A stretch of 64,000 nt of DNA. Source: Cliona cf. orientalis (Eukaryota; Porifera; Demospongiae; Clionaida; Clionaidae). Under the pieces are notes generated by a model that searched no databases, had not been told where the DNA came from, and was given only the letters and a program-made list of their open reading frames with translations. The stretch lies in NCBI GenBank assembly GCA_963930775.1, contig OZ005697.1, forward strand, positions 6,594,292-6,658,291, written 5' to 3'. The translations under genes were made by a program, and so were the position numbers. Below are positions 1-64,000 of this stretch, piece by piece (the first letter of the stretch is position 1; each line of letters begins with the position of its first letter).

Positions 1-595
1 TTTAGGTACTACCGCAGTCGGAATTTCACCTTGTCACTATAATACTAACCCTTCGTCAACAACCATAGCCTAAACCTAGTCTCGCAAGCCAGACCCTCAC
101 ACTCCACAGCGTTTTAGTTCTTTCAGGAAAAACACGCGGAGGGAGGGTCTGGCCCACTGCCTATACCCGTTTGGATCCAGCCAGACAAGATGTTGTCTGG
201 CCAATCAGATTCGTGGAAAATATGATTACGTCACGTTCAATGTTTATGATTGCGTATAGCTGGTGAACGGCGAGGTTTTTTGGAAGTTGACTTACCGTTT
301 GGGCATTTTCTACTATCGAAAAAGTAGCATCGCTTGTTCAAGTTGTTTCTTTGTGCTTCCGTGGCTACCATTTTCGAGCGAGATTTTGAATTACATCACG
401 CAGTTGAACGTCATGTGTCGCAATGTTACGAAATCATGGATCCAAACGGGCATAGGCAGTGGGCCAGACCCTCCCCCCGCGTGTTTATCCTGAAAGAACT
501 AAACGCTGCGGAGTGTGAGGGTCTGGCTTGCGAGACTAGCCTAAACCCAAACCCCTCGTCACTAACCAATTACCGAAACCCGGTAGTACCTAAAA
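1..595. mobile_element. Foldback/MITE-like element with nested inverted repeats
   Basis: The outer ends are exact inverted copies: TTTAGGTACTACCG at 1-14 and its complement at 582-595. Inside them a second, much longer inverted pair lies at about 75-182 and 434-540, roughly 105 bp per arm with only a few mismatches. It covers the blocks reading CTCGCAAGCCAGACCCTC and GGCCCACTGCCTATACCCG. The central loop (about 183-433) has no convincing gene; short open frames here are chance products of the repeat. The element may continue left of the window. No transposase was seen, so it would be non-autonomous. Confidence 0.7.
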
Positions 596-1013
596 GTAAA
601 CGTAACCGCCGCTTCTATCACAGGCTCACTGGGAGAAAAGCTATCTTCCATGTCTTCTCACGATTGGCAGCTCCAGCGCTAGCGCTAGCACTGTGAGGCC
701 ATCTCTGAGGGGGCGGAGTAAAACCAAGAGGTTAAATATACAGCTGATCGGTGAACTCTGTACCCCAAGATCTGGCGCCAAAAGTTGAAGTGTTTCCATG
801 TGTCTCTGAGAAGCTAAGAACATGCACTTGCTTTAAGTGAAAGGACAGCATTCTGGGCGGATTCTCTGCGCCATATAAACATCAACAGGAGGTAAGCTTA
901 TTTAATTTTGGCATAAAATTAGGCCTATAGCTATAAAATCCCATATTAGCGTGCTGCAGGGTGAGCATTAAAAAGAAAATACCTTTCCGAGGTCAATATT
1001 GTTTGGGTTCTGT
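596..1013. other. Unannotated stretch
   Basis: I see no coding exon, RNA gene or repeat with recognisable ends here. The only local oddity is a short GCTAGCGCTAGC palindromic run near 680. It may be ordinary intergenic sequence between the foldback element and the minisatellite. Confidence 0.4.
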
Positions 1014-1568
1014 GTCCGTCAGTCAGATATATTGGGATTTGTGGGTGTACTTATGTCAGTCTAATATGTTGGGCTTTGTGGGGGTATGTTCGTCAGTCTG
1101 ATATGTTGGGCTTTGTTGGGATTGCTGCCAATTTCATGATAATAACTTCAAGTGTTTGAATTCTGAACTGAGAACAAGCTATGGTACCGGAACAAGCTAA
1201 AATTGGCAGCATTCCTGTCAGTCTGATATGTTGGGCTTTGTGGGTATACTTCCGTCAGTCTGATATGTTGGACTTTGTGGTGGTACGTCTGTCAGTCTGA
1301 TATGTTGGGCTTTGTGGTGGTATGTCCGTCAGTCTGATATGTTGGGCTTTGTGGGTATACTTCCGTCAGTCTGATATGTTGGGCTTTGTGGTGGTACGTC
1401 CGTCAGTCTGATATGTTGGGCTTTGTGGGTATACTTCCGTCAGTCTGATATGTTGGGCTTTGTGGTGGTATGTCCGTCAGTCTGATATGTTGGGCTTTGT
1501 GGGTATACTTCCATCAGTCTGATATGTTGGGCTTTGTGGTGGTACGTCCGTCAGTCTGATATGTTGGG
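1014..1568. repeat. Minisatellite with ~36-bp unit
   Basis: The core GTCAGTCTGATATGTTGGGC followed by TTTGTGG and a short variable spacer recurs more than a dozen times. From about 1200 to 1568 the units alternate between two spacer types (TATACTTCC and TGGTACGTCC/TATGTCC), so the higher-order period is about 72 bp. A non-repeat insert at about 1118-1214 begins and ends with inverted copies of TGCTGCCAATTT/AAATTGGCAGCA, so a small element probably landed in the array. Confidence 0.85.
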
Positions 1569-2096
1569 ATGGAGTGTGATTATCATTACTGTTTGTAGGA
1601 TCAGTGGGAAGGATTGGTCCAGAAAAATAGAGAGAAAGAAACGACAGAAGTCGAAAAAATGCAGCGATGCCTGCACTAGCGCTGGCAGTATCTTAAAAGC
1701 CGTATGGAGTTGATATGATGGTGTCAGATGAAGAAAGAACTCAAAGAATACCAATTTGTGGAGAAAACTTTCGAGACACAAGTTTGCTGTAATTATTATA
1801 ATAATTATTATTATACTAGATTCCTTGATTGCTGTAAATTTGTTATGGAATGTTGTACTGATTATAATGCTTTCTGTATAGTGGTGGGGTGATATGGCGT
1901 GCATGGGATAGTTCATGTGGTTGTAACATTCCCTGTATTGGATGACTGTAGGATATTTCATGTGCTCCAACATCTATCTGCTAGAGTACAGCTGTATGAC
2001 ACATGATGTGCCCACTATCTGTCCGCTACCCGGCACTTAGCCCTATCCTGCGGTGGGCACATCAGCAGAAATTTGAACTGCCATGCAGTCTAGGAC
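1569..2096. other. 5' flank of the AIG1-like gene
   Basis: This AT-rich stretch includes an ATTATTATAATAATTATTATTAT run near 1790-1815. A short inverted pair lies near 2006-2063: GTGCCCACTATCTG with TGCGGTGGGCACATC. No exon was recognised. It presumably includes the promoter and 5' untranslated region of the gene starting at 2097, but I cannot point to a convincing TATA box. Confidence 0.35.
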
Positions 2097-3188
2097 ATGT
2101 CAAGACACATCCAATTTCCTATATCAATCCACCATCAATCCAATAGTTTGGGAGATGGATATTTGCCCAGTGTAAGGAATGCTAATAAGATCTGCATATT
2201 AGTCGTAGGTACAAGTGGAGACGGTGTATCAACTCTATTGAATGGACTGTTCGGTGAAGAAAAATATCGATCCCGTGAAAGTGCAAATGAATATACAATT
2301 CATGAAAGCACTTTTAGAATAAGAAATGCAGTAAACGTTACTGTAATTGACTGTCGCAATTTGCACGCCAACCTAATGACCATCGAAAGGAATGTGAATG
2401 AAGTTATTGAAAAAGTGAAGCCACACGGAATTCCCGATCTGATACTATATTCCCAAAAAATGGGGGAGAATATTGATGTTGTTTCCCAAACTAAACACAA
2501 ATCTGTTATTGCGAGACTAACAGCTGGCTTCGCAAATCTGGATGAAAGCATGGCATACAAGGATATATGGAAGCGGTGCTTATTTGTTCTCACATTTGCA
2601 AATGAATATGAAATATCACTCAATGAGCAAAGGGATAAAGAGAAAAGGTTTAACTGCAGGTGGGATGAGTGGAAGATGACACTTAAGCAAACACTCAATG
2701 ATTCGAAGGTATACGTCCCTATGAAAGTCTGCATTGCAGGATTCAGAGAGTCAAAGCTGCACCAAAGCGATCACTGGCTGAGTGACATTTGGCTGGCAGC
2801 ATTTCTAACTCTACCCAAGAGTGGAGCTTTGGCTCTGCTACGAATCAATGCTTTCAGATTTGTTAAAGCGGCTTTGTCATTTGAGGACATCCATCCAGCA
2901 GAGCAACTCATCGTTATCGATCAGTCAGTGTCACTTATTAACAACGCAGGAGCAATTGCAGGAATAGGAGCAGCTGGAACTGCCACTGCAGTTACTGGTG
3001 CAGCTATTGGAGGAACTATTGGAGCTCTTGGTATTGGAATTATCTCTTTTGGAGTTGCAGCTGGAAGCGGACTAGCACTTGGAATAGTTCTTGGTAGTAT
3101 GTTTGGTGTCGGAGTTTCTAGTGCAGCTACTGCTGGCGTTAAACACTACAAGGAGAATAAAAATTTTGCTAAACTTCCACCACTATAG
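2097..3188 (+). CDS. AIG1/GIMAP-like P-loop protein with glycine-zipper C-terminus
   Basis: This is an intronless 363-codon frame. Residues 32-50 form a beta strand and P-loop of the AIG1/GIMAP/IRG kind: a hydrophobic strand, then GTSGDGVST, then LLNGLFG. The invariant Walker A lysine position reads Val44. The expected G3 DxxG is DCRN at about residue 85, and a weak G4-like strand (VLTFAN) follows near residue 165. Residues about 284-346 form a long Gly/Ala-rich hydrophobic stretch with GxxxG spacing, as in membrane-inserting immunity GTPases. The first ATG after an in-frame gap was taken as start. Membership in the P-loop GTPase group is inferred from fold-like motifs; loss of the lysine suggests weak or no nucleotide hydrolysis. 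No partner genes are adjacent. Confidence 0.7.
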   Translation: MSRHIQFPISIHHQSNSLGDGYLPSVRNANKICILVVGTSGDGVSTLLNGLFGEEKYRSRESANEYTIHESTFRIRNAVNVTVIDCRNLHANLMTIERNVNEVIEKVKPHGIPDLILYSQKMGENIDVVSQTKHKSVIARLTAGFANLDESMAYKDIWKRCLFVLTFANEYEISLNEQRDKEKRFNCRWDEWKMTLKQTLNDSKVYVPMKVCIAGFRESKLHQSDHWLSDIWLAAFLTLPKSGALALLRINAFRFVKAALSFEDIHPAEQLIVIDQSVSLINNAGAIAGIGAAGTATAVTGAAIGGTIGALGIGIISFGVAAGSGLALGIVLGSMFGVGVSSAATAGVKHYKENKNFAKLPPL

Positions 3189-6041
3189 CACCCAGTACTA
3201 AATACTATACTATTGACAGTGAATTTTAATTCTTTGTATAAAAACAGCTACATATTCCTGTGTATATATAATGTGTTTGTTTTCCCCCAGATTTTTTCAA
3301 CGTATACATGTATACATAGCTAAAAATTTAATGGTTAACTTTGTACTATTACTTTTTGTGTTAAGAATAGCTATAGCGTAATGTGCCAATTACCGACAGG
3401 TATCAACTATCGGAAATACGGGTATCGATTATCGACATAGGGCCTTAGTATAGGCAGTGGGCGTGGCGCGTTTAATAATAACTTCGCGTGGTCGATCGCG
3501 ACTCGCTTCTGTGCTTCAGGCTGGACTTTTGAAGGTAAGTTTTGCTTCATTTGTGATAAGATGACCCTCACAGTGTCTTACTTTCTCAATATAGGGGCAA
3601 AGACGCGATGGTGCTGTTCCCGAGGCGCTTCTGCCAAGATTGAAAAAACGATAAAGATCGAACAAGCTCACCTATGAACACGAAGTTGTCTCAGTAGTTA
3701 GAGCTCATGATTATGCACCTGCTAGTATTTTTTATATAATTTTCTTACTCTTGGATTGCATGAAATGTGATGACAAAGCTCCAAGTGACGATAATTGATT
3801 GTATTGAAAGTATACGGTGTGCCGATAATACGTACCGACTGTTGATAACTGGCATTCGCAATTACTAGTAGTGTCATGCAGGGCCTGTTTGGGGCGAGCC
3901 TGAGCTGAGCCTCTGAAATTCTGTCAGTAGCTGAGACTCAAAAACTTTAACAAAGCTATAGCACAATAGATCGTGAAAACCACTGACATATATCCAAGCA
4001 GACAATGACAGACAGTCTCATAGTGCCATGTAGGCCTATAGGCCTATTATACAGCTGCATGATAGTCCCCTCCACATAGTGTCTGCCAACAGTCTAGAGA
4101 AATTTTAATTTTACTGGCTTTATTGTCGGAGTCAGCCTGGTTAGCAATATGTCTATCTTTATCGCGTTCTTAGCTGATCCTTGCGTTGTTGAGCTGACGA
4201 CGAGCTCTGTCTCGCTCTCTACTCCTTTGGAGCCCGGCGCGCTACGGTAGCTACGTAGCCTTGATCAACAATACATGCAGGCACGAGTGTAAATTTGCAA
4301 TTCGCTAAATTAGAACGGTGTGTATACGGCCCGTAGTCCAAGCTTGAGAATGCGCAATAGAATATTTCACGCTTATGTCCATAGAGCCATGCTGGGCATA
4401 TATTTCGCGTGACGGACGTACCATACATAATCATAGAGTCGGTAGACTCTATAAGTAGGGATGGCCCGGATATGCCATATATGTAATACATTACAAAAAC
4501 ATTAATAACTCAGAGCAACTTAAACTTTAAGATTTTTAACTTTCATATTCATAATCTACGCCAGAATATCTATCTAGAAAGCCCCAAAACATCTATGGAA
4601 ACAATCAGGTATACCAGAGCAAGCTGTGTAAAGAAATCACAAAAAGTGCTAAAATCTCAATCTTTGTTTTTCCAGGGCTAACTCAAGACTCCCTGGATCG
4701 TTCACCTTGATTCGAGCATAAATCCTCTCCGTTTTGGAGCGCGCACGTCTGTGGCATGCTCGTTTTGTATTATCAGGAAAGCGATTTAATTGTGGGTGTG
4801 TTCAGCACATTTTGCGAGTGGGTGTGTCTGAATCGCCATTTTATCATAATAATGCGCATGCTCATATTGTGTTGGTAACCATGGTGAAGTCATGTGACAC
4901 TAGCATGGCGCCGCGCGCGACCGCATCGCACTGCACTTGCGCGACCTCATCGATCGTGTGCGCGCGAGTGGAGCTGACAGAAGGCACTCAGGCTCACACT
5001 AGGGCTAAGGCCATGAAAAACGTCTGTTTAGGGAGCAAATCTTAGAAGCCAGTAAGTTTATTGCCTGGTAGTAACTTCTCTGGGCCTGGGATAGAGTCAG
5101 TGAGTTGGCCCGTCGAACCCCTGGCAGCTAAGCCTGAGGTAGCGCTATACTTTGATCACCAACAAAATGAGCAGAACTTGATCGCTAATATGCGCTATCA
5201 TGTAGCAACATAGAGTCATAGAATCTATGGCAGCAAGTAGTGATGGCTTGGTGCGGTCTGAGATATTTTAGCCAATATTGGAAAACAGCTTTTCGACTAT
5301 AATGAAACAAAAGTGGCAACTGTTGAGAGTGGTGCTGTGCAGCTTCTGTGTAAATGCACCCCACCAAAAATGAGATACAGATGGCCCCGGACCCTGCATC
5401 GTGACAAGCGGTGAAAGATTATAATACTATTGATCATATATAAATGCAATTATGTGCGAGGTGTCTGTTTTTAATAACAGCCTCTGTCAGGAAATACCAG
5501 TCTCTACGTAGCTATATTATGAGTTAATGGAAAAATCATGTCAGATGGTATTAATGAATTATCCTAAGAGGAATAAAAAAAGGAACAGAAACAAGTATAA
5601 AAAACAATGAAATTGAAGGATGAAGTAGGAATGGCAGGGTCAAAAAGTACACAAACAAGATTTATAGTGATAATCACGTTCACTATACATCCCTACGCTT
5701 GCTTTTTGAGTAGGTGCAGGAATTAACTAACCATGCAGGCAGTGCTGCGACGATCAAAGCTGATTAATCTTCCCCCCCCCCCCCCCACCCCTCTATGACG
5801 TGCATAGAATACAAACTACAGACTTTTTACTACTTCTTGCAAAATCCGAATGGAAAGCGTAAAGCGTAGTCATAGTACAGTAGTGCCCACAACTCAATTA
5901 TCGAATGACAACATTGCGCGCGCATGTAATTGCGCGCGCGCGGTATAATAATTATGTAGTATGATCAGTATGCCACGTCAGCTGTTCTTGCAACTAGAGA
6001 GATCCTAGTCTACCACGCAGCCTGAGGAGAGTTGTCGCCCA
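3189..6041. other. Long intergenic stretch, no gene recognised
   Basis: I find no convincing exon or RNA gene. It holds a poly-C run at 5773-5787, a GC-rich segment at about 4905-4975, and alternating GC blocks at about 5917-5942 just upstream of the next gene. Weakly related blocks near 3390-3450 and 3815-3860 (ACCGACAGGTATCAAC against ACCGACTGTTGATAAC) could be remnants of an element. Open frames of 60-103 codons here lack homology I can recognise and look random. Confidence 0.45.
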
Positions 6042-6350
6042 GTGATGGATCCGCTATATTACGATGACCACTACTACTGGCAGTGGTACCCTTACTGGAA
6101 TCGTCAGGGATACAATGCTGATGGACACGTTCCCTCCACTAGCACGAACACCCGCAAAGACGGTCACGCGGCCGATCCCTTGTGCGTGCCAAGCGACTCC
6201 GATAACAGCGATGGTGAAATGTCGCCTAACAATCAGGGTAAAGACACAACTACAGGGCCTAGTGAGAGTTTGGCAAACGAGGTAAGCGTGTGTACTGTAG
6301 GGGGTGGGCTTCTATTAGAGAGGCTTCGATCTGAAATTACCCCCCCCCCC

Positions 6351-6405
<55 letters not shown>

Positions 6406-6958
6406 GGAAAATTATAATTACAGGCTGAAAGTGATCAACCCCAACAAAAAAAGTGATTACATTGTTCGAGATCTTCATTGTTTTCATGGAAAATTTGATA
6501 CACTTATGGAAATGAAGATTAAGCTCATGGATGAATTTGGCAGCCTTCTTCCCCCCACTACTGAGTTTCAGCTTGGATATTTTTTCGGAAAACAGTCAAC
6601 AAAGTTTTGGCTAATGTGCCAGGAGGACCTAAACACCATGAATAAATGCGTCGAAAAATGTAAAGGTAGTGTCATGCTATGGTGTGATGCAAGATCTACT
6701 GATCAGCCAAGTGGGAATAAACGAAAAAAGGCATCAGAAAACCCCCCTTCAACACAACGGCAGCAAATTGAAGCAGAGCTGGATACTATTTTGAAAGATT
6801 TACAGTCCAAACACGGGGATAAATACACTATACCCCAGCTACGTTGCTGGGCAAGAATGATTAGTACGGGAAAGTATGAAAATACCGACACTATACCTGT
6901 GTTTCTCGAGTTAGACAATCAACCTAAGAAGTCAAAGCGTACCTCACTCGCATAATAT
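6042..6958 (+). CDS. Two-exon protein of unknown function
   Basis: Exon 1 is 6042-6281 and exon 2 is 6407-6958, joined in phase 0 across a 125-bp intron with a GTAAGC donor and a CT-repeat acceptor (CTCTCTAG). The protein is about 263 aa. Residues 1-80 are Tyr/Trp-rich, then polar. Residues about 81-170 are a folded region with YFFGKQSTKFW and several cysteines. A basic Ser/Pro linker follows, and the last ~70 residues hold a helical segment ending QLRCWARMI, which reminds me of multi-copy proteins in sponge and coral genomes. I cannot name the family or function. It ends with a basic KKSKRTSLA tail. Position next to a transposase remnant leaves open that it is a transposon-derived gene. Confidence 0.6.
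6282..6406 (+). other. Intron whose polypyrimidine tract is a (CT)n microsatellite
   Basis: The intron runs from GTAAGC at 6282 to TAG at 6406. Almost half of it is a run of ten C followed by about 24 CT dinucleotides immediately before the AG. The microsatellite therefore serves as the polypyrimidine tract of the 3' splice site, and its length should vary between alleles. Confidence 0.65.
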
Positions 6959-7259
6959 TATTAGGTGCATGCATATAGTACTATTATATTATTATGCATA
7001 ATAATTGATGATTATCATTAGTCAATCCTAGCTGCTCAATATCATAATGCCACCCTAGAGAACTTGAATTGACCACTAAGTCTTCTTTTAATTAACATCC
7101 AATTACATACCGTATTTCTTCTAAAAAATCGGCCCTTCTAATTATTCGGTATCCTTTACCGATAATAATAATAAATATAGTCTCTAATTTTTCGGCAAAG
7201 GTAGTCATGCGTATATGCTATAAGTTGTAGATGTCTCGAGATTTGCAAACAGCCAAAAA
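6959..7259. repeat. Intergenic stretch with a partial copy of the ACCGTATTTCTTCT element
   Basis: Positions about 7108-7228 match one half of the element found complete at 16072-16295, including the terminal TACCGTATTTCTTCTAAA, the internal TTCGGCAAAGGT and GCGTATATGCTATAA. The other terminal repeat is missing. The remnant ends about 30 bp before the piggyBac start codon. The rest is AT-rich sequence without features. Confidence 0.6.
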
Positions 7260-7477
7260 ATGTCGGAGCTTCGTTCTAAAGACCTCGTGGATGCTTTTTA
7301 AGATAACCAAAGTGATTTAGAGAGCGGAGCGAGCTCACCAGACGAAGATTGCTTGGATTCCGATGAAGAAGTCGGACTAGGTTCTGAACCGGGTAAGTAG
7401 AATATATACTTGAAGGTTATTCCTGCTTGACAAAGCCTAAAAAGGCATATTTGTATGATCTGGATCATGAAAATCTG

Positions 7478-7478
<1 letters not shown>

Positions 7479-7524
<46 letters not shown>

Positions 7525-7557
7525 CATGCATGCATGTGTGTGTGTGTGCGTGCGCAT
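7479..7557. repeat. (GT)n microsatellite
   Basis: About twenty GT dinucleotides are followed by GCATGCATGCATGT and further GT units. It lies inside the intron of the piggyBac pseudogene. Confidence 0.95.
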
Positions 7558-7589
7558 ATCGCGTGTACGTATACAATGCATGTATGTGT

Positions 7590-8660
7590 GGAAGTGGGCA
7601 TGCTGTGTAGGAAGTGACGTCAACTGAATAGGAAGTGGGCGTGGTCGGGGGCTAATTGATCAGTGACATCAGCAATGGGGAGGAGCAGTGGGTGTGGTCG
7701 GGGGCCAGAACTTCCGTCAGGAAGCTTGCAATAGGCACAGGAAGTGACGTCAGCTTTAGGAGAAGTGGGCATGGTTTGGAAGCCACAACAGGCCTGCAAT
7801 AAATACAAGAAGTGACATGAACAATGGGGAGGGGCAGTGGGCGTGGTTTTAGGGCAGGATTTTAGTCTGAAGCTTGGAATAGGCACAGGAAGTGACGTCA
7901 GCATCGGGAGAAGTGGGCGTGGTTTGAGGCCACAATGGGCCTCCAGTAGGTACAGGAAGTGACGCCAGGAATGGGGAGGAGGGGAGGAGCAGTGGGCGTG
8001 GTTGGGGCCAGAATTTCAGTTGGAAGCATGGAATAGACACAGGAAGCGACGTCAGCGTCGGGAGAAGTGGGCGTGGTCTGGAGGCCTGAACGGGCCTACA
8101 ATAGACACAGGAAATGACGTCAGCAATGGGGAGGAGCAGTGGGCGTGGTTTGGGGCCAGAACGGGCCTGCGATAGGCGTAGGAAGTGACGCCAGCATTGG
8201 GAGAAGTGGGCGTGGTCTGGAGGCCGGAACAGGCCTACAATAGACACAGGCAGTGACGTCAGCAATGGGGAGGAGCAGTGGGCGTGGTCTGGAGGCCAGA
8301 ACAGGCCTACATTAGGCACAGGAAGTGATATCAGCAATGGGGGGGCAGTGGGCGTGGTTTGGGGCCAGAACAGGCCTGCGATAGGCTGCAGTGGGCGTGG
8401 TTTAGGGCCACAATTAATGAGGAAGTGACATCAGCATTGGGGAGATGCAGTGGGCGTGGCCAGAATGGGCTTACAGTAAGTGATGTTAGCAGGAGCAGTG
8501 GGTGTGGCTTTGGGCCACAATCGTCTTTGGAGGCCTGTATTTGGCATGGGAAGTGACGTCAGCAGGAAGTAGGTGTGGCTTGGGGCCGTCAATAGTGGTG
8601 TAGAAGGTGATGTGACAATAAAGTAGGTGTGGTCTTGGTGTTGAATTGTGGTGCAGAACC
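7590..8660. repeat. Minisatellite carrying repeated CRE palindromes
   Basis: Diverged units of about 70-90 bp follow the plan GGAAGTGACGTCAGCA, then GGGGAGGAGCAGTGGGCGTGG, then TTTGGGGCCAGAACAGGCC. The exact palindrome TGACGTCA occurs six times (near 7614, 7746, 7890, 8114, 8252 and 8550), and near-matches occur in most other units. GGGCGTGG, a GC-box/KLF-like sequence, is present in nearly every unit. Long minus-strand open frames here are products of the repeat. The array lies within the piggyBac pseudogene intron. Confidence 0.85.
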
Positions 8661-8713
8661 ATGTTTAAACGGGTTTATGTGTAACATCAATATAATTCAT
8701 TAATATCATAATA

Positions 8714-9392
8714 TGTGACCATCCACGACAAAACCAACCATATTGCGCTGACAACCGATTTTTAGTTAAGGCCACCATTACCAAGTACAACCTTTGAACT
8801 ATTGCTGCTGCAAATTTGAAGTCTCTAGCCCGTGTAGTCATGGAGATATGAGCCAAAATGTACCCGGATCGCCCATAATAAAAATGTGCAGCAAGCACAA
8901 TGAAACATTGCTACGTACGTTACATGCGGAAGTCCGTATACTCGCCGTTTATGCAAAGTACATGGTCACGCCCACTAAGTCAAAGAGCCAGATGGCGGCC
9001 AAGACGTTGGAAAGAAAGCAGCAGCCAGCGTTTTGATGGAAAAGAACGAAAAGATAAGCGTGTCTATAGATCGTTAGTACACAAAATCGAAAAAAGAAGT
9101 GTCTGGAGAGTTTTTTCTGTGCAGCTGCCGTGCTTGCCTACCTGCAACTATGGTAACGGCTCCGTATCATGGACGGTCAATGTTAGCTACACGGCCGACT
9201 TCTTCGAGCCATAACTCGGTAAGTATAGCGTTCTAGAAGCTACGAAACAGATATTTGTGTAGAGGAAGGATTCCTCTATCGATCCATGCCAAAAAGTGAA
9301 AAATGATAATTATCACCTTGGGCAACTAAATAGGCCTGTATCTCAGATTGATATCCAGCGCAGTATGGTTGGTTTTGTCGTGGACGGTCACA
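8714..9392. mobile_element. 679-bp MITE (TGTGACC family), copy 1
   Basis: The ends TGTGACCATCCACGACAAAA and TTTTGTCGTGGACGGTCACA are inverted repeats extending to GCGCTG/CAGCGC. It is flanked by TA on both sides (8712-8713 and 9393-9394), consistent with a TA target duplication. The interior is closely similar to the copy at 12236-12915 along its whole length. No transposase is encoded. Its right end is only 11 bp from the acceptor AG of the piggyBac pseudogene exon 2. Confidence 0.85.
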
Positions 9393-10043
9393 TATTTCTC
9401 TGCAGAGTGTGGTGGTGATGAATCTGATGAGGAACTTATGGCACCTACCCGTAAGCGACGTAGATTATGTAGTGAACTTGCCCTTAAAACATCACTAGAG
9501 CCTGGGCTTTACCCTGAATTTCTTGGTGCGGAAGGGCCAGCAGAAGATCATGACCCCGAAAGTAACTCTGCCTCAGATTATCTATTGCTGCTCTGGCCAG
9601 AATCACTCACCTCCCATATAGCTACTGAGACAAATAGGTATGCTAGGCAGAGGAATCGTTTCAATTAGGGTAGCTACGTGTCAGAGAGTGTAGATGGGAA
9701 GCAGTATTTTGTATTCAATGATCGCAAGCTTGTTAGCTTTGTTACTAATGTGTTTCCAGAGACTATGAACAGTAAAGTGTTCAGGCTTCAGCCTGAGGGT
9801 GTTCTGAGGGAGCAGTCAGTTCCCCCACTCTTACCAGCCTATAATAAGTACATGGGTGCTGTTGATCTCACTGATCAGCTGATAAGGACCTATGGTTTTG
9901 ATAGGAAATCCAAGCGTTGCTGGCTTCGGCCATTCCTTTTTTGTTTTGATGTGTCAACAAATAATGCCCATATTCTCTATAAACACAACTGTAAACGATG
10001 TGGTGTCAAACCAAAGGATTTGCTTGGATTTCATTTGGAACTA

Positions 10044-10592
10044 CAGTCGAGCCTCCGATAACGGACCCTCCGAGAAGCGGACAACCTCTCTACAGCGGAC
10101 AAGTGCCGTGTTACCAATTGAATTTAGCATAGTTATAGTACATTAGCAACCTCCGAGAAGCGGACGCTTCTCGATTCCGGACAGCGGACAAGATCCAAGC
10201 TCCCAACGTGACTTTTCAATGCAAAACTGCCTCTAAATAGCGGACATCCGGAAACCACGCCCTTAAATTAACGATGCCACGCCCACCTTTGCCGCAATCT
10301 AGGCGGTCGCGATATTATGCCGCATGCGCGATAATAATATTAACCTTGAATCCAGATAACGATTTGGAGTAGCCAGTACTTCAGAAACAAAAAAATTCAG
10401 TCTGTGCTATGTTGATACTGAAAACTGAACATCACAATCACTTGATTATCATCTCTACTGCATTTACTAACTTGTTAAGGATAATACAATCAAAATGGGT
10501 TGAGAAATCATGAAACTCCGAGATAGGGACAACCTCCGAACAAAGGACAAGAGGCCCGTTCCCAAAGTGTCCTTTGTTCGGAGGCTCGACTG
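10044..10592. mobile_element. 549-bp Tigger/pogo-like MITE splitting the piggyBac gene
   Basis: The ends are CAGTCGAGCCTCCGA and its inverted counterpart TCGGAGGCTCGACTG. TA is duplicated at 10042-10043 and 10593-10594, the signature of Tc1/mariner-group elements; the CAGTCGA..CTCCG ends suggest a Tigger/pogo relative. Internal blocks AGCGGACA and CGGACAACCTC recur. Removing the element and one TA joins the two transposase segments exactly in frame, so it landed in a frame that was still continuous at that point. It carries no transposase. Confidence 0.85.
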
Positions 10593-10834
10593 TAGCACGT
10601 TTGCTGTTACAATTTGGCAGCAGTTCTAAGGCACAGAGTAGTGTGAATAAGGGTAAGGCCCAAGATGTTAGTGTTTGTTATCTAAGTAGAGTTAGTGACC
10701 TAGGCCTAAATAGGGGTAGGTGCCACCAATGTATCAAGATGAAGAGGAAGAGGCACACTTCATTTGGATGTTCTGTGTGTAAAATTAGACTATGCAAGAT
10801 CAGATGTTTTCAAGAATATCATAATATGTAGTTA

Positions 10835-11245
10835 CTGTTAGTAATTATTAATATATTTTTAGCAACCAAGTGTCCATGCATTACTCTCTAATATGACTGG
10901 AAAATGTGTGATTTTATTTTATGTATGTATTTAATCCACCTTGACATAATAAATTTAATCTATCTTGATGTAATAATAATTATGATGGTATATGAGGTAT
11001 ACAACACATCCACACATGTGCAGGGAGTGGAATTTAACCCTTTCGGTCACAAATTGTTGTAAATTTACAACAATTTTGCATGGACCGTATTTCGGCTAAA
11101 GAATAATTCATTGGCGGCGGTTAGGCTACCGATAAGAAAACCTGGCCCACACAATAGTCGCGGGCCCGTCGGCACTTTGAAGTGATGACGTCAAAGTGGT
11201 TTTGCTTTGAAGAAGCTTTCATCTATGCTTTGATCACTTTTTATA
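10835..11245. other. Intergenic stretch with a 24-bp perfect palindrome
   Basis: After the transposase stop the sequence is AT-rich and geneless. A perfect palindrome lies at 11052-11075 (AATTGTTGTAAA and its complement). A block near 11085 (ACCGTATTTCGGCTAAAGA) resembles the end of the element at 16072-16295. Nothing else was recognised. Confidence 0.4.
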
Positions 11246-11640
11246 CACTAAGTAGAAAAAAAAGCAAATTTAAATAATTAAATAATCTAATTCATGGGGG
11301 GTTTGGGAGCACTTGGGGGGATAATTTTTACATGGGCACGCAGAATGGGTCGAAACTAGAGATTTGATGGAAGGGAATTTTGATTCACGCCTTAGAATTA
11401 AAGTTATGGCCCTTTGAAGTTTTCCCATATGTTTGTATAGGAAGCCATGCATTTGCAATGTTTTCTACGTGAGGGGCGGGGCCACGCGCGCACATCGACG
11501 TGACGACCATTACCCACTTTACTCAAATTGATGTATAGGCTGCCTGCTTGCATTGTATGGCTCTACTATGCATCCAGCTCAATTATATGGTGGTTTTCGG
11601 ATAATTTTTTTTCTGCTTAGTGTCTGGTCTCCTTGTTATT
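11246..11640. repeat. ~395-bp repeat family B, copy 1
   Basis: It runs from CACTAAGTAG plus an A-run to TTTCTGCTTAGTG and a short tail. The ends CACTAAGTAG and CTGCTTAGTG are short inverted repeats. Internal landmarks shared with the other copies are ATGGGCACGCAGAATGG, ATAGGAAGCCATGCA, GACGACCATTACCCACTTT and ACTATGCATCCAGCT. The copy at 14967-15363 is the closest relative. The next CACTAAGTAG at 11641 is immediately followed by the family A array. Confidence 0.8.
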
Positions 11641-11908
11641 CACTAAGTAGTTACAACCTAAGATAAAAGAATATGTGAGCGTATAATGTAATGTAATTAA
11701 TGTAATGTAATGTAATGTAATGTAATGTAATGTAATGTAATGTAAATAATTCATTCGAAGCACAGGAAAAGGTATTGTGCAATAATTTTTATATCAGCAT
11801 GTAGAGTGGATCAAAAATAATAATTGAATCGTCTCAGATTTTTGATTTTCACTTTCAGTTTTGAAATACGAGTCGTAGTAGTTTCTGACCACTAAAGTAT
11901 GCAGGAAA

Positions 11909-12006
11909 TGACTACTGTCCAGATGGTGCAATGGTTAAGCTCAGTGTCTGCCAACCAGTGTCAAATGCGTGCACTGGTTCGAATCCCACCCGGGGCCAAT
12001 TTTTTT
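11909..12006 (+). ncRNA. tRNA-like Pol III unit in family A unit 1
   Basis: TGGTGCAATGG at 11923-11933 resembles a tRNA A box. GGTTCGAATCC at 11976-11986 is a perfect B box with normal spacing, and a T-run at about 12000-12006 could terminate Pol III. The stems do not pair well enough for a functional tRNA, so this looks like a tRNA-derived promoter as in SINEs. The same block is in the other three units, with B boxes at 13319, 13974 and 14628. Confidence 0.55.
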
Positions 12007-12235
12007 GCATCTTTTTTTCACTGCTAGTGATGCTGGGAAGGCAGTCTACATACACAAATAACATTCCATGGGTAATGCTCCTTATGTTGGATCTAGACTG
12101 GGGGATGATTACATATACAAGCCCCAGATATACGTTGTGCATTAGTATTATGACATTATAGTGGGTATAGTAATCAATGTTTGCAAGTTGAGATTTTCTG
12201 CCTTACCACATACCTGACCTATTGTAGCAGACATA

Positions 12236-12915
12236 TGTGACCGTCCACGAGAAAACCATGCATAATGCGCTGAAAAAAATTTTTGAGTTAAGGCCACCAT
12301 TATCAACTACAACCTTTGAACTATTGCTCCAGCAAATTTGAAGTCTCTAGCCCGTGTAGTCATGGAGATATGAGCAAAAATGTACCCGGATCGCCCGTAC
12401 TCGAGTATTGCACAAAATTGCAATGAACATTGCTATGTACGTTGCACGCGGAAGTCCGTATACTCGCCGTTTATGGTAAATACGTGGCCCCGCCCACAAA
12501 GTCAATGAGCTAGCTGGCTGCCAAAACGCTCGAACGAGAGCAGCAGCCAACGTTTCGATCGAAAAGAACAAGAAGACAAGCGTGTCTAAAGATCGTTTGT
12601 ACAAAAATTCGAAGAAAGAAGTGACTGGAGAGTTTTTTTCTGTGCAGCTGCCGTGCTTGCCTACCTGCAACTATGGCAACGGCTCCGTATCATGGACGGC
12701 CAATGTTAGCTACACGGCCGACTTCTTCGAGCCATAACTCAGTAAGTATAGCGTTGTAGAAGCTACGAAGCAGATCCTTGTGTAGAGGAATGATTCCTCT
12801 ATCGATCCATACAAAAAAGTGAAAATCGATAGTTATCACCATAGATGACTAAATTGGCCTGTATCTCAGATTGATATCCAGCGCATTATGCATGGTTTTC
12901 TCGTGGACGGTCACA
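12236..12915. mobile_element. 680-bp MITE (TGTGACC family), copy 2
   Basis: The ends are TGTGACCGTCCACGAGAAAA and its inverse, with TA on both sides (12234-12235 and 12916-12917). Its whole interior matches the copy at 8714-9392. The host satellite is present without the insertion in three neighbouring units (for example around 14880), so the empty site is visible in the same window. Confidence 0.88.
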
Positions 12916-12991
12916 TATAACTGGTGACATACCATTAACTAATTACTGGTTGATAAAATTCTTTTATCTTAGGTTGTGGTTTAGCTTGTTA

Positions 12992-13646
12992 CAACCTAAG
13001 ATAAAAGAATATGTGAGCGTGTAATGTAATGTAATTAATGTAATGTAATGTAATGTAATGTAATGTAATGTAATGTAATGTAATGTAAATAATTCATTCG
13101 AAGCACAGGAAAAGGTATTGTGCAATAATTTTTATATCAGCATGTAGAGTGGATCAAAAATAATAATTGAATCGTCTCAGATTTTTGATTTTCACTTTCA
13201 ATTTTGAAATAAGAGTCGTAGTAGTTTCTGACCACTAAAGTATGCAGGAAATGACTACTGTCCAGATGGTGCAATGGTTAAGCTCAGTGTCTGCCAACCA
13301 GTGTCAAATGCGTGCACTGGTTCGAATCCCACCCGGGGCCAATTTTTTTCCATCTTTTTTTTCACTGCCAGTGATGCTAGGAAGGCAGTCTACATACACC
13401 AACAACATTCCATGGGCAATGCTCCTTACGTTGGATCTAGACTAGGGGATGATTACGTATACAAGCCCCAAATCACTCTCAGATATATTACGCATTAGTA
13501 TTATGACATTATAGTAATCAATGTTTGCAACTTGAGATTTTCTGCCTTACCACATACCTGACCTATTGTAGCAGACATGTATGATAGAAAATGGTGACAT
13601 ACCGTTAACTAATTACTGCTTGATAAAATTCTTTTATCTTAGGTTG
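12992..13646. repeat. Family A satellite unit 2
   Basis: A 655-bp unit with the same CAACCTAAG/CTTAGGTTG ends, TAATG microsatellite, A/B boxes and tail as unit 1. It is separated from unit 1 by the 15-bp spacer TGGTTTAGCTTGTTA. Confidence 0.9.
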
Positions 13647-13661
13647 TGGTTTAGCTTGTTA

Positions 13662-14305
13662 CAACCTAAGATAAAAGAATATGTGAGGGTGTAATGTAAT
13701 GTAATTAATGTAATGTAATGTAATGTAATGTAATGTAATGTAAATAATTCATTCGAAGCACAGGAAAAGACATTATGCAATAATTTTTATATCAGCATGT
13801 AGAGTGGATCAAAAATAATAATTGAATCGTCTCAGATTTTTGATTTTCACTTTCAGTTTTGAAATACGACTCGTAGTAGTTTCTGACCACTAAAGTATGA
13901 AGGAAATGACTACTGTCCAGATGGTGCAATGGTTAAGCTCAGTGTCTGCCAACCAGTGTCAAATGCATGCACTGGTTCGAATCCCACCCGGGGCCAATTT
14001 TTTTTCCGTCTTTTTTTTCACTGCCAGTGATGCTGGGAAGGCAGTCTACATAGACCAACAACATTCCATGGGCAATGCTCCTTACGTTGGATCTAGACTA
14101 GGGGATGATTACGTATACAAGCCCCAAGTCACTCTCAGATAATATGTTACGCATTAGTATTATGACATTATAGTAATCAATGTTTGCAACTTGAGATTTT
14201 CTGCCTTACCACATACCTGACCTATTGTAGCAGACATGTATGTTAGAAAATGGTGACATACCGTTAACTAATTACTGCTTGATAAAATTCTTTTATCTTA
14301 GGTTG
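13662..14305. repeat. Family A satellite unit 3
   Basis: A 644-bp unit joined to unit 2 through the same 15-bp spacer. Its pentanucleotide run is shorter. The B box is intact at 13974-13984. Confidence 0.9.
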
Positions 14306-14320
14306 TGGTTTAGCTTGTTA

Positions 14321-14954
14321 CAACCTAAGATAAAAGAATATGTGAGCGTGTAATGTAATGTAATTAATGTAATGTAATGTAATGTAATGTAATGTAAATA
14401 ATTCATTCGAAGCACAGGAAAAGGTATTGTGCAATAATTTTTATATCAGCATGTAGAGTGGATCAAAAATAATAATTGAATCGTCTCAGATTTTTGATTT
14501 TCACTTTCAGTTTTGAAATACGAGTCGTAGTAGTTTCTGACCACTAAAGTATGCAGGAAATGACTACTGTCCAGATGGTGCAATGGTTAAGCTCAGTGTC
14601 TGCCAACCAGTGTCAAATGCGTGCACTGGTTCGAATCCCACCCGGGGCCAATTTTTTTCCATCTTTTTTTCACTGCTAGTGATGCTGGGAAGGCAGTCTA
14701 CATACACAAATAACATTCCATGGGTAATGCTCCTTATGTTGGATCTAGACTGGGGGATGATTACATATACAAGCCCCAGATATACGTTGTGCATTAGTAT
14801 TATGACATTATAGTGGGTATAGTAATCAATGTTTGCAAGTTGAGATTTTCTGCTTTACCACATACCTGACCTATTGTAGCAGACATATATGATAGGAACT
14901 GGTGACATACCATTAACTAATTACTGGTTGATAAAATTCTTTTATCTTAGGTTG
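14321..14954. repeat. Family A satellite unit 4
   Basis: A 634-bp unit. Its tail carries the variant GCCCCAGATATACG also seen in unit 1, whereas units 2 and 3 share GCCCCAA(A/G)TCACTCTCAGATA. This suggests that units 2-3 and 1-4 are pairs within the array. After it comes the truncated spacer TGGTTTAGCTTG and a family B copy. Confidence 0.9.
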
Positions 14955-14966
14955 TGGTTTAGCTTG

Positions 14967-15363
14967 AAAAAAAAAAAAAGATTTATATAATTAATTAATG
15001 TTTGGGGGGTTTGGGAGCACTTGGGGAGATAATTTTTACATGGGCACGCAGAATGGGTCGAAACTAGAGATTTGACCCTGGGGAATTTTGATTCACACCT
15101 TAGAATTAAAGTTACGGCCCTTTGAAGTTACCCCATATGTTTGTATAGGAAGCCATGCATTTGCAATGTTTTCCGCCCACGCGCTACGTGTGGGGCGGGG
15201 CCACGCGCGCACATTAACGTGACGACCATTACCCACTTTGATCAAAATTGATGTATAAGCTGCCTGCTTGCATTGTATGGCTCTACTATGCATCCAGCTC
15301 AACTATGTGGCGGTTTTCAAACTATTTTTTTTTTCTGCTTAGTGTTCAGGTCGCCTTGTTACA
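14967..15363. repeat. ~395-bp repeat family B, copy 2
   Basis: It matches copy 1 almost throughout, beginning in an A-run directly after the family A array and ending TTTCTGCTTAGTG. It contains GACGACCATTACCCACTTT at 15221. Its start lacks CACTAAGTAG, which lies left of the array at 11641. The family A array therefore appears inserted within or just after that terminal sequence. Confidence 0.8.
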
Positions 15364-15757
15364 CACTAAGTAGAAAAAAAAAAAGATCTAAGAACCGAAA
15401 AAAGATTAGAGCACTAGGAAGCATTTCAGGCCATAATTTTGATATGGGCACGCAGAATGGATCGAAACAAGAAGTTTAATCTTTTTGGATTTTTGATTCA
15501 CGCCTTTAAATTAAAGATACACCCCCTAGAGTGTTCCCATATGTATGTATAGGAAGCCATGCACTTGCAATGTTTGCCCATAAAAAAAATTACGGGCGCG
15601 CGGGGTACGTTGACGACCCTTTACCAAACATTGTACATATGGCTATTTTGATGCCTGCTTGCATTCTACTATGCATCCAGCTTGACTGTGTGGTGGTTTT
15701 CGGGCCTTTTTTTCTGCTTAGTGTGTGGTCCCCTTGAAAAAAAAAAAAAAAAAAGGC
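15364..15757. repeat. ~395-bp repeat family B, copy 3 (diverged)
   Basis: It begins CACTAAGTAGAAAAA and keeps ATGGGCACGCAGAATGG, GCCATGCACTTGCAATG and ACTATGCATCCAGCTT, but is clearly more diverged than copies 1 and 2. It ends in a 17-base A-run (15738-15754). Confidence 0.75.
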
Positions 15758-16071
15758 AAAAGAGTGGTGTTGTAGGCGATGTATGTGTTAGTATTGTCTC
15801 ATGACTCGATTACTTTGCTTGCATTCCCTCTCTGGGCTGCATTTGAGCTGCATCTTGAGCAACCTGTTTGCAGAGATCGATAATTCGGGCGTGGCTCGTT
15901 CGGTTTCCCGGCAACAACCGCAACCTGGTCGACCCTGTACCTAACGAAGGCTTGCTGGGTGAGCTCATGAATTTTCTGTGACCGAAAGGGATAAACGGGA
16001 ATGGAATGCGCAAGCAGATAGAATGTTGAATATTAACCTCTAAAAATTCGGCAAAGCTAAAGCAATAATAA
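15758..16071. repeat. Intergenic stretch with a degenerate copy of the following element
   Basis: Positions about 15985-16068 duplicate the interior of the next element (AAACGGGAATGGAATGCGCA and GAATGTTGAATATTAACCTC). The rest shows no gene or RNA that I can support. Confidence 0.5.
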
Positions 16072-16295
16072 TACCGTATTTCTTCTAAAAATTCGGCCCT
16101 TCTAATCATTCGGCACCCTTTACCAAACGATTGAATATAGTCTCTAAAGTTTCGGCAAAGGTCGTCATGCGTATATGCTATAAACGGGAATGGAATGCGC
16201 ACGCAGACAGAATGTTGAATATTAACCTCTAAAAAGTCGGCGAAGCTAAAGCAATATTATTATTTTCATGCCGAATTTTTAGAAGAAATACGGTA
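16072..16295. mobile_element. 224-bp MITE with ACCGTATTTCTTCT ends
   Basis: TACCGTATTTCTTCTAAAAA at the left and the inverse TTTTTAGAAGAAATACGGTA at the right are perfect inverted repeats, continuing into TTCGGC/GCCGAA. TA at each outer edge may be the target duplication. A half copy lies at 7108-7228 and an interior copy just upstream. No coding capacity. Confidence 0.8.
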
Positions 16296-16432
16296 ATTAT
16301 TATTTTTAGAAGTATACTCCCTTTCTGAATAATCATTGCGCAAGTTTAGCTGACAATTGAATAATTATTATTATGACATTGTAGCTAGTATAATTATAAC
16401 GTTCAGATTAATAGAAACATCTGCAAGTGAGG

Positions 16433-17094
16433 TTAAAGGTCACGATGCATCCCCCACTCTTCAGGGTAGATGGTGTAGTAAAATTCCAGTTCATCTTTGA
16501 AGACATGGAACAGCTTTGCCTTCAGTCCCATATCCACATCCTTGAAGTAGTCCTGGAGATAGCCTCCAGTTGGAGCCAGTTTGTGGGCAATGGACTCAGG
16601 GTAGTACTGGAATGGAATATTGAGAAACTGCATGAGAGCAAACACGTCATACTTGAGCATTTTGAAGTTCAGGAAAAGGTCATAGTGCACAGCACAGGGG
16701 AAGCAGAGCTGAAGAGTTGGCTTGAAGTGTTCGTTGTAGAGATTGAGAGGAAATCTGGTCATGAACTGTAGAAATTCGGAGAAGGATGGGTGGATATCAG
16801 TCGTATTGTGTGCATTCTCGTCAGCAATCCAGGCCTCAAAGTCTTCTCTTCGATACTTCTTCAAGATGTAAGCTTTCAGCCGGTCAGGAAAGTTCCGCCT
16901 TATAGCGTAATTCAAAGGAGGCTCAAGTTTGTTTCGATAGGCACTGAGCAGTCGCTCCAAAGGATTCCGGACAATAGCAAACTTGTAATAGTTCTTCAGT
17001 CTATACAAGGCTTCTTCCTTGGATAGATTACGAAATGAGTGCACCTGTGTGTGTGTGTGTCACATTGTGTATAACCATTGCGTATGTGTGTTTG

Positions 17095-17155
<61 letters not shown>

Positions 17156-19629
17156 TTGTGTGTGTTTGTGGGTAGTTGCTTAGCAACCAAAGTTTTTATA
17201 GGCAATCTGCCGGTTATGGGAAGAAGTTGGGTCATCATAAAGTAGGCCAATGATGAACAGAGATCAACTACCAACAAAATAGTTATCTGACAGTAATTGG
17301 GGTGCATGGGATGCATATGCACCCCAATTACTGTCAGATAACTATTGTGTGCGTGTGTGTGTGTGAGTGTATGTGTGTGTATGTGTGTATAACTATTGTG
17401 TATGTGAATTTGTGTGTGTGTGTGTGTGTCTTTGTTTATCACATCACCTAGCAACCAAGCCTCGTTATCGGCTGTGGGATGAGTAATGATGAAAGGGGAT
17501 CACGGTCAGTCACATTGCATTAATTTGGTTGCAATCTATCATGCATCTGCACTCCAATAATTACCGCATGCGCATACACATTGCACATCAAAGTATTAGT
17601 AATTAGGTTTGGGTTTTGATATTATTTTCACGTATGCAGATATACATGCAATCATGTAGTTAGTACCTGTTTTAAGATTGGCTCTGGTGGTCTTCTCTCC
17701 AGGCTGGACTCGGGTGGCAGTATTCCATTGAGCACCAGCATCAGTCTCTTCATGTTGCTGCAGCCATTTTTGGGCACATAGCAGAAGACCATTCGCCGAG
17801 AGTCATCATAGAGGAGGTGCTGGAAGAGAGTGTTGAGTTCTGCTGAACTAGAGGGAAGCTCTGCATCAATGTGATCGCCTGCCTCCGCACAAAATTCATG
17901 CATCTGCTCTTGCTGGAACTGGAAAAAAAATTTAAGACCAGAAGCATAGGGCCTCATAACAATAGCATACATTGTACAAATAATTATACACTCACATACT
18001 CACAGGCAAGTCACTAAGAGCAATACTATGATTAACCATCAAAGGATGTTTGTGGTATAAAATCCACACCAAAATTAATGTGAAAATGCAATGATGGTAA
18101 AAGAGCAGTGCTGCACCGTTCTACGGCTCTTTAGTGACTACCCTGAAATAATCGAGTGTATTTCTAAAATATTTATTTCTTCCACTAGGGGAAATATTTT
18201 CCACAAAATGTATGGTGGCTACTCTAGATAGCTATACAGTAATTCCAATTCCAAGGGGGAAGGGCAAATGCCCCAAAAGAGAAACACCCTACATGCACAC
18301 ACACAGTGAATATGATATGCACGCTACACACACATGAACACACACACAATCTTGTGCATAATAATTATTATGTGTACACCATCCTCATACCTTAGCTCTT
18401 TCCAAGATGTCTGGGTTTAGACTGAATGTTGCCACATCCTTGAGCACCACATCAGTAGCATTGACAGCCCTCTCAATGTACTTCAACCTGTCCTTGATCC
18501 TTATACCATCATACTTAAATCGTGTTGGCAACTTTCGCATTATTAAGTCAAAATTCTCTCGAAATTTGTAACCCTTTAACTGAAGTAAGTCTTCGCTAAG
18601 TGATAGAACACTGGAATGGCGGGCTGGCTTGTGGGTTGGTGGGGGGCTGGAGGGTCTGTCTGGAATCTTGGGGTATTTTAATGGAACACCAGGTCGTATA
18701 CTTGGACCACTGGTAGTTACTGTTTGAATTTTTGGACCACTAGGGGGTCTTTGTACGAGATTATCTCCTAATTTAATGTGGGGTACATTCGGAGGTCGGC
18801 CGGGCATGGGAGGGATACCAGGGATGTCCGAGCGCTTCCATTTATTATTAAACGGGTTTCCCCAGTCCCCATTGAAATCATTTGGCTGATTGCCGTCCAA
18901 GACAAGAGGCATAAATGGTCGTTTGACAGGCTTTTTTGGCTTCATATCACTTGGAAAGAGTCCATCAAAATCATCTCCATCTCCTTCATCATCCTTGCCT
19001 TGGGATGGCTTCTCTTGGGGAAGATGACTCTCATAGTAGGAATCGAGCCTGGGAATAGCAAAATCAGAAGGTCTCTTCCTCGATTCCTCGACAAATGATG
19101 CCACCATACTTTCATAAAATGATGGAACTTTAACACTCTCTTGTTGAGTGTTTGTATGTGTACTCCGAATGGCTCGATTGTGTCGAATAGCCTTAATCTG
19201 CTCATTTTTCACTCTAATCTTTCTCGACTCCAATTCTTCCAACACAGCACTGATGATGGCAGTCTTAGCTTGTGTGTCTGATAGTTGATTCACCTTAACA
19301 CCACGTTGACTCACATCTGACCATAACTGACTCTCATTGATACACAAGATATCACCACCAACCTGTGACCGATGAATCTGTTCCACGGAGCAATTAGTAG
19401 ATATCTGCATAGACAGTTCTTGAATCTCACGATCCTCTAACAGTTTTCTTAAGTTCATGGTATTCTGAGCTGAGCTGAGTTCTCTTGTGTAGTAGACTCT
19501 CTGCTCTTGTGAGGCCAGTGGGTTCACCAGCAAGGTTAGATAGACCTCGTAGGTCAGCAGTAGGCCGGATAGCAGTGTAAGGATCATAAGTAATCTCCGG
19601 TTCCTTTTCAACTTCATCCTGGAATGCAT
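16433..19629 (-). CDS. Carbohydrate sulfotransferase (CHST8-14-like), 3 exons
   Basis: Exons in transcript order are 19629-18391 (the start could be 19629 or the ATG at 19617), 17918-17667 and 17044-16433, all joined in phase 0, giving about 696-700 aa. It is a type II Golgi membrane protein: a short basic N-terminus, one membrane anchor (about residues 12-32), then a roughly 360-residue Pro/Ser-rich stem, then the sulfotransferase-2 domain. The 5'-phosphosulfate-binding motif is in exon 2 (YVPKNGCSNMKRLM) and the 3'-phosphate-binding motif in exon 3 (FAIVRNPLERLLSAYRNK). Family members move sulfate from PAPS to GalNAc or related sugars of glycans. Typical relatives are 350-450 aa, so the stem is unusually long. 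The exact acceptor cannot be told from sequence. Confidence 0.88.
17047..17440. repeat. (GT)n microsatellites and a perfect hairpin in a sulfotransferase intron
   Basis: Long GT runs occur at about 17048-17066, 17096-17170 and 17346-17440. Between them a perfect inverted repeat with 30-bp arms lies at 17278-17307 and 17317-17346 (AGTTATCTGACAGTAATTGG and its complement) around a 9-base loop. Confidence 0.9.
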
Positions 19630-21164
19630 ACATGGTTATTATTAGGTCATGAGTGAATAGAAGGATCCAATGCATCCTTAAACGACAGCTATAATTATGA
19701 TAACAATATGGATTGGCCCCAAAGCACAAACTTTGGTACCTGCACTCAATCTTGCTTTTTGTGTACCCAATAACTGTGTACACATCCGTGCATGTGTGTG
19801 TGTACATGTGTGCATGCACAGCAGCGATAGGTATTAAGAATTATTAACTAAAACGAGGGTCAAGTGCTTGCTGGAAATCGACCACCTGTCCTATCAATGC
19901 TGTGGTCTATTATTAGCCCATACACTTCCTTATTAGGGAGACAATATTCTCCGCAAAACAAACATGAATGGCCACAATATAATAACAAGGGTCTATAAGC
20001 CCTTGATAATAATAATATCCATGACGTAAAGTAGGTCTTTAATATATATTAGCCCAGCAAACCTAATCCTCAACCATTATCACCTTTTGGTGTTAATAAA
20101 GAATGATTCATGGATGCCATAGATCTACTAACAGTAGTAGCAGGTTTGCTCTGGAGAGTAGAACTAGCTATCATTTGCAAAGGAAAGCCCTGAACAAGAC
20201 ACAACCCTCTACAGGGGAGCACATACAATGCAAATGCACTCCAACCAATAGCATGCGTTTATTGAACAACTACCCTATACAAGATCTTAGTTGTAAGTGG
20301 ATTACTCAGGATAAAATTTATACACTAAGAATGGTAGCAGTAATAGACCCTATCATAATCGTATATTATAACATTTGCTATACGTGCTAGTACATGAAGC
20401 TGATAATATTAGCCAACTTGAGGGATACCTACCTGCTATAGATGAATCTTCTATTAATTTTAGTCACAGGTACAATCACGGTCCAGTGCCAATCTCCTTT
20501 CCACAGCTCATAACATAGCTACACTCTCAGACATAGGTTTGATGATGGACTGGGACACAATCATGCATCTGAAGTCAGAACGAAATTATATCCAGAGCTG
20601 CTGAATCAATGAATAATGATACAGTAGTCTTAAAGTTATTACCCCGGTATCTATAAGTACAAAGCAACCATAATTTGTTGGCAAGATACTTGACCCTAGC
20701 CTGACGTCGACCCTGGCATGGACTCTAGTATGTAGGGGCGCGAGACTCAAGTGTAGGAGATAATTATAGACTAAATCAGCCGTAAGCATGGGCACTGATA
20801 GCTATAGTACTTCTGTATAGCTAGCCTGAGCTTTACACACTCTATTTACACTCGTTTATAGCTTACCAATACTTAGTCTACTAAGCAGGGATCAATAGGA
20901 TTTGCAGTGGACAACGGACAAACGACATTGGTATGTCAGTATTGCTTGTTGACGACCATTACCCATCCATTGCAGCACCACGTGCACATGTACACCCTCT
21001 TGACTTCAACAATAATTCATTTTAGGCCAACACATCAATGATAAATAATAATTGTGTCAATTGATATAACAATAATTATTATAAATGTCAGTGCATTTAA
21101 TAAACGTCTTTAGCTAATGAGCTAATAAGACTAGTATAAAATTAATTATAATAATACTATTTCC
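19630..21164. other. Intergenic stretch between sulfotransferase 5' end and ABHD16A 3' end
   Basis: I find no protein-coding exon I would defend. The sequence GACGACCATTACC occurs at 20951. A 5' untranslated exon of the sulfotransferase could lie here, because the sequence just before its ATG (GCATTCCAG) can act as an acceptor, but I cannot identify its donor partner. Confidence 0.35.
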
Positions 21165-24100
21165 CTACAAGGTGCAATTTCCCTGGGTTGGTACCCTGAA
21201 GAAGTCTTTATCCAGTGGAGTGCAGTGGGTGGCTTCAAAGTTGGACATGTACTGCTCAGCCTGAATAGAAATATTACAATAATAAACAGTCACAATAATA
21301 ATATAATTAGCTTAATATTATTATTAGTACCCCCCAACCACTTGATTATACCAACTGGACTAGCATTAATTCTGAAGGAGATGACAGTGGAAAGAAAAAG
21401 AAAATGCTGTGTAGCTTGAAACATCAGCGAGGTCTTTAATATTAAATCCCATCCATTACCGTGGTACTCCAATGGACTCAGGCCATACCAATTTGAATAT
21501 ATGTTTCTCGGACAGGCATGCCATCAAAAGAGACCCGGGTGGCAGGCAAAAAAAAAAAAAAAAAAAAAAAATCTGAATCTGATTATTATCAATGCAAAAT
21601 TCAAGCAAAACCACAATACAGTGACATAAAATTAATATAAAAGCCACATGTCCGTTAACAAAGCCCCAAAATTAATTAATTTTCGTCGATTACGTAGGAC
21701 AGTATACTTATGCGCATGCGCGATGTCGATATACAGCGTTTATTATTGCCAACACTTGACCACACCCCTTTTTTTTTTTTTTGGAATTCAGCAAAATGTG
21801 ACCCGGCCGGATCCGAGAAACATATATTCAAATTGGTATGGCCTTACTAAGAAGAGTGTCATCTCCTGCTTATCTGTGGAGTTCATGTCACGACCTGGAT
21901 GTAATACACAAGAGGTATAATAATATACAAAATATTACTATACTGTAAGGGAGCTTGTCCAAAGTCCTTGTGGAAAAATTAACGTCTTGTAACATTTATT
22001 TCACCCCCTGCATTTATTTGGTATTCACTTGTATTCTACAGTGTTATATGTATATAGCTATATATTATGTCTTCATGGATTCATTGCATACCTGTGCTTC
22101 TTTGACAGTTTCTTGCTTGCCTGTAGCTATATTATACACTTCTAGCTTGACACAGCTAAAACACAAATTTTGACGCATTGCTGGTTCAACCACAAAAATT
22201 TTATAATCACAACCAAAGCCTGTCTGCTGATAATGCAGTTATAATGTCATGGACTAAGATCCCCTCCCATCCCTCCCCCCCACCCCACACACACACCATA
22301 ATGACGTTAATTTTCCACAAGCACTTTGGACAAGCCACCTAATAATCAACAGCTATAATATTATTATACATGCAGATACAAGGTCACCACAGATTAAAAG
22401 CTATCATGATCAGACGTACCAATGGACCATGGGTAGGCTGCCCCAAACTCAGCCATGTAGGACTGAAGCTGGAGGGAACATGTCCGACGGTTCACCCTCC
22501 GAGTCAGCATACCTGCATATTGTCATGTGTATATTAAGGGGTATGTTATAGAGAGGCTATACAAGTCAGCACACAATGTAGTTTTCCCGATGGAGATCTT
22601 GCGAAGTTTTTATATAATAATATTAGCTTTGAATTCTCAAATCAACAATTGTTTACACAAGGCTTTACAGGGATGATAAGCTAAGCTTTGCAGGGGCAGA
22701 ACACCAGACGTGTACCACACTTCGGGGGAAGAAATGCTCATACCTAATAAACAGCACACATGTACTCACTTCGATCAGATTCATTTTCAGCTCTGAGCCA
22801 CTGCCATAAGGTGGATAGGCTCTGCTCAGTCACAACATGAGGATACCTGCACACAAACAATATTAAAGGGAAAGTACAATGTCATGTACAATGTTGTGTA
22901 TGAATGACTATAAATCATCGTAATTCTTAACAAACCTATCCTGAAGAAGTTTAACGAGTAGAAAGTTCCCCCTATTGGTGGTGATGTCACTCTGCCTGCA
23001 AAATAAATGGTGTAATAATTATCATCAGTATAGTACTTCAATACAGTGTAGCAATGATAACATATATACATGTACACTAAATTTTACTCTTCTGGAACGA
23101 GCAATAATACATTGGTAATGAAAATTAAGTGGCACAGTGTACTCACTCTGACATCATTTCATCCAACATCCTACGGATGATCCTCACTGGACCGGGGTAC
23201 CTAATCACACATGCAAAGGTACATGGAAAGGTAGGAGGAAAGATTTCAATAATATTATGGGCATCCATGGTCAAAGATGATCAACAATTGTGAGTAGCTC
23301 ACCTGCAGAGCTGCTCAGCGATGTTGAGGTTATAGTACTCCTCCACCATCCCTCGACTAAACTCATCTGTACAAATTATTATTTCATGTACATGTATAAT
23401 GTGTTGCAAAAATTGAGCAGGTACATGTACATGCATGTATGGACTATACACACAGTGATATACTAGGTGCATGTACTAAGAAATGAAATGCATAAACATC
23501 AACGCTTTATCCACAGACACAAAGGTATGAATACTGGCACATGTACACTATAATAGACACTGTATAAAAATCTATATACAACGTATAATATGTACATGTG
23601 TCTGGCAGAAAGCTTACGGAGGTAAGGAGTGATCCTCGTCTTGACCAGCGGATATAGCTCATCAAAAGAGGCATCGATAATCTAAGAAAGAAATATTACA
23701 TGTATGTCTCAGGGTAACCTACATGTACATGTACGTATAAGTTGTTACAGTAGCTTACCACAGCTCCAATGTCTGGATAGCTCATTGCAGCACAGCTGGC
23801 AGTGTAACCACCTGTAGAGGAAGAGATACAGGTCAACAGTGGTACACTCAAGAGAGACAGAGAAGAAAGAGAAAGGAAAGGAGAGAGAGCACTTCCCTCC
23901 CATCCCCCATGAGCTGCTTACCAATAGACCACGCAAAGAGGATGATGTCTTCAAATGCAAAGCCCAGTCCAGTGACAGCATAGCGGACCACCACATCAAC
24001 GCCATTGAACTCTTGAGATGGGAGGGGCAGACCCTGGAGAGAGAGAGTGCATTAGAGGGGAAGGTACATATAAATGGCAGCAACTAGGTAGCAGAGCATT

Positions 24101-26780
24101 ATTATTAACAATTATTAATAACTACCAACTTACACTTGAGTCACCAAATCCAGGATGATTCCAGCCAATGGCAGAGTAACCACCTACATGTACATGTACA
24201 CATACATACATGCACGCAGATCACAAAAGATTAATCGTTGTTCTCTCTTCCTTCCCTCTCCAGCCCAACTCCGTCTCTCCCGCTTCTTGTCCATCCCTCC
24301 TCTTTCTATTCTCTCCCCTCCCTTCCCTTCCTCTAACTTAGTATTTAGTCTAGCATCCCTGAACATATCTCAGTCACATTGACTAAACCTACAGCTGATC
24401 GGTATCTCCATCATTCCCAGTTCATAGAAGGCAGCGTTTCCCTCGCAGCAGATGACCAGCTTGTTTCCCTTTGCAGCGGCGTCTGGAGACCCTCTCTTGT
24501 CCACAAACATACAGTCAATGCAATTCCCATCGGCTGCGAGCAACTTGGCACGGTGTGCATCATGCTGCATTGGATAATTATGTGTTTTACAAACACCAAT
24601 CACATTCAACAACTCCATGAGTGGGTTCCATGCGGTAATTAATGCTAATGGAGCTCACAATTCTTCTAAGCTTGGCTCTTCCAGTGGAAAGGAATGAATC
24701 TGCAAGAGAATACACATGTTTACGTCTACAGCAGCATACCCTTAATAGTCATGTTGTATGAACATGTACAGTGTACATGTACAAAGTGTTGCTGTGCATG
24801 GCATTCACAGGTACATGTAGTACAATAATCTGGCTGCTATCAACACAGATATGAATGAATGTGAAGGCCTCCATCCATACTAGTGAACTATCATAATTTA
24901 ATTATGATCATGCAGTGCTCACCAACAAGGCTGTTGTAGACAGCGAGTGAGCCGGGGTAGATGAGCCGTCTACCAACCAAGTGAGCAGAAATAAACCTGG
25001 TGGAAGGATCAAATTAAGAACATGTACATGTACAATGTAGACTTGACCATTTATGTATTACTAAGAGTGGCTGGAGCCTGAGTTATTTTTCATTATCTGC
25101 CTATTAAAGCTACTACACGGCTACATAATGTACACATGTACATTATGCATGTAAATGTATCTGTATAAGGAGGGATGAGGCAAGGAGAGCATTCTTTCAC
25201 CCAAATTAGTAACTAACCAGTCACACCTGTACAATGGGTTGCAGATACGGAATTTTAAAAACCATAAAATTTAATTCGGAGAGCTTCTGAAATTTTTCAA
25301 GAAAATTACTATATACATCACTGCACTATATATCGGTACACATGCATGTAGATGTACCTTGCTGTGGAGAGAGGGAAGTGTTTCACTCTCTCCCAGAGCG
25401 TCTTCCTTCGTGAACTCATGATGCGGCGAGGTCTGGGGAAACACAGGGAGACCAAATTACGGGTAGATATACAGCATAACTGAATTAATACTCACTTGAT
25501 TGATGACTGATCAAAGCGGAACGTCACAGGTAGTGCAGAGATACTAAAATCATAACCACTGATTCCAGTTAGCTTCTCCTACAGTGAAACACATCAATGC
25601 TAAATGAGACCCTATGAGTTAAAACACAACCTGTGTGTATACATGCAGGTACCTCTCTTGGTCCTATGCTGGTGTTGAGCCTCTTGGCTGAATTCAAAAC
25701 TTTCAAAAACTCCCCATATGACTCGTTACGATATCGACCAACACCTGCAAAGAAACATGTACATGTACATATACACACATGCGACCAACAGATTGGTTAT
25801 CCAGAGAGCAGCCTCACAAAAGCACTTAACAATCAAAGCCTTTCACTCATCGCCTTGACTACTGGCAATTACAGCAAATAGATGACTTTAAAGTGCTAGT
25901 AATGCTGTGCTGCACCAATTTACATGTACATGCATACATATACACTGTACATACTCCCTTGTTGTAGGCGAGAGAGGGGGGAGGGAAGGGGGAGAGGGGA
26001 GAGGGGAGAGAGAGAGGGAGGGAGAGAGAGATTATATTACACTCGCGTATGACTGACCTCTGAAGATGTAAGCGAGAGAGACTGATATGGGAATGAAGGC
26101 CAAACTACGACACAGAGTCACAAAACCACTCAGAGGAGGAATACCTAAACAGCAATATCACAATAATAATGTCAAGCATGCAGAAGTGTGTACCCTCTTT
26201 CACTGGCCACATACAATGTACATGTACATGTAGTGGGTATGATGTCATGAAAACTAGCTTCATGAAGCCACACCTCCATAAACTAAGCAACCAGGGAAAG
26301 TGGTCAGACTAAATACCTAAAATATGCACATACTGATATTTTCTTAACGTCCTTACCATATCTGAGGATGTAGTACACAAAATAGATGGGAGAAGTATAG
26401 AGAAACAGAGTCCACAGAACATTGGCCTAAAATGATCAAATAATGAATAGATTATTATGCCTATAGTATACATGTACATACACGAATGTACAGAGTAACT
26501 GCATGTTCACTTAAACTTACAGCACTGATGACATTATCTGCATAACGTTCCATTTTATTTGGTTGGTACGGAAGTCCCTACATACAAAGCATACATGTAT
26601 GCATTCTATGTTATTTACAAGTGTCAAATTATGTTGTGTCATCATAGGTGTCATATAGCTCACCTCATTTGTACCCAAGTGTATGAACCTTCTCAGCCTG
26701 GGTCCTCTGATGCACTGGAGTAGTTTTATCACGGCCCATGTCCCCCTACTACTCCCCTGTAGTCGAGATAGATCACTCAT
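21165..26780 (-). CDS. ABHD16A: ABHD16A-type phosphatidylserine lipase, 21 exons
   Basis: The exons (transcript order) are 26780-26664, 26577-26521, 26426-26357, 26144-26058, 25744-25653, 25578-25496, 25432-25358, 24996-24923, 24699-24659, 24564-24393, 24183-24134, 24033-23922, 23811-23759, 23681-23618, 23366-23303, 23200-23147, 22995-22936, 22846-22770, 22512-22420, 21894-21848 and 21260-21165. All phases agree and give 545 aa; the human protein is 558. Family members hydrolyse phosphatidylserine to lyso-PS at the ER membrane. Hydrophobic N-terminal segments come first, then the alpha/beta-hydrolase fold with LVICCEGNAAFYELG, GWNHPGFGDSS, the nucleophile in AWSIGG, the acid in IIRRMLDE and a C-terminal FEATHCTPL block. 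At the site of the reported catalytic His (human AEHGPDFPW, from memory) the sequence reads AEFGAAYPW. Confidence 0.95.
21481..21843. mobile_element. Harbinger-like MITE abutting an ABHD16A splice donor
   Basis: The ends GGCCATACCAATTTGAATAT and its inverse are perfect over about 30 bp. The flanking triplets TCA and TTA are close to a 3-bp TNA duplication, as in PIF/Harbinger elements. Inside are an A22 run (about 21550-21571) facing a T-run. On the minus strand the ABHD16A exon 20 donor reads GTAAGG, and its positions from +5 onward belong to the element. Confidence 0.7.
21950..22339. mobile_element. MITE in ABHD16A intron 19
   Basis: Inverted ends are GAGCTTGTCCAAAG and CTTTGGACAAGCCACC, with the similarity continuing as CTTGTGGAAAAATTAACGTC against GACGTTAATTTTCCACAAG. 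It is non-coding, about 390 bp, and lies inside the intron between exons 19 and 20. Confidence 0.75.
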
Positions 26781-26842
26781 CTTCCACCGAAGCCTTTTTC
26801 TTTTTAATCACGAGGAAATATGCTGAGTCAGCAGGAACCGGA
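26781..26842. promoter_or_regulatory. 62-bp divergent promoter with a perfect Maf recognition element
   Basis: Only 62 bp separate the ABHD16A start codon (minus strand) from the WDPCP start codon (plus strand). Positions 26821-26833 read TGCTGAGTCAGCA, the 13-bp palindrome recognised by Maf and CNC-Maf (NF-E2/Nrf2-type) bZIP dimers, with an AP-1 core. A T-rich tract lies at about 26795-26808. There is no TATA box. Untranslated leaders must be very short or overlap the opposite gene. Function of the site is inferred from sequence identity with the vertebrate consensus. Confidence 0.6.
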
Positions 26843-29800
26843 ATGTGCCCGCATAGTGTGAACTTTGCACTTTGTACTTTGCCATGCGTGGGGGTTGGAC
26901 CTATTATGGTTGGACTTCAGCACTGGAAGGGCGTGGGGATCAGGCGCTTCTTGTTAGAGGATGGTGAGCCTTCTTTGTCAATTGCACTTCTGGACACTGA
27001 AGCCCCTGGCTCCTGGAATAGGTCAGCTTCTATACGTGTAGTACAGCACAATGTACAAGCAAGGGTCTATATTAAAGCCCTTGGTACAAGTTCATGTACA
27101 TGTAGACTACATTCATAACTGCTGTGTCATATGAATTTGCAGCAAAATTGCAAATAAATAAATCAATATTTTCTGTAGGCAATGACATCGGGATCAACTC
27201 GTACCACGATAAGAGTGGTGGAGAGGAGAGACATGCTGAGCCTGAAGCCATACGAAAACAATGGGCTCAAGGTGTGTTTACTACTCTATAATTGTTGCCA
27301 TAGCATCATATCCCTAAGCTGGTCTGGTCAAGTGGAATTAATGATACCCCAGTTTTTGTGTGCTATTATGCTATTGTGATCGAGTTAGATCACTAGTGTC
27401 TAAGTACATGTACAATGTACATGTGGGACTGTTCTTGGCCACTTGATTTAGGTCTATGGGAAATAATGTTGCAAGCCTTCATTTCTCTATTCGAACTTTC
27501 ACTGCTGTGTTGTTACTGAGGAACCTTAGCCTTGTCTCCCAGACCCCTCACAGCTTTTCATTATTTCAGCACTCAACATTGAAAGGCTGAGAGGAGCCTG
27601 GGGGAGGAACCTTGGGGGGGGGGGGGGGGGGGGGGATCAAGGGTAGAGCTACATGTATAGACATGGGTGTGTACTTATCAATTGTGTTTTTCCATTCTAT
27701 TAATAGGTAGAGGGATTGTGTGGACACCAAAGAACAAGAGACCAGATAAATTGAGGGATACTCTGAAGGAGTGTGAGGTCAGTTGATCAATGCAGGCTTT
27801 GTAGTACAATAAGCTTTTTGAGTGTGTGCTGTTACTGATGTGCAGGAATTGTTTTCAACCTATCCACCAATCTGTATGAAATGGCAGGGCCTCAGACACT
27901 GTCTGGTAAGGAGGCAAGAAGGGGGAGAGAGAGGGAGAGAAGGGGGATGAGGTGGGGAGTGAAAGGGAGAGAGAGAGGGAGAGAAAGGGGATGAGGTGAG
28001 GAGGGAGAGAGAGAGCGGGAGTAAAAGGGAGAGAGAGAGAATTGGTGATAAGATGCTCTATACATGCGTACATTGAGCATATGGAACTCCATTCCAGGCT
28101 AATCTACCAATTTACCCCAATAATTACATGTATGTATTTTAGGTTCTGCTGAGCAATGGCATCCTAGTGACCTTCACGGTTGCGAAACATTCAGGAGATG
28201 TTGAGGGAGTGCTCATTGACAAGACCTTGGTACCAAAACTCCAGTCTGCCACGGCAGACAGTGGTAAGTTCATGAAATTGTTTATGTATGACTCTAATTC
28301 TAACTTTGTGTGCACTTTTACTACATGTATATGTACATACATGCACATGTAGCTTATATGCATTCCTGTATGGTACTTGTACCATACAATGTCGTATACA
28401 ATGTACATGTGCTTCTATAAAAATCCATATTAAAATATCCTTATATGCATGCATAACGGTACTCAAATCTTGGAGAAATTTTTAAGAGTTCAATATTCAA
28501 CATTCAATCAGTGTGTTCATTTTTATTCTACCATTTTCAGCGTTGATGGTTGGTAGTGGTGTGGTGCTGACCCTGTGTGGAGAGAGGCGCCCAGCATGTG
28601 TCTCCCTCTCCCAGCGGCGGTTCTCCTTCCATGTTCCCCTCACTCTCACTCCTTCAGACTCTGGCAGGAGGCTTGAGAAACTCTCAGCTCAAGACCCAAA
28701 GGTACACGTACATGGTGTATGGTAAAGCAAGGGTTCCTAGCAAATTAGACATTTGCTACTACATGTATATCCTTCACTCTGGCCGTGGACTATTTATTCC
28801 TGGACAGAGTAGTAGCAAAATTTTCCATTATTTCCTTTTACTTGACATTGTACATATAGTGCTGATCAGTATTAAATATTATGGAAGATATCAAGGGATT
28901 TATCCATTCCTATTTTTTAAATGTGGGGCTGATTGCATGATAAAATTTTGTGACTGTACGCATGTAGATATTCGTGAAGGTAAGGGGTCGTCAAATGAAT
29001 CTGGTCCCTAGTCTAGTTACTAGTTTATGTGACGACCATTACCTCCCGTTGATATTTACAAATTAGGTATCGTTGGTGGATGTAGAGGGTATGGCCAGTG
29101 ATATGGTTCATCGTCACATTGTTGCTAACTCGCGTGGAGACCTGGTTGCCATCTGGTGGAGGGACACTCAGGACAGTGGCTGGCAGTGGTCATCAATGGC
29201 TGACAGCGGAGTCAATAACATACTCCTCTTCAAAATGAACAGGTAAAGAATGCATAATATTTGAGCTCGGGAGAATTTTGAGATTCAGTGGCATTTTTTT
29301 CCCTAATATCAATCGTAAATCCAAGGGGGCAATCATCCTTTTGTTTTTTCATCAATTTCAACTTTTAGTGTGCTAGTTATATGTACATGTATAGTAATAA
29401 TAAATACATAGACATAGATATAAATGTATACGTATAATATTATACTGTAAATTGCGAATATTTCGTGTCTAAAATATTTCATGTGATAATTTTTCGCGTT
29501 AAATAATTTTCGGACAAACGACCCTGTACCACATTGTCGTTAATATTGTGCATATACTTCGTGCGTTTAATTTTCGCATAAGCCATGCTGTCCGAAAATA
29601 TTTTAACATTGAAATGTTCGCGATTTACGGCAATATTTCTTAAAAGTCCATAATATAAAAATATCTTGCTTGTATTTAGTGGTAAGCTGGACTACTGTTG
29701 CGGAGTGCAGACAGATGGAGACCCAGTTGACGTCATGTTCAGGTCAGAACCGTTTATATATTATGTAGTTGCAAAAAAGTTCAAGTTTTATTAAATTTTG

Positions 29801-32800
29801 GTTCTGTTAAAGGGGAATCTGACATACTTCATTACTTTAGCTCTTCAGTTACATGTATGTAGGCCTGTGCTGCCCATCCAATCCCTTAAAGCCTCAATTT
29901 ATTATGAGTTAAAAATTAATGTACGTATAAAGAGGTTACTTTGTGGTGTGCTCATGTACCATATATTATCATGATTCCTTGCAGTAAGAGTCGTAACCAT
30001 ATTCTTCACACGCTGGAGAAGGTGGCTCCATTAGCTTACGAATCATGCATCTATGAACTAGTGGACAACCAGGTTTGATATTCTGAGCTCTGCTATTAAT
30101 GACTGACTATCCGAAGAAATGCATTTGTTCTAATTTGCAGCTTGACAGGGCAATCAGTGTTGCTAAAGTTACTTCTGATTGTAAGTTCATATCCAAGTGT
30201 TTGGAGGACTGTATTGATAGATGCTTATATCCATCATAATGTGCCCATAGCCAACATCGTTGTGTGTGAGAGGAATAAAGATGAGACTAAGCTACTCATT
30301 GGCTGTGAGAATGGAACGCTGGTGAGTTTGTACATGCGTGCATCTACCGTATAGCGGGAAATTTTCGTATGGTGCTAATTTTCGTATATTTTGTATGCTC
30401 CATCCCTTATACGAAAATTAAAACTGCGAAAATTTGAACGTGCGAATTTTTTTTCCTTTCACGCATGACCTTTGACCTATATGCCTACCACGACCACACG
30501 CAGTTGCTAGCGGCAGGTGCTAAATGCAAGGCTAGCTCACAGAACGATGACTCTTTATCGGTTATTTGCCAAGGCGTCGAAACGGAGTGACCTTTCAGAT
30601 CCCAGTGGACCGCTATCAGCATCGATTATGATCAAGGAAGCCAGTGATGCTAGCGTTACTGCATATGGCACATAAGTGCGAGCGCTATCAGCTGCGCATG
30701 CGCGCAATCTCCCGCAGCAAGCATACGAAATTAAAAAATACGAAAATTTATTCTAAGGGTGTTTTGGTCAATCATACGAAAATTAGCACCAACGAAAATT
30801 TCCCGCTATACGGTACTACTCAGTAGCAAGTAGCATCCCAAATTCAAGGGAAGAGCCAGAGGTTGATTGAGGCACAACTGTCCAGCATAATTCAATTGAA
30901 TTATACTGTACATATTCACTGCAGATTCTTCATGACTGTCTGGCTCTCCAGGTACCAAAGACCACCAAGGTCCTATTTGTAAGTTGATGTGATACTATTG
31001 CAGACATACATGTAGCTTAATAATATTCCTGTATTAAGTCTATACACTTCTGTCTTCATACATGTACGTACATGTACATCTATAGTTGTAATTGGTTACG
31101 TATAATAGTGATAGACTAGATATACATGTACAGTTAATAGAACATTTTATGTGCATGTACTCTATATCACATTTCTCTTCTCCCTGTAGTCAGCTATCGT
31201 CGTAGTCCGGTGGCACCCGGCTGGGTCCCTGGCCTTTGTCTGTGGCTCTGGCGGTGAGGTGCAATGCTTTGACCTCTCTCTCAACTCGGTCTGGTTCCGG
31301 TCTCTCTCAGAGGACCCCTCACCAACACTCATACTGCCAATAGCATCCCATCTCATGTATGTACTAGCTTGGAGTATAGAATAATGTAGCACAAGAGTAT
31401 GAAAATACATGTAAATAACGGATTTCCACTTCTGGATACTTTATTATACATGTACAAGTGCAGGTGTTTCCCAGACGGTTGCCAAAATCGCCATTTATGA
31501 TTGTCCAATGGCTTCTGGCGATTTTCTAGTCATGCTGATCGCCAAAGTGGCGAAAGTGGGAGGAGTGTAGCTAGTAGGTAATGGTTGCTTGCATGGTGAA
31601 AGGAATGAACTCTACTATACAGATACTAAACCCAATAAATTTGTTATTAACACCCACCTCTCTCATTTGTGCGCAACATAACATGTACATGTATATACTG
31701 TGGCTATGGAATATGAAATTGGCTATAAAAGAAATGATGTAGTAGCCAATTTGGCTACGGTATTTTCATAGCTTGGAGAATCCCTACAAGTGCTTACGAA
31801 TATATTGCAACAGCTTTACAACCTCAATAGTTGGGGCTGGCTAATAGCTTGTAATAGATTTCAATTGAATAATATTTAGGTACAGCTTGTACCTAACCAG
31901 TGACCAGGCACAGCATGCATGCAACGTCGTATATCTTGCCAATGGAAGTTAGGGTATGATGCTCCACTCTGTAGACCAGTGTGAGTTAATTGCACGTGCA
32001 CATTAATTTTTGTGTGTTTGTTACTGCAGGGCCCCTACTCGCCTAGAGATGGCAGGCTGGGGCTCAGAGCCGGCTGGAGGGGAGGGGCATGGCGGTTGCT
32101 ATGACAACTTCGTCATGGTGTTTGATAGGTATGGAAGTCATCAAAATTAAATTTTAATACTTTGGACATGCGTACATGTATATCACTTCATACTGACACA
32201 ATGTCATGTATTGTTTGCGTAGAGGCCCCATTGTGTTGCTGCGGACTGAGTTTGGTGTTCTCAGCCGAGGGAAGATGGGTCCCACTGAGCTTGTCTCTGA
32301 GTACCTCAGAAGTAGGAAGACAAACGAGGTACATTAATGTTGTATACTGCATGTACATGTATGTTGTGTACAGATGTATGTGACAATGATAGCTGCACAA
32401 TACACGTACTGTACTAAGTGTTTTGCATTAATGATCCATGGTATCGTTCATATCAGGGGTTCCCTAGAGCCAAAATTTCTTCTATTGGTTCTTGGATCAA
32501 GTAGCTGTTGTATATTAATTAGCAGTGATCAGTAATATCTTTGATAAATTCATTACTAAGCCTCAGATGTAGCCCGCAGGGTATAATGCTCTAGAGAGCT
32601 CTAGTTGTTTTAGTGTCATGTGATTATGTGTAAGAGTGATCTTGTCTCCTATGTACCTACATATACAGTGTACATGTACTTATGCATGTACATGTACAAA
32701 ATTATTAGGCTGTGTCCATGTTGAAGAGTATGAACTGGAGTTTCCAGCCATCTGAGTGTTTCAGTTGTTTCACTCTCATCATGGATCACCTCCTAATCCA

Positions 32801-35525
32801 ACCACTCTCAGCCGCCACTGAAGGTACATACATACATGTAGATGCACATACATGTACATCAGTGTGGATTATAACTTTTTGTTAATGATCTGACAAATGT
32901 CAGACCATATTCCAGTTTGATCGGACATTATATGCATTGTACATGTCTATGCGTAGTACAGCCAGATATAAGACGAGTGTCCTTGCGAGGGAAAGGCAGC
33001 AGCAATGACTTACATGCACAAGCACAGCTATACAGCTATAGCTACATGTATGTTCAGCTGCAGAGGTACATATACCACAAACCACAGCACAGAGCAGTGA
33101 AAGTTGTAAGCTAAGTGGGTGCTAAATAAACTACTACTACTAACATCCCCCAGCTACTGACCACTGTCTGCCAGTAGTATTACAACGCATGCGCATTGCA
33201 AACTACACTGGCAAGCAATGGTAAGGCGGCCATATGTCCGACCAGGAGTGGTTTGGGCGGCCATGAGCCATGTTGGTCGGATTTTAGCCGATGACCGACT
33301 GTTATAATCCACACTGTACATGTACGTGTACCTGGACATGTACATGTACATGTATGTGTACGTTAGCTGTTGTTCAAATTTTTGCTCAAATGTACATGTA
33401 CTGTAAGTGTGGAGTTGATCCTATGGAACTTAATATTCAGTTACGTTCCCATGTCCAAATTGTTGTCATGTACGTATCTTTTACATTGTTGTGGGAGAGT
33501 GTCTATGTTCCTATCTAAAAGAGTTATGCACCATAGCCTCCCATGAATAAGTACCCCCTAAGCCGTTAATTTAATTACCACACCCACTTAATTAAAAAAG
33601 GCCCAGCAGCCAAAAACTGATGCGGGCGGGCCTGAGAAACTAATATATATATATATATATTTTTTTTTTTTGCCTGGCCTTATGATTCTTTCCTGCCTCT
33701 CTCTCTCTCTCTCTCTTGTAGCTCAAATGGAATCCACTCTCTCCGAATTTACTGACACTGTTCCTTCTATCAACAAGCAAATATACAACACATACCACGC
33801 TCATGTCACTAACTTGTCACGAAGATTCTTTCACTTACTACTGAGGTACTGTCAGTACTGTACCTGTAGTCTCATCCCCAGGCTCTCTCTCTTTTTATTT
33901 TGTACGTACTGGAGAGGAAGAGCCCTGGGATGAGGCCACTGTAAATGTATGTACCAGCCCTAGCCTAGTTCCAAAATTAATAGCCTCGTCCCCAGGTTAC
34001 TCCCATGTTTTCGAAGTTACATACAGTGTGTGTACCTGATAAGGCACTGGGATAGTTTTCTCTGGATTCTAAAGGATGGTATTCTTGAACTTGTACAGCA
34101 TAGTTGTACCGTTGTGTCCTGGGCAAGCATCAACTCCTGGGCAGGCGCCCATGTACCGCATTTCAAAGGGTCAATGTACATATGTAGTAGCAGGCCAAAA
34201 TTGCGATTTATATTTTTAAAGCGCCCATGTGTGCTTACCCGGGACACCACGGTACATGTATTCACGCACGTCTAATATTATATTGTACATAGTATTATGC
34301 GTTTATACATTTTCCTTAGCACAAGTGTTGTACATGTACATGTACATGATCTTTGTTAACTTTGAAGTTCAGATTTCTGTGTACATATACTATGAATAAT
34401 ATTTTTCAGATATAAAAGACTGGAGAAAGCATTTGAACTTGCCAAGAGGATCGGGGCAAAAGATTTATTCATGGTATGACTCGGTGAATTATGTATTAAA
34501 TCTTATTTTTATATAGCACTATTCCAAAAAATTTTCCATGCACATTATTACTAAGTTACCTTGCAGGATGTGCACTACATGGCTAAGGACTTGGGTGAAC
34601 ACAAATTAGCTGACTCAGCAAAGGAGTGTGCTAAGAAAGCAGCTAGTGATTTTGTGTCAGGTATGTATGCTCACATATTATTGTATAATACTGTAACACA
34701 ATACCATACAAAATAATATTATTGAAGTAATTATTGGAAATCATGTAGTTCCATGACATTGTAATAATAACATCTGTATACATGATTGTATATATTATAC
34801 ATAGTGTAATATTAATGATGCGGATTATTATGCTTGCTCCCTGAAATATTGGGAGCTTATTTACTGAGTTATTTTCTAAAACGTGTGCACATTCCTTTCT
34901 CACGATAATTTCTCTCAGTGTGGAATCCCTATCACTATTGCTATTATGTATAATGCATGCAGATGTGCTCCAGGTGATGGAGAACATTCTCTCCCGGGAA
35001 AATACACCTAAACACCGACCCTCCTCTCTGGCTAGGTCGCAGTCAAGCCGGCAGAACAGACCTCCTCGTTCCATTAATGCCCAGGTGGCAGCCGGGGGGA
35101 GGGGGACCATCCTGGGAGGTGGGGACTCTGATGAAGAGATGGGAGGAGTGTTTGGCCGTGCGAGACACACCAGCCTGCTATCGTTTGACTCCATAGGGGG
35201 CAGCTTCAGGGCTGCTCCGCTTATGGAACAGGCTACTGCTTTTGAATCAGGTAGAGCATTAATTTGTGTATGTGTGTACACATGCATACGTGTATCTGAA
35301 GTAGAGTTCCTGAACTTGATGACCTCCAATTGAGACCTAGTATCTCTGCCACTTCCCAATGAAGCAAATAATATTATAGTAAATTGGGATTTGATTGTGA
35401 GACATTGATTATGGGGCTTTTCAAGCAACATGTATATTGCAAATCTAACGACAATAATATGACTGACTGTATACATATTATCATGTGTGCTTGCAGTGGC
35501 GGATCCATGTATGGGTGGTGCTTAG
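26843..35525 (+). CDS. WDPCP: WDPCP / fritz, CPLANE planar-polarity and ciliogenesis effector, 21 exons
   Basis: The exons are 26843-26963, 27179-27271, 27707-27777, 27846-27905, 28143-28263, 28541-28701, 29067-29242, 29680-29742, 29985-30072, 30141-30180, 30251-30321, 30925-30978, 31190-31356, 32030-32128, 32223-32328, 32709-32823, 33722-33845, 34410-34473, 34567-34660, 34963-35250 and 35497-35525. Every junction is GT-AG and phase-consistent, giving 734 aa (human 746). Diagnostic matches to human WDPCP, from memory, are RPDKLRDTLKE, RRLEKLSAQD, LLIGCENGTL, ILHDCLALQV, LKSMNWSF, LSRRFFHLLLR and AKDLFMDVHYMA. The family has N-terminal WD40-like blades and a helical C-terminal half, and works with Intu and Fuz at the ciliary base. 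Exon 1 is the least certain: it was chosen because its phase and LLEDG junction fit. Confidence 0.93.
27614..27635. repeat. Uninterrupted G22 run in a WDPCP intron
   Basis: Twenty-two consecutive G residues lie between exons 2 and 3. Such runs are prone to quadruplex formation, slippage and assembly error. Purine-rich GA arrays also occur at about 27906-28040 in the intron after exon 4. Confidence 0.9.
29446..29632. mobile_element. Small MITE in the intron between WDPCP exons 7 and 8
   Basis: The left end ACTGTAAATTGCGAATATTTC and the right end GAAATGTTCGCGATTTACGG are imperfect inverted repeats, with further internal complementarity (CGAAAATTATTT-type blocks). It is non-coding, about 187 bp. 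Confidence 0.65.
30345..30815. mobile_element. ~470-bp MITE in the intron between WDPCP exons 11 and 12
   Basis: The ends TACCGTATAGCGGGAAATTT and AAATTTCCCGCTATACGGTA are perfect inverted repeats, continued by TGGTGCTAATTTTCGTAT and ATACGAAAATTAGCACCA. TA borders are present. The short terminal block resembles ACCGCATAGCGGGAAACTTT in the 36 kb and 58 kb satellites, so the families may be related. Confidence 0.8.
32860..33316. mobile_element. 457-bp MITE in WDPCP intron 16
   Basis: The ends are CAGTGTGGATTATAAC and GTTATAATCCACACTG. The pentamer TACAT flanks both sides, though the host region is itself rich in TACATG. The corresponding position of the duplicated copy (about 53505-53530) lacks the element, showing that it arrived after the duplication or was lost from the other copy. 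Confidence 0.75.
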
Positions 35526-36150
35526 AGTGCCTGACTATCACCCTAGGCTCCAAAGACGATCATGTAATACTTATCATGCATGTACATGTATATATAGGAT
35601 TTTAGTTGTCCGTCCATCTGTCCATTACGAAAAACTAACGGAAGTAATTTGACTCCACATACAAGGGTGGCCCTTGAGCACTAGAAGCTAGAACAAGGCA
35701 ATCTCTGTACATGTAAGTACCAGCCCTCGCACTAGCTATAGGCACGAACAATAGCTTCTTGGCCAAACTGTAGAAAACCAAGCAACAAACGGGGACTTGT
35801 ATTCATGAGAAGATATGGTCCGAGTGGTCATCACGGAGGTAGTAGATTCTTTTTGTGATCTCAAATGTTGCTATGAACAAGCAAACGACTTTTCTGGACA
35901 GCTGAATGATGTAGCCATGTGGATGTCATAAATGCACATGCTCAATAGTTCTCATGTTGCAGAAGTGCAAGATTTAGAAAAAAATTCGAGAGGGATAAAA
36001 AATTAGAGTCTACAGCGAGATTCGAACCTGCTGCCTTCCGTTCCACACATAAGAGCCCAAGCACTCTGCCACCACGGTTATCGCTGCTGGCCATCCTAAT
36101 TTTACCTGTTTTAAAGATAAACCGTAGAGACTAATCCTGTGAGCTATACT
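35526..36150. other. WDPCP 3' flank with a tRNA-like SINE head on the minus strand
   Basis: On the minus strand at about 36013-36090, TGGCAGAGTGCTTGG (A-box-like) precedes GGTTCGAATCTC (B box). Outer bases CAGCGA/TCGCTG could pair as an acceptor stem, but the T arm does not fold well. A tRNA-derived SINE or tRNA pseudogene is likely. The equivalent place in the duplicate (about 55885-55940) keeps the B box but has lost the A-box part. No protein gene was seen here. Confidence 0.45.
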
Positions 36151-36862
36151 TGCGTGATCTTTGTAATTATGCAAACGCCACGTACGTGGCTTATTGATGC
36201 AACGGCATAGAATACGGATATGGGTTCTGGTAAATATTGGCACATCTGCTGACTGTACTCACCAGGCCCTTTCTCTTTCCCCTCCCCAAAGGGCCTGGGC
36301 ACAAGGCTAACTTTGTGTATTCCATTTTCACAAGCCAAGCTCATAATATGCAGGCTACATGTATATTGCGGCATAGCCCATTAGCTAACACTATTTATTG
36401 TCATTCTCTCAGGCATGAACATAATGACTATGTTCCACTGCCAGTTAGTTTATTCACACAACCATGCAGTCACATGCATGCACATGCAGAGAGCTGACTA
36501 CCGCATAGCGGGAAACTTTGTAATTACGCAAACGCCATATATGTGGCTTATTGGTGCAACGGCATAGAATACGGATAGATTCTGGTAAATATTGGCGCAT
36601 CTGCTGACTGTACATACCAGGCCCTCTCTGCTCCCCCTCCCCAAAGGGCCTGGGCACAAGGCTAACTTTGTGTATTCCATTTTCACAAGCCAACCTCATA
36701 TCCAGGCTTTATTGCGGTACAGTCCATTAGCTAACACTATTTATTATCATTCACTCAGGCATGAACATAATGACTGTACTCCTCCGCCAGTTAGTTTATT
36801 CACACAACCATGCAATCACATCATGCACATGCAGAGAGCTGACTACCGCATAGCGGGGAACT
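36150..36862. repeat. Tandem ~350-bp repeat family D, two units
   Basis: Two units start at TTTGTAATTA(T/C)GCAAACGCC (about 36158 and 36518) and share AACGGCATAGAATACGGATA, CCTCCCCAAAGGGCCTGGGC, CCCATTAGCTAACACTATTT and ACCGCATAGCGGG. The short open frames on both strands (recurring variants of the same peptide) come from the repeat. Related units lie at 56000-56530 and 58030-58850 in the second block. Confidence 0.85.
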
Positions 36863-37496
36863 TTGGTGAGGTTTCTAAGTTGATGTTTAGAGATTTCGGT
36901 ATATAGATCACCAAATTAAAGCTTACCAATTGAACATGATGCACGAGCGTCTATAGCAATAGCCATTCAAATCGCCATAATATTTAAACTTCACCAATAC
37001 CAATGGAAAGCTAGAGTAACAATGTATTTTCGCCAAATTTATGCTCGCCAAATTTCCATGGCATGCATGATCGAGGGCAATCAAACACCTCATGAGGCAA
37101 ACATAACTACATGTATGATGAAAGGGTGTATCAACATGCAGTAGCTATATAAGCATGAAAAGAATAACTGCCCTCCTCCACTGATTGTTTAGTTCAGCCA
37201 TACAAACAGTGTACAATCATGCACAGTGGTTAGATATCATTCAGCTATGATTGGGGTGATCAAGCATGCAGCCCGTGACAGATATTGCTGTGCAGGTTAT
37301 GGTACACATTAATGTTATTCTGGTTGCCAATGCGTCACCTTGAAATGCAAGTATAAAAACTTAATCAATGCACTGTTTGCTATGCTGAGTCGATTAGCTA
37401 CTGTCCATCCTTGATCTGAATTCTCACGGGTGCGCAAAAATAATCATTATTTTTGACAGGTTTAGAAATAATATTGCCTCAGCGACCTGTATTCAA
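36863..37496 (+). promoter_or_regulatory. 5' flank and core promoter of beta-helix gene copy 1
   Basis: TATAAAA at 37352-37358 lies about 140 bp before the ATG. The same box stands at 59363-59369 before copy 2, and the surrounding ~600 bp is conserved between the copies (for example GATTGGGGTGATCAAGCATG). Upstream is otherwise non-coding. I infer a TATA-type promoter; the start site is unknown. Confidence 0.5.
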
Positions 37497-40400
37497 ATGG
37501 GAGCTATGGATCACGACTGGTTCATTTTTACTAGACACCTGTTACTGTTCCTCTTGGTGTGTGCTGACTCTGCAAACAGCCAAGTACACTACTACATCAC
37601 ACCCTCACTGAGCGTTCACTGTCCTGGAGATCCCTGTCTTACTCTACCACAGTTTGCTGCTGATTCCACCAGCTACCTTGGCAATGAAACCAGCATCTTT
37701 CTATCCTTTCTACCAGGAAATCATAGTTTTGATAGAGAGCTCTCAATATCTCATGCAGTAAATTTCTCAATGATAAAGGACATAGGAAGCAATGGAATTG
37801 TATTTGTAGAATGTGGTAGTCAGTCAGAAAGGTTCAATATCAATCAGACAATGTTTGCTAATATACAGAGTCTGCATTTCATTGGCTGTGGAAGTAACAC
37901 TGTTAGCCAAGTTGAGCAGTTGATAGTTAAAGACACCATCTTTGAGGGTGTGGAAGGCAGAGGCACAGCATTAGTGCTGAATGAAGTGACTGATGCTAGC
38001 ATTACAAAAATTTCTTTCCTTTCTAATGCACATGGTGGCATATTACTTAAACGTGATGATGGCCCAAATTTTACGAGTAATCAAGATATATTAGATTATC
38101 TCTATCTAAATCGAAATTCATCATTTGCAGTTGGTGGAGCATTGCATGTTTTCCATAGCAATATTTTTATCATTAACAGCAAATTCACTGAAAATACAGC
38201 TGATATAGGAGGAGCACTGTTGGCTTATAATAGCAGTCTCCATATTATCGGAAGCACTTACAGCTACAACAAGGCTGATTTTGGCGGAGTCATGATCACA
38301 TCAGAATCCACAGTCAATATCAAGGATAGCATTTTCAGTGAAAATGCAGCTGGGATCTATGGTGGAGTGATGATAACATATAGAGACTCATTCAGTGTCA
38401 GCTGTACCACTGTTACCAATAATACTGCTGGTGATAGTTATGGAGTAATGATGACATTTGAATCATTATTAAACATAACAGATGCTATTTTCAGTGAAAA
38501 TACAGCTATGGTTTACTGTGGAGTGATTTATGCAGTGACTTCCCCCTTTAGTATCACCAGCAGTACTTTCACTAAAAACAATGCTTTTTTTGCCTCGGTC
38601 ATGGATATACTCAATTCGTCACTATCAATCATCAGCAGTACTTTTACTAACAATGCAGCAGCTTTTATGGGTGGTGTCATGATTACATCTGATTCTATAT
38701 TTGAAATTGCCAACAATATTTTCACCAACAACAATGCTGCAGCTGGTGGTGCTATCATGGTCGTAAATGACTCATCATTTAATATCATCAGCAGTACTTT
38801 TACTAACAATAGTGCAAGTGATAACGGCATCATGATCACATATGATTCATCATTTAGTATTGCTAATAGTACTTTTATTAGCAACAGTGTAGATGGTTTA
38901 GGCAGTATCATGTTCATATCTGGTTCTTTATTTAATATTACTGGCAGTGAGTTTACTAGCAATGTAGCAGCTAATGCTGGTGGTGTCATAGCCACAGATT
39001 ATGGTTCGTCATTTAACATTACCAGCTGTCGTTTTATTAACAACAATGCTGCATTTGGCAATGGTGGTGTCATGAATGCAACTAACTCATCATTTAATAT
39101 CGTCCGCAGTGTTTTTCTAAACAACAGTGTACTTGTTGCTGGTGGTGTCATCAGCACATTGAGGTGCACATTTAGCATTACAAGAAGTGCTTTTAATAAT
39201 AGTGCGGCTTAAGCTGGTGGTGTTGTTTATGCATCCGTATCCTCATTCAACATTACAAGCAGTGCTTTTAGCAATAATAGTGCGGCTTTAGGTGGTGGTG
39301 TTGTTTATGCATCCGTATCCTCATTCAACATTACAAGCAGTGCTTTTAGCAATAGTGTGGCTTTAGTTGGTGGTGTTATTCGTGCATCCGTATCCTCATT
39401 CAACATTACAAGCAGTGCTTGTAGCAATAGTGCGGCTGCAGCTGGTGGTGTTGTTTTCACGTCTGTATCCTCATTCAACATCGTAAGCAGTATTTTTATT
39501 GACAACACAGCTTTTGCTGGTGGTGTCATAGCCACAATTACAGATTCATTATATAATATTTTTAGCAGTATTTTTATGAATAATATTGCAGCTAATGATA
39601 GTGGTGGTGTCATCATCACAGATGATTCATCTTTTAATGTTACCAATAGTGCTTTTATTAACAACAATGCAGGTACTAGTGGTGGTGTCATGATCACATT
39701 TGATTCATCTTTTAATGTTACCAACATTGCTTTTATTAACAACAGTGCAGGTGTTGGTGGTGTCATCATCACATCTAATTCATCATTTAGTATCTCCAGT
39801 AGTACTTTTACTAACAACAGTGTAGCTACTCTTGGCGGTGTCATGTACACATCTGGTTCCTCACTTTATATCGCCAGCAGTTTGTTTGTTAACAATACAG
39901 CAGCTGGTGGTGGTGGTATCATAGCCGATGGTTATGATTCTATAATCAGCAGTGCTAATGCAGCAGCTTCTGGTGGTGGTGACTCATATTTTAATGTTAC
40001 CAACAGTGTTTTTATTAACAACAGTGCAGGTATTGGTGGTGTCATGTTCACATTTGATTCATCGTTTAGTATCACCAGTAGTACTTTTGCTAACAACAGT
40101 GTAGCTACTATTGGTGGTGTCATGTACACATCCGGTTCCTCACTTTATATCGCCAGCAGTTTGTTTGTTAACAATACAGCAGCTGGTGGTGGTGGTGTCA
40201 TAGCCGCTGGTTATTATTCTATAATTAGCAGTGCTAATGCAGCAGCTTCTGGTGGTGGTGACTCATATTTTAATGTTACCAACAGTGTTTTTATTAACAA
40301 CAGTGCAGGTATTGGTGGTGTCATGTTCACATTTGATTCATCGTTTAGTATCACCAGTAGTACTTTTGCTAACAACAGTGTAGCTACTATTGGTGGTGTC

Positions 40401-43400
40401 ATGTACACATCCGGTTCCTCACTTTATATCGCCAGCAGTTTGTTTGTTAACAATACAGCAGCTGGTGGTGGTGGTGTCATAGCCGCTGGTTATTATTCTA
40501 TAATTAGCAGTGCTAATGCAGCAGCTTCTGGTGGTGGTGTCATGGTCACAGGAAATGGTTCATTCTTTATCATTATCAACAGTAGCTTTATTAACAATAG
40601 TGCTGCTCATGTTGGCGGTGTCGTCGCCTCAGTGTTTTGCTCATTTAATATTATAAGCAGTGTTTTTACTAATAATACAGCTGGTGTCATAGCCACAAGT
40701 AATATAGATTCATTGTATAGTATTTCCAGCAGTATTTTTGACAATAACAGTATACTTGGTGGTGGTGTTATTGGTGCATACAATTCAGCATTTAATTTTA
40801 CCAATTGTACTGTTACTAACAACAGCGCAAGTACTGGAGGAGGTGGTGTCGCATTGGCTGGTAATTCATCATTTACTATTATTGGCAGCAGTTTTTATGC
40901 TAATAAAGCTAACATCCTTGGAGGAATAATGGTCTGCCTTGAATGTTCAATCCTCATTACTGACAGCATATTTGGTCATAATTCAGGATCTCTCTACATT
41001 TTGGATACCAATCTCACTTTCAGTGGCTACACGAGATTTGAGAGCTGTGCAGAACCAAATAAAAGAGCAGATGGTGCCTACGCAGAACAACAAGAAGGAG
41101 GAGCAATCACAAGTAATGTCCAATCAACTGTGATTTTTTCTGGAGTAAGTAGTTTGTCAAATAACAAAGCAGGGCGTGGTGGAGCAATATTAGCAGCTGA
41201 GAGTACAATCTTGATGTATGGTGAAATAACAATAGACAATAATACAGCCACAGCCAGCAGTGGAGGTGGTATTTCTCTCCATCAAAGTGATCTTGAAGTC
41301 AGGGGAAACTGTATCATCTCTGATAACTGTGCTATGACGAGGGGTGGTGCAATTCATGCCACTAGTTCAACTATCGCTGTGTATCAACCATGGACTCTTC
41401 AATTAGTCGACAACAGAGCAAAAAATGGAAGTGGAGTATATTTAGAAGCTAGCGCCAAACTGTATATATTAAAATTTACTACCGGTTTTGAACACTTAGT
41501 AGTGTTCCGAGATAATGATGCTATGTATGGAGGAGCCATATACTTAGCAGATGATACCAACTCCGGCACTTGCTCATCTGGTAATGAATGTTTCATTCAA
41601 ACACTTGCAATCAATCAAGATGTCAAATTAAATAGTATACATGAATTAATAAGCATACTCTTTTCTGGTAATACAGCCAGTGAAAAAGGAGCCAACCTCT
41701 TCGGAGGACTACTGGACAGATGCATCCCAAGTCAATTTGCTGAAGTGTACACAATGCAAAGAATATATTACAGTGGTGTTAATTACCTCGGCAATATCAG
41801 CAACATAGCGGCAATAGATACCATATCCTCTCTGCCTGTTCGAATTTGCTTTTGTAAGAGTGAAAATGAAAGTGAACCAGACTGCAGCTACCAGCCACCA
41901 ACCTTCAAAGTCAAGAAAGGAGGAACATTGACTGTGCCACTTGTTGCAGTGGATCAGGTCAATCATTCTGTTGCTGCAAACATCATCAGTTCTCTATCTT
42001 CACAAGATGGTGGTTTTAATGAAGGACAGCAAGCTCAAAGTGCAGGGAGATACTGTAGCAATGTAACATTCAATGTGTTCTCTCCACACAATTCTGAAAC
42101 AATAAATCTTTATGCTGATGGTCCTTGTGGAAATTCAAGACTATCCTCCCGACAACTATATATAGAGTTCACTGACTGCACTTGTCCAATTGGCTTTCAG
42201 CCTTTTGCCAGCAATACAAGATGTGAATGCGATTGTGACTCAAAATTGTCTCGCTACATCACTGACTGCAACGCCACAACTGAATCCCTTGTGAGAGTGA
42301 ACACTAACTCATGGATCACTCACATCAATGACACTGACCCACCTGGCTATATAATTCATCCAAACTGCCCTCTCGATTACTGCCGACCTCCAACTGAAAA
42401 TATCAGCATGAATCTCAATCTTCCTGATGGATCCGATGCACAATGTGCTTATAATCGTAGTGGAATTTTATGTGGAGTTTGTCAAGAACATTTCAGCCTC
42501 TCCCTAGGTAGTTCACGTTGCTTATTGTGTCACAGTTACTGGCCTGTAGTGTTTGCCGTCATCCTCATAGCCACCATCATAGCAGGAATCTTGTTGGTTA
42601 CTGCACTGTTAGTCCTCAACATGACAGTAGCTATAGGACTGATCAATGACTTTATCTTTTATGCTAACCTCGTAGCAGCTAATAGTGCCGTCTTTTTCCC
42701 ATCATCAGAGCCCAGCTTTCCCACAGTATTCGTCGCCTGGCTTAATCTGGACATAGGAATTGATGTATGTTTCTTTGACGGTCTTGATGCATACACCAAC
42801 GCCTGGCTTCAGCTGGCATTTCCAATCTACATTATCTCTCTAGTGATTGTCATAATCATAGTCAGTGAGAGCTCCCCTCGATTTGCTAGACTAATTGGAA
42901 AGAGAGACCCAATTGCAGCACTAGCTACTCTAATCCAGCTATCTTATGCCAAACTTCTCTCAGTGACTATCACAGCTCTATCATTTGCTGTTCTTAATTA
43001 TCCCGATGGCTCACGAGTGACTGTATGGCTTGCCGACGGAAATTTGCCATATTTTCAAGGAAAGCATGTAGCTCTTGCCCTTGTTGCCTTGTTGATAATT
43101 GTAGTTGGTGTTCCCTACACCATTCTTCTATTTCTGTGGCAGTGGATTGTTCGTGCTCCAAAGTGGAAGGTTTTTAAGTGGACAAGGAACACTAAGCTCA
43201 ATGCCTTTATCTCTGTCCATCATGCTCCATACAACAATATATATCGCTACTGGACTGGTTTGCTTCTGTTTTTGAGAGTGGTTTTGTATATCACTATTTC
43301 AGTTACTGTGTCTGGGGACCCTGAAACGTCACTGTTAATGACATTCGTCTTAGTAGGGAGCCTCTCTTTTGTAAAAGAAATCACAGGGGCAAGGGTGTAT

Positions 43401-43793
43401 AAAAACTCATTCTTGAACATTGTTGGGGCTATGCTGTACTTTAATCTTCTTGCATTGTCTGGATTTAGTTGGTACCGATTCAAAGCTGACTTCAGGAAGC
43501 AAACAGCTGTTGCCTACTCCTCTACCATCATAACCTTCATCCTTCTGGTTGGAGTGATTATCTATCATGTGTATTTACTGGTCAGAAAGGATCGTCACCG
43601 GAGAGAATTTGAAGAGGAGCATGAGTACCTCCAACTGGCTCCAGTTCAACCTGCTACAGCTGAAGTGACTTACTCTATTGTTGAAATCCCCAAGCCTTGT
43701 GATCAGTCTCCACAGCTGCCAGCAGATTATGATGTCGATGACAAGATTGAGGTTAGGGAATTGCTTTGCACCGAAACTATTGGATATCAGTAA
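37497..43793 (+). CDS. Giant Pmp-like beta-helix / polytopic membrane protein, copy 1 (one in-frame stop)
   Basis: A single frame of 2,098 codons without introns, broken only by TAA at 39210-39212 (codon 572). It starts with a signal peptide (HLLLFLLVCADSANS, cleavage before QVHYY). Residues ~110-1300 are ~24-residue repeats of the FxNN..A..GGV type, with SSFNI..S.F between, as in Chlamydia-type polymorphic outer membrane proteins, which form right-handed beta helices. Dense N-x-S/T sites suggest heavy glycosylation. A Cys-rich segment (residues ~1560-1680, with CGVCQEHFSLSLGSSRC) precedes about seven or eight hydrophobic helices from residue ~1681, then a ~75-residue cytoplasmic tail with EYLQL and VTYSIV. 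It looks like a cell-surface receptor or channel-like protein; the ligand is unknown. If the stop is real, the product is a 571-residue secreted fragment. Confidence 0.85.
39979..40536 (+). repeat. Two near-identical 279-bp (93-codon) internal repeats
   Basis: The segment starting GACTCATATTTTAATGTTAC at 39979 recurs at 40258, 279 bp later, with almost no differences. Each encodes four Pmp-type rungs ending in an unusual SSANAAASGGG linker. The period is a multiple of three, so the frame is kept. Copy 2 of the gene has no such doubled block. This points to very recent unequal exchange or slippage inside the coding region. Confidence 0.9.
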
Positions 43794-45520
43794 TTTGGAC
43801 CATGCATAAAGATATAATAATCTCATGATTACTACACAAATTAAATTTAACCTAAAGTTAATTCTATATATTGATCTGATTACTCTGTAAGTGTATATCA
43901 GGTTTTTTTTGGTCCAATAACACAAACTTGATTATCAATGTCTCATCACCTCTGGTGGTCTGTTTTAAACCACCACTTCTGCTTTCATTGATATTGCTTG
44001 AAATAGCACCCATGCTCTTTTAATATCTAATTTGGTGGTTCAAATAATTCACACATAAAAATTTTGCTTTAGCTAGAGTATCCAAAATTATTAATAATTT
44101 TACCATTGACAATCAATAAAATTAAGAACAAGAAAATGTTGACATTTTAAAAATAGAGCACTAAACTTCAAACTCTCAGCACAAGGGACATGGACATTGA
44201 AGTACGTGCAGCACTGGCTGTGTCTCTCTAAGGAGCCACTTCCAAACTATTTTTGGAAAAATTAATGTCATTGAGATGTGATAGGGAAGGGGGTTGAGGC
44301 CATCATTTACTAGTATAGTATACACTATAATATTATAGCTACATTGTACTATAGTATACTGTAGCTTACGAGGGACTCAAAGTTAATGTCACAATGATAT
44401 TATTTTTTCTAAAATTAGTTTGGAAGTGCCACTATTAAAAGTAATTCCTGTGATTAATTTTCCAGTCGTGTGGATGATCCAGAAGCTAGCCTTCAGAGAC
44501 TACAAAGTTTTGTGGGCTCCTTACACCCAATTTTGGGATATTACCACATGCTATGATTCTCCTCTTTGAATAATCTTCAGTTTTAATTGGACTCAGTGAC
44601 TCTATGAGCTATGGTTATACCATTATTATGCAAAAACTATTATTAAATTATGCCTAATAACTGCAAGAAAGTAAAATGCTACTGGAGATACTAGGAAAGA
44701 CTCCCTCTCAGTGAGCAGGTCAAAGGGTACATGAATATAACTGGAATATTATCATTCTAAGACCATAGCGATACTATAAGAGCCACCTAGATATCAAGCA
44801 TAATATAGCTGTGCTGACTAATTCAAATTCCCTGATAATAATAACAGTCTCCATTGTTTAGCTGAACCTAGACCAAAATTGATTATTCAATGGTATATGT
44901 GCACATGGGATAGTTTATCTATTCATCTGTGGTATATACAATGTTATATCCCGTTACTATGCTGTTGCTAAGTAAAATATATGCCATATTGCACTAACCG
45001 CAAACTCATATTGCACTAACCGCAAAGTCATATTGCACTGTCAAATGCACTTCAGGCAAAAATATTGCCGAGGATCAAGGAAGAGCCGCTTCTTCAGCGA
45101 TTCTGTGGGGCTCTGTAAAGCTGTATTAATGGAGCGTGTAGCAGAAAGAATGGCAGGAAAAAGCACAAAGCTGTTCGAAGCAATGGGCGGAGTCGTATCT
45201 TCAATCGGTCGCGAGTTTACACAGACTGAGAGCTACATACATACCAAGGTAAGCTTACCGTGTAGAAGCTTTGGCATGGCAATAGGTATCCTTGCTTCTG
45301 CGCTAGGCAACAGCTTGAGCGACGAATATCAGATTCTGAACTCGATGGTGCTTATCACGCGATTGAGTTTAGTGTCGATTTGACCACACCCCTCAGCCAC
45401 GGGGCGCTCTAAAGAACGATCGACGTTCGAGAGCTGACTGAGAGAGCGGCTTAGTATAGACTGATACGACCAAGATGAGTTGTTCTTTTCAGTATCCATG
45501 GTAGCTAATGCCCACGGGAT
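43794..45520. other. 3' flank and spacer with one MITE-like inverted repeat
   Basis: Inverted blocks GCCACTTCCAAACTATTTTT (from 44235) and AAATTAGTTTGGAAGTG (to about 44434) bound a ~200-bp MITE-like element. A duplicated phrase CATATTGCACTAACCGCAAA occurs near 44980-45030. The 116-codon open frame at 45033-45383 shows no homology I recognise and no exon context, so I do not call it a gene. Confidence 0.45.
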
Positions 45521-45521
45521 A

Positions 45522-45655
45522 TAAAATAGTTATATCACGTACACTCGGGATGTATGGCATTTATTGCACTCAGCCCTCGGGCCGCTTTGCGCCCTCGTGC
45601 TTTGGTGCAATAAATCCCATACATCCCTCGCGCCCGTGATATAACTATTAGTAAT
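45522..45655. mobile_element. Short foldback element
   Basis: ATAGTTATATCACG and CGTGATATAACTAT, together with GGGATGTATGGCATTTATTG against CAATAAATCCCATACATCC, form a hairpin of about 125 bp. Non-coding. Confidence 0.65.
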
Positions 45656-46516
45656 ACGTGCTGTATATTTCCACCTCGTATTTAGTAGGCCCAAAATAAC
45701 CCCTGAGACATGGATGATTAATGTGATAAGCATTAAATTTTAATATGTTCAAATTTAGGAACTATGATATCACTACAATGATGTTAAACACATCATTGAT
45801 CCCATTATATTAGCTAGGACAATGACGCAAGGATTAATCAATACTCAAAATTTAATGTATGTATAGGGGAACATAATAGTCTTCAAAGTAGTCATAGGTT
45901 TATAAATGTCACAAGGAATAGTGTGGGAAAAGGGGGCACTGACCATAGATGAGCTAGTCTATGTAAACAGGATTGGAAACCGCTCACGTGGGCAATACAT
46001 GCATTCTTGGACAGTCCCTTTGCCATGACAAAATGACGATCACAATGCACTTATCAACTGATATATGCACTGACCATGCAACTGGGCTTTTCGGTCGTGA
46101 TAATACCCTCTTCTGTGTACTAATTAAGCCTCCATGCATTTATGCCTCCATTCTCATTAATAACCATAAAATCCCGCAATAATGCCATCCCCTTTCTATA
46201 TGCGGGATCATTGCATTTCCATGTAATGGTGTGGGCGTGAATGCCGCGTGGGGTGCACAATCTCAGTACTTTCTCTGGCTGTTTAACTCGAGAAAAACAA
46301 CAAAGGCATAAATATGGCACAGATTACTGGTGCGCTACATGTAGCTGTAGCTTCTGTTTTTATTGGCTTTTGGGCTCTAATATCTACATTTTACTGTCAG
46401 AGAGGGGGGTTATATGCGAGACAAAACTACCTATGTACGAACTTGAGTTGCAATGAGCTAAAAGTGTAGGGGGGCTTATGCGCAAAGGGGGAGCTAATTG
46501 TGGGATTCTACAGTAC

Positions 46517-46879
46517 CAGGAGCATATGAGCCGCCCGAAGGGCGGCGAAGGAGCGTCCGACTGCGTGTCCGATGTGTTAGGCGAAGTTCATTAGCAGTGC
46601 TTGACCTTATATGGAGTGGCCAGCTGCAGGGTATTTCCATTGGTTAAGCTCCATAGTGATAGCGCCGCCCGTAGTACACAGTCCACAACCACACTACAGA
46701 CTAAGTCAATTAGCTAGTACAGTGTGGCTTGTACAAAAGTAATCTGCTATGCACCACACCAGCTGCACGTTCCAAATAAGGAAGTGTAGCCTTAAGGACT
46801 TCGCCTAACACATAGTACAGCCAACCCTACGGTAGTCGGACGCTCCTTCCCCGCCCTTCGGGCGGCTCATATGCTCCTG
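46517..46879. mobile_element. 363-bp hAT-like MITE with 7-bp target duplication
   Basis: The ends CAGGAGCATATGAGCCGCCC and their inverse extend about 45 bp (GAAGGAGCGTCCGAC inside). ACAGTAC is repeated directly at 46510-46516 and 46880-46886. The CAGG.. terminus and 7-8-bp duplication suggest a hAT relative. Internal inverted TGTTAGGCGAAG/CTTCGCCTAACA adds to the foldback. Confidence 0.8.
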
Positions 46880-47099
46880 ACAGTACTTATACGTACTTGC
46901 AGCACTGCTCAAGCATATACATCAGTTTTAGCTAGTAATGTACTGGCAGCTATGGTGCCCAGGCTACTAACTACTGGTTAGAGGGTTTTTATCAGCCCGG
47001 ATAAGTTGCAGAAGGAAGGTGGTTTACAGTTTGAAGGTGAAATTTGACCTAAGCACCCCAGAAGAGACATGAACATTATAAATGAGGTTAAACTGTTGT

Positions 47100-47815
47100 T
47101 TATTGGGGTGAGCCTGAGTGAGCCCCACATAATCAGTAAAGCTATGCGTGAATTGTATTTCAAGCTAGATTCTTTTTATTCAAAGAAATTATGTTATTAC
47201 CGGTATGCCTGTGTATTAATTTGCATACAAGTAAATACATAACATCATTACTAATACCGGTACTGTACCATTATGAAAGAGGGCGCACTACGAAATATTG
47301 GCCCACCCCACACTTTGGGCTCAATTTCCTGAAACAGGCATGAAAGTTTCTGTGATGACCTAAACTTAATTATGCACTTGCTACTCCTAGACCATGCACT
47401 GACTCTGGAACAATTTGGGGGGACCATTGACAGCGTGCCAGACCACAAGGCTCAGATCTACAATGAATGCACTTGAGTGCAGAAGCCTCACCGCTACATG
47501 CATGCATGACCCATGCACATGTATTGCATGGCTCACTCTGTATGCTAGCTTGTTTAATATGAGGAGTATTGAACTACATACCCTGCACCTGAACATGGTT
47601 ATGGTACTAATATTATTATAGTATGACAGCTCCAGCACTCACCTTTCCGGTTGCAAGCGTGTATGCACGTGACGCCCATCACCTTACGTGTTGAAAATTT
47701 AACTCTCTCCTCACTGAAATAATCATTGTGATAATATTATGTATACGCATAAAGAACCGCTTCCTGTCTTTCGTGTTCTTGGGGCTCGCTCAGGCTTCAA
47801 TGTTCGCCCCGAATT
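47100..47815. mobile_element. Non-autonomous element with GGGGCGAGCCTGAGCGAGCCCC ends, copy 1
   Basis: GGGGTGAGCCTGAGTGAGCCCC near 47104 faces GGGGCTCGCTCAGGCTTCA..CGCCCCGAATT near 47790-47815. The 3' portion (ATTTAACTCTCTCCTCACTGAAAT, then ACCGCTTCCTG) is shared with the element ending at 51388. No convincing open frame. Confidence 0.55.
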
Positions 47816-47835
47816 ATTTTAATCCTATGTGATTA

Positions 47836-48255
47836 GGCCATTCCAAATTGATTGCTTGTTTATCGGGCCCGACCGACCCTAACTTTTGGTATTTCAATTT
47901 ACAAATGAAAATTTTTGGGTAATTAGAAAACAGATATATGGTTTCAAGCACGTGCCTAAGAGAAACGGAGAGGAAGGAGAGATGGCTACCGCTAGCAGTT
48001 ATGCGTGGCCCAGTGTGGTGGCTTATAGGGGAGCTACGGTAGCGAAGAGGCGAACGATCATAAAATACAATTGGAGTGACAACTTTGGTGCCTTGTTGGA
48101 GAAGCTGGGTCACGATCACGTTTTGTTTGATTATGTATGACATCATATCCTTTTATAATGATATTCATATTTCTGTTTTCTTTTTTAAGCCTATCTACCG
48201 ACCCTAAGTTTTTGAGAAGGTAGCCCGATAATCAACTTATCAATTTGGAATGGCC
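47836..48255. mobile_element. Harbinger-like MITE with TTA target duplication
   Basis: GGCCATTCCAAATTGATTG and CAATTTGGAATGGCC are inverted ends flanked by TTA on both sides (47833-47835 and 48256-48258). The termini resemble those of the ABHD16A intronic element (GGCCATACCAATTTGA), so both probably belong to one superfamily. The 84-codon frame inside is not recognisable as a transposase. Confidence 0.7.
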
Positions 48256-48343
48256 TTACAATGTTTGAAACATCCAGCTTTACCCAAAAAGTATTATAGC
48301 TGCTCCATTCATCCATTATAATAGTAAATATCTTCATTTTCAG

Positions 48344-48422
48344 ATGCTACTCTTTCCCACTCTGACGATGAGTATGCCAGTGATGATAACATTATGATAG
48401 AGAATGGAAATCATGCAACATA
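48344..48422 (+). CDS. Possible orphan 3' coding exon
   Basis: A good acceptor (TTCATTTTCAG) is followed by a short phase-2 frame encoding an acidic Ser/Asp-rich peptide (LSHSDDEYASDDN..) that ends in TAA at 48420-48422. The composition looks coding, but I found no upstream exon with a matching donor. It may be the end of an unrecognised gene or a remnant. Confidence 0.25.
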
Positions 48423-48773
48423 ATAATATAATAAGTTCACAATAATTATTATTCATGCAACTGTCAATTTTTGCATTATAGTTAATATGAGTACTATTGC
48501 ATGTTGAATTTGTCCACCATTATTAATATCACTACTGCCATTGTGCACTGTACCATGTATAATAATTATATACTGACACAAGACTTTTCTGTTGCATGTG
48601 TTGAAAATTTGCTCCGTTGCCAAGTTTGGCTTGCAATTGTAATGACTGGCACATGAGTCCATGATCATAAGCAATTAATCAACCGCATGCCAGCACCAGA
48701 CATAATTTCATTATGTTTTGGTCACACCCATGGCTGCTGATCGACCTCTGCATACCGTAGCTTTTTGTATGCA

Positions 48774-49192
48774 ATGGCGACATCAGAACCAGTACTGGGA
48801 AGACAGAAATCTAGAGAAGGGCTAGATCTAGAGCTGACAGAATGCAGTGCTAAGCCCAAGCCATCTACTAGTACAGCGTGCAGCGTCCAAGTCATCATAT
48901 CCGGACCGGAATTTGGCAATTCCAAGCCATAGCAAAAATAAGTCCAGTTCGAGGATCAGAAGCAGCAATTTGGCAATTAAGAGGATCGCGTTGAGAGCGA
49001 TTCCGCACCGCAGCGATGTATTGGTCGCGCTGGGACTAAATATCATAAACCCAACGGCGATCCGTGTCCAGACTTGTTAGTCGCAAGCCAGAATGATGAG
49101 GAATCTCTTGCCGACGATACTCCAACAACACCAGTCACAGCGACGCGACGTCGACTTGCCAGCATATCTCATGGATCAAGAAAGCCTTAAAT
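48774..49192 (+). pseudogene. Coding-like region with frame breaks
   Basis: A frame from ATG 48774 (MATSEPVLGRQKSREG..) is coding-like for about 50 codons, then stops near 48930. A second frame reads a Ser/Arg/Lys-rich stretch. A third runs from about 48980 to TAA 49190-49192 with DDTPTTPVTATRRRLAS. Switching frames would be needed to link them, so this is either a decayed gene or several short exons. No homology recognised. Confidence 0.3.
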
Positions 49193-50812
49193 CAATCTTC
49201 ATAAGGTATGCATGTTAAGTTTTAGTAATATCAAAGGATCTCCTGGTGCATGCATGCATGGATAAACTTAAAACAGCAAAGTGGTTTCACCCGTTCCTCC
49301 TCCACACCTAATAATTATAATCGTTACCCCTATAGCTAGTCTGCATCAACACCGGTGATTCCAATTATACATAAGCAAAATCCTGAAGTGTTATCAAGTC
49401 TCCGATTAGCTATCTTGAATCAACATTATTATCCCACACACAGGTGCAAGGGGGTAATGTAGTTGGTCATGTCGTCGTCGTTATCATCAGTACAAAAGTT
49501 GCAATGTTTGGAGATAATATAGACATCTAAACGACTCTATAAGCATAATAAATTGATCAAATTTGGTGAAAACTGACTTCAGTGAGGTTCAAATCAAGGG
49601 ATACGTCCACTAGGTATCACAAATATTGCCTTTTGTTACCCATCGTAGCCACGCCCATCAACACAACTAACAGTAGTATAGCCACTGTCATCCACCTAAT
49701 GGCGTCCTCAACACTATAATAAATATTCTCATGCTACTTGTCCAAGTCTGTGACAAGGAAAATTGTGAGTGGGATTGAGTGATTACATCCGATTGTGCAA
49801 CACCCCTGGACTGGGTTGCTATCACGAAATTTAAAGCCACAAAAATTAATTCTAAGGGTCTTCTCTGACTTTTCACAAAAATTACGGGCAAGTGGAAACG
49901 GAGGAAACGGAAAACGGAAACGGAAAGCTGAAACGGAAAATTGAAGCGGAAATCGGAAACGGAAAAGCTGAAATTGGGAAATGGTCGTCAACATTCGTTG
50001 CGCTAATGCCATCTTTTGCGCATATGCGATCTGTTTGGGGCTATAATATTATAAGAAATGGCATTGCCAGTGTCTTTCTCTCGACGTCTTTCAGCATAGC
50101 CTGATAGCTGGATACAAGATTCCTGGCTCGACCTAAGCTTAAGGATTAGGTTATATTAATAGTGACGAGAGATAGAGGTCTAGTTCAACTGTTGGCTGCT
50201 AGCAGCAGCACATCACCTCCTATGGGTGAATAGTTACTACAAACAACAGGAAGATTCCAGTATGGCACCCAGACTCTGGGCCAGAGTACAAGATGTTGAA
50301 TGCGGCTATATAGACCAGGCGGTAGCTAGAATTTTGAAATTGGTGAAGGAAGTCCAGAGTGACAAACTAAATATCAGTACTCAGTGGCTGAGAGGTGATT
50401 ATGGCCCTTGTTCAAAGTTAAAAGTGGCACAAAATCTGCTATTATTATAATTTATTACAATGCTAAGCAGTAAACTATCAAGTAAAGAATCACACTGTAG
50501 CCAATAGCTACTAGTCTAACTACTTCAGGCTTGGTACAGTAACTGTTGATGAGCCTGAGGGCTCACAAAGTATCACAACTTGGCATCAGTGGAGCACTTA
50601 CTGAATCAGCGACCCTGATATCACTATAGGAGTCCAGTAGTAACATAGCCTCATCGCCAGACCCCTAGGGACAAGGCTAGTATACAGTAATATTAACTAA
50701 ATTTTTGCTACAATTGCATGGTGCTATAATAACTATTATCATGGCCCTCAGACAACGATGATCACCGACAGTAAATTTAATAATAATACTAGTGGTGATG
50801 AAAATCATCTGT
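49193..50812. other. Spacer with a (GGAAAC)n-like tract
   Basis: Positions about 49893-49975 consist of diverged GGAAACGGAAA repeats, followed by ATGGTCGTCAACATTCG. The mirror image of this arrangement lies at 51514-51612. A short foldback block of the GCCTCATCGCCAGACCCC type lies near 50646. Open frames of 67-92 codons are not convincing genes. Confidence 0.45.
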
Positions 50813-51388
50813 GCGGGGCGAGCCTTCGCCAAAGTCACAAGATTTCTTTAAAGCAAGGTATACATGCGCACATGGGATTGGTACCCCAATAGCTAGGACT
50901 AAGCAGCTACCACAACAGTGAAAGTATCACAGATTGCTAGTATAATAGCTATAGCTAGTCCAATAATGTTGATAGTCTACATGCCATGACCATGAGTCCA
51001 AGTACCTGTAGCCAGGCCCTGATCAGGGGATAAGCCTCCTTACAGTCATCTTCATGCTCAGGAAAGTGGAGTCTACCAGTGATGTTAATCGTGGACCTGA
51101 GCCTTGCCAGAGTGGTACAGCACTCACCTTTCCAGTTTTATGTCTTGCCTACACTCGAGGTGTCTCTCAGATCGATGATACAGTGCGAGCGTATGCACAT
51201 GCGCATGACGACCATTACCGGTATACCGTACGCGTTCAAAATTTAACTCTCTCCTCACTGAAATGATCACCCCACAAACATACATACAAATATATATATA
51301 TACATATATATATATACATATATATACATATAAAACCGCTTCCTGTACCTCGTGTATTCGGGGCTCGCTCAGGCTCGCCCCGAATTAT
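50813..51388. mobile_element. Non-autonomous element with GGGGCGAGCC ends, copy 2
   Basis: GGGGCGAGCCTTCGCC at the left faces GGGGCTCGCTCAGGCTCGCCCC at the right. The interior shares AGCACTCACCTTTCC, AATTTAACTCTCTCCTCACTG and AACCGCTTCCTG with the copy ending at 47815. It includes GACGACCATTACC at 51207 and a TATATACATA microsatellite at 51289-51335. Confidence 0.6.
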
Positions 51389-51513
51389 CACTTGGATGTT
51401 TTACAAGGTCTTCATACTAGCTGCTGGGAACGAATAATACATCAATCTTCATTATGCATGGCCCAGATATCAAAGATACTAGCCTAATGCATGCTCAATA
51501 CCGTTTATATTTT

Positions 51514-51640
51514 TGACGACCACTACCGTTTTTCAGCTTTTCCGTTTCCGCTTTCCGCTTCAGTTTTCTGTTTCAGCTTTCAGTTTCCGTTTTCCGTTTC
51601 CTCCGTTTCCACTTGCCCAAAAATTACATGTAGCTCCCCA
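51514..51640. repeat. Inverted copy of the (GGAAAC)n-like tract
   Basis: GACGACCACTACCG is followed by TTTCCGTTTCCGCTTTCC-type repeats and CACTTGCCC(A)AAAAATTAC. This is the reverse complement of the plan seen at 49880-49990, and lies just before the left edge of the duplicated block. Confidence 0.7.
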
Positions 51641-52125
51641 AAAAATAACCCCCCATACAGTATCGTAGGGATCTTCATAGCTAGTATTTTCTATGTTCAG
51701 GTCAGAACTGTTTATACTATCTTTGAGCACAAAATTCTGCAAAGAAAAAAGTCCAGGTTTATCAAATTCTGGTTCTTTTAGAGGGGAATCAGATATAATT
51801 TCATTACTTCAGCTTTACAGCATCTAATTCCTTAAAATCTCAAAATATTATGAGTTAAAAATTATTGTATGAAGAGGTTGCTTTGTGGTGTGCTCATGTA
51901 CCGCAATTCACGTATATGTTTTCATGATTCCATGCAGTAAGAGTCATAACCATATCATGTTCTTCACACGCTGGAGAAGGTGGCTCCATTAGCTTACGAA
52001 TCATGCATCTATGAACTAGTGGACAACCAGGTCAGATATGATTCTGCTGCTATAACGACTGATTACCCCAAGAACTATTATTTGTTCTAATTTGCAGCTT
52101 GACAGGGCAATCAGTGTTGCTAAAG

Positions 52126-52662
52126 CAGAGCACAAGATAACAGCCAGCCATCGGCCATTTTCTGTACATTTCAACCAGATAGCCACTCAAGCCACATCTT
52201 GGTCAGTCATATCATATAGTGTCCAGGCAAAACTTCCAAAGCTATAAAACTACCAGTATGGTTTGGATAGAAATATCTACTCTCATTTAATATGATTTAT
52301 ACAGTCTACTAGAATTTTAAGACTTACTTTTTATATCAAAAAACGAGCAAACGAGCTCCTTTGCAGTCGTTCTTGCTGTTTGTTTGATTTCTCAGTAGCC
52401 AAACACGATAAGTCGAAGTGCAATTGTTGTGCAAGAAGTCCACGTGTACCTGTGGTTACACTAATTGACCTTGTTTGTGGGTTCCTAGTACAGCCCACAA
52501 GCTCTTGACAAGTTGTACTCCCAGTTGTACAAGCATAGACTAGGGATAGCAAGGGATCTGGACTCAGTGGCATGTTCTAGCAAATGGAGCAAATGACCGA
52601 CCAACTTGGGAATTGATTGGCCATCATGGCCACCCATTTTGAAAACCTTATTTTGTCCTCTG
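52126..52662. mobile_element. Transposon inserted in pseudo-exon 10
   Basis: Ends CAGAGCACAAGATAA and TTATTTTGTCCTCTG are inverted with two mismatches. The target is visible intact in functional WDPCP (TTGCTAAAGTTACTTC). Direct repeats of CTAAAG, extendable to TGCTAAAG by shared bases, flank the element, which fits a 6-8-bp duplication (hAT-like). The boundaries are ambiguous by two bases. Confidence 0.75.
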
Positions 52663-52818
52663 CTAAAGTTACTTCTGATTGTAAGTTCATATCCAAGTGT
52701 TTGAAGGACTGTATTGATAGATGCTAGTATCCATCATAATGTGCCCATAGCCAACATCGTTGTATGTGAGAGGAATAAAGATGAGACTAAACTACTCATT
52801 GGCTGCGAGAATGGAACG

Positions 52819-52925
52819 CTCAGGGGCGTAGCCAGGATTTCTTTAACAGGGGGGCTTAGTATAGAAAAGGAGTGCACACGTATGGCACGCAGCCCGCTGA
52901 GCCCTATGCTAGCTACAACCCTGAC
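52819..52925. mobile_element. Short insertion with CAGGGGCGTAGCCAGGATTT end in pseudo-exon 11
   Basis: Functional WDPCP reads GGAACGCTGGTGAG. Here about 105 bp lie between ..AACGCT and ACGCTGGTGAG. The insert starts CAGGGGCGTAGCCAGGATTT and ends CCCTG, with ACGCT repeated on both sides. That start is a common hAT-type terminus in animal genomes, as I recall it. Confidence 0.7.
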
Positions 52926-53290
52926 GCTGGTGAGTTTGTGCATGCATCTGCTGTACGTTGTGTACAGATATATGTGACAGTGATAGCTGCACAATACATG
53001 TGCTGTACTAAGTGTTTTGCATTAATGATCCATGGTATCGTTCATGTCAGGGGTTCCCTAGAGCCAAAAGTTCTTCTACAGGTTCTTGGATTAAGTAGCT
53101 GTTGTACGTTAATTAGCTAGCAGTGTTCAGTAATATCTTTGATAAATTCATTACTATTAAAGCCTCAGATGTAGTCCACAGGATATATTCTCTAGAGAGC
53201 TCTAATTGTTTTAGTGTCATGTGATTGTAAGAGTGATCTTGTCTCCTATGTACCTACATATACAGTGTACATGTACTTATGCAGGTACAT

Positions 53291-53369
53291 GTAGCCTCGT
53301 CCCCAGGCCACTCCCACGTTTTCAATGTGTAACATTGAAAACGTGGGAGTGGCCTGGGGACGAGGCTAG
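53291..53369. mobile_element. Perfect foldback hairpin
   Basis: TAGCCTCGTCCCCAGGCC..ACGTTTTCAATG and its exact inverse form a hairpin of about 38-bp arms around two bases. It is absent at the matching place of functional WDPCP (32680-32700). Relatives with GCCTCGTCCCCAGG lie at 33983 and 54228, and looser ones at 33870 and 54105. Confidence 0.85.
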
Positions 53370-55999
53370 GTACATGTACAAAATTATTAGGCTGTGTCCA
53401 TGTTGAAGAGTATGAACTGGAGTTTCCAGCCGTCCGAGTGTTTCAGTTGTTTCACTCTCATCATGGATCACCTCCTAATCCAACCACTCTCAGCCATCAC
53501 TGAAGATATGTACATATACGCACAAACATGTACATGTACATTACCTAGACACGTACATGTACATGTACATGTATGTACATGTATGTGTATGTTAGCTATT
53601 GTTCAAATGTTTGCTCAAATGTACATGTACTGTAAGTATTAATGATTTTTCGGAGTTGATCCTATGAAACTTACATATAACAGTTATGTTCCCATATCCA
53701 AAATTTAATGGTTGTCTTGTGTATATGTGTCTGGTGCATTGTTGTGGGAGAGGGTTGATGTTCCCATCAAAAAGAGTTATGCACCATATGTAGCCTCCCA
53801 TGAGTAAGCATCCCCTAAGGTATTATTTTAATTACCACACCCACTTAAGTAAAGAAAGGACCCAGCAGCCAAAAACTGATGCGGGTGGGCCTGAGAAGCT
53901 AATATTTTTTTTTTGCCTGGCCTTATGATTCTTTCCTGCCTCTCTCTCTTGTAGCTCAAATGGAATCCACTCTCTCTGAATTTACTGACACTGTTCCTTC
54001 CATCAACAAGCAAATATACAACACATACCATGCTCATATCACTAACTTGTCACGAAGATTCTTTCATTTATTACTGAGGTAATGTCAGTACTGTACCTGT
54101 AGTCTCATCTCCAGGCTCTCTCTCTTTTTATTTTGTACGTACCGGAGAGGAAGAGCCTCGGGATGAGGCCACTGTAAATGTATGTACCAGCCCTAGCCTA
54201 GTTCCGAAATTAATAATAATAGCCTCGTCCCCAGGTCACTCCCATGTTTTCGAAGTTACATATGGTATGTGTGCATATACCTGATAAGGCACTGGGATAG
54301 TTTTCTCTCGGATTCTAAAAGATAGTATTCTTGAACTTGTACAGCATACAGTGTCCCGGGCAAGCGCCCACTCCCAGGATAAGCACCCATGTACCGCATT
54401 TCAAGGGGTCAATGTACATATGTAACAGCGGGCCAACATCGCGATTTATGTTTTTAAAAGTACCCATGCATGAGCACTTACCCGGGACACTACAGTACAT
54501 GTATTCATGCACGTCTAATATGACGTTGTACATACATGTACATGTAATATGCGTTTATACATTTTCCTTAACATAAAGTGTTGTACATGTACATGATCTT
54601 TGTTAAGTTTGAAAGCTATGTACATATACTATGGACAGATACAAAAGACTGGAGAAAGCATTTAAAGTTGCAAAAGGATCGGGGCAAAGGATTTATTCAT
54701 GGTATGACTCGGTGAATTGTGTATTAAATCTAATATCACTAATAATTCCGAAAAATTCTCCATACACATTACCTTGCAGGATGTGCACTACATGGCTAAC
54801 TTGGGGGACTTGGGTGAAAACAGACTAGCTGACTCAGCAAAGGAGTATGCTAAGAAAGCCGCTAGTGATTTTGTGTCAGGTATGTATGCTCACATGTTGA
54901 ATAATTATTAATTTTTAATAATACTATTATACAATTCCATGCAAAATTTGAAGTACACTGTAATTATTGGAAACAGTACCATGATATTGTAACTGTAGAT
55001 AATTAAATTTTCTCGTTATCACTATTATAATGCAGATGTGCTCCAGGTGATGGAGAACATTCTCTCCCGGGAGAACACACCTAAACACCGACCCTCCTCT
55101 CTGGCTAGGTCGCAGTCGAGCTGGCAGAACAGACCTACTCGTGCCATTGATGCCCAGGTGGCAGTGAACTGGGGGGGAGGGAAACCATCCTGGGAGGCGG
55201 GGACTCTGATGAAGAGATGGGAGGAGTATTTGGCCGTGCGAGACACACCAATCTGCTATCGTTTGACTCCATAGGGGGCAGCTTCAGGGCTGCTTTGCTT
55301 ATGGAACAGGCTATATACTGCTTTTGAATCAGGTAAAGCATTACATGTAATTTGTGTGTGTGTGTGTATACACGTGCATGTCTGAAGTAGAGTTCCTGAG
55401 TTTGTTAACCTCCAATTGAAACATATACCCTTCCATTTAAGACTTAGTATCCCCCTCCATAGGAGATTGCCACTTCCCAATGAAGCAAATATAGATGTAG
55501 TATACACACCTGTAGGTTGGGATTTGATTGCGAGACATTTATGATTATGGGGCTTTTCAAGCTATATTGCAAATCTAATGACAACTGACTGCATACATAA
55601 TACTTATGTATGCGTTTGATCGCAGTGGCGGATCCAGGTGTAGTGCTTAGAGTGCCTGGCTACCACCCTAGGATCCAAAGATGATCATGTAATAACTATC
55701 ATGTACATGTATGTATAATAATAATAATTGTAGGATTTTAGTTGTCCATCCATCTGATTGATGTAGCCATGTGGATGTCATAAATGCACATGGTCAATAG
55801 TTCTAATTTTTTCACTCAATCTGAAGAACGGAAGTGTAAGACTTAGAAAAAATTCGAGAAAGAAGAAAAAATTAGAGTCTCTACTGTGAGATTCGAACCT
55901 GCTGCCTTCCGTTCCACACCACTGTTGTCGCTGCTGGCGGACCTAATTTTATTTGTTTTAAAGATAACCGTCGAGACTAACCCTGTGAACTATACTTGT

Positions 56000-56530
56000 G
56001 CGATCTTTGTAATTACGCAAACGCCACATATGTGGCTTATTGGTGCAACGGCATAGAATACGGATAGATTCTGGTAAATATTGGCGTATCTGCTGACTGT
56101 ACATACCAGACTCTCTCTCCTTCCCCTCCCCAAAGGGCTAACTTTGTGTCTTCCAGTTTCACAAGCCAAGCACATATGCAGGCTTTATTGCGGCACAGCC
56201 CATTAGCTAACACTATTTATTATCAAGCACTCAGGCATGAACACAATGACTGTACTCCTCTGCCAGTTAGTTTATTCACACAACCATGCAGTCACATCAT
56301 GCACATGCAGAGAGCTGACTACCACATAGTGGGAAACTTTGTAATTACGCAAACGCCACACATGTGGCTTATTGGTGCAATGGCATAGAATACGGATAGA
56401 TTCTGGTAAATATTGGCACATCTGCTGACTGTATGTACCAGACCCTATATTCTCCTCCCCCTCCCCAAAGGGCCTGAGCACAAGGCTAACTTTGTGTCTT
56501 CCAGTTTCTAAAGCCAAGCTCATATGCAGG
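56000..56530. repeat. Family D tandem repeats in the second block (left part)
   Basis: It contains a full and a partial unit of the repeat described at 36150-36862 (AACGGCATAGAATACGGATA, GCCCATTAGCTAACACTATT). Family D continues at 58030-58850 after a ~1.5-kb stretch that has no counterpart in block 1. Confidence 0.8.
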
Positions 56531-56631
56531 CCTCTCATTTAAGCTCCCCATGCAATACTATATTATTGCCAATGATTATAATTGGGTATGCAGCAGCCGT
56601 GCGAGCTGTGCCAGCAAAGTACAAGACTTAG

Positions 56632-56960
56632 TAGTAATGGGCGGTATTGGAAATAGTAGCTGATGGTATGTTGTACAGAAAATATTGCGGTATCACGGTA
56701 TCCACGGTATGTGGGATATATAATATGGTAATACATGTATATACGCTAAAATTTGATAATCAAGCATTAATGGCTACAACATCGGTAGTTTTTGAATCTG
56801 ATCATACAAATTTATAGGGCGATTTGTAGATTATACTCTCATTTATTACGGATGGAAGAAAATTATGATGGCAGATACGGTATCACGGTATTTGTATCGT
56901 TTAACGGTTAATAATCAATACCTCGGTATCACGGTATGGAAGGTATATTGCCCATTACTA
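56632..56960. mobile_element. 329-bp hAT-type MITE with 8-bp target duplication
   Basis: TAGTAATGGGC and GCCCATTACTA are the ends. AGACTTAG is duplicated exactly at 56624-56631 and 56961-56968. The interior contains several GGTATCACGGTAT blocks. An 8-bp duplication is typical of the hAT superfamily. Confidence 0.88.
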
Positions 56961-56968
56961 AGACTTAG

Positions 56969-58030
56969 TACAAGGAGTACACATAAGAGCACAAATTGAC
57001 ATTTTGCAGAGTTTCATCCAGTGGGGGAGCAGGGGGGGGAGCTTCCCCCTTAAAACACCCAGCTTCCCCCCCAAAAGAAAGAGAGAAAGAAGAAAAGAGG
57101 AAAAGGAGAGAGAGAGAAAGAAAGAGAGAGAAAGATGCATGGTAGGGGAAGGGGAGCATGTATATAATATAATATTTTTGCGTCGCATTGCAAGTGATCA
57201 GCATAGTCTCCTACTTCATGACTCAATTATTTAAGAGCACTAGATCAAACTATGCAATACCTCAGTGACATCAGAAAACATAATCATTAATCCATATCAA
57301 AGCTTAATTGGGGGAGGGGTCACGGTGCGTGAAACTGCCATGCCCACTTCTTCCCCAAAATTTCTTTCTGGACGAAACCCCGCGAAAATACTAAACAGAG
57401 GCATAACTGGGATGGGCTGAAAAATTTGCACTTTTAATTTAGGCTATGCTAGCCAACATAGCCATGGAAAAAAAAACCTCTCCAACAAAACCTCATTTTT
57501 TGAGGAAAATAAGAGAGGAAAAAATCCGAAATAAAAACATCCCAGGCTAAGCAATATTAACGATAACAGGGTCACAGATTAGCCATTCCAGTCCACCTGG
57601 ATCAGCTGCACATTGGTATCTGTTCCGGTAGAATTGCCCTGCATGTCAATCCTGCACACTTCTGCATTAAACTCAAAGACATTGCACTGCCATAGTATGC
57701 ATATAGCTATACATACATTCAACATGTACATTCTAATGTAACATTACCTTTGCTGGACAGCAATGAGAATAACCGTTGCGAGAGTGACTACCTCTGGCCC
57801 TGCAGCCGCTTTTAATACCTGCACACCAGCCCTGGCCAGTCTAGAGCAGCAGCTGCCCCCCACCAGTGCCGTTCTCCAGGAATGCAATAATTATAGCTAG
57901 CTTCTTGCCGCCTCCCGCCAGACAACGCGTGAGTGTGGGCATGCGCACACACGACAATTGCATGCGGTACATTGCAACAATAAGACTTAGAGCTTATTTT
58001 CTGTCTAATTCGCTTCGCTTCAAATGACAG
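56969..58030. other. Block-2-specific insertion, no gene recognised
   Basis: Together with 56531-56623 and the preceding MITE, this stretch interrupts family D repeats and is absent from block 1. It has a GA-rich run (57078-57135) and poly-G/poly-C patches near 57030-57070. I see no coding exon. GTGAGTGTGGGCATGCGCAC near 57930 shows nothing further. Confidence 0.4.
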
Positions 58031-58850
58031 AAAATATACTTTATTGCGGCATAGCCCATTAGCTAACACTATTGATTTTATTATCATTCACTCAGGCATG
58101 AATATAATGACTGTACTCCTCTGCCAGTTAGTTTATTCAGACAACCATGCAATCACATCATGCACATGCAAGCACATGCAGAGAGCTGACTACCGCATAG
58201 CGGGAAACTTTGTAATTACGCAAACACCACGTATGTGGCTTATTGGTGCAACGGCATAGAATACGGATAGATTCTGATAAATATTAGCGCATCTGCTGAC
58301 TGTACATACCAGACCCTCTCTCCTCCCCCTCCCCAAAGGGTCTGAGCACAAGGCTAACTTTGTGTATTCAGGCTTTATTGCGGCACAGCCCATTAGCTAA
58401 CACTATTTATTATCATTCACTCAGGCATGAACATAATGACTGTACTCCTCCGCCAGTTAATTTATTCACACAACCATGCAGTCACATCATGCACATGCAG
58501 AGAGCTGACTACCGCATAGCGGGAAACTTTGTAATTACACAAATGCACATGTGGCTTATTGGTGCAACGGCATAGAATACGGATAGATTCTGGTAAATAT
58601 TGGCGCATCTGCTGACTGTACATACCACACCCTCTCTCCTCCCCCTCCCCAAAGGGCCTGAGCACAAGGCTAACTTTGTGTATTCAGGCTTTATTGCGGC
58701 ACAGCCCATTAGCTAACACTATTTATTATCATTCACTCAGGCGTGAACATAATGTCTGTACTCCTCTGCCAGTTAGTTTATTCACACAACCATGCAGTCA
58801 CATCATGCACATGCAGAAAGCTGACTACCGCATAGCGGGAAACTTTAGGG
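58030..58850. repeat. Family D tandem repeats in the second block (right part)
   Basis: Three successive unit ends read GACTACCGCATAGCGGGAAAC (58190, 58506, 58823). The units are about 316 bp, slightly shorter than in block 1. All the short repeated open frames here are repeat products. Confidence 0.85.
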
Positions 58851-59483
58851 AGGTTTCTAATATTATTATGATGTTTGGAGATTTTGGTTAGATCACCAAA
58901 TTATAAGCTTACCAATTGAACATAATGTATGAGCGTCTATAGCAATAACCATTCATATTGCTATAATATAATAATTAAACTTCATCGATACCAATGGAAA
59001 GCTACTGTAACAATGTATTTTTGCCAAATTTACCCTGCTATATGCATGTGCATGCAATAACATGCCATGGCATGCATGATCGAGGGCAATCAAACACCTC
59101 ATGAGGCAAATATAACTACATGTATGATGAAAGGGTGTATCAACATGCAGTAGCTATATAAGCATGTAAAGAATAACTGCCCTCCTCCACTGATTGTTTA
59201 GTTCAGCCATACAAACAGTGTACAATCATGCACAGTGGTTAGATATCATTCAGCTATGATTGGGGTGATCAAGCATGCAGCCCGTGACAGATATTGCTGT
59301 GCAGGTTATGGTACACATTAATGTTATTCTGGTTGCCAATGCGTCACCTTGAAATGTGCAAGTATAAAAACTTAATCAATGCACAGTTTGCTATGCTGAG
59401 TCGATTAGCTACAGTCCGTTCTTGATCTGAACTGCAGTGCGCAAAAATAATCATCATTTTTGACGGATTTGACCTGTATTCAA
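58851..59483 (+). promoter_or_regulatory. 5' flank and core promoter of beta-helix gene copy 2
   Basis: It is closely similar to 36863-37496, with TATAAAA at 59363-59369 about 115 bp before the ATG. The segment just before the ATG is shorter than in copy 1 because a ~25-bp stretch is missing. Conservation of both TATA box and start suggests that both promoters could work. Confidence 0.5.
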
Positions 59484-62400
59484 ATGGGAGCTATGAATCA
59501 CGACCGATTCACTTTTACTAGACACCTGTTACTGTTCCTCTTTGTGTGTACTGACTCTTCAAACAGCCAAGTACACTACGACATCACACCCTCACTGAGC
59601 GTTCACTGTCCTGGAGATCCCTGTCTTACTCTACCACAGTTTGCTGCTAATTCCACCAGCTACCTCGGCAATGAAACCAGTATCTCTCTATCCTTTTTAC
59701 CAGGAAATCATAGTTTTGATCGAGAGCTCTTAATATCTCATGCAGCACATTTCTCAATGACAAAGGATATAGGAAGCAATGGAATTGTATTTATAGAATG
59801 TGGTAGTCAGTCAGGAAGGTTCAATATCAATCAGACAATGTTTGCTAATATACAGAGTCTGCATTTTATTGGCTGTGGAAGTAACACTGTTAGCCAAGTC
59901 AAGCAGTTGATAATTAAAGGCACCATCTTTGAGGGTGTGGAAGGCAGAGGCACAGCATTAGTGCTGAATGAAGTGACTGATGCTAGTATTACAAAAACTT
60001 CTTTCCTTTCTAATGCACATGGTAGCATATTACTTAAACGTGATGATGGCCCAAATTTTACGAGTAATCAAGATATGTTAAATTATCTCTATCTAAATCG
60101 AAATTCATCATTTGAAGTTGGTGGAGCATTATATGTCTCTCTTAGCAATGTTTTTATCGCTAGCAGTAAATTTACTGAAAATATAGCTGATATAGGAGGA
60201 GCACTGATGGCTTATAATAGTCGTCTCTATATTGTTGGAAGCACTTACAGCTACAACAAGGCTGATTTTGGCGGAGTCATGATCACATCAGAATGCACAA
60301 TCAACATTAAGGATAGCATTTTCAGTGAAAATACAGCCAGGATCTATGGTGGAGTGATGATAACATATAGAGACTCATTCAGTATCAGTGGTACCACTTG
60401 TGCCAACAACACTGCTGATAATAGTTATGGAGTAATGATGACATTTGAATCATTATTATGCATAACAGATGCTATTTTCAGTGAAAATACAGCTAAGACT
60501 CACTGTGGTGTGATTTATGCAGTGACTTGCCCCTTTAGTATCACCAGCAGTACTTTCACTAAAAACAATGCATCTTTTTCCTCGGTCATGAATATACTCA
60601 ATTCCTCATTAAAAATCATCAACAGTGCTTTTACTGACAATGCAGCAGCTACTATGAGTGGTATCACAATTACATCTGATTCCATAGTTGAAGTTGCCAA
60701 TACTATTTTCACCAACAATAATGCTGCAGTTTGTGGTGCCGTCATGGACGTAAAATATTCATCATTTAATATCATCAGCAGTACTTTTATTAACAACAGT
60801 GCAGGTGATAACGGTATCATGAGCATAAGTCATTCATCATTTAGTATTGCTAATAGTACTTTTATTAGCAACAGTGTAGATGGTTTGTGCAGTGTCATGC
60901 TCATATCTGGATCTTCATTTAATATTACTGGCAGTGAGTTTACTAGCAATGTAGCAGCTGATAATGGTGGTGTCATAGCCACGATAGATTATGGTTCATC
61001 ATTTAATATTGCCAGCTGTAGTTTTATTAACAACCATGCTGCAGCTGGCAGTGGTGGTGTCATGCACATAACTAACTCATCATTTAATATCGTCCGCAGT
61101 GTTTTTTTAAACAACAGTGTATTTGTTACTGGTGGTGTCATCAACACATTAAAGTGCTCATTTAGCATTATAAGTAGTGCTTTTAATAATAGTGCGGCTG
61201 AAACTGGACTAGGTGGTGTTGTTTATGCATCCGTATCCTCATTCAACATTACAAACAGTGCTTTTAGCAATAGTGCGGCTACAGGTGGTGGCGTTGTTTA
61301 TGCCTATGTATCCTCATTCAACATCGCAAGCAGTATTTTTATTAACAACACAGCTTTTGTTGGTGGTGTCATAGCCACAGATACAGATTCATTATATAGT
61401 ATTTCTAACAGTATTTTTATGAATAATGCAGCTAATGTTGGTGGTGGTGTCATCATCACATTTGATTCATCTTTTAATATTATCAATAGTGCTTTTATTA
61501 ACAACAGTGCAGTTGGTGGTGGTGTCATGGCCACATATAATTCATCATTTAGTATCGCCAGTAGTACTTTTGCTAACAACAGTGTAGCTACTATTGGTGG
61601 TGTCATGTACACATCTGGTTCCCCATTTTATATCGCCAGCAGTTTGTTTGTTAACAATACAGTAGCTGGTAGTGGTGGTGTCATAGCCAGTAATGGTTCA
61701 TCATTTGATATAATCGACAGTGCTTTCAATAACAACGCAGCAGCTACTGGTGGTGGTGGTGTCATCATCACAGGTGATTCATATTTTAATGTTACCAATA
61801 GTGTTTTTATTAACAACAGTGCAGGTGGTGGTGGTGTCATGATCACATTTGATTCATCATTTAGTATCGCCAGTAGTACTTTTGCTAACAACAGTGTAAC
61901 TATTTTTGGTGGTGTCATGTACACATCTGGTTCCTCACTTTATATCGCCAGCAGTTTATTTATTAACAATACAGTAGCTGATAGTGGTGGTGTCATAGCC
62001 GCAGGTAATGGTTCATCACTTGATATAATTGATAGTATTTCCAGCAGTATTTTTATCAACAACATTGAAGCTGCTGGTGGTGTCATTATTACATACAATT
62101 CAACATTTAATTTTACCAATTGTACTTTTGCTAACAACAGTGCAAGTAGTGGTGGTGTCGCATGGGCTGGTAATTCATCATTTACTATTATTGGCAGCAG
62201 TTTTTATGCTAACAAAGCTAACTTTGTTGGAGGAATAATGATCAGCTTTAAATGCTCAATCTTCATTACTGACAGCATATTTGGTCATAATTCAGGATCT
62301 CTCTACATTTTGTATACCAATCTCACTTTCAGTGGCTGCACGAGATTTGAGAGCTGTGCAGAACCAAATAAAAGAGCAAATGGTGCCTACTCAGAACTAC

Positions 62401-64000
62401 AAGAAGGAGGAACAATCACAAATGTTGTCCGATCGACTGTGACTTTTTCTGGAGTAAGTAGTTTGTCAAATAACAAAGCAAGGCGTGGTGGAGCAATATT
62501 AGCAGCTGAGAGTACAATCTTGATGTACGGTGAAATAACAATAGACAATAATACAGCCACAGCCAGCAGTGGAGGTGGTATTTCTCTCCATCAAAGTGAT
62601 CTTGAAGTCAGGGGAAACTGTATCATCTCTGATAACTATGCTATGACGATGGGTGGTGGAATTCATGCCACTAGTTCAACTATCGCTGTGTATCAACCAT
62701 GGACTCTTCAAGTAGTCGACAACAGAGCAAAAAATGGAAGTGGAGTATATTTAGAAGCTAGCGCCAAACTGTATATGTTAAAATTTACTACCAGTTTTGA
62801 ACACTTAGTAGTGTTCCGAGATAATGATGCTATGTATGGAGGAGCCATATACTTAGCAGATGATACCAACTCTGGCACTTGCTCATCTGGCAATGAATGT
62901 TTCATTCAAACACTTGCAATCAATCAAGATGTCAAATTAAATAGCACACATGAATTAATAAGCATACTCTTTTCTGGTAACACAGCCAGTGAGAAAGGAG
63001 CCAACCTTTACGGAGGACTACTGGACAGATGCATCCCAAGTCAATTTGCTGAAGTGTACGCAATGCAAAGAATATATTACAGTGGTGTTAATTACCTTGG
63101 CAATATCAGCAACATAACAGCAATAGATACCATATCCTCTCTGCCTGTTCGAATTTGCTTTTGTAAGAGTGAAAATGAAAGTGAACCAGACTGCAGCTAC
63201 CAGCCACCAACCTTCAAAGTCAAGAAAGGAGGAGCATTGACTGTGCCACTTATTGCAGTGGATCAGGTCAATCATTCTGTTGCTGCAAACATCATCAGTT
63301 CTTTATCTTCACAAGGTGGTTTTAGTGAAGGACAGCAAGCTCAAAGTGCAGGGAGATACTGTAGTAATGTAACATTCAATGTGTTCTCTCCACACAATTC
63401 TGAAACAATAAACCTTTATGCTGATGGTCCTTGTGGAAGTTCAAGACTATCCTCCCGACAACTGTATATAGAGTTCACTGATTGCACTTGTCCAGTTGGC
63501 TTTCAGCCTCTTGCCAGTAATACAAGATGTGAATGCGATTGTGACTCAAAATTATCTCGCTACATCACTGACTGCAACGCCACGACTGAATCCCTTGTGA
63601 GAGTGAACACTAACTCATGGATCACTCACATCAATGACACTGACCCACCTGGCTATGTTATTCATCTAAATTGCCCTCTCGATTACTGCCAACCTCCAAC
63701 TGAAACTGTCAGCATGAATCTCAATCTTCCTGATGGATCCGATGCACAATGTGCTTATAATCGTAGTGGAATTTTATGTGGAGCTTGTCAAGAACATTTC
63801 AGCCTCTCCCTAGGTAGTTCACGTTGCTTATTGTGTCATAGTTACTGGCCTGCAGTGTTTGCCGTCATCCTCATAGCCACCATCATAGCAGGAATCTTGT
63901 TGGTTACTGCACTGTTAGCCCTCAACATGACAGTAGCTGTTGGACTGATCAATGGCTTTATCTTTTACGCTAACATCGTAGCAGCTAATAGTGCCGTCTT
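59484..64000 (+). CDS. Giant Pmp-like beta-helix / polytopic membrane protein, copy 2 (runs off window)
   Basis: The frame starting at ATG 59484 (MGAMNHDRFTFTRH) stays open to the window end, 1,505 codons, cut off in the second hydrophobic segment. It has the same layout as copy 1: signal peptide, FxNN/GGV beta-helix rungs, Cys-rich block (CGACQEHFSLSLGSSRC) and the start of the membrane domain. Where copy 1 has GCT TAA, this copy reads GCT GAA ACT GGA CTA, so the stop is not shared. The repeat region is 227 codons shorter than in copy 1, an exact multiple of three. Many amino-acid differences lie in the repeats, while the membrane-proximal region is nearly identical. It is probably the functional member; its tail lies outside the window. 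Confidence 0.85.
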   Translation, partial: MGAMNHDRFTFTRHLLLFLFVCTDSSNSQVHYDITPSLSVHCPGDPCLTLPQFAANSTSYLGNETSISLSFLPGNHSFDRELLISHAAHFSMTKDIGSNGIVFIECGSQSGRFNINQTMFANIQSLHFIGCGSNTVSQVKQLIIKGTIFEGVEGRGTALVLNEVTDASITKTSFLSNAHGSILLKRDDGPNFTSNQDMLNYLYLNRNSSFEVGGALYVSLSNVFIASSKFTENIADIGGALMAYNSRLYIVGSTYSYNKADFGGVMITSECTINIKDSIFSENTARIYGGVMITYRDSFSISGTTCANNTADNSYGVMMTFESLLCITDAIFSENTAKTHCGVIYAVTCPFSITSSTFTKNNASFSSVMNILNSSLKIINSAFTDNAAATMSGITITSDSIVEVANTIFTNNNAAVCGAVMDVKYSSFNIISSTFINNSAGDNGIMSISHSSFSIANSTFISNSVDGLCSVMLISGSSFNITGSEFTSNVAADNGGVIATIDYGSSFNIASCSFINNHAAAGSGGVMHITNSSFNIVRSVFLNNSVFVTGGVINTLKCSFSIISSAFNNSAAETGLGGVVYASVSSFNITNSAFSNSAATGGGVVYAYVSSFNIASSIFINNTAFVGGVIATDTDSLYSISNSIFMNNAANVGGGVIITFDSSFNIINSAFINNSAVGGGVMATYNSSFSIASSTFANNSVATIGGVMYTSGSPFYIASSLFVNNTVAGSGGVIASNGSSFDIIDSAFNNNAAATGGGGVIITGDSYFNVTNSVFINNSAGGGGVMITFDSSFSIASSTFANNSVTIFGGVMYTSGSSLYIASSLFINNTVADSGGVIAAGNGSSLDIIDSISSSIFINNIEAAGGVIITYNSTFNFTNCTFANNSASSGGVAWAGNSSFTIIGSSFYANKANFVGGIMISFKCSIFITDSIFGHNSGSLYILYTNLTFSGCTRFESCAEPNKRANGAYSELQEGGTITNVVRSTVTFSGVSSLSNNKARRGGAILAAESTILMYGEITIDNNTATASSGGGISLHQSDLEVRGNCIISDNYAMTMGGGIHATSSTIAVYQPWTLQVVDNRAKNGSGVYLEASAKLYMLKFTTSFEHLVVFRDNDAMYGGAIYLADDTNSGTCSSGNECFIQTLAINQDVKLNSTHELISILFSGNTASEKGANLYGGLLDRCIPSQFAEVYAMQRIYYSGVNYLGNISNITAIDTISSLPVRICFCKSENESEPDCSYQPPTFKVKKGGALTVPLIAVDQVNHSVAANIISSLSSQGGFSEGQQAQSAGRYCSNVTFNVFSPHNSETINLYADGPCGSSRLSSRQLYIEFTDCTCPVGFQPLASNTRCECDCDSKLSRYITDCNATTESLVRVNTNSWITHINDTDPPGYVIHLNCPLDYCQPPTETVSMNLNLPDGSDAQCAYNRSGILCGACQEHFSLSLGSSRCLLCHSYWPAVFAVILIATIIAGILLVTALLALNMTVAVGLINGFIFYANIVAANSAV

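What the first reader, a model, noticed from the sequence alone, without database searches (positions are those of the whole stretch)
37497..64000. Paired giant surface proteins: bacterial-Pmp-like beta helix fused to a polytopic membrane domain
Both genes encode a signal peptide, about 1,200-1,400 residues of FxNN/GGV rungs, a Cys-rich block and at least seven hydrophobic helices. The repeats differ strongly between copies while the membrane-proximal part is nearly identical. That pattern, with in-frame length change and tandem copies, fits a variable recognition receptor, possibly for self/non-self or microbe sensing. The function is my inference.
Basis: partly seen in the sequence, partly recalled or inferred. 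Interest (0 to 1): 0.75.

Follow-up and report, generated by a model that had tools for sequence, protein, structure and literature searches.

The report
Giant beta-helix membrane protein family
Two neighbouring genes in an animal genome, probably a sponge's, encode very long rod-shaped cell-surface proteins anchored by a many-helix membrane domain; they belong to a large, clustered family whose rods grow and shrink by repeat units, and what the family does is unknown but it looks like a repertoire of surface receptors or adhesins.

The parts
37497..43793 (+). copy 1: single frame of 2098 codons interrupted by one in-frame TAA
37497..37967 (+). copy 1 signal peptide and N-terminal cap of the helix
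   Evidence: sequence; domain bounds
37968..40835 (+). copy 1 Pmp-type rungs (~26 aa each), including the indel zone
39210..39212 (+). in-frame TAA in copy 1
39701..40539 (+). three 279-nt tandem units (96% matches) inside copy 1 rungs
40836..41840 (+). copy 1 C-terminal, less regular rungs
   Evidence: bounds
41841..42536 (+). copy 1 juxtamembrane beta-sandwich-like part and Cys-rich NRSGxxCGxC module
42537..43586 (+). copy 1 polytopic membrane domain, nine hydrophobic segments
43587..43790 (+). copy 1 short tail, cytoplasmic side inferred
59484..64000 (+). copy 2, intact; frame continues to window coordinate 65093 (1870 aa)
61428..62036 (+). 1.9 copies of a 312-nt tandem unit inside copy 2 rungs
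63150..63842 (+). copy 2 juxtamembrane and Cys-rich part
   Evidence: landmarks
63843..64000 (+). start of copy 2 membrane domain, cut by the window end
   Evidence: landmarks
29875..36865 (+). upstream part of the segmental duplication, first copy (separate aligned blocks, 78-96%)
51821..58846 (+). upstream part of the segmental duplication, second copy

Best explanation
The genes are two members of a very large, clustered animal (probably sponge) family of cell-surface proteins. Shown by sequence and models: signal peptide, N-cap, right-handed parallel beta-helix of ~26-residue Pmp-type rungs, beta-sandwich-like segment, Cys-rich module, about nine membrane helices, and a short tail without a recognised domain. 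Inferred: the stiff rod stands out from the cell and presents a long Asn/Ser/Thr-rich face that binds glycans or proteins of microbes or of other sponge cells; the conserved multi-helix domain anchors it and passes on the signal or mediates uptake; diversity comes from gene duplication and gain or loss of rungs on a constrained scaffold, giving a repertoire of recognition or adhesion receptors. Copy 1, with its in-frame TAA, is probably not functional as a membrane protein if the stop is real.
Against: No ligand, expression or signalling evidence. Median Ka/Ks is below 1 in every domain (0.53 in the repeats); no test shows positive selection; 4 of 18 sliding windows between the copies exceed 1 on few synonymous changes, and the short tail exceeds 1 in 10 of 28 non-independent pairs, which is on the presumed inner side, not the binding face. 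The tail has no conserved signalling motif: the Tyr of an ITIM-like TYSIV in copies 1 and 2 is Phe or His in L025-L030. 16 of 148 long indels (63-67 aa) and 14 (38-49 aa) do not fit whole rungs. The membrane model is weak (mean pLDDT 59.6). Variation between individuals was not testable.
Confidence: 0.5

Rival explanations
1. Adhesive or structural surface proteins: the beta-helix rod is a spacer or glue (cell-cell or cell-matrix), rung number only sets its length, and the family is large because many cell types or sites need it.
For: Constrained rungs (median Ka/Ks 0.53), rung-sized length change, 58 and 44 N-glycosylation sequons in the two ectodomains.
Against: A nine-segment anchor at 0.86 mean identity with the lowest median Ka/Ks of the six domains is more than glue needs.
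Confidence: 0.27
2. The membrane domain is the business end, an ion channel, transporter or scramblase-like protein, and the solenoid is a tether or gate for mechanical or chemical input.
For: Nine hydrophobic segments, a basic loop between the fifth and sixth, and an uncharged stretch after the first; strongest constraint there.
Against: No Pfam row for copy 1's part and only weak rows for other members, none of a channel or transporter; no PDB sequence relative. The fold comparison did not test this part.
Confidence: 0.15
3. Mostly neutral birth and death of a duplication-prone family; sequence variation has no recognition role.
For: 16 of 84 and 10 of 77 membrane matches carry in-frame stops; copy 1 itself is interrupted; many frames in the C2 array are broken.
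Against: Low Ka/Ks in TM and juxtamembrane parts and many long open frames.
Confidence: 0.08

Closest known systems
Chlamydial polymorphic membrane proteins (Pmp; PF02415, TIGR01376)
   Same: FxxN and GGA/GGV tetrapeptides in ~25-residue beta-helix rungs; long solenoid; multi-copy and variable
   Different: Pmps are autotransporters with a C-terminal outer-membrane barrel (the barrel is recalled; of PMC11166332 and PMC10715098 only the starts of the abstracts were seen in a listing); here a eukaryotic signal peptide and nine hydrophobic segments
DUF7630 (PF24633)
   Same: The Cys-rich module just before the membrane helices resembles it: 32 genome places at 27.6-30.7 bits, flagged over the cut-off of 27
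   Different: Copy 1 shows no match; two of those 32 places scanned as whole proteins score 24.7 and 22.4, below 27, as do C2-array paralogs (24.3 at best); function unknown
Adhesion GPCRs
   Same: Very long ectodomain on a polytopic membrane domain
   Different: No GAIN, GPS or 7tm row; nine rather than seven hydrophobic segments
Right-handed beta-helix proteins (phage tailspikes, autotransporter passengers, alginate lyases and epimerases)
   Same: Same predicted fold
   Different: No membrane domain of this kind (recalled); no catalytic site was looked for here

Membership tests
Chlamydial Pmp autotransporters | FxxN / GGA(I,L,V) rung repeats | tested here: met
   PF02415 22.7 bits (cut-off 20.6) in copy 2, below it in both pieces of copy 1; TIGR01376 over its cut-off in 4 of 7 proteins scanned, all four relatives (L019, L025, L031, L032), no row for copy 1 or copy 2
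Chlamydial Pmp autotransporters | beta-helical passenger | tested here: met
Chlamydial Pmp autotransporters | C-terminal autotransporter barrel | tested here: not met
   C-terminal part is hydrophobic helices; no autotransporter row in Pfam
DUF7630 proteins (PF24633) | match over the Pfam cut-off | tested here: inconclusive
   none in copy 1; 32 genome places flagged over the cut-off, but two of them fall below it when scanned as whole proteins
Adhesion GPCR | 7tm_2 and GAIN/GPS domains | tested here: not met
   no such Pfam row at E up to 10 for three window pieces, nor at E up to 1 for 28 members
TRP / polycystin-like channels | homologous membrane domain | tested here: inconclusive
   no Pfam or PDB sequence match; the fold list covered only residues 1-113 of the model
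Right-handed parallel beta-helix superfamily | parallel solenoid with repeating strands | tested here: met
Sponge allorecognition / immune receptors | polymorphism tied to graft outcome or ligand binding | not testable with these tools
   one unnamed assembly only

The most novel reading that the evidence does not exclude
A sponge (or other early-branching animal) carries a receptor repertoire of some 170 to 200 gene places in an undescribed class: beta-helix ectodomains diversified by gain and loss of rungs, fused to a polytopic membrane domain that belongs to none of the known receptor or channel families, used to tell microbes or neighbours apart.
Probability: 0.35. Interest if true: 0.85.

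Novelty: new variant of a known kind. Interest (0 to 1): 0.6.

Why it matters
How sponges sort food bacteria, symbionts and foreign tissue is open. A large, clustered surface family with a rigid modular ectodomain that changes by rungs, on a membrane domain with no assigned function, gives concrete genes to test. It also shows Pmp-type rungs in an animal sitting on a helical membrane anchor rather than on a bacterial barrel.

Tried and rejected
Bacterial origin or contamination: the genes lie in a 217-Mb assembly with three Wnt loci; one pattern scan each of bacterial/archaeal genome contigs and of viral contigs found no relative of the membrane domain (102 and 71 stretches matched a pattern, none confirmed). 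Each scan used two short patterns and does not prove absence.

ITIM or YxxPhi signalling in the tail: TYSIV occurs in copies 1 and 2 and in some array members, but is Phe or His in L025-L030; rejected as a conserved feature.

GPCR membership: no Pfam row among 28 members. TRP-like membership: no Pfam row either, but left open. No known membrane fold appears in the structure list, yet that list covered only residues 1-113, so nothing follows for the membrane part, whose model is weak.

Weak Pfam rows (Str_synth, PIRT, PMT_4TMC, DUF7419, LapA_dom and others) were set aside; those shown with a cut-off are below it. TIGR04212 on copy 1 (37.4 of 295 bits) and copy 2 (27.6 of 295) is far below its cut-off.

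Literature: ten full-text searches listed no paper on this family, judged by titles and starts of abstracts of the listed rows only; DUF7630 had 0 papers. Passages of PMC12716839, PMC5620054 and PMC7385117 were seen by term search and did not describe it. That such proteins exist unnamed in sponge databases is recalled, not checked.

Absence of Cys-loop receptors as a sponge marker: no match, but no control rang either, so it says nothing.

A printed line ('12 counted by eye') is a wrong placeholder: rows with in-frame stops are 10 of 77.

Full report
What is in the window. The window is G000:C9:6594292-6658291 of a 217-Mb genome. Copy 1 starts at 37497 and its frame can be followed to 43793, 2098 codons, with one TAA at 39210-39212. 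Copy 2 starts at 59484; with DNA beyond the window its frame is open to 65093, 1870 aa, without a stop and with no intron needed. The two are 0.95 identical in the juxtamembrane and membrane parts, and 0.80 with 22% gapped columns in the repeats. The duplication is segmental: blocks from 29875 to 36865 recur at 51821-58846, 78-96% identical.

The family. Searching the genome with copy 1's membrane part gave 84 matches, the weakest at 7e-123, 83 of 1778 candidates scored; with a C2-array member, 77 matches, the weakest at 3e-128, 77 of 1720 scored. A 150-kb stretch of C2 holds 24 matching blocks, some short, 12 on each strand. Merged at 1 kb these are 170 places. Adding the 32 DUF7630 places (150 of 812 candidates scored) makes 200 on 19 contigs, 147 of them with a neighbour under 60 kb away. 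Two of the 32 lie in the fetched C2 array; two others were read: frames of 1266 and 1292 aa from the first Met, related to copy 2 by BLASTP over the C-terminal half (E 1e-61 and 9e-15), with 16 and 18 FxxN words; the other 28 were not read. Only the best candidates are scored by the tool, so more places are likely; but these are places, not working genes: 16 of 84 and 10 of 77 rows carry stops, and some rows are fragments.

How it varies. Six long relatives were fetched from the 84 rows, chosen for their open frames, and compared with copies 1 and 2, 28 pairs, two of the genes being near-identical. Mean identity / gapped fraction / median Ka/Ks: cap 0.78/0.03/0.44; repeats 0.65/0.36/0.53; C-terminal rungs 0.74/0.06/0.45; juxtamembrane 0.83/0.01/0.30; TM 0.86/0.00/0.23; tail 0.70/0.04/0.59. 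The tail (about 60 codons) exceeds 1 in 10 of 28 pairs, none of them with copy 1 or 2; I have no explanation. Of 651 pairwise indels 446 are 1-3 aa; of the 148 of 20 aa or more, 59 are 24-29 aa (one rung), 16 are 50-56, 18 are 77-81, 8 are 100, but 16 are 63-67 and 14 are 38-49; 74 of 148 lie within 2.5 of a multiple of 25.7 aa, where a uniform spread gives 19% (pairs are not independent). L025 and L026 are 99% identical in the repeats and differ by one 29-aa indel. Copy 1 holds three 279-nt units at 96%, and 11 of 29 copy 1 rungs and 7 of 20 copy 2 rungs are closest to a rung of their own gene. Between copies 1 and 2, Ka/Ks runs from 0.30-0.33 (juxtamembrane, TM) to 0.93 (indel zone); 4 of 18 sliding windows exceed 1 on few synonymous changes. 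This is a constrained scaffold changing by rung gain and loss, not demonstrated diversifying selection.

Whose genome. Ten Wnt matches fall in three loci (C4, C8, C19), so it is an animal with few Wnt genes.

Function. A large clustered family with a rigid exposed rod, modular length variation and a conserved multi-helix anchor fits a repertoire of recognition or adhesion receptors better than a single structural protein. Ligand, signalling and between-individual variation are untested. The stop in copy 1 would leave a product of 571 residues without the anchor; whether it is real, polymorphic or an assembly error cannot be told here.

Novelty. Beta-helix rungs, big lineage-specific receptor-like families and DUF7630 are known kinds; their combination here is not described in any paper that my ten searches listed. 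I call it a new variant of a known kind.

Noticed in passing
L008:1498-3306 (-), window coordinate 83206-85014, and a second piece at 90843-91457 (-): Divergent paralogs about 18 and 26 kb downstream of copy 2's end (the first 23% identical to copy 1 in the membrane part); the first is a 603-aa frame in which no beta-helix rungs are seen, i.e. perhaps a short-ectodomain version of the family.
   Followed up: partly
C2:3305000-3454999 (L009-L014, L016-L024): A cluster with 24 matching blocks in 150 kb, 12 on each strand, with many broken frames beside open ones such as L019:2188-6090 (-), 1301 aa.
   Followed up: partly
C1:12011246-12024553 and C1:12065856-12079173: Two pairs of family matches recur with a ~54.6-kb offset and equal scores: a recent large duplication or an assembly duplicate.
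   Followed up: no
tails of L025-L030: The short tail shows Ka/Ks above 1 in 10 of 28 pairs, unlike the membrane domain; about 60 codons, so weak.
   Followed up: no
window 2097-3188 (+): A 363-aa frame with weak septin- and AIG1-like GTPase matches, both below the Pfam cut-offs.
   Followed up: no
window 16433-17044 (-): Part of a sulfotransferase (Sulfotransfer_2, 77.2 bits).
   Followed up: no
L007:8587-9681 (+), L004:1384-2172 (+): A protein kinase frame upstream of the window and an ankyrin-repeat frame downstream.
   Followed up: no
L011:5974-8826 (-) and window coordinate 93287-94954 (+): Long frames that look like a LINE-type endonuclease/reverse transcriptase and a tyrosine recombinase; recalled motifs, not searched.
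   Followed up: no
window 58039-58846: A 316-nt tandem array (2.5 copies, 92% matches) just upstream of copy 2; related copies lie near 36477-36864 and 55966-56461.
   Followed up: no
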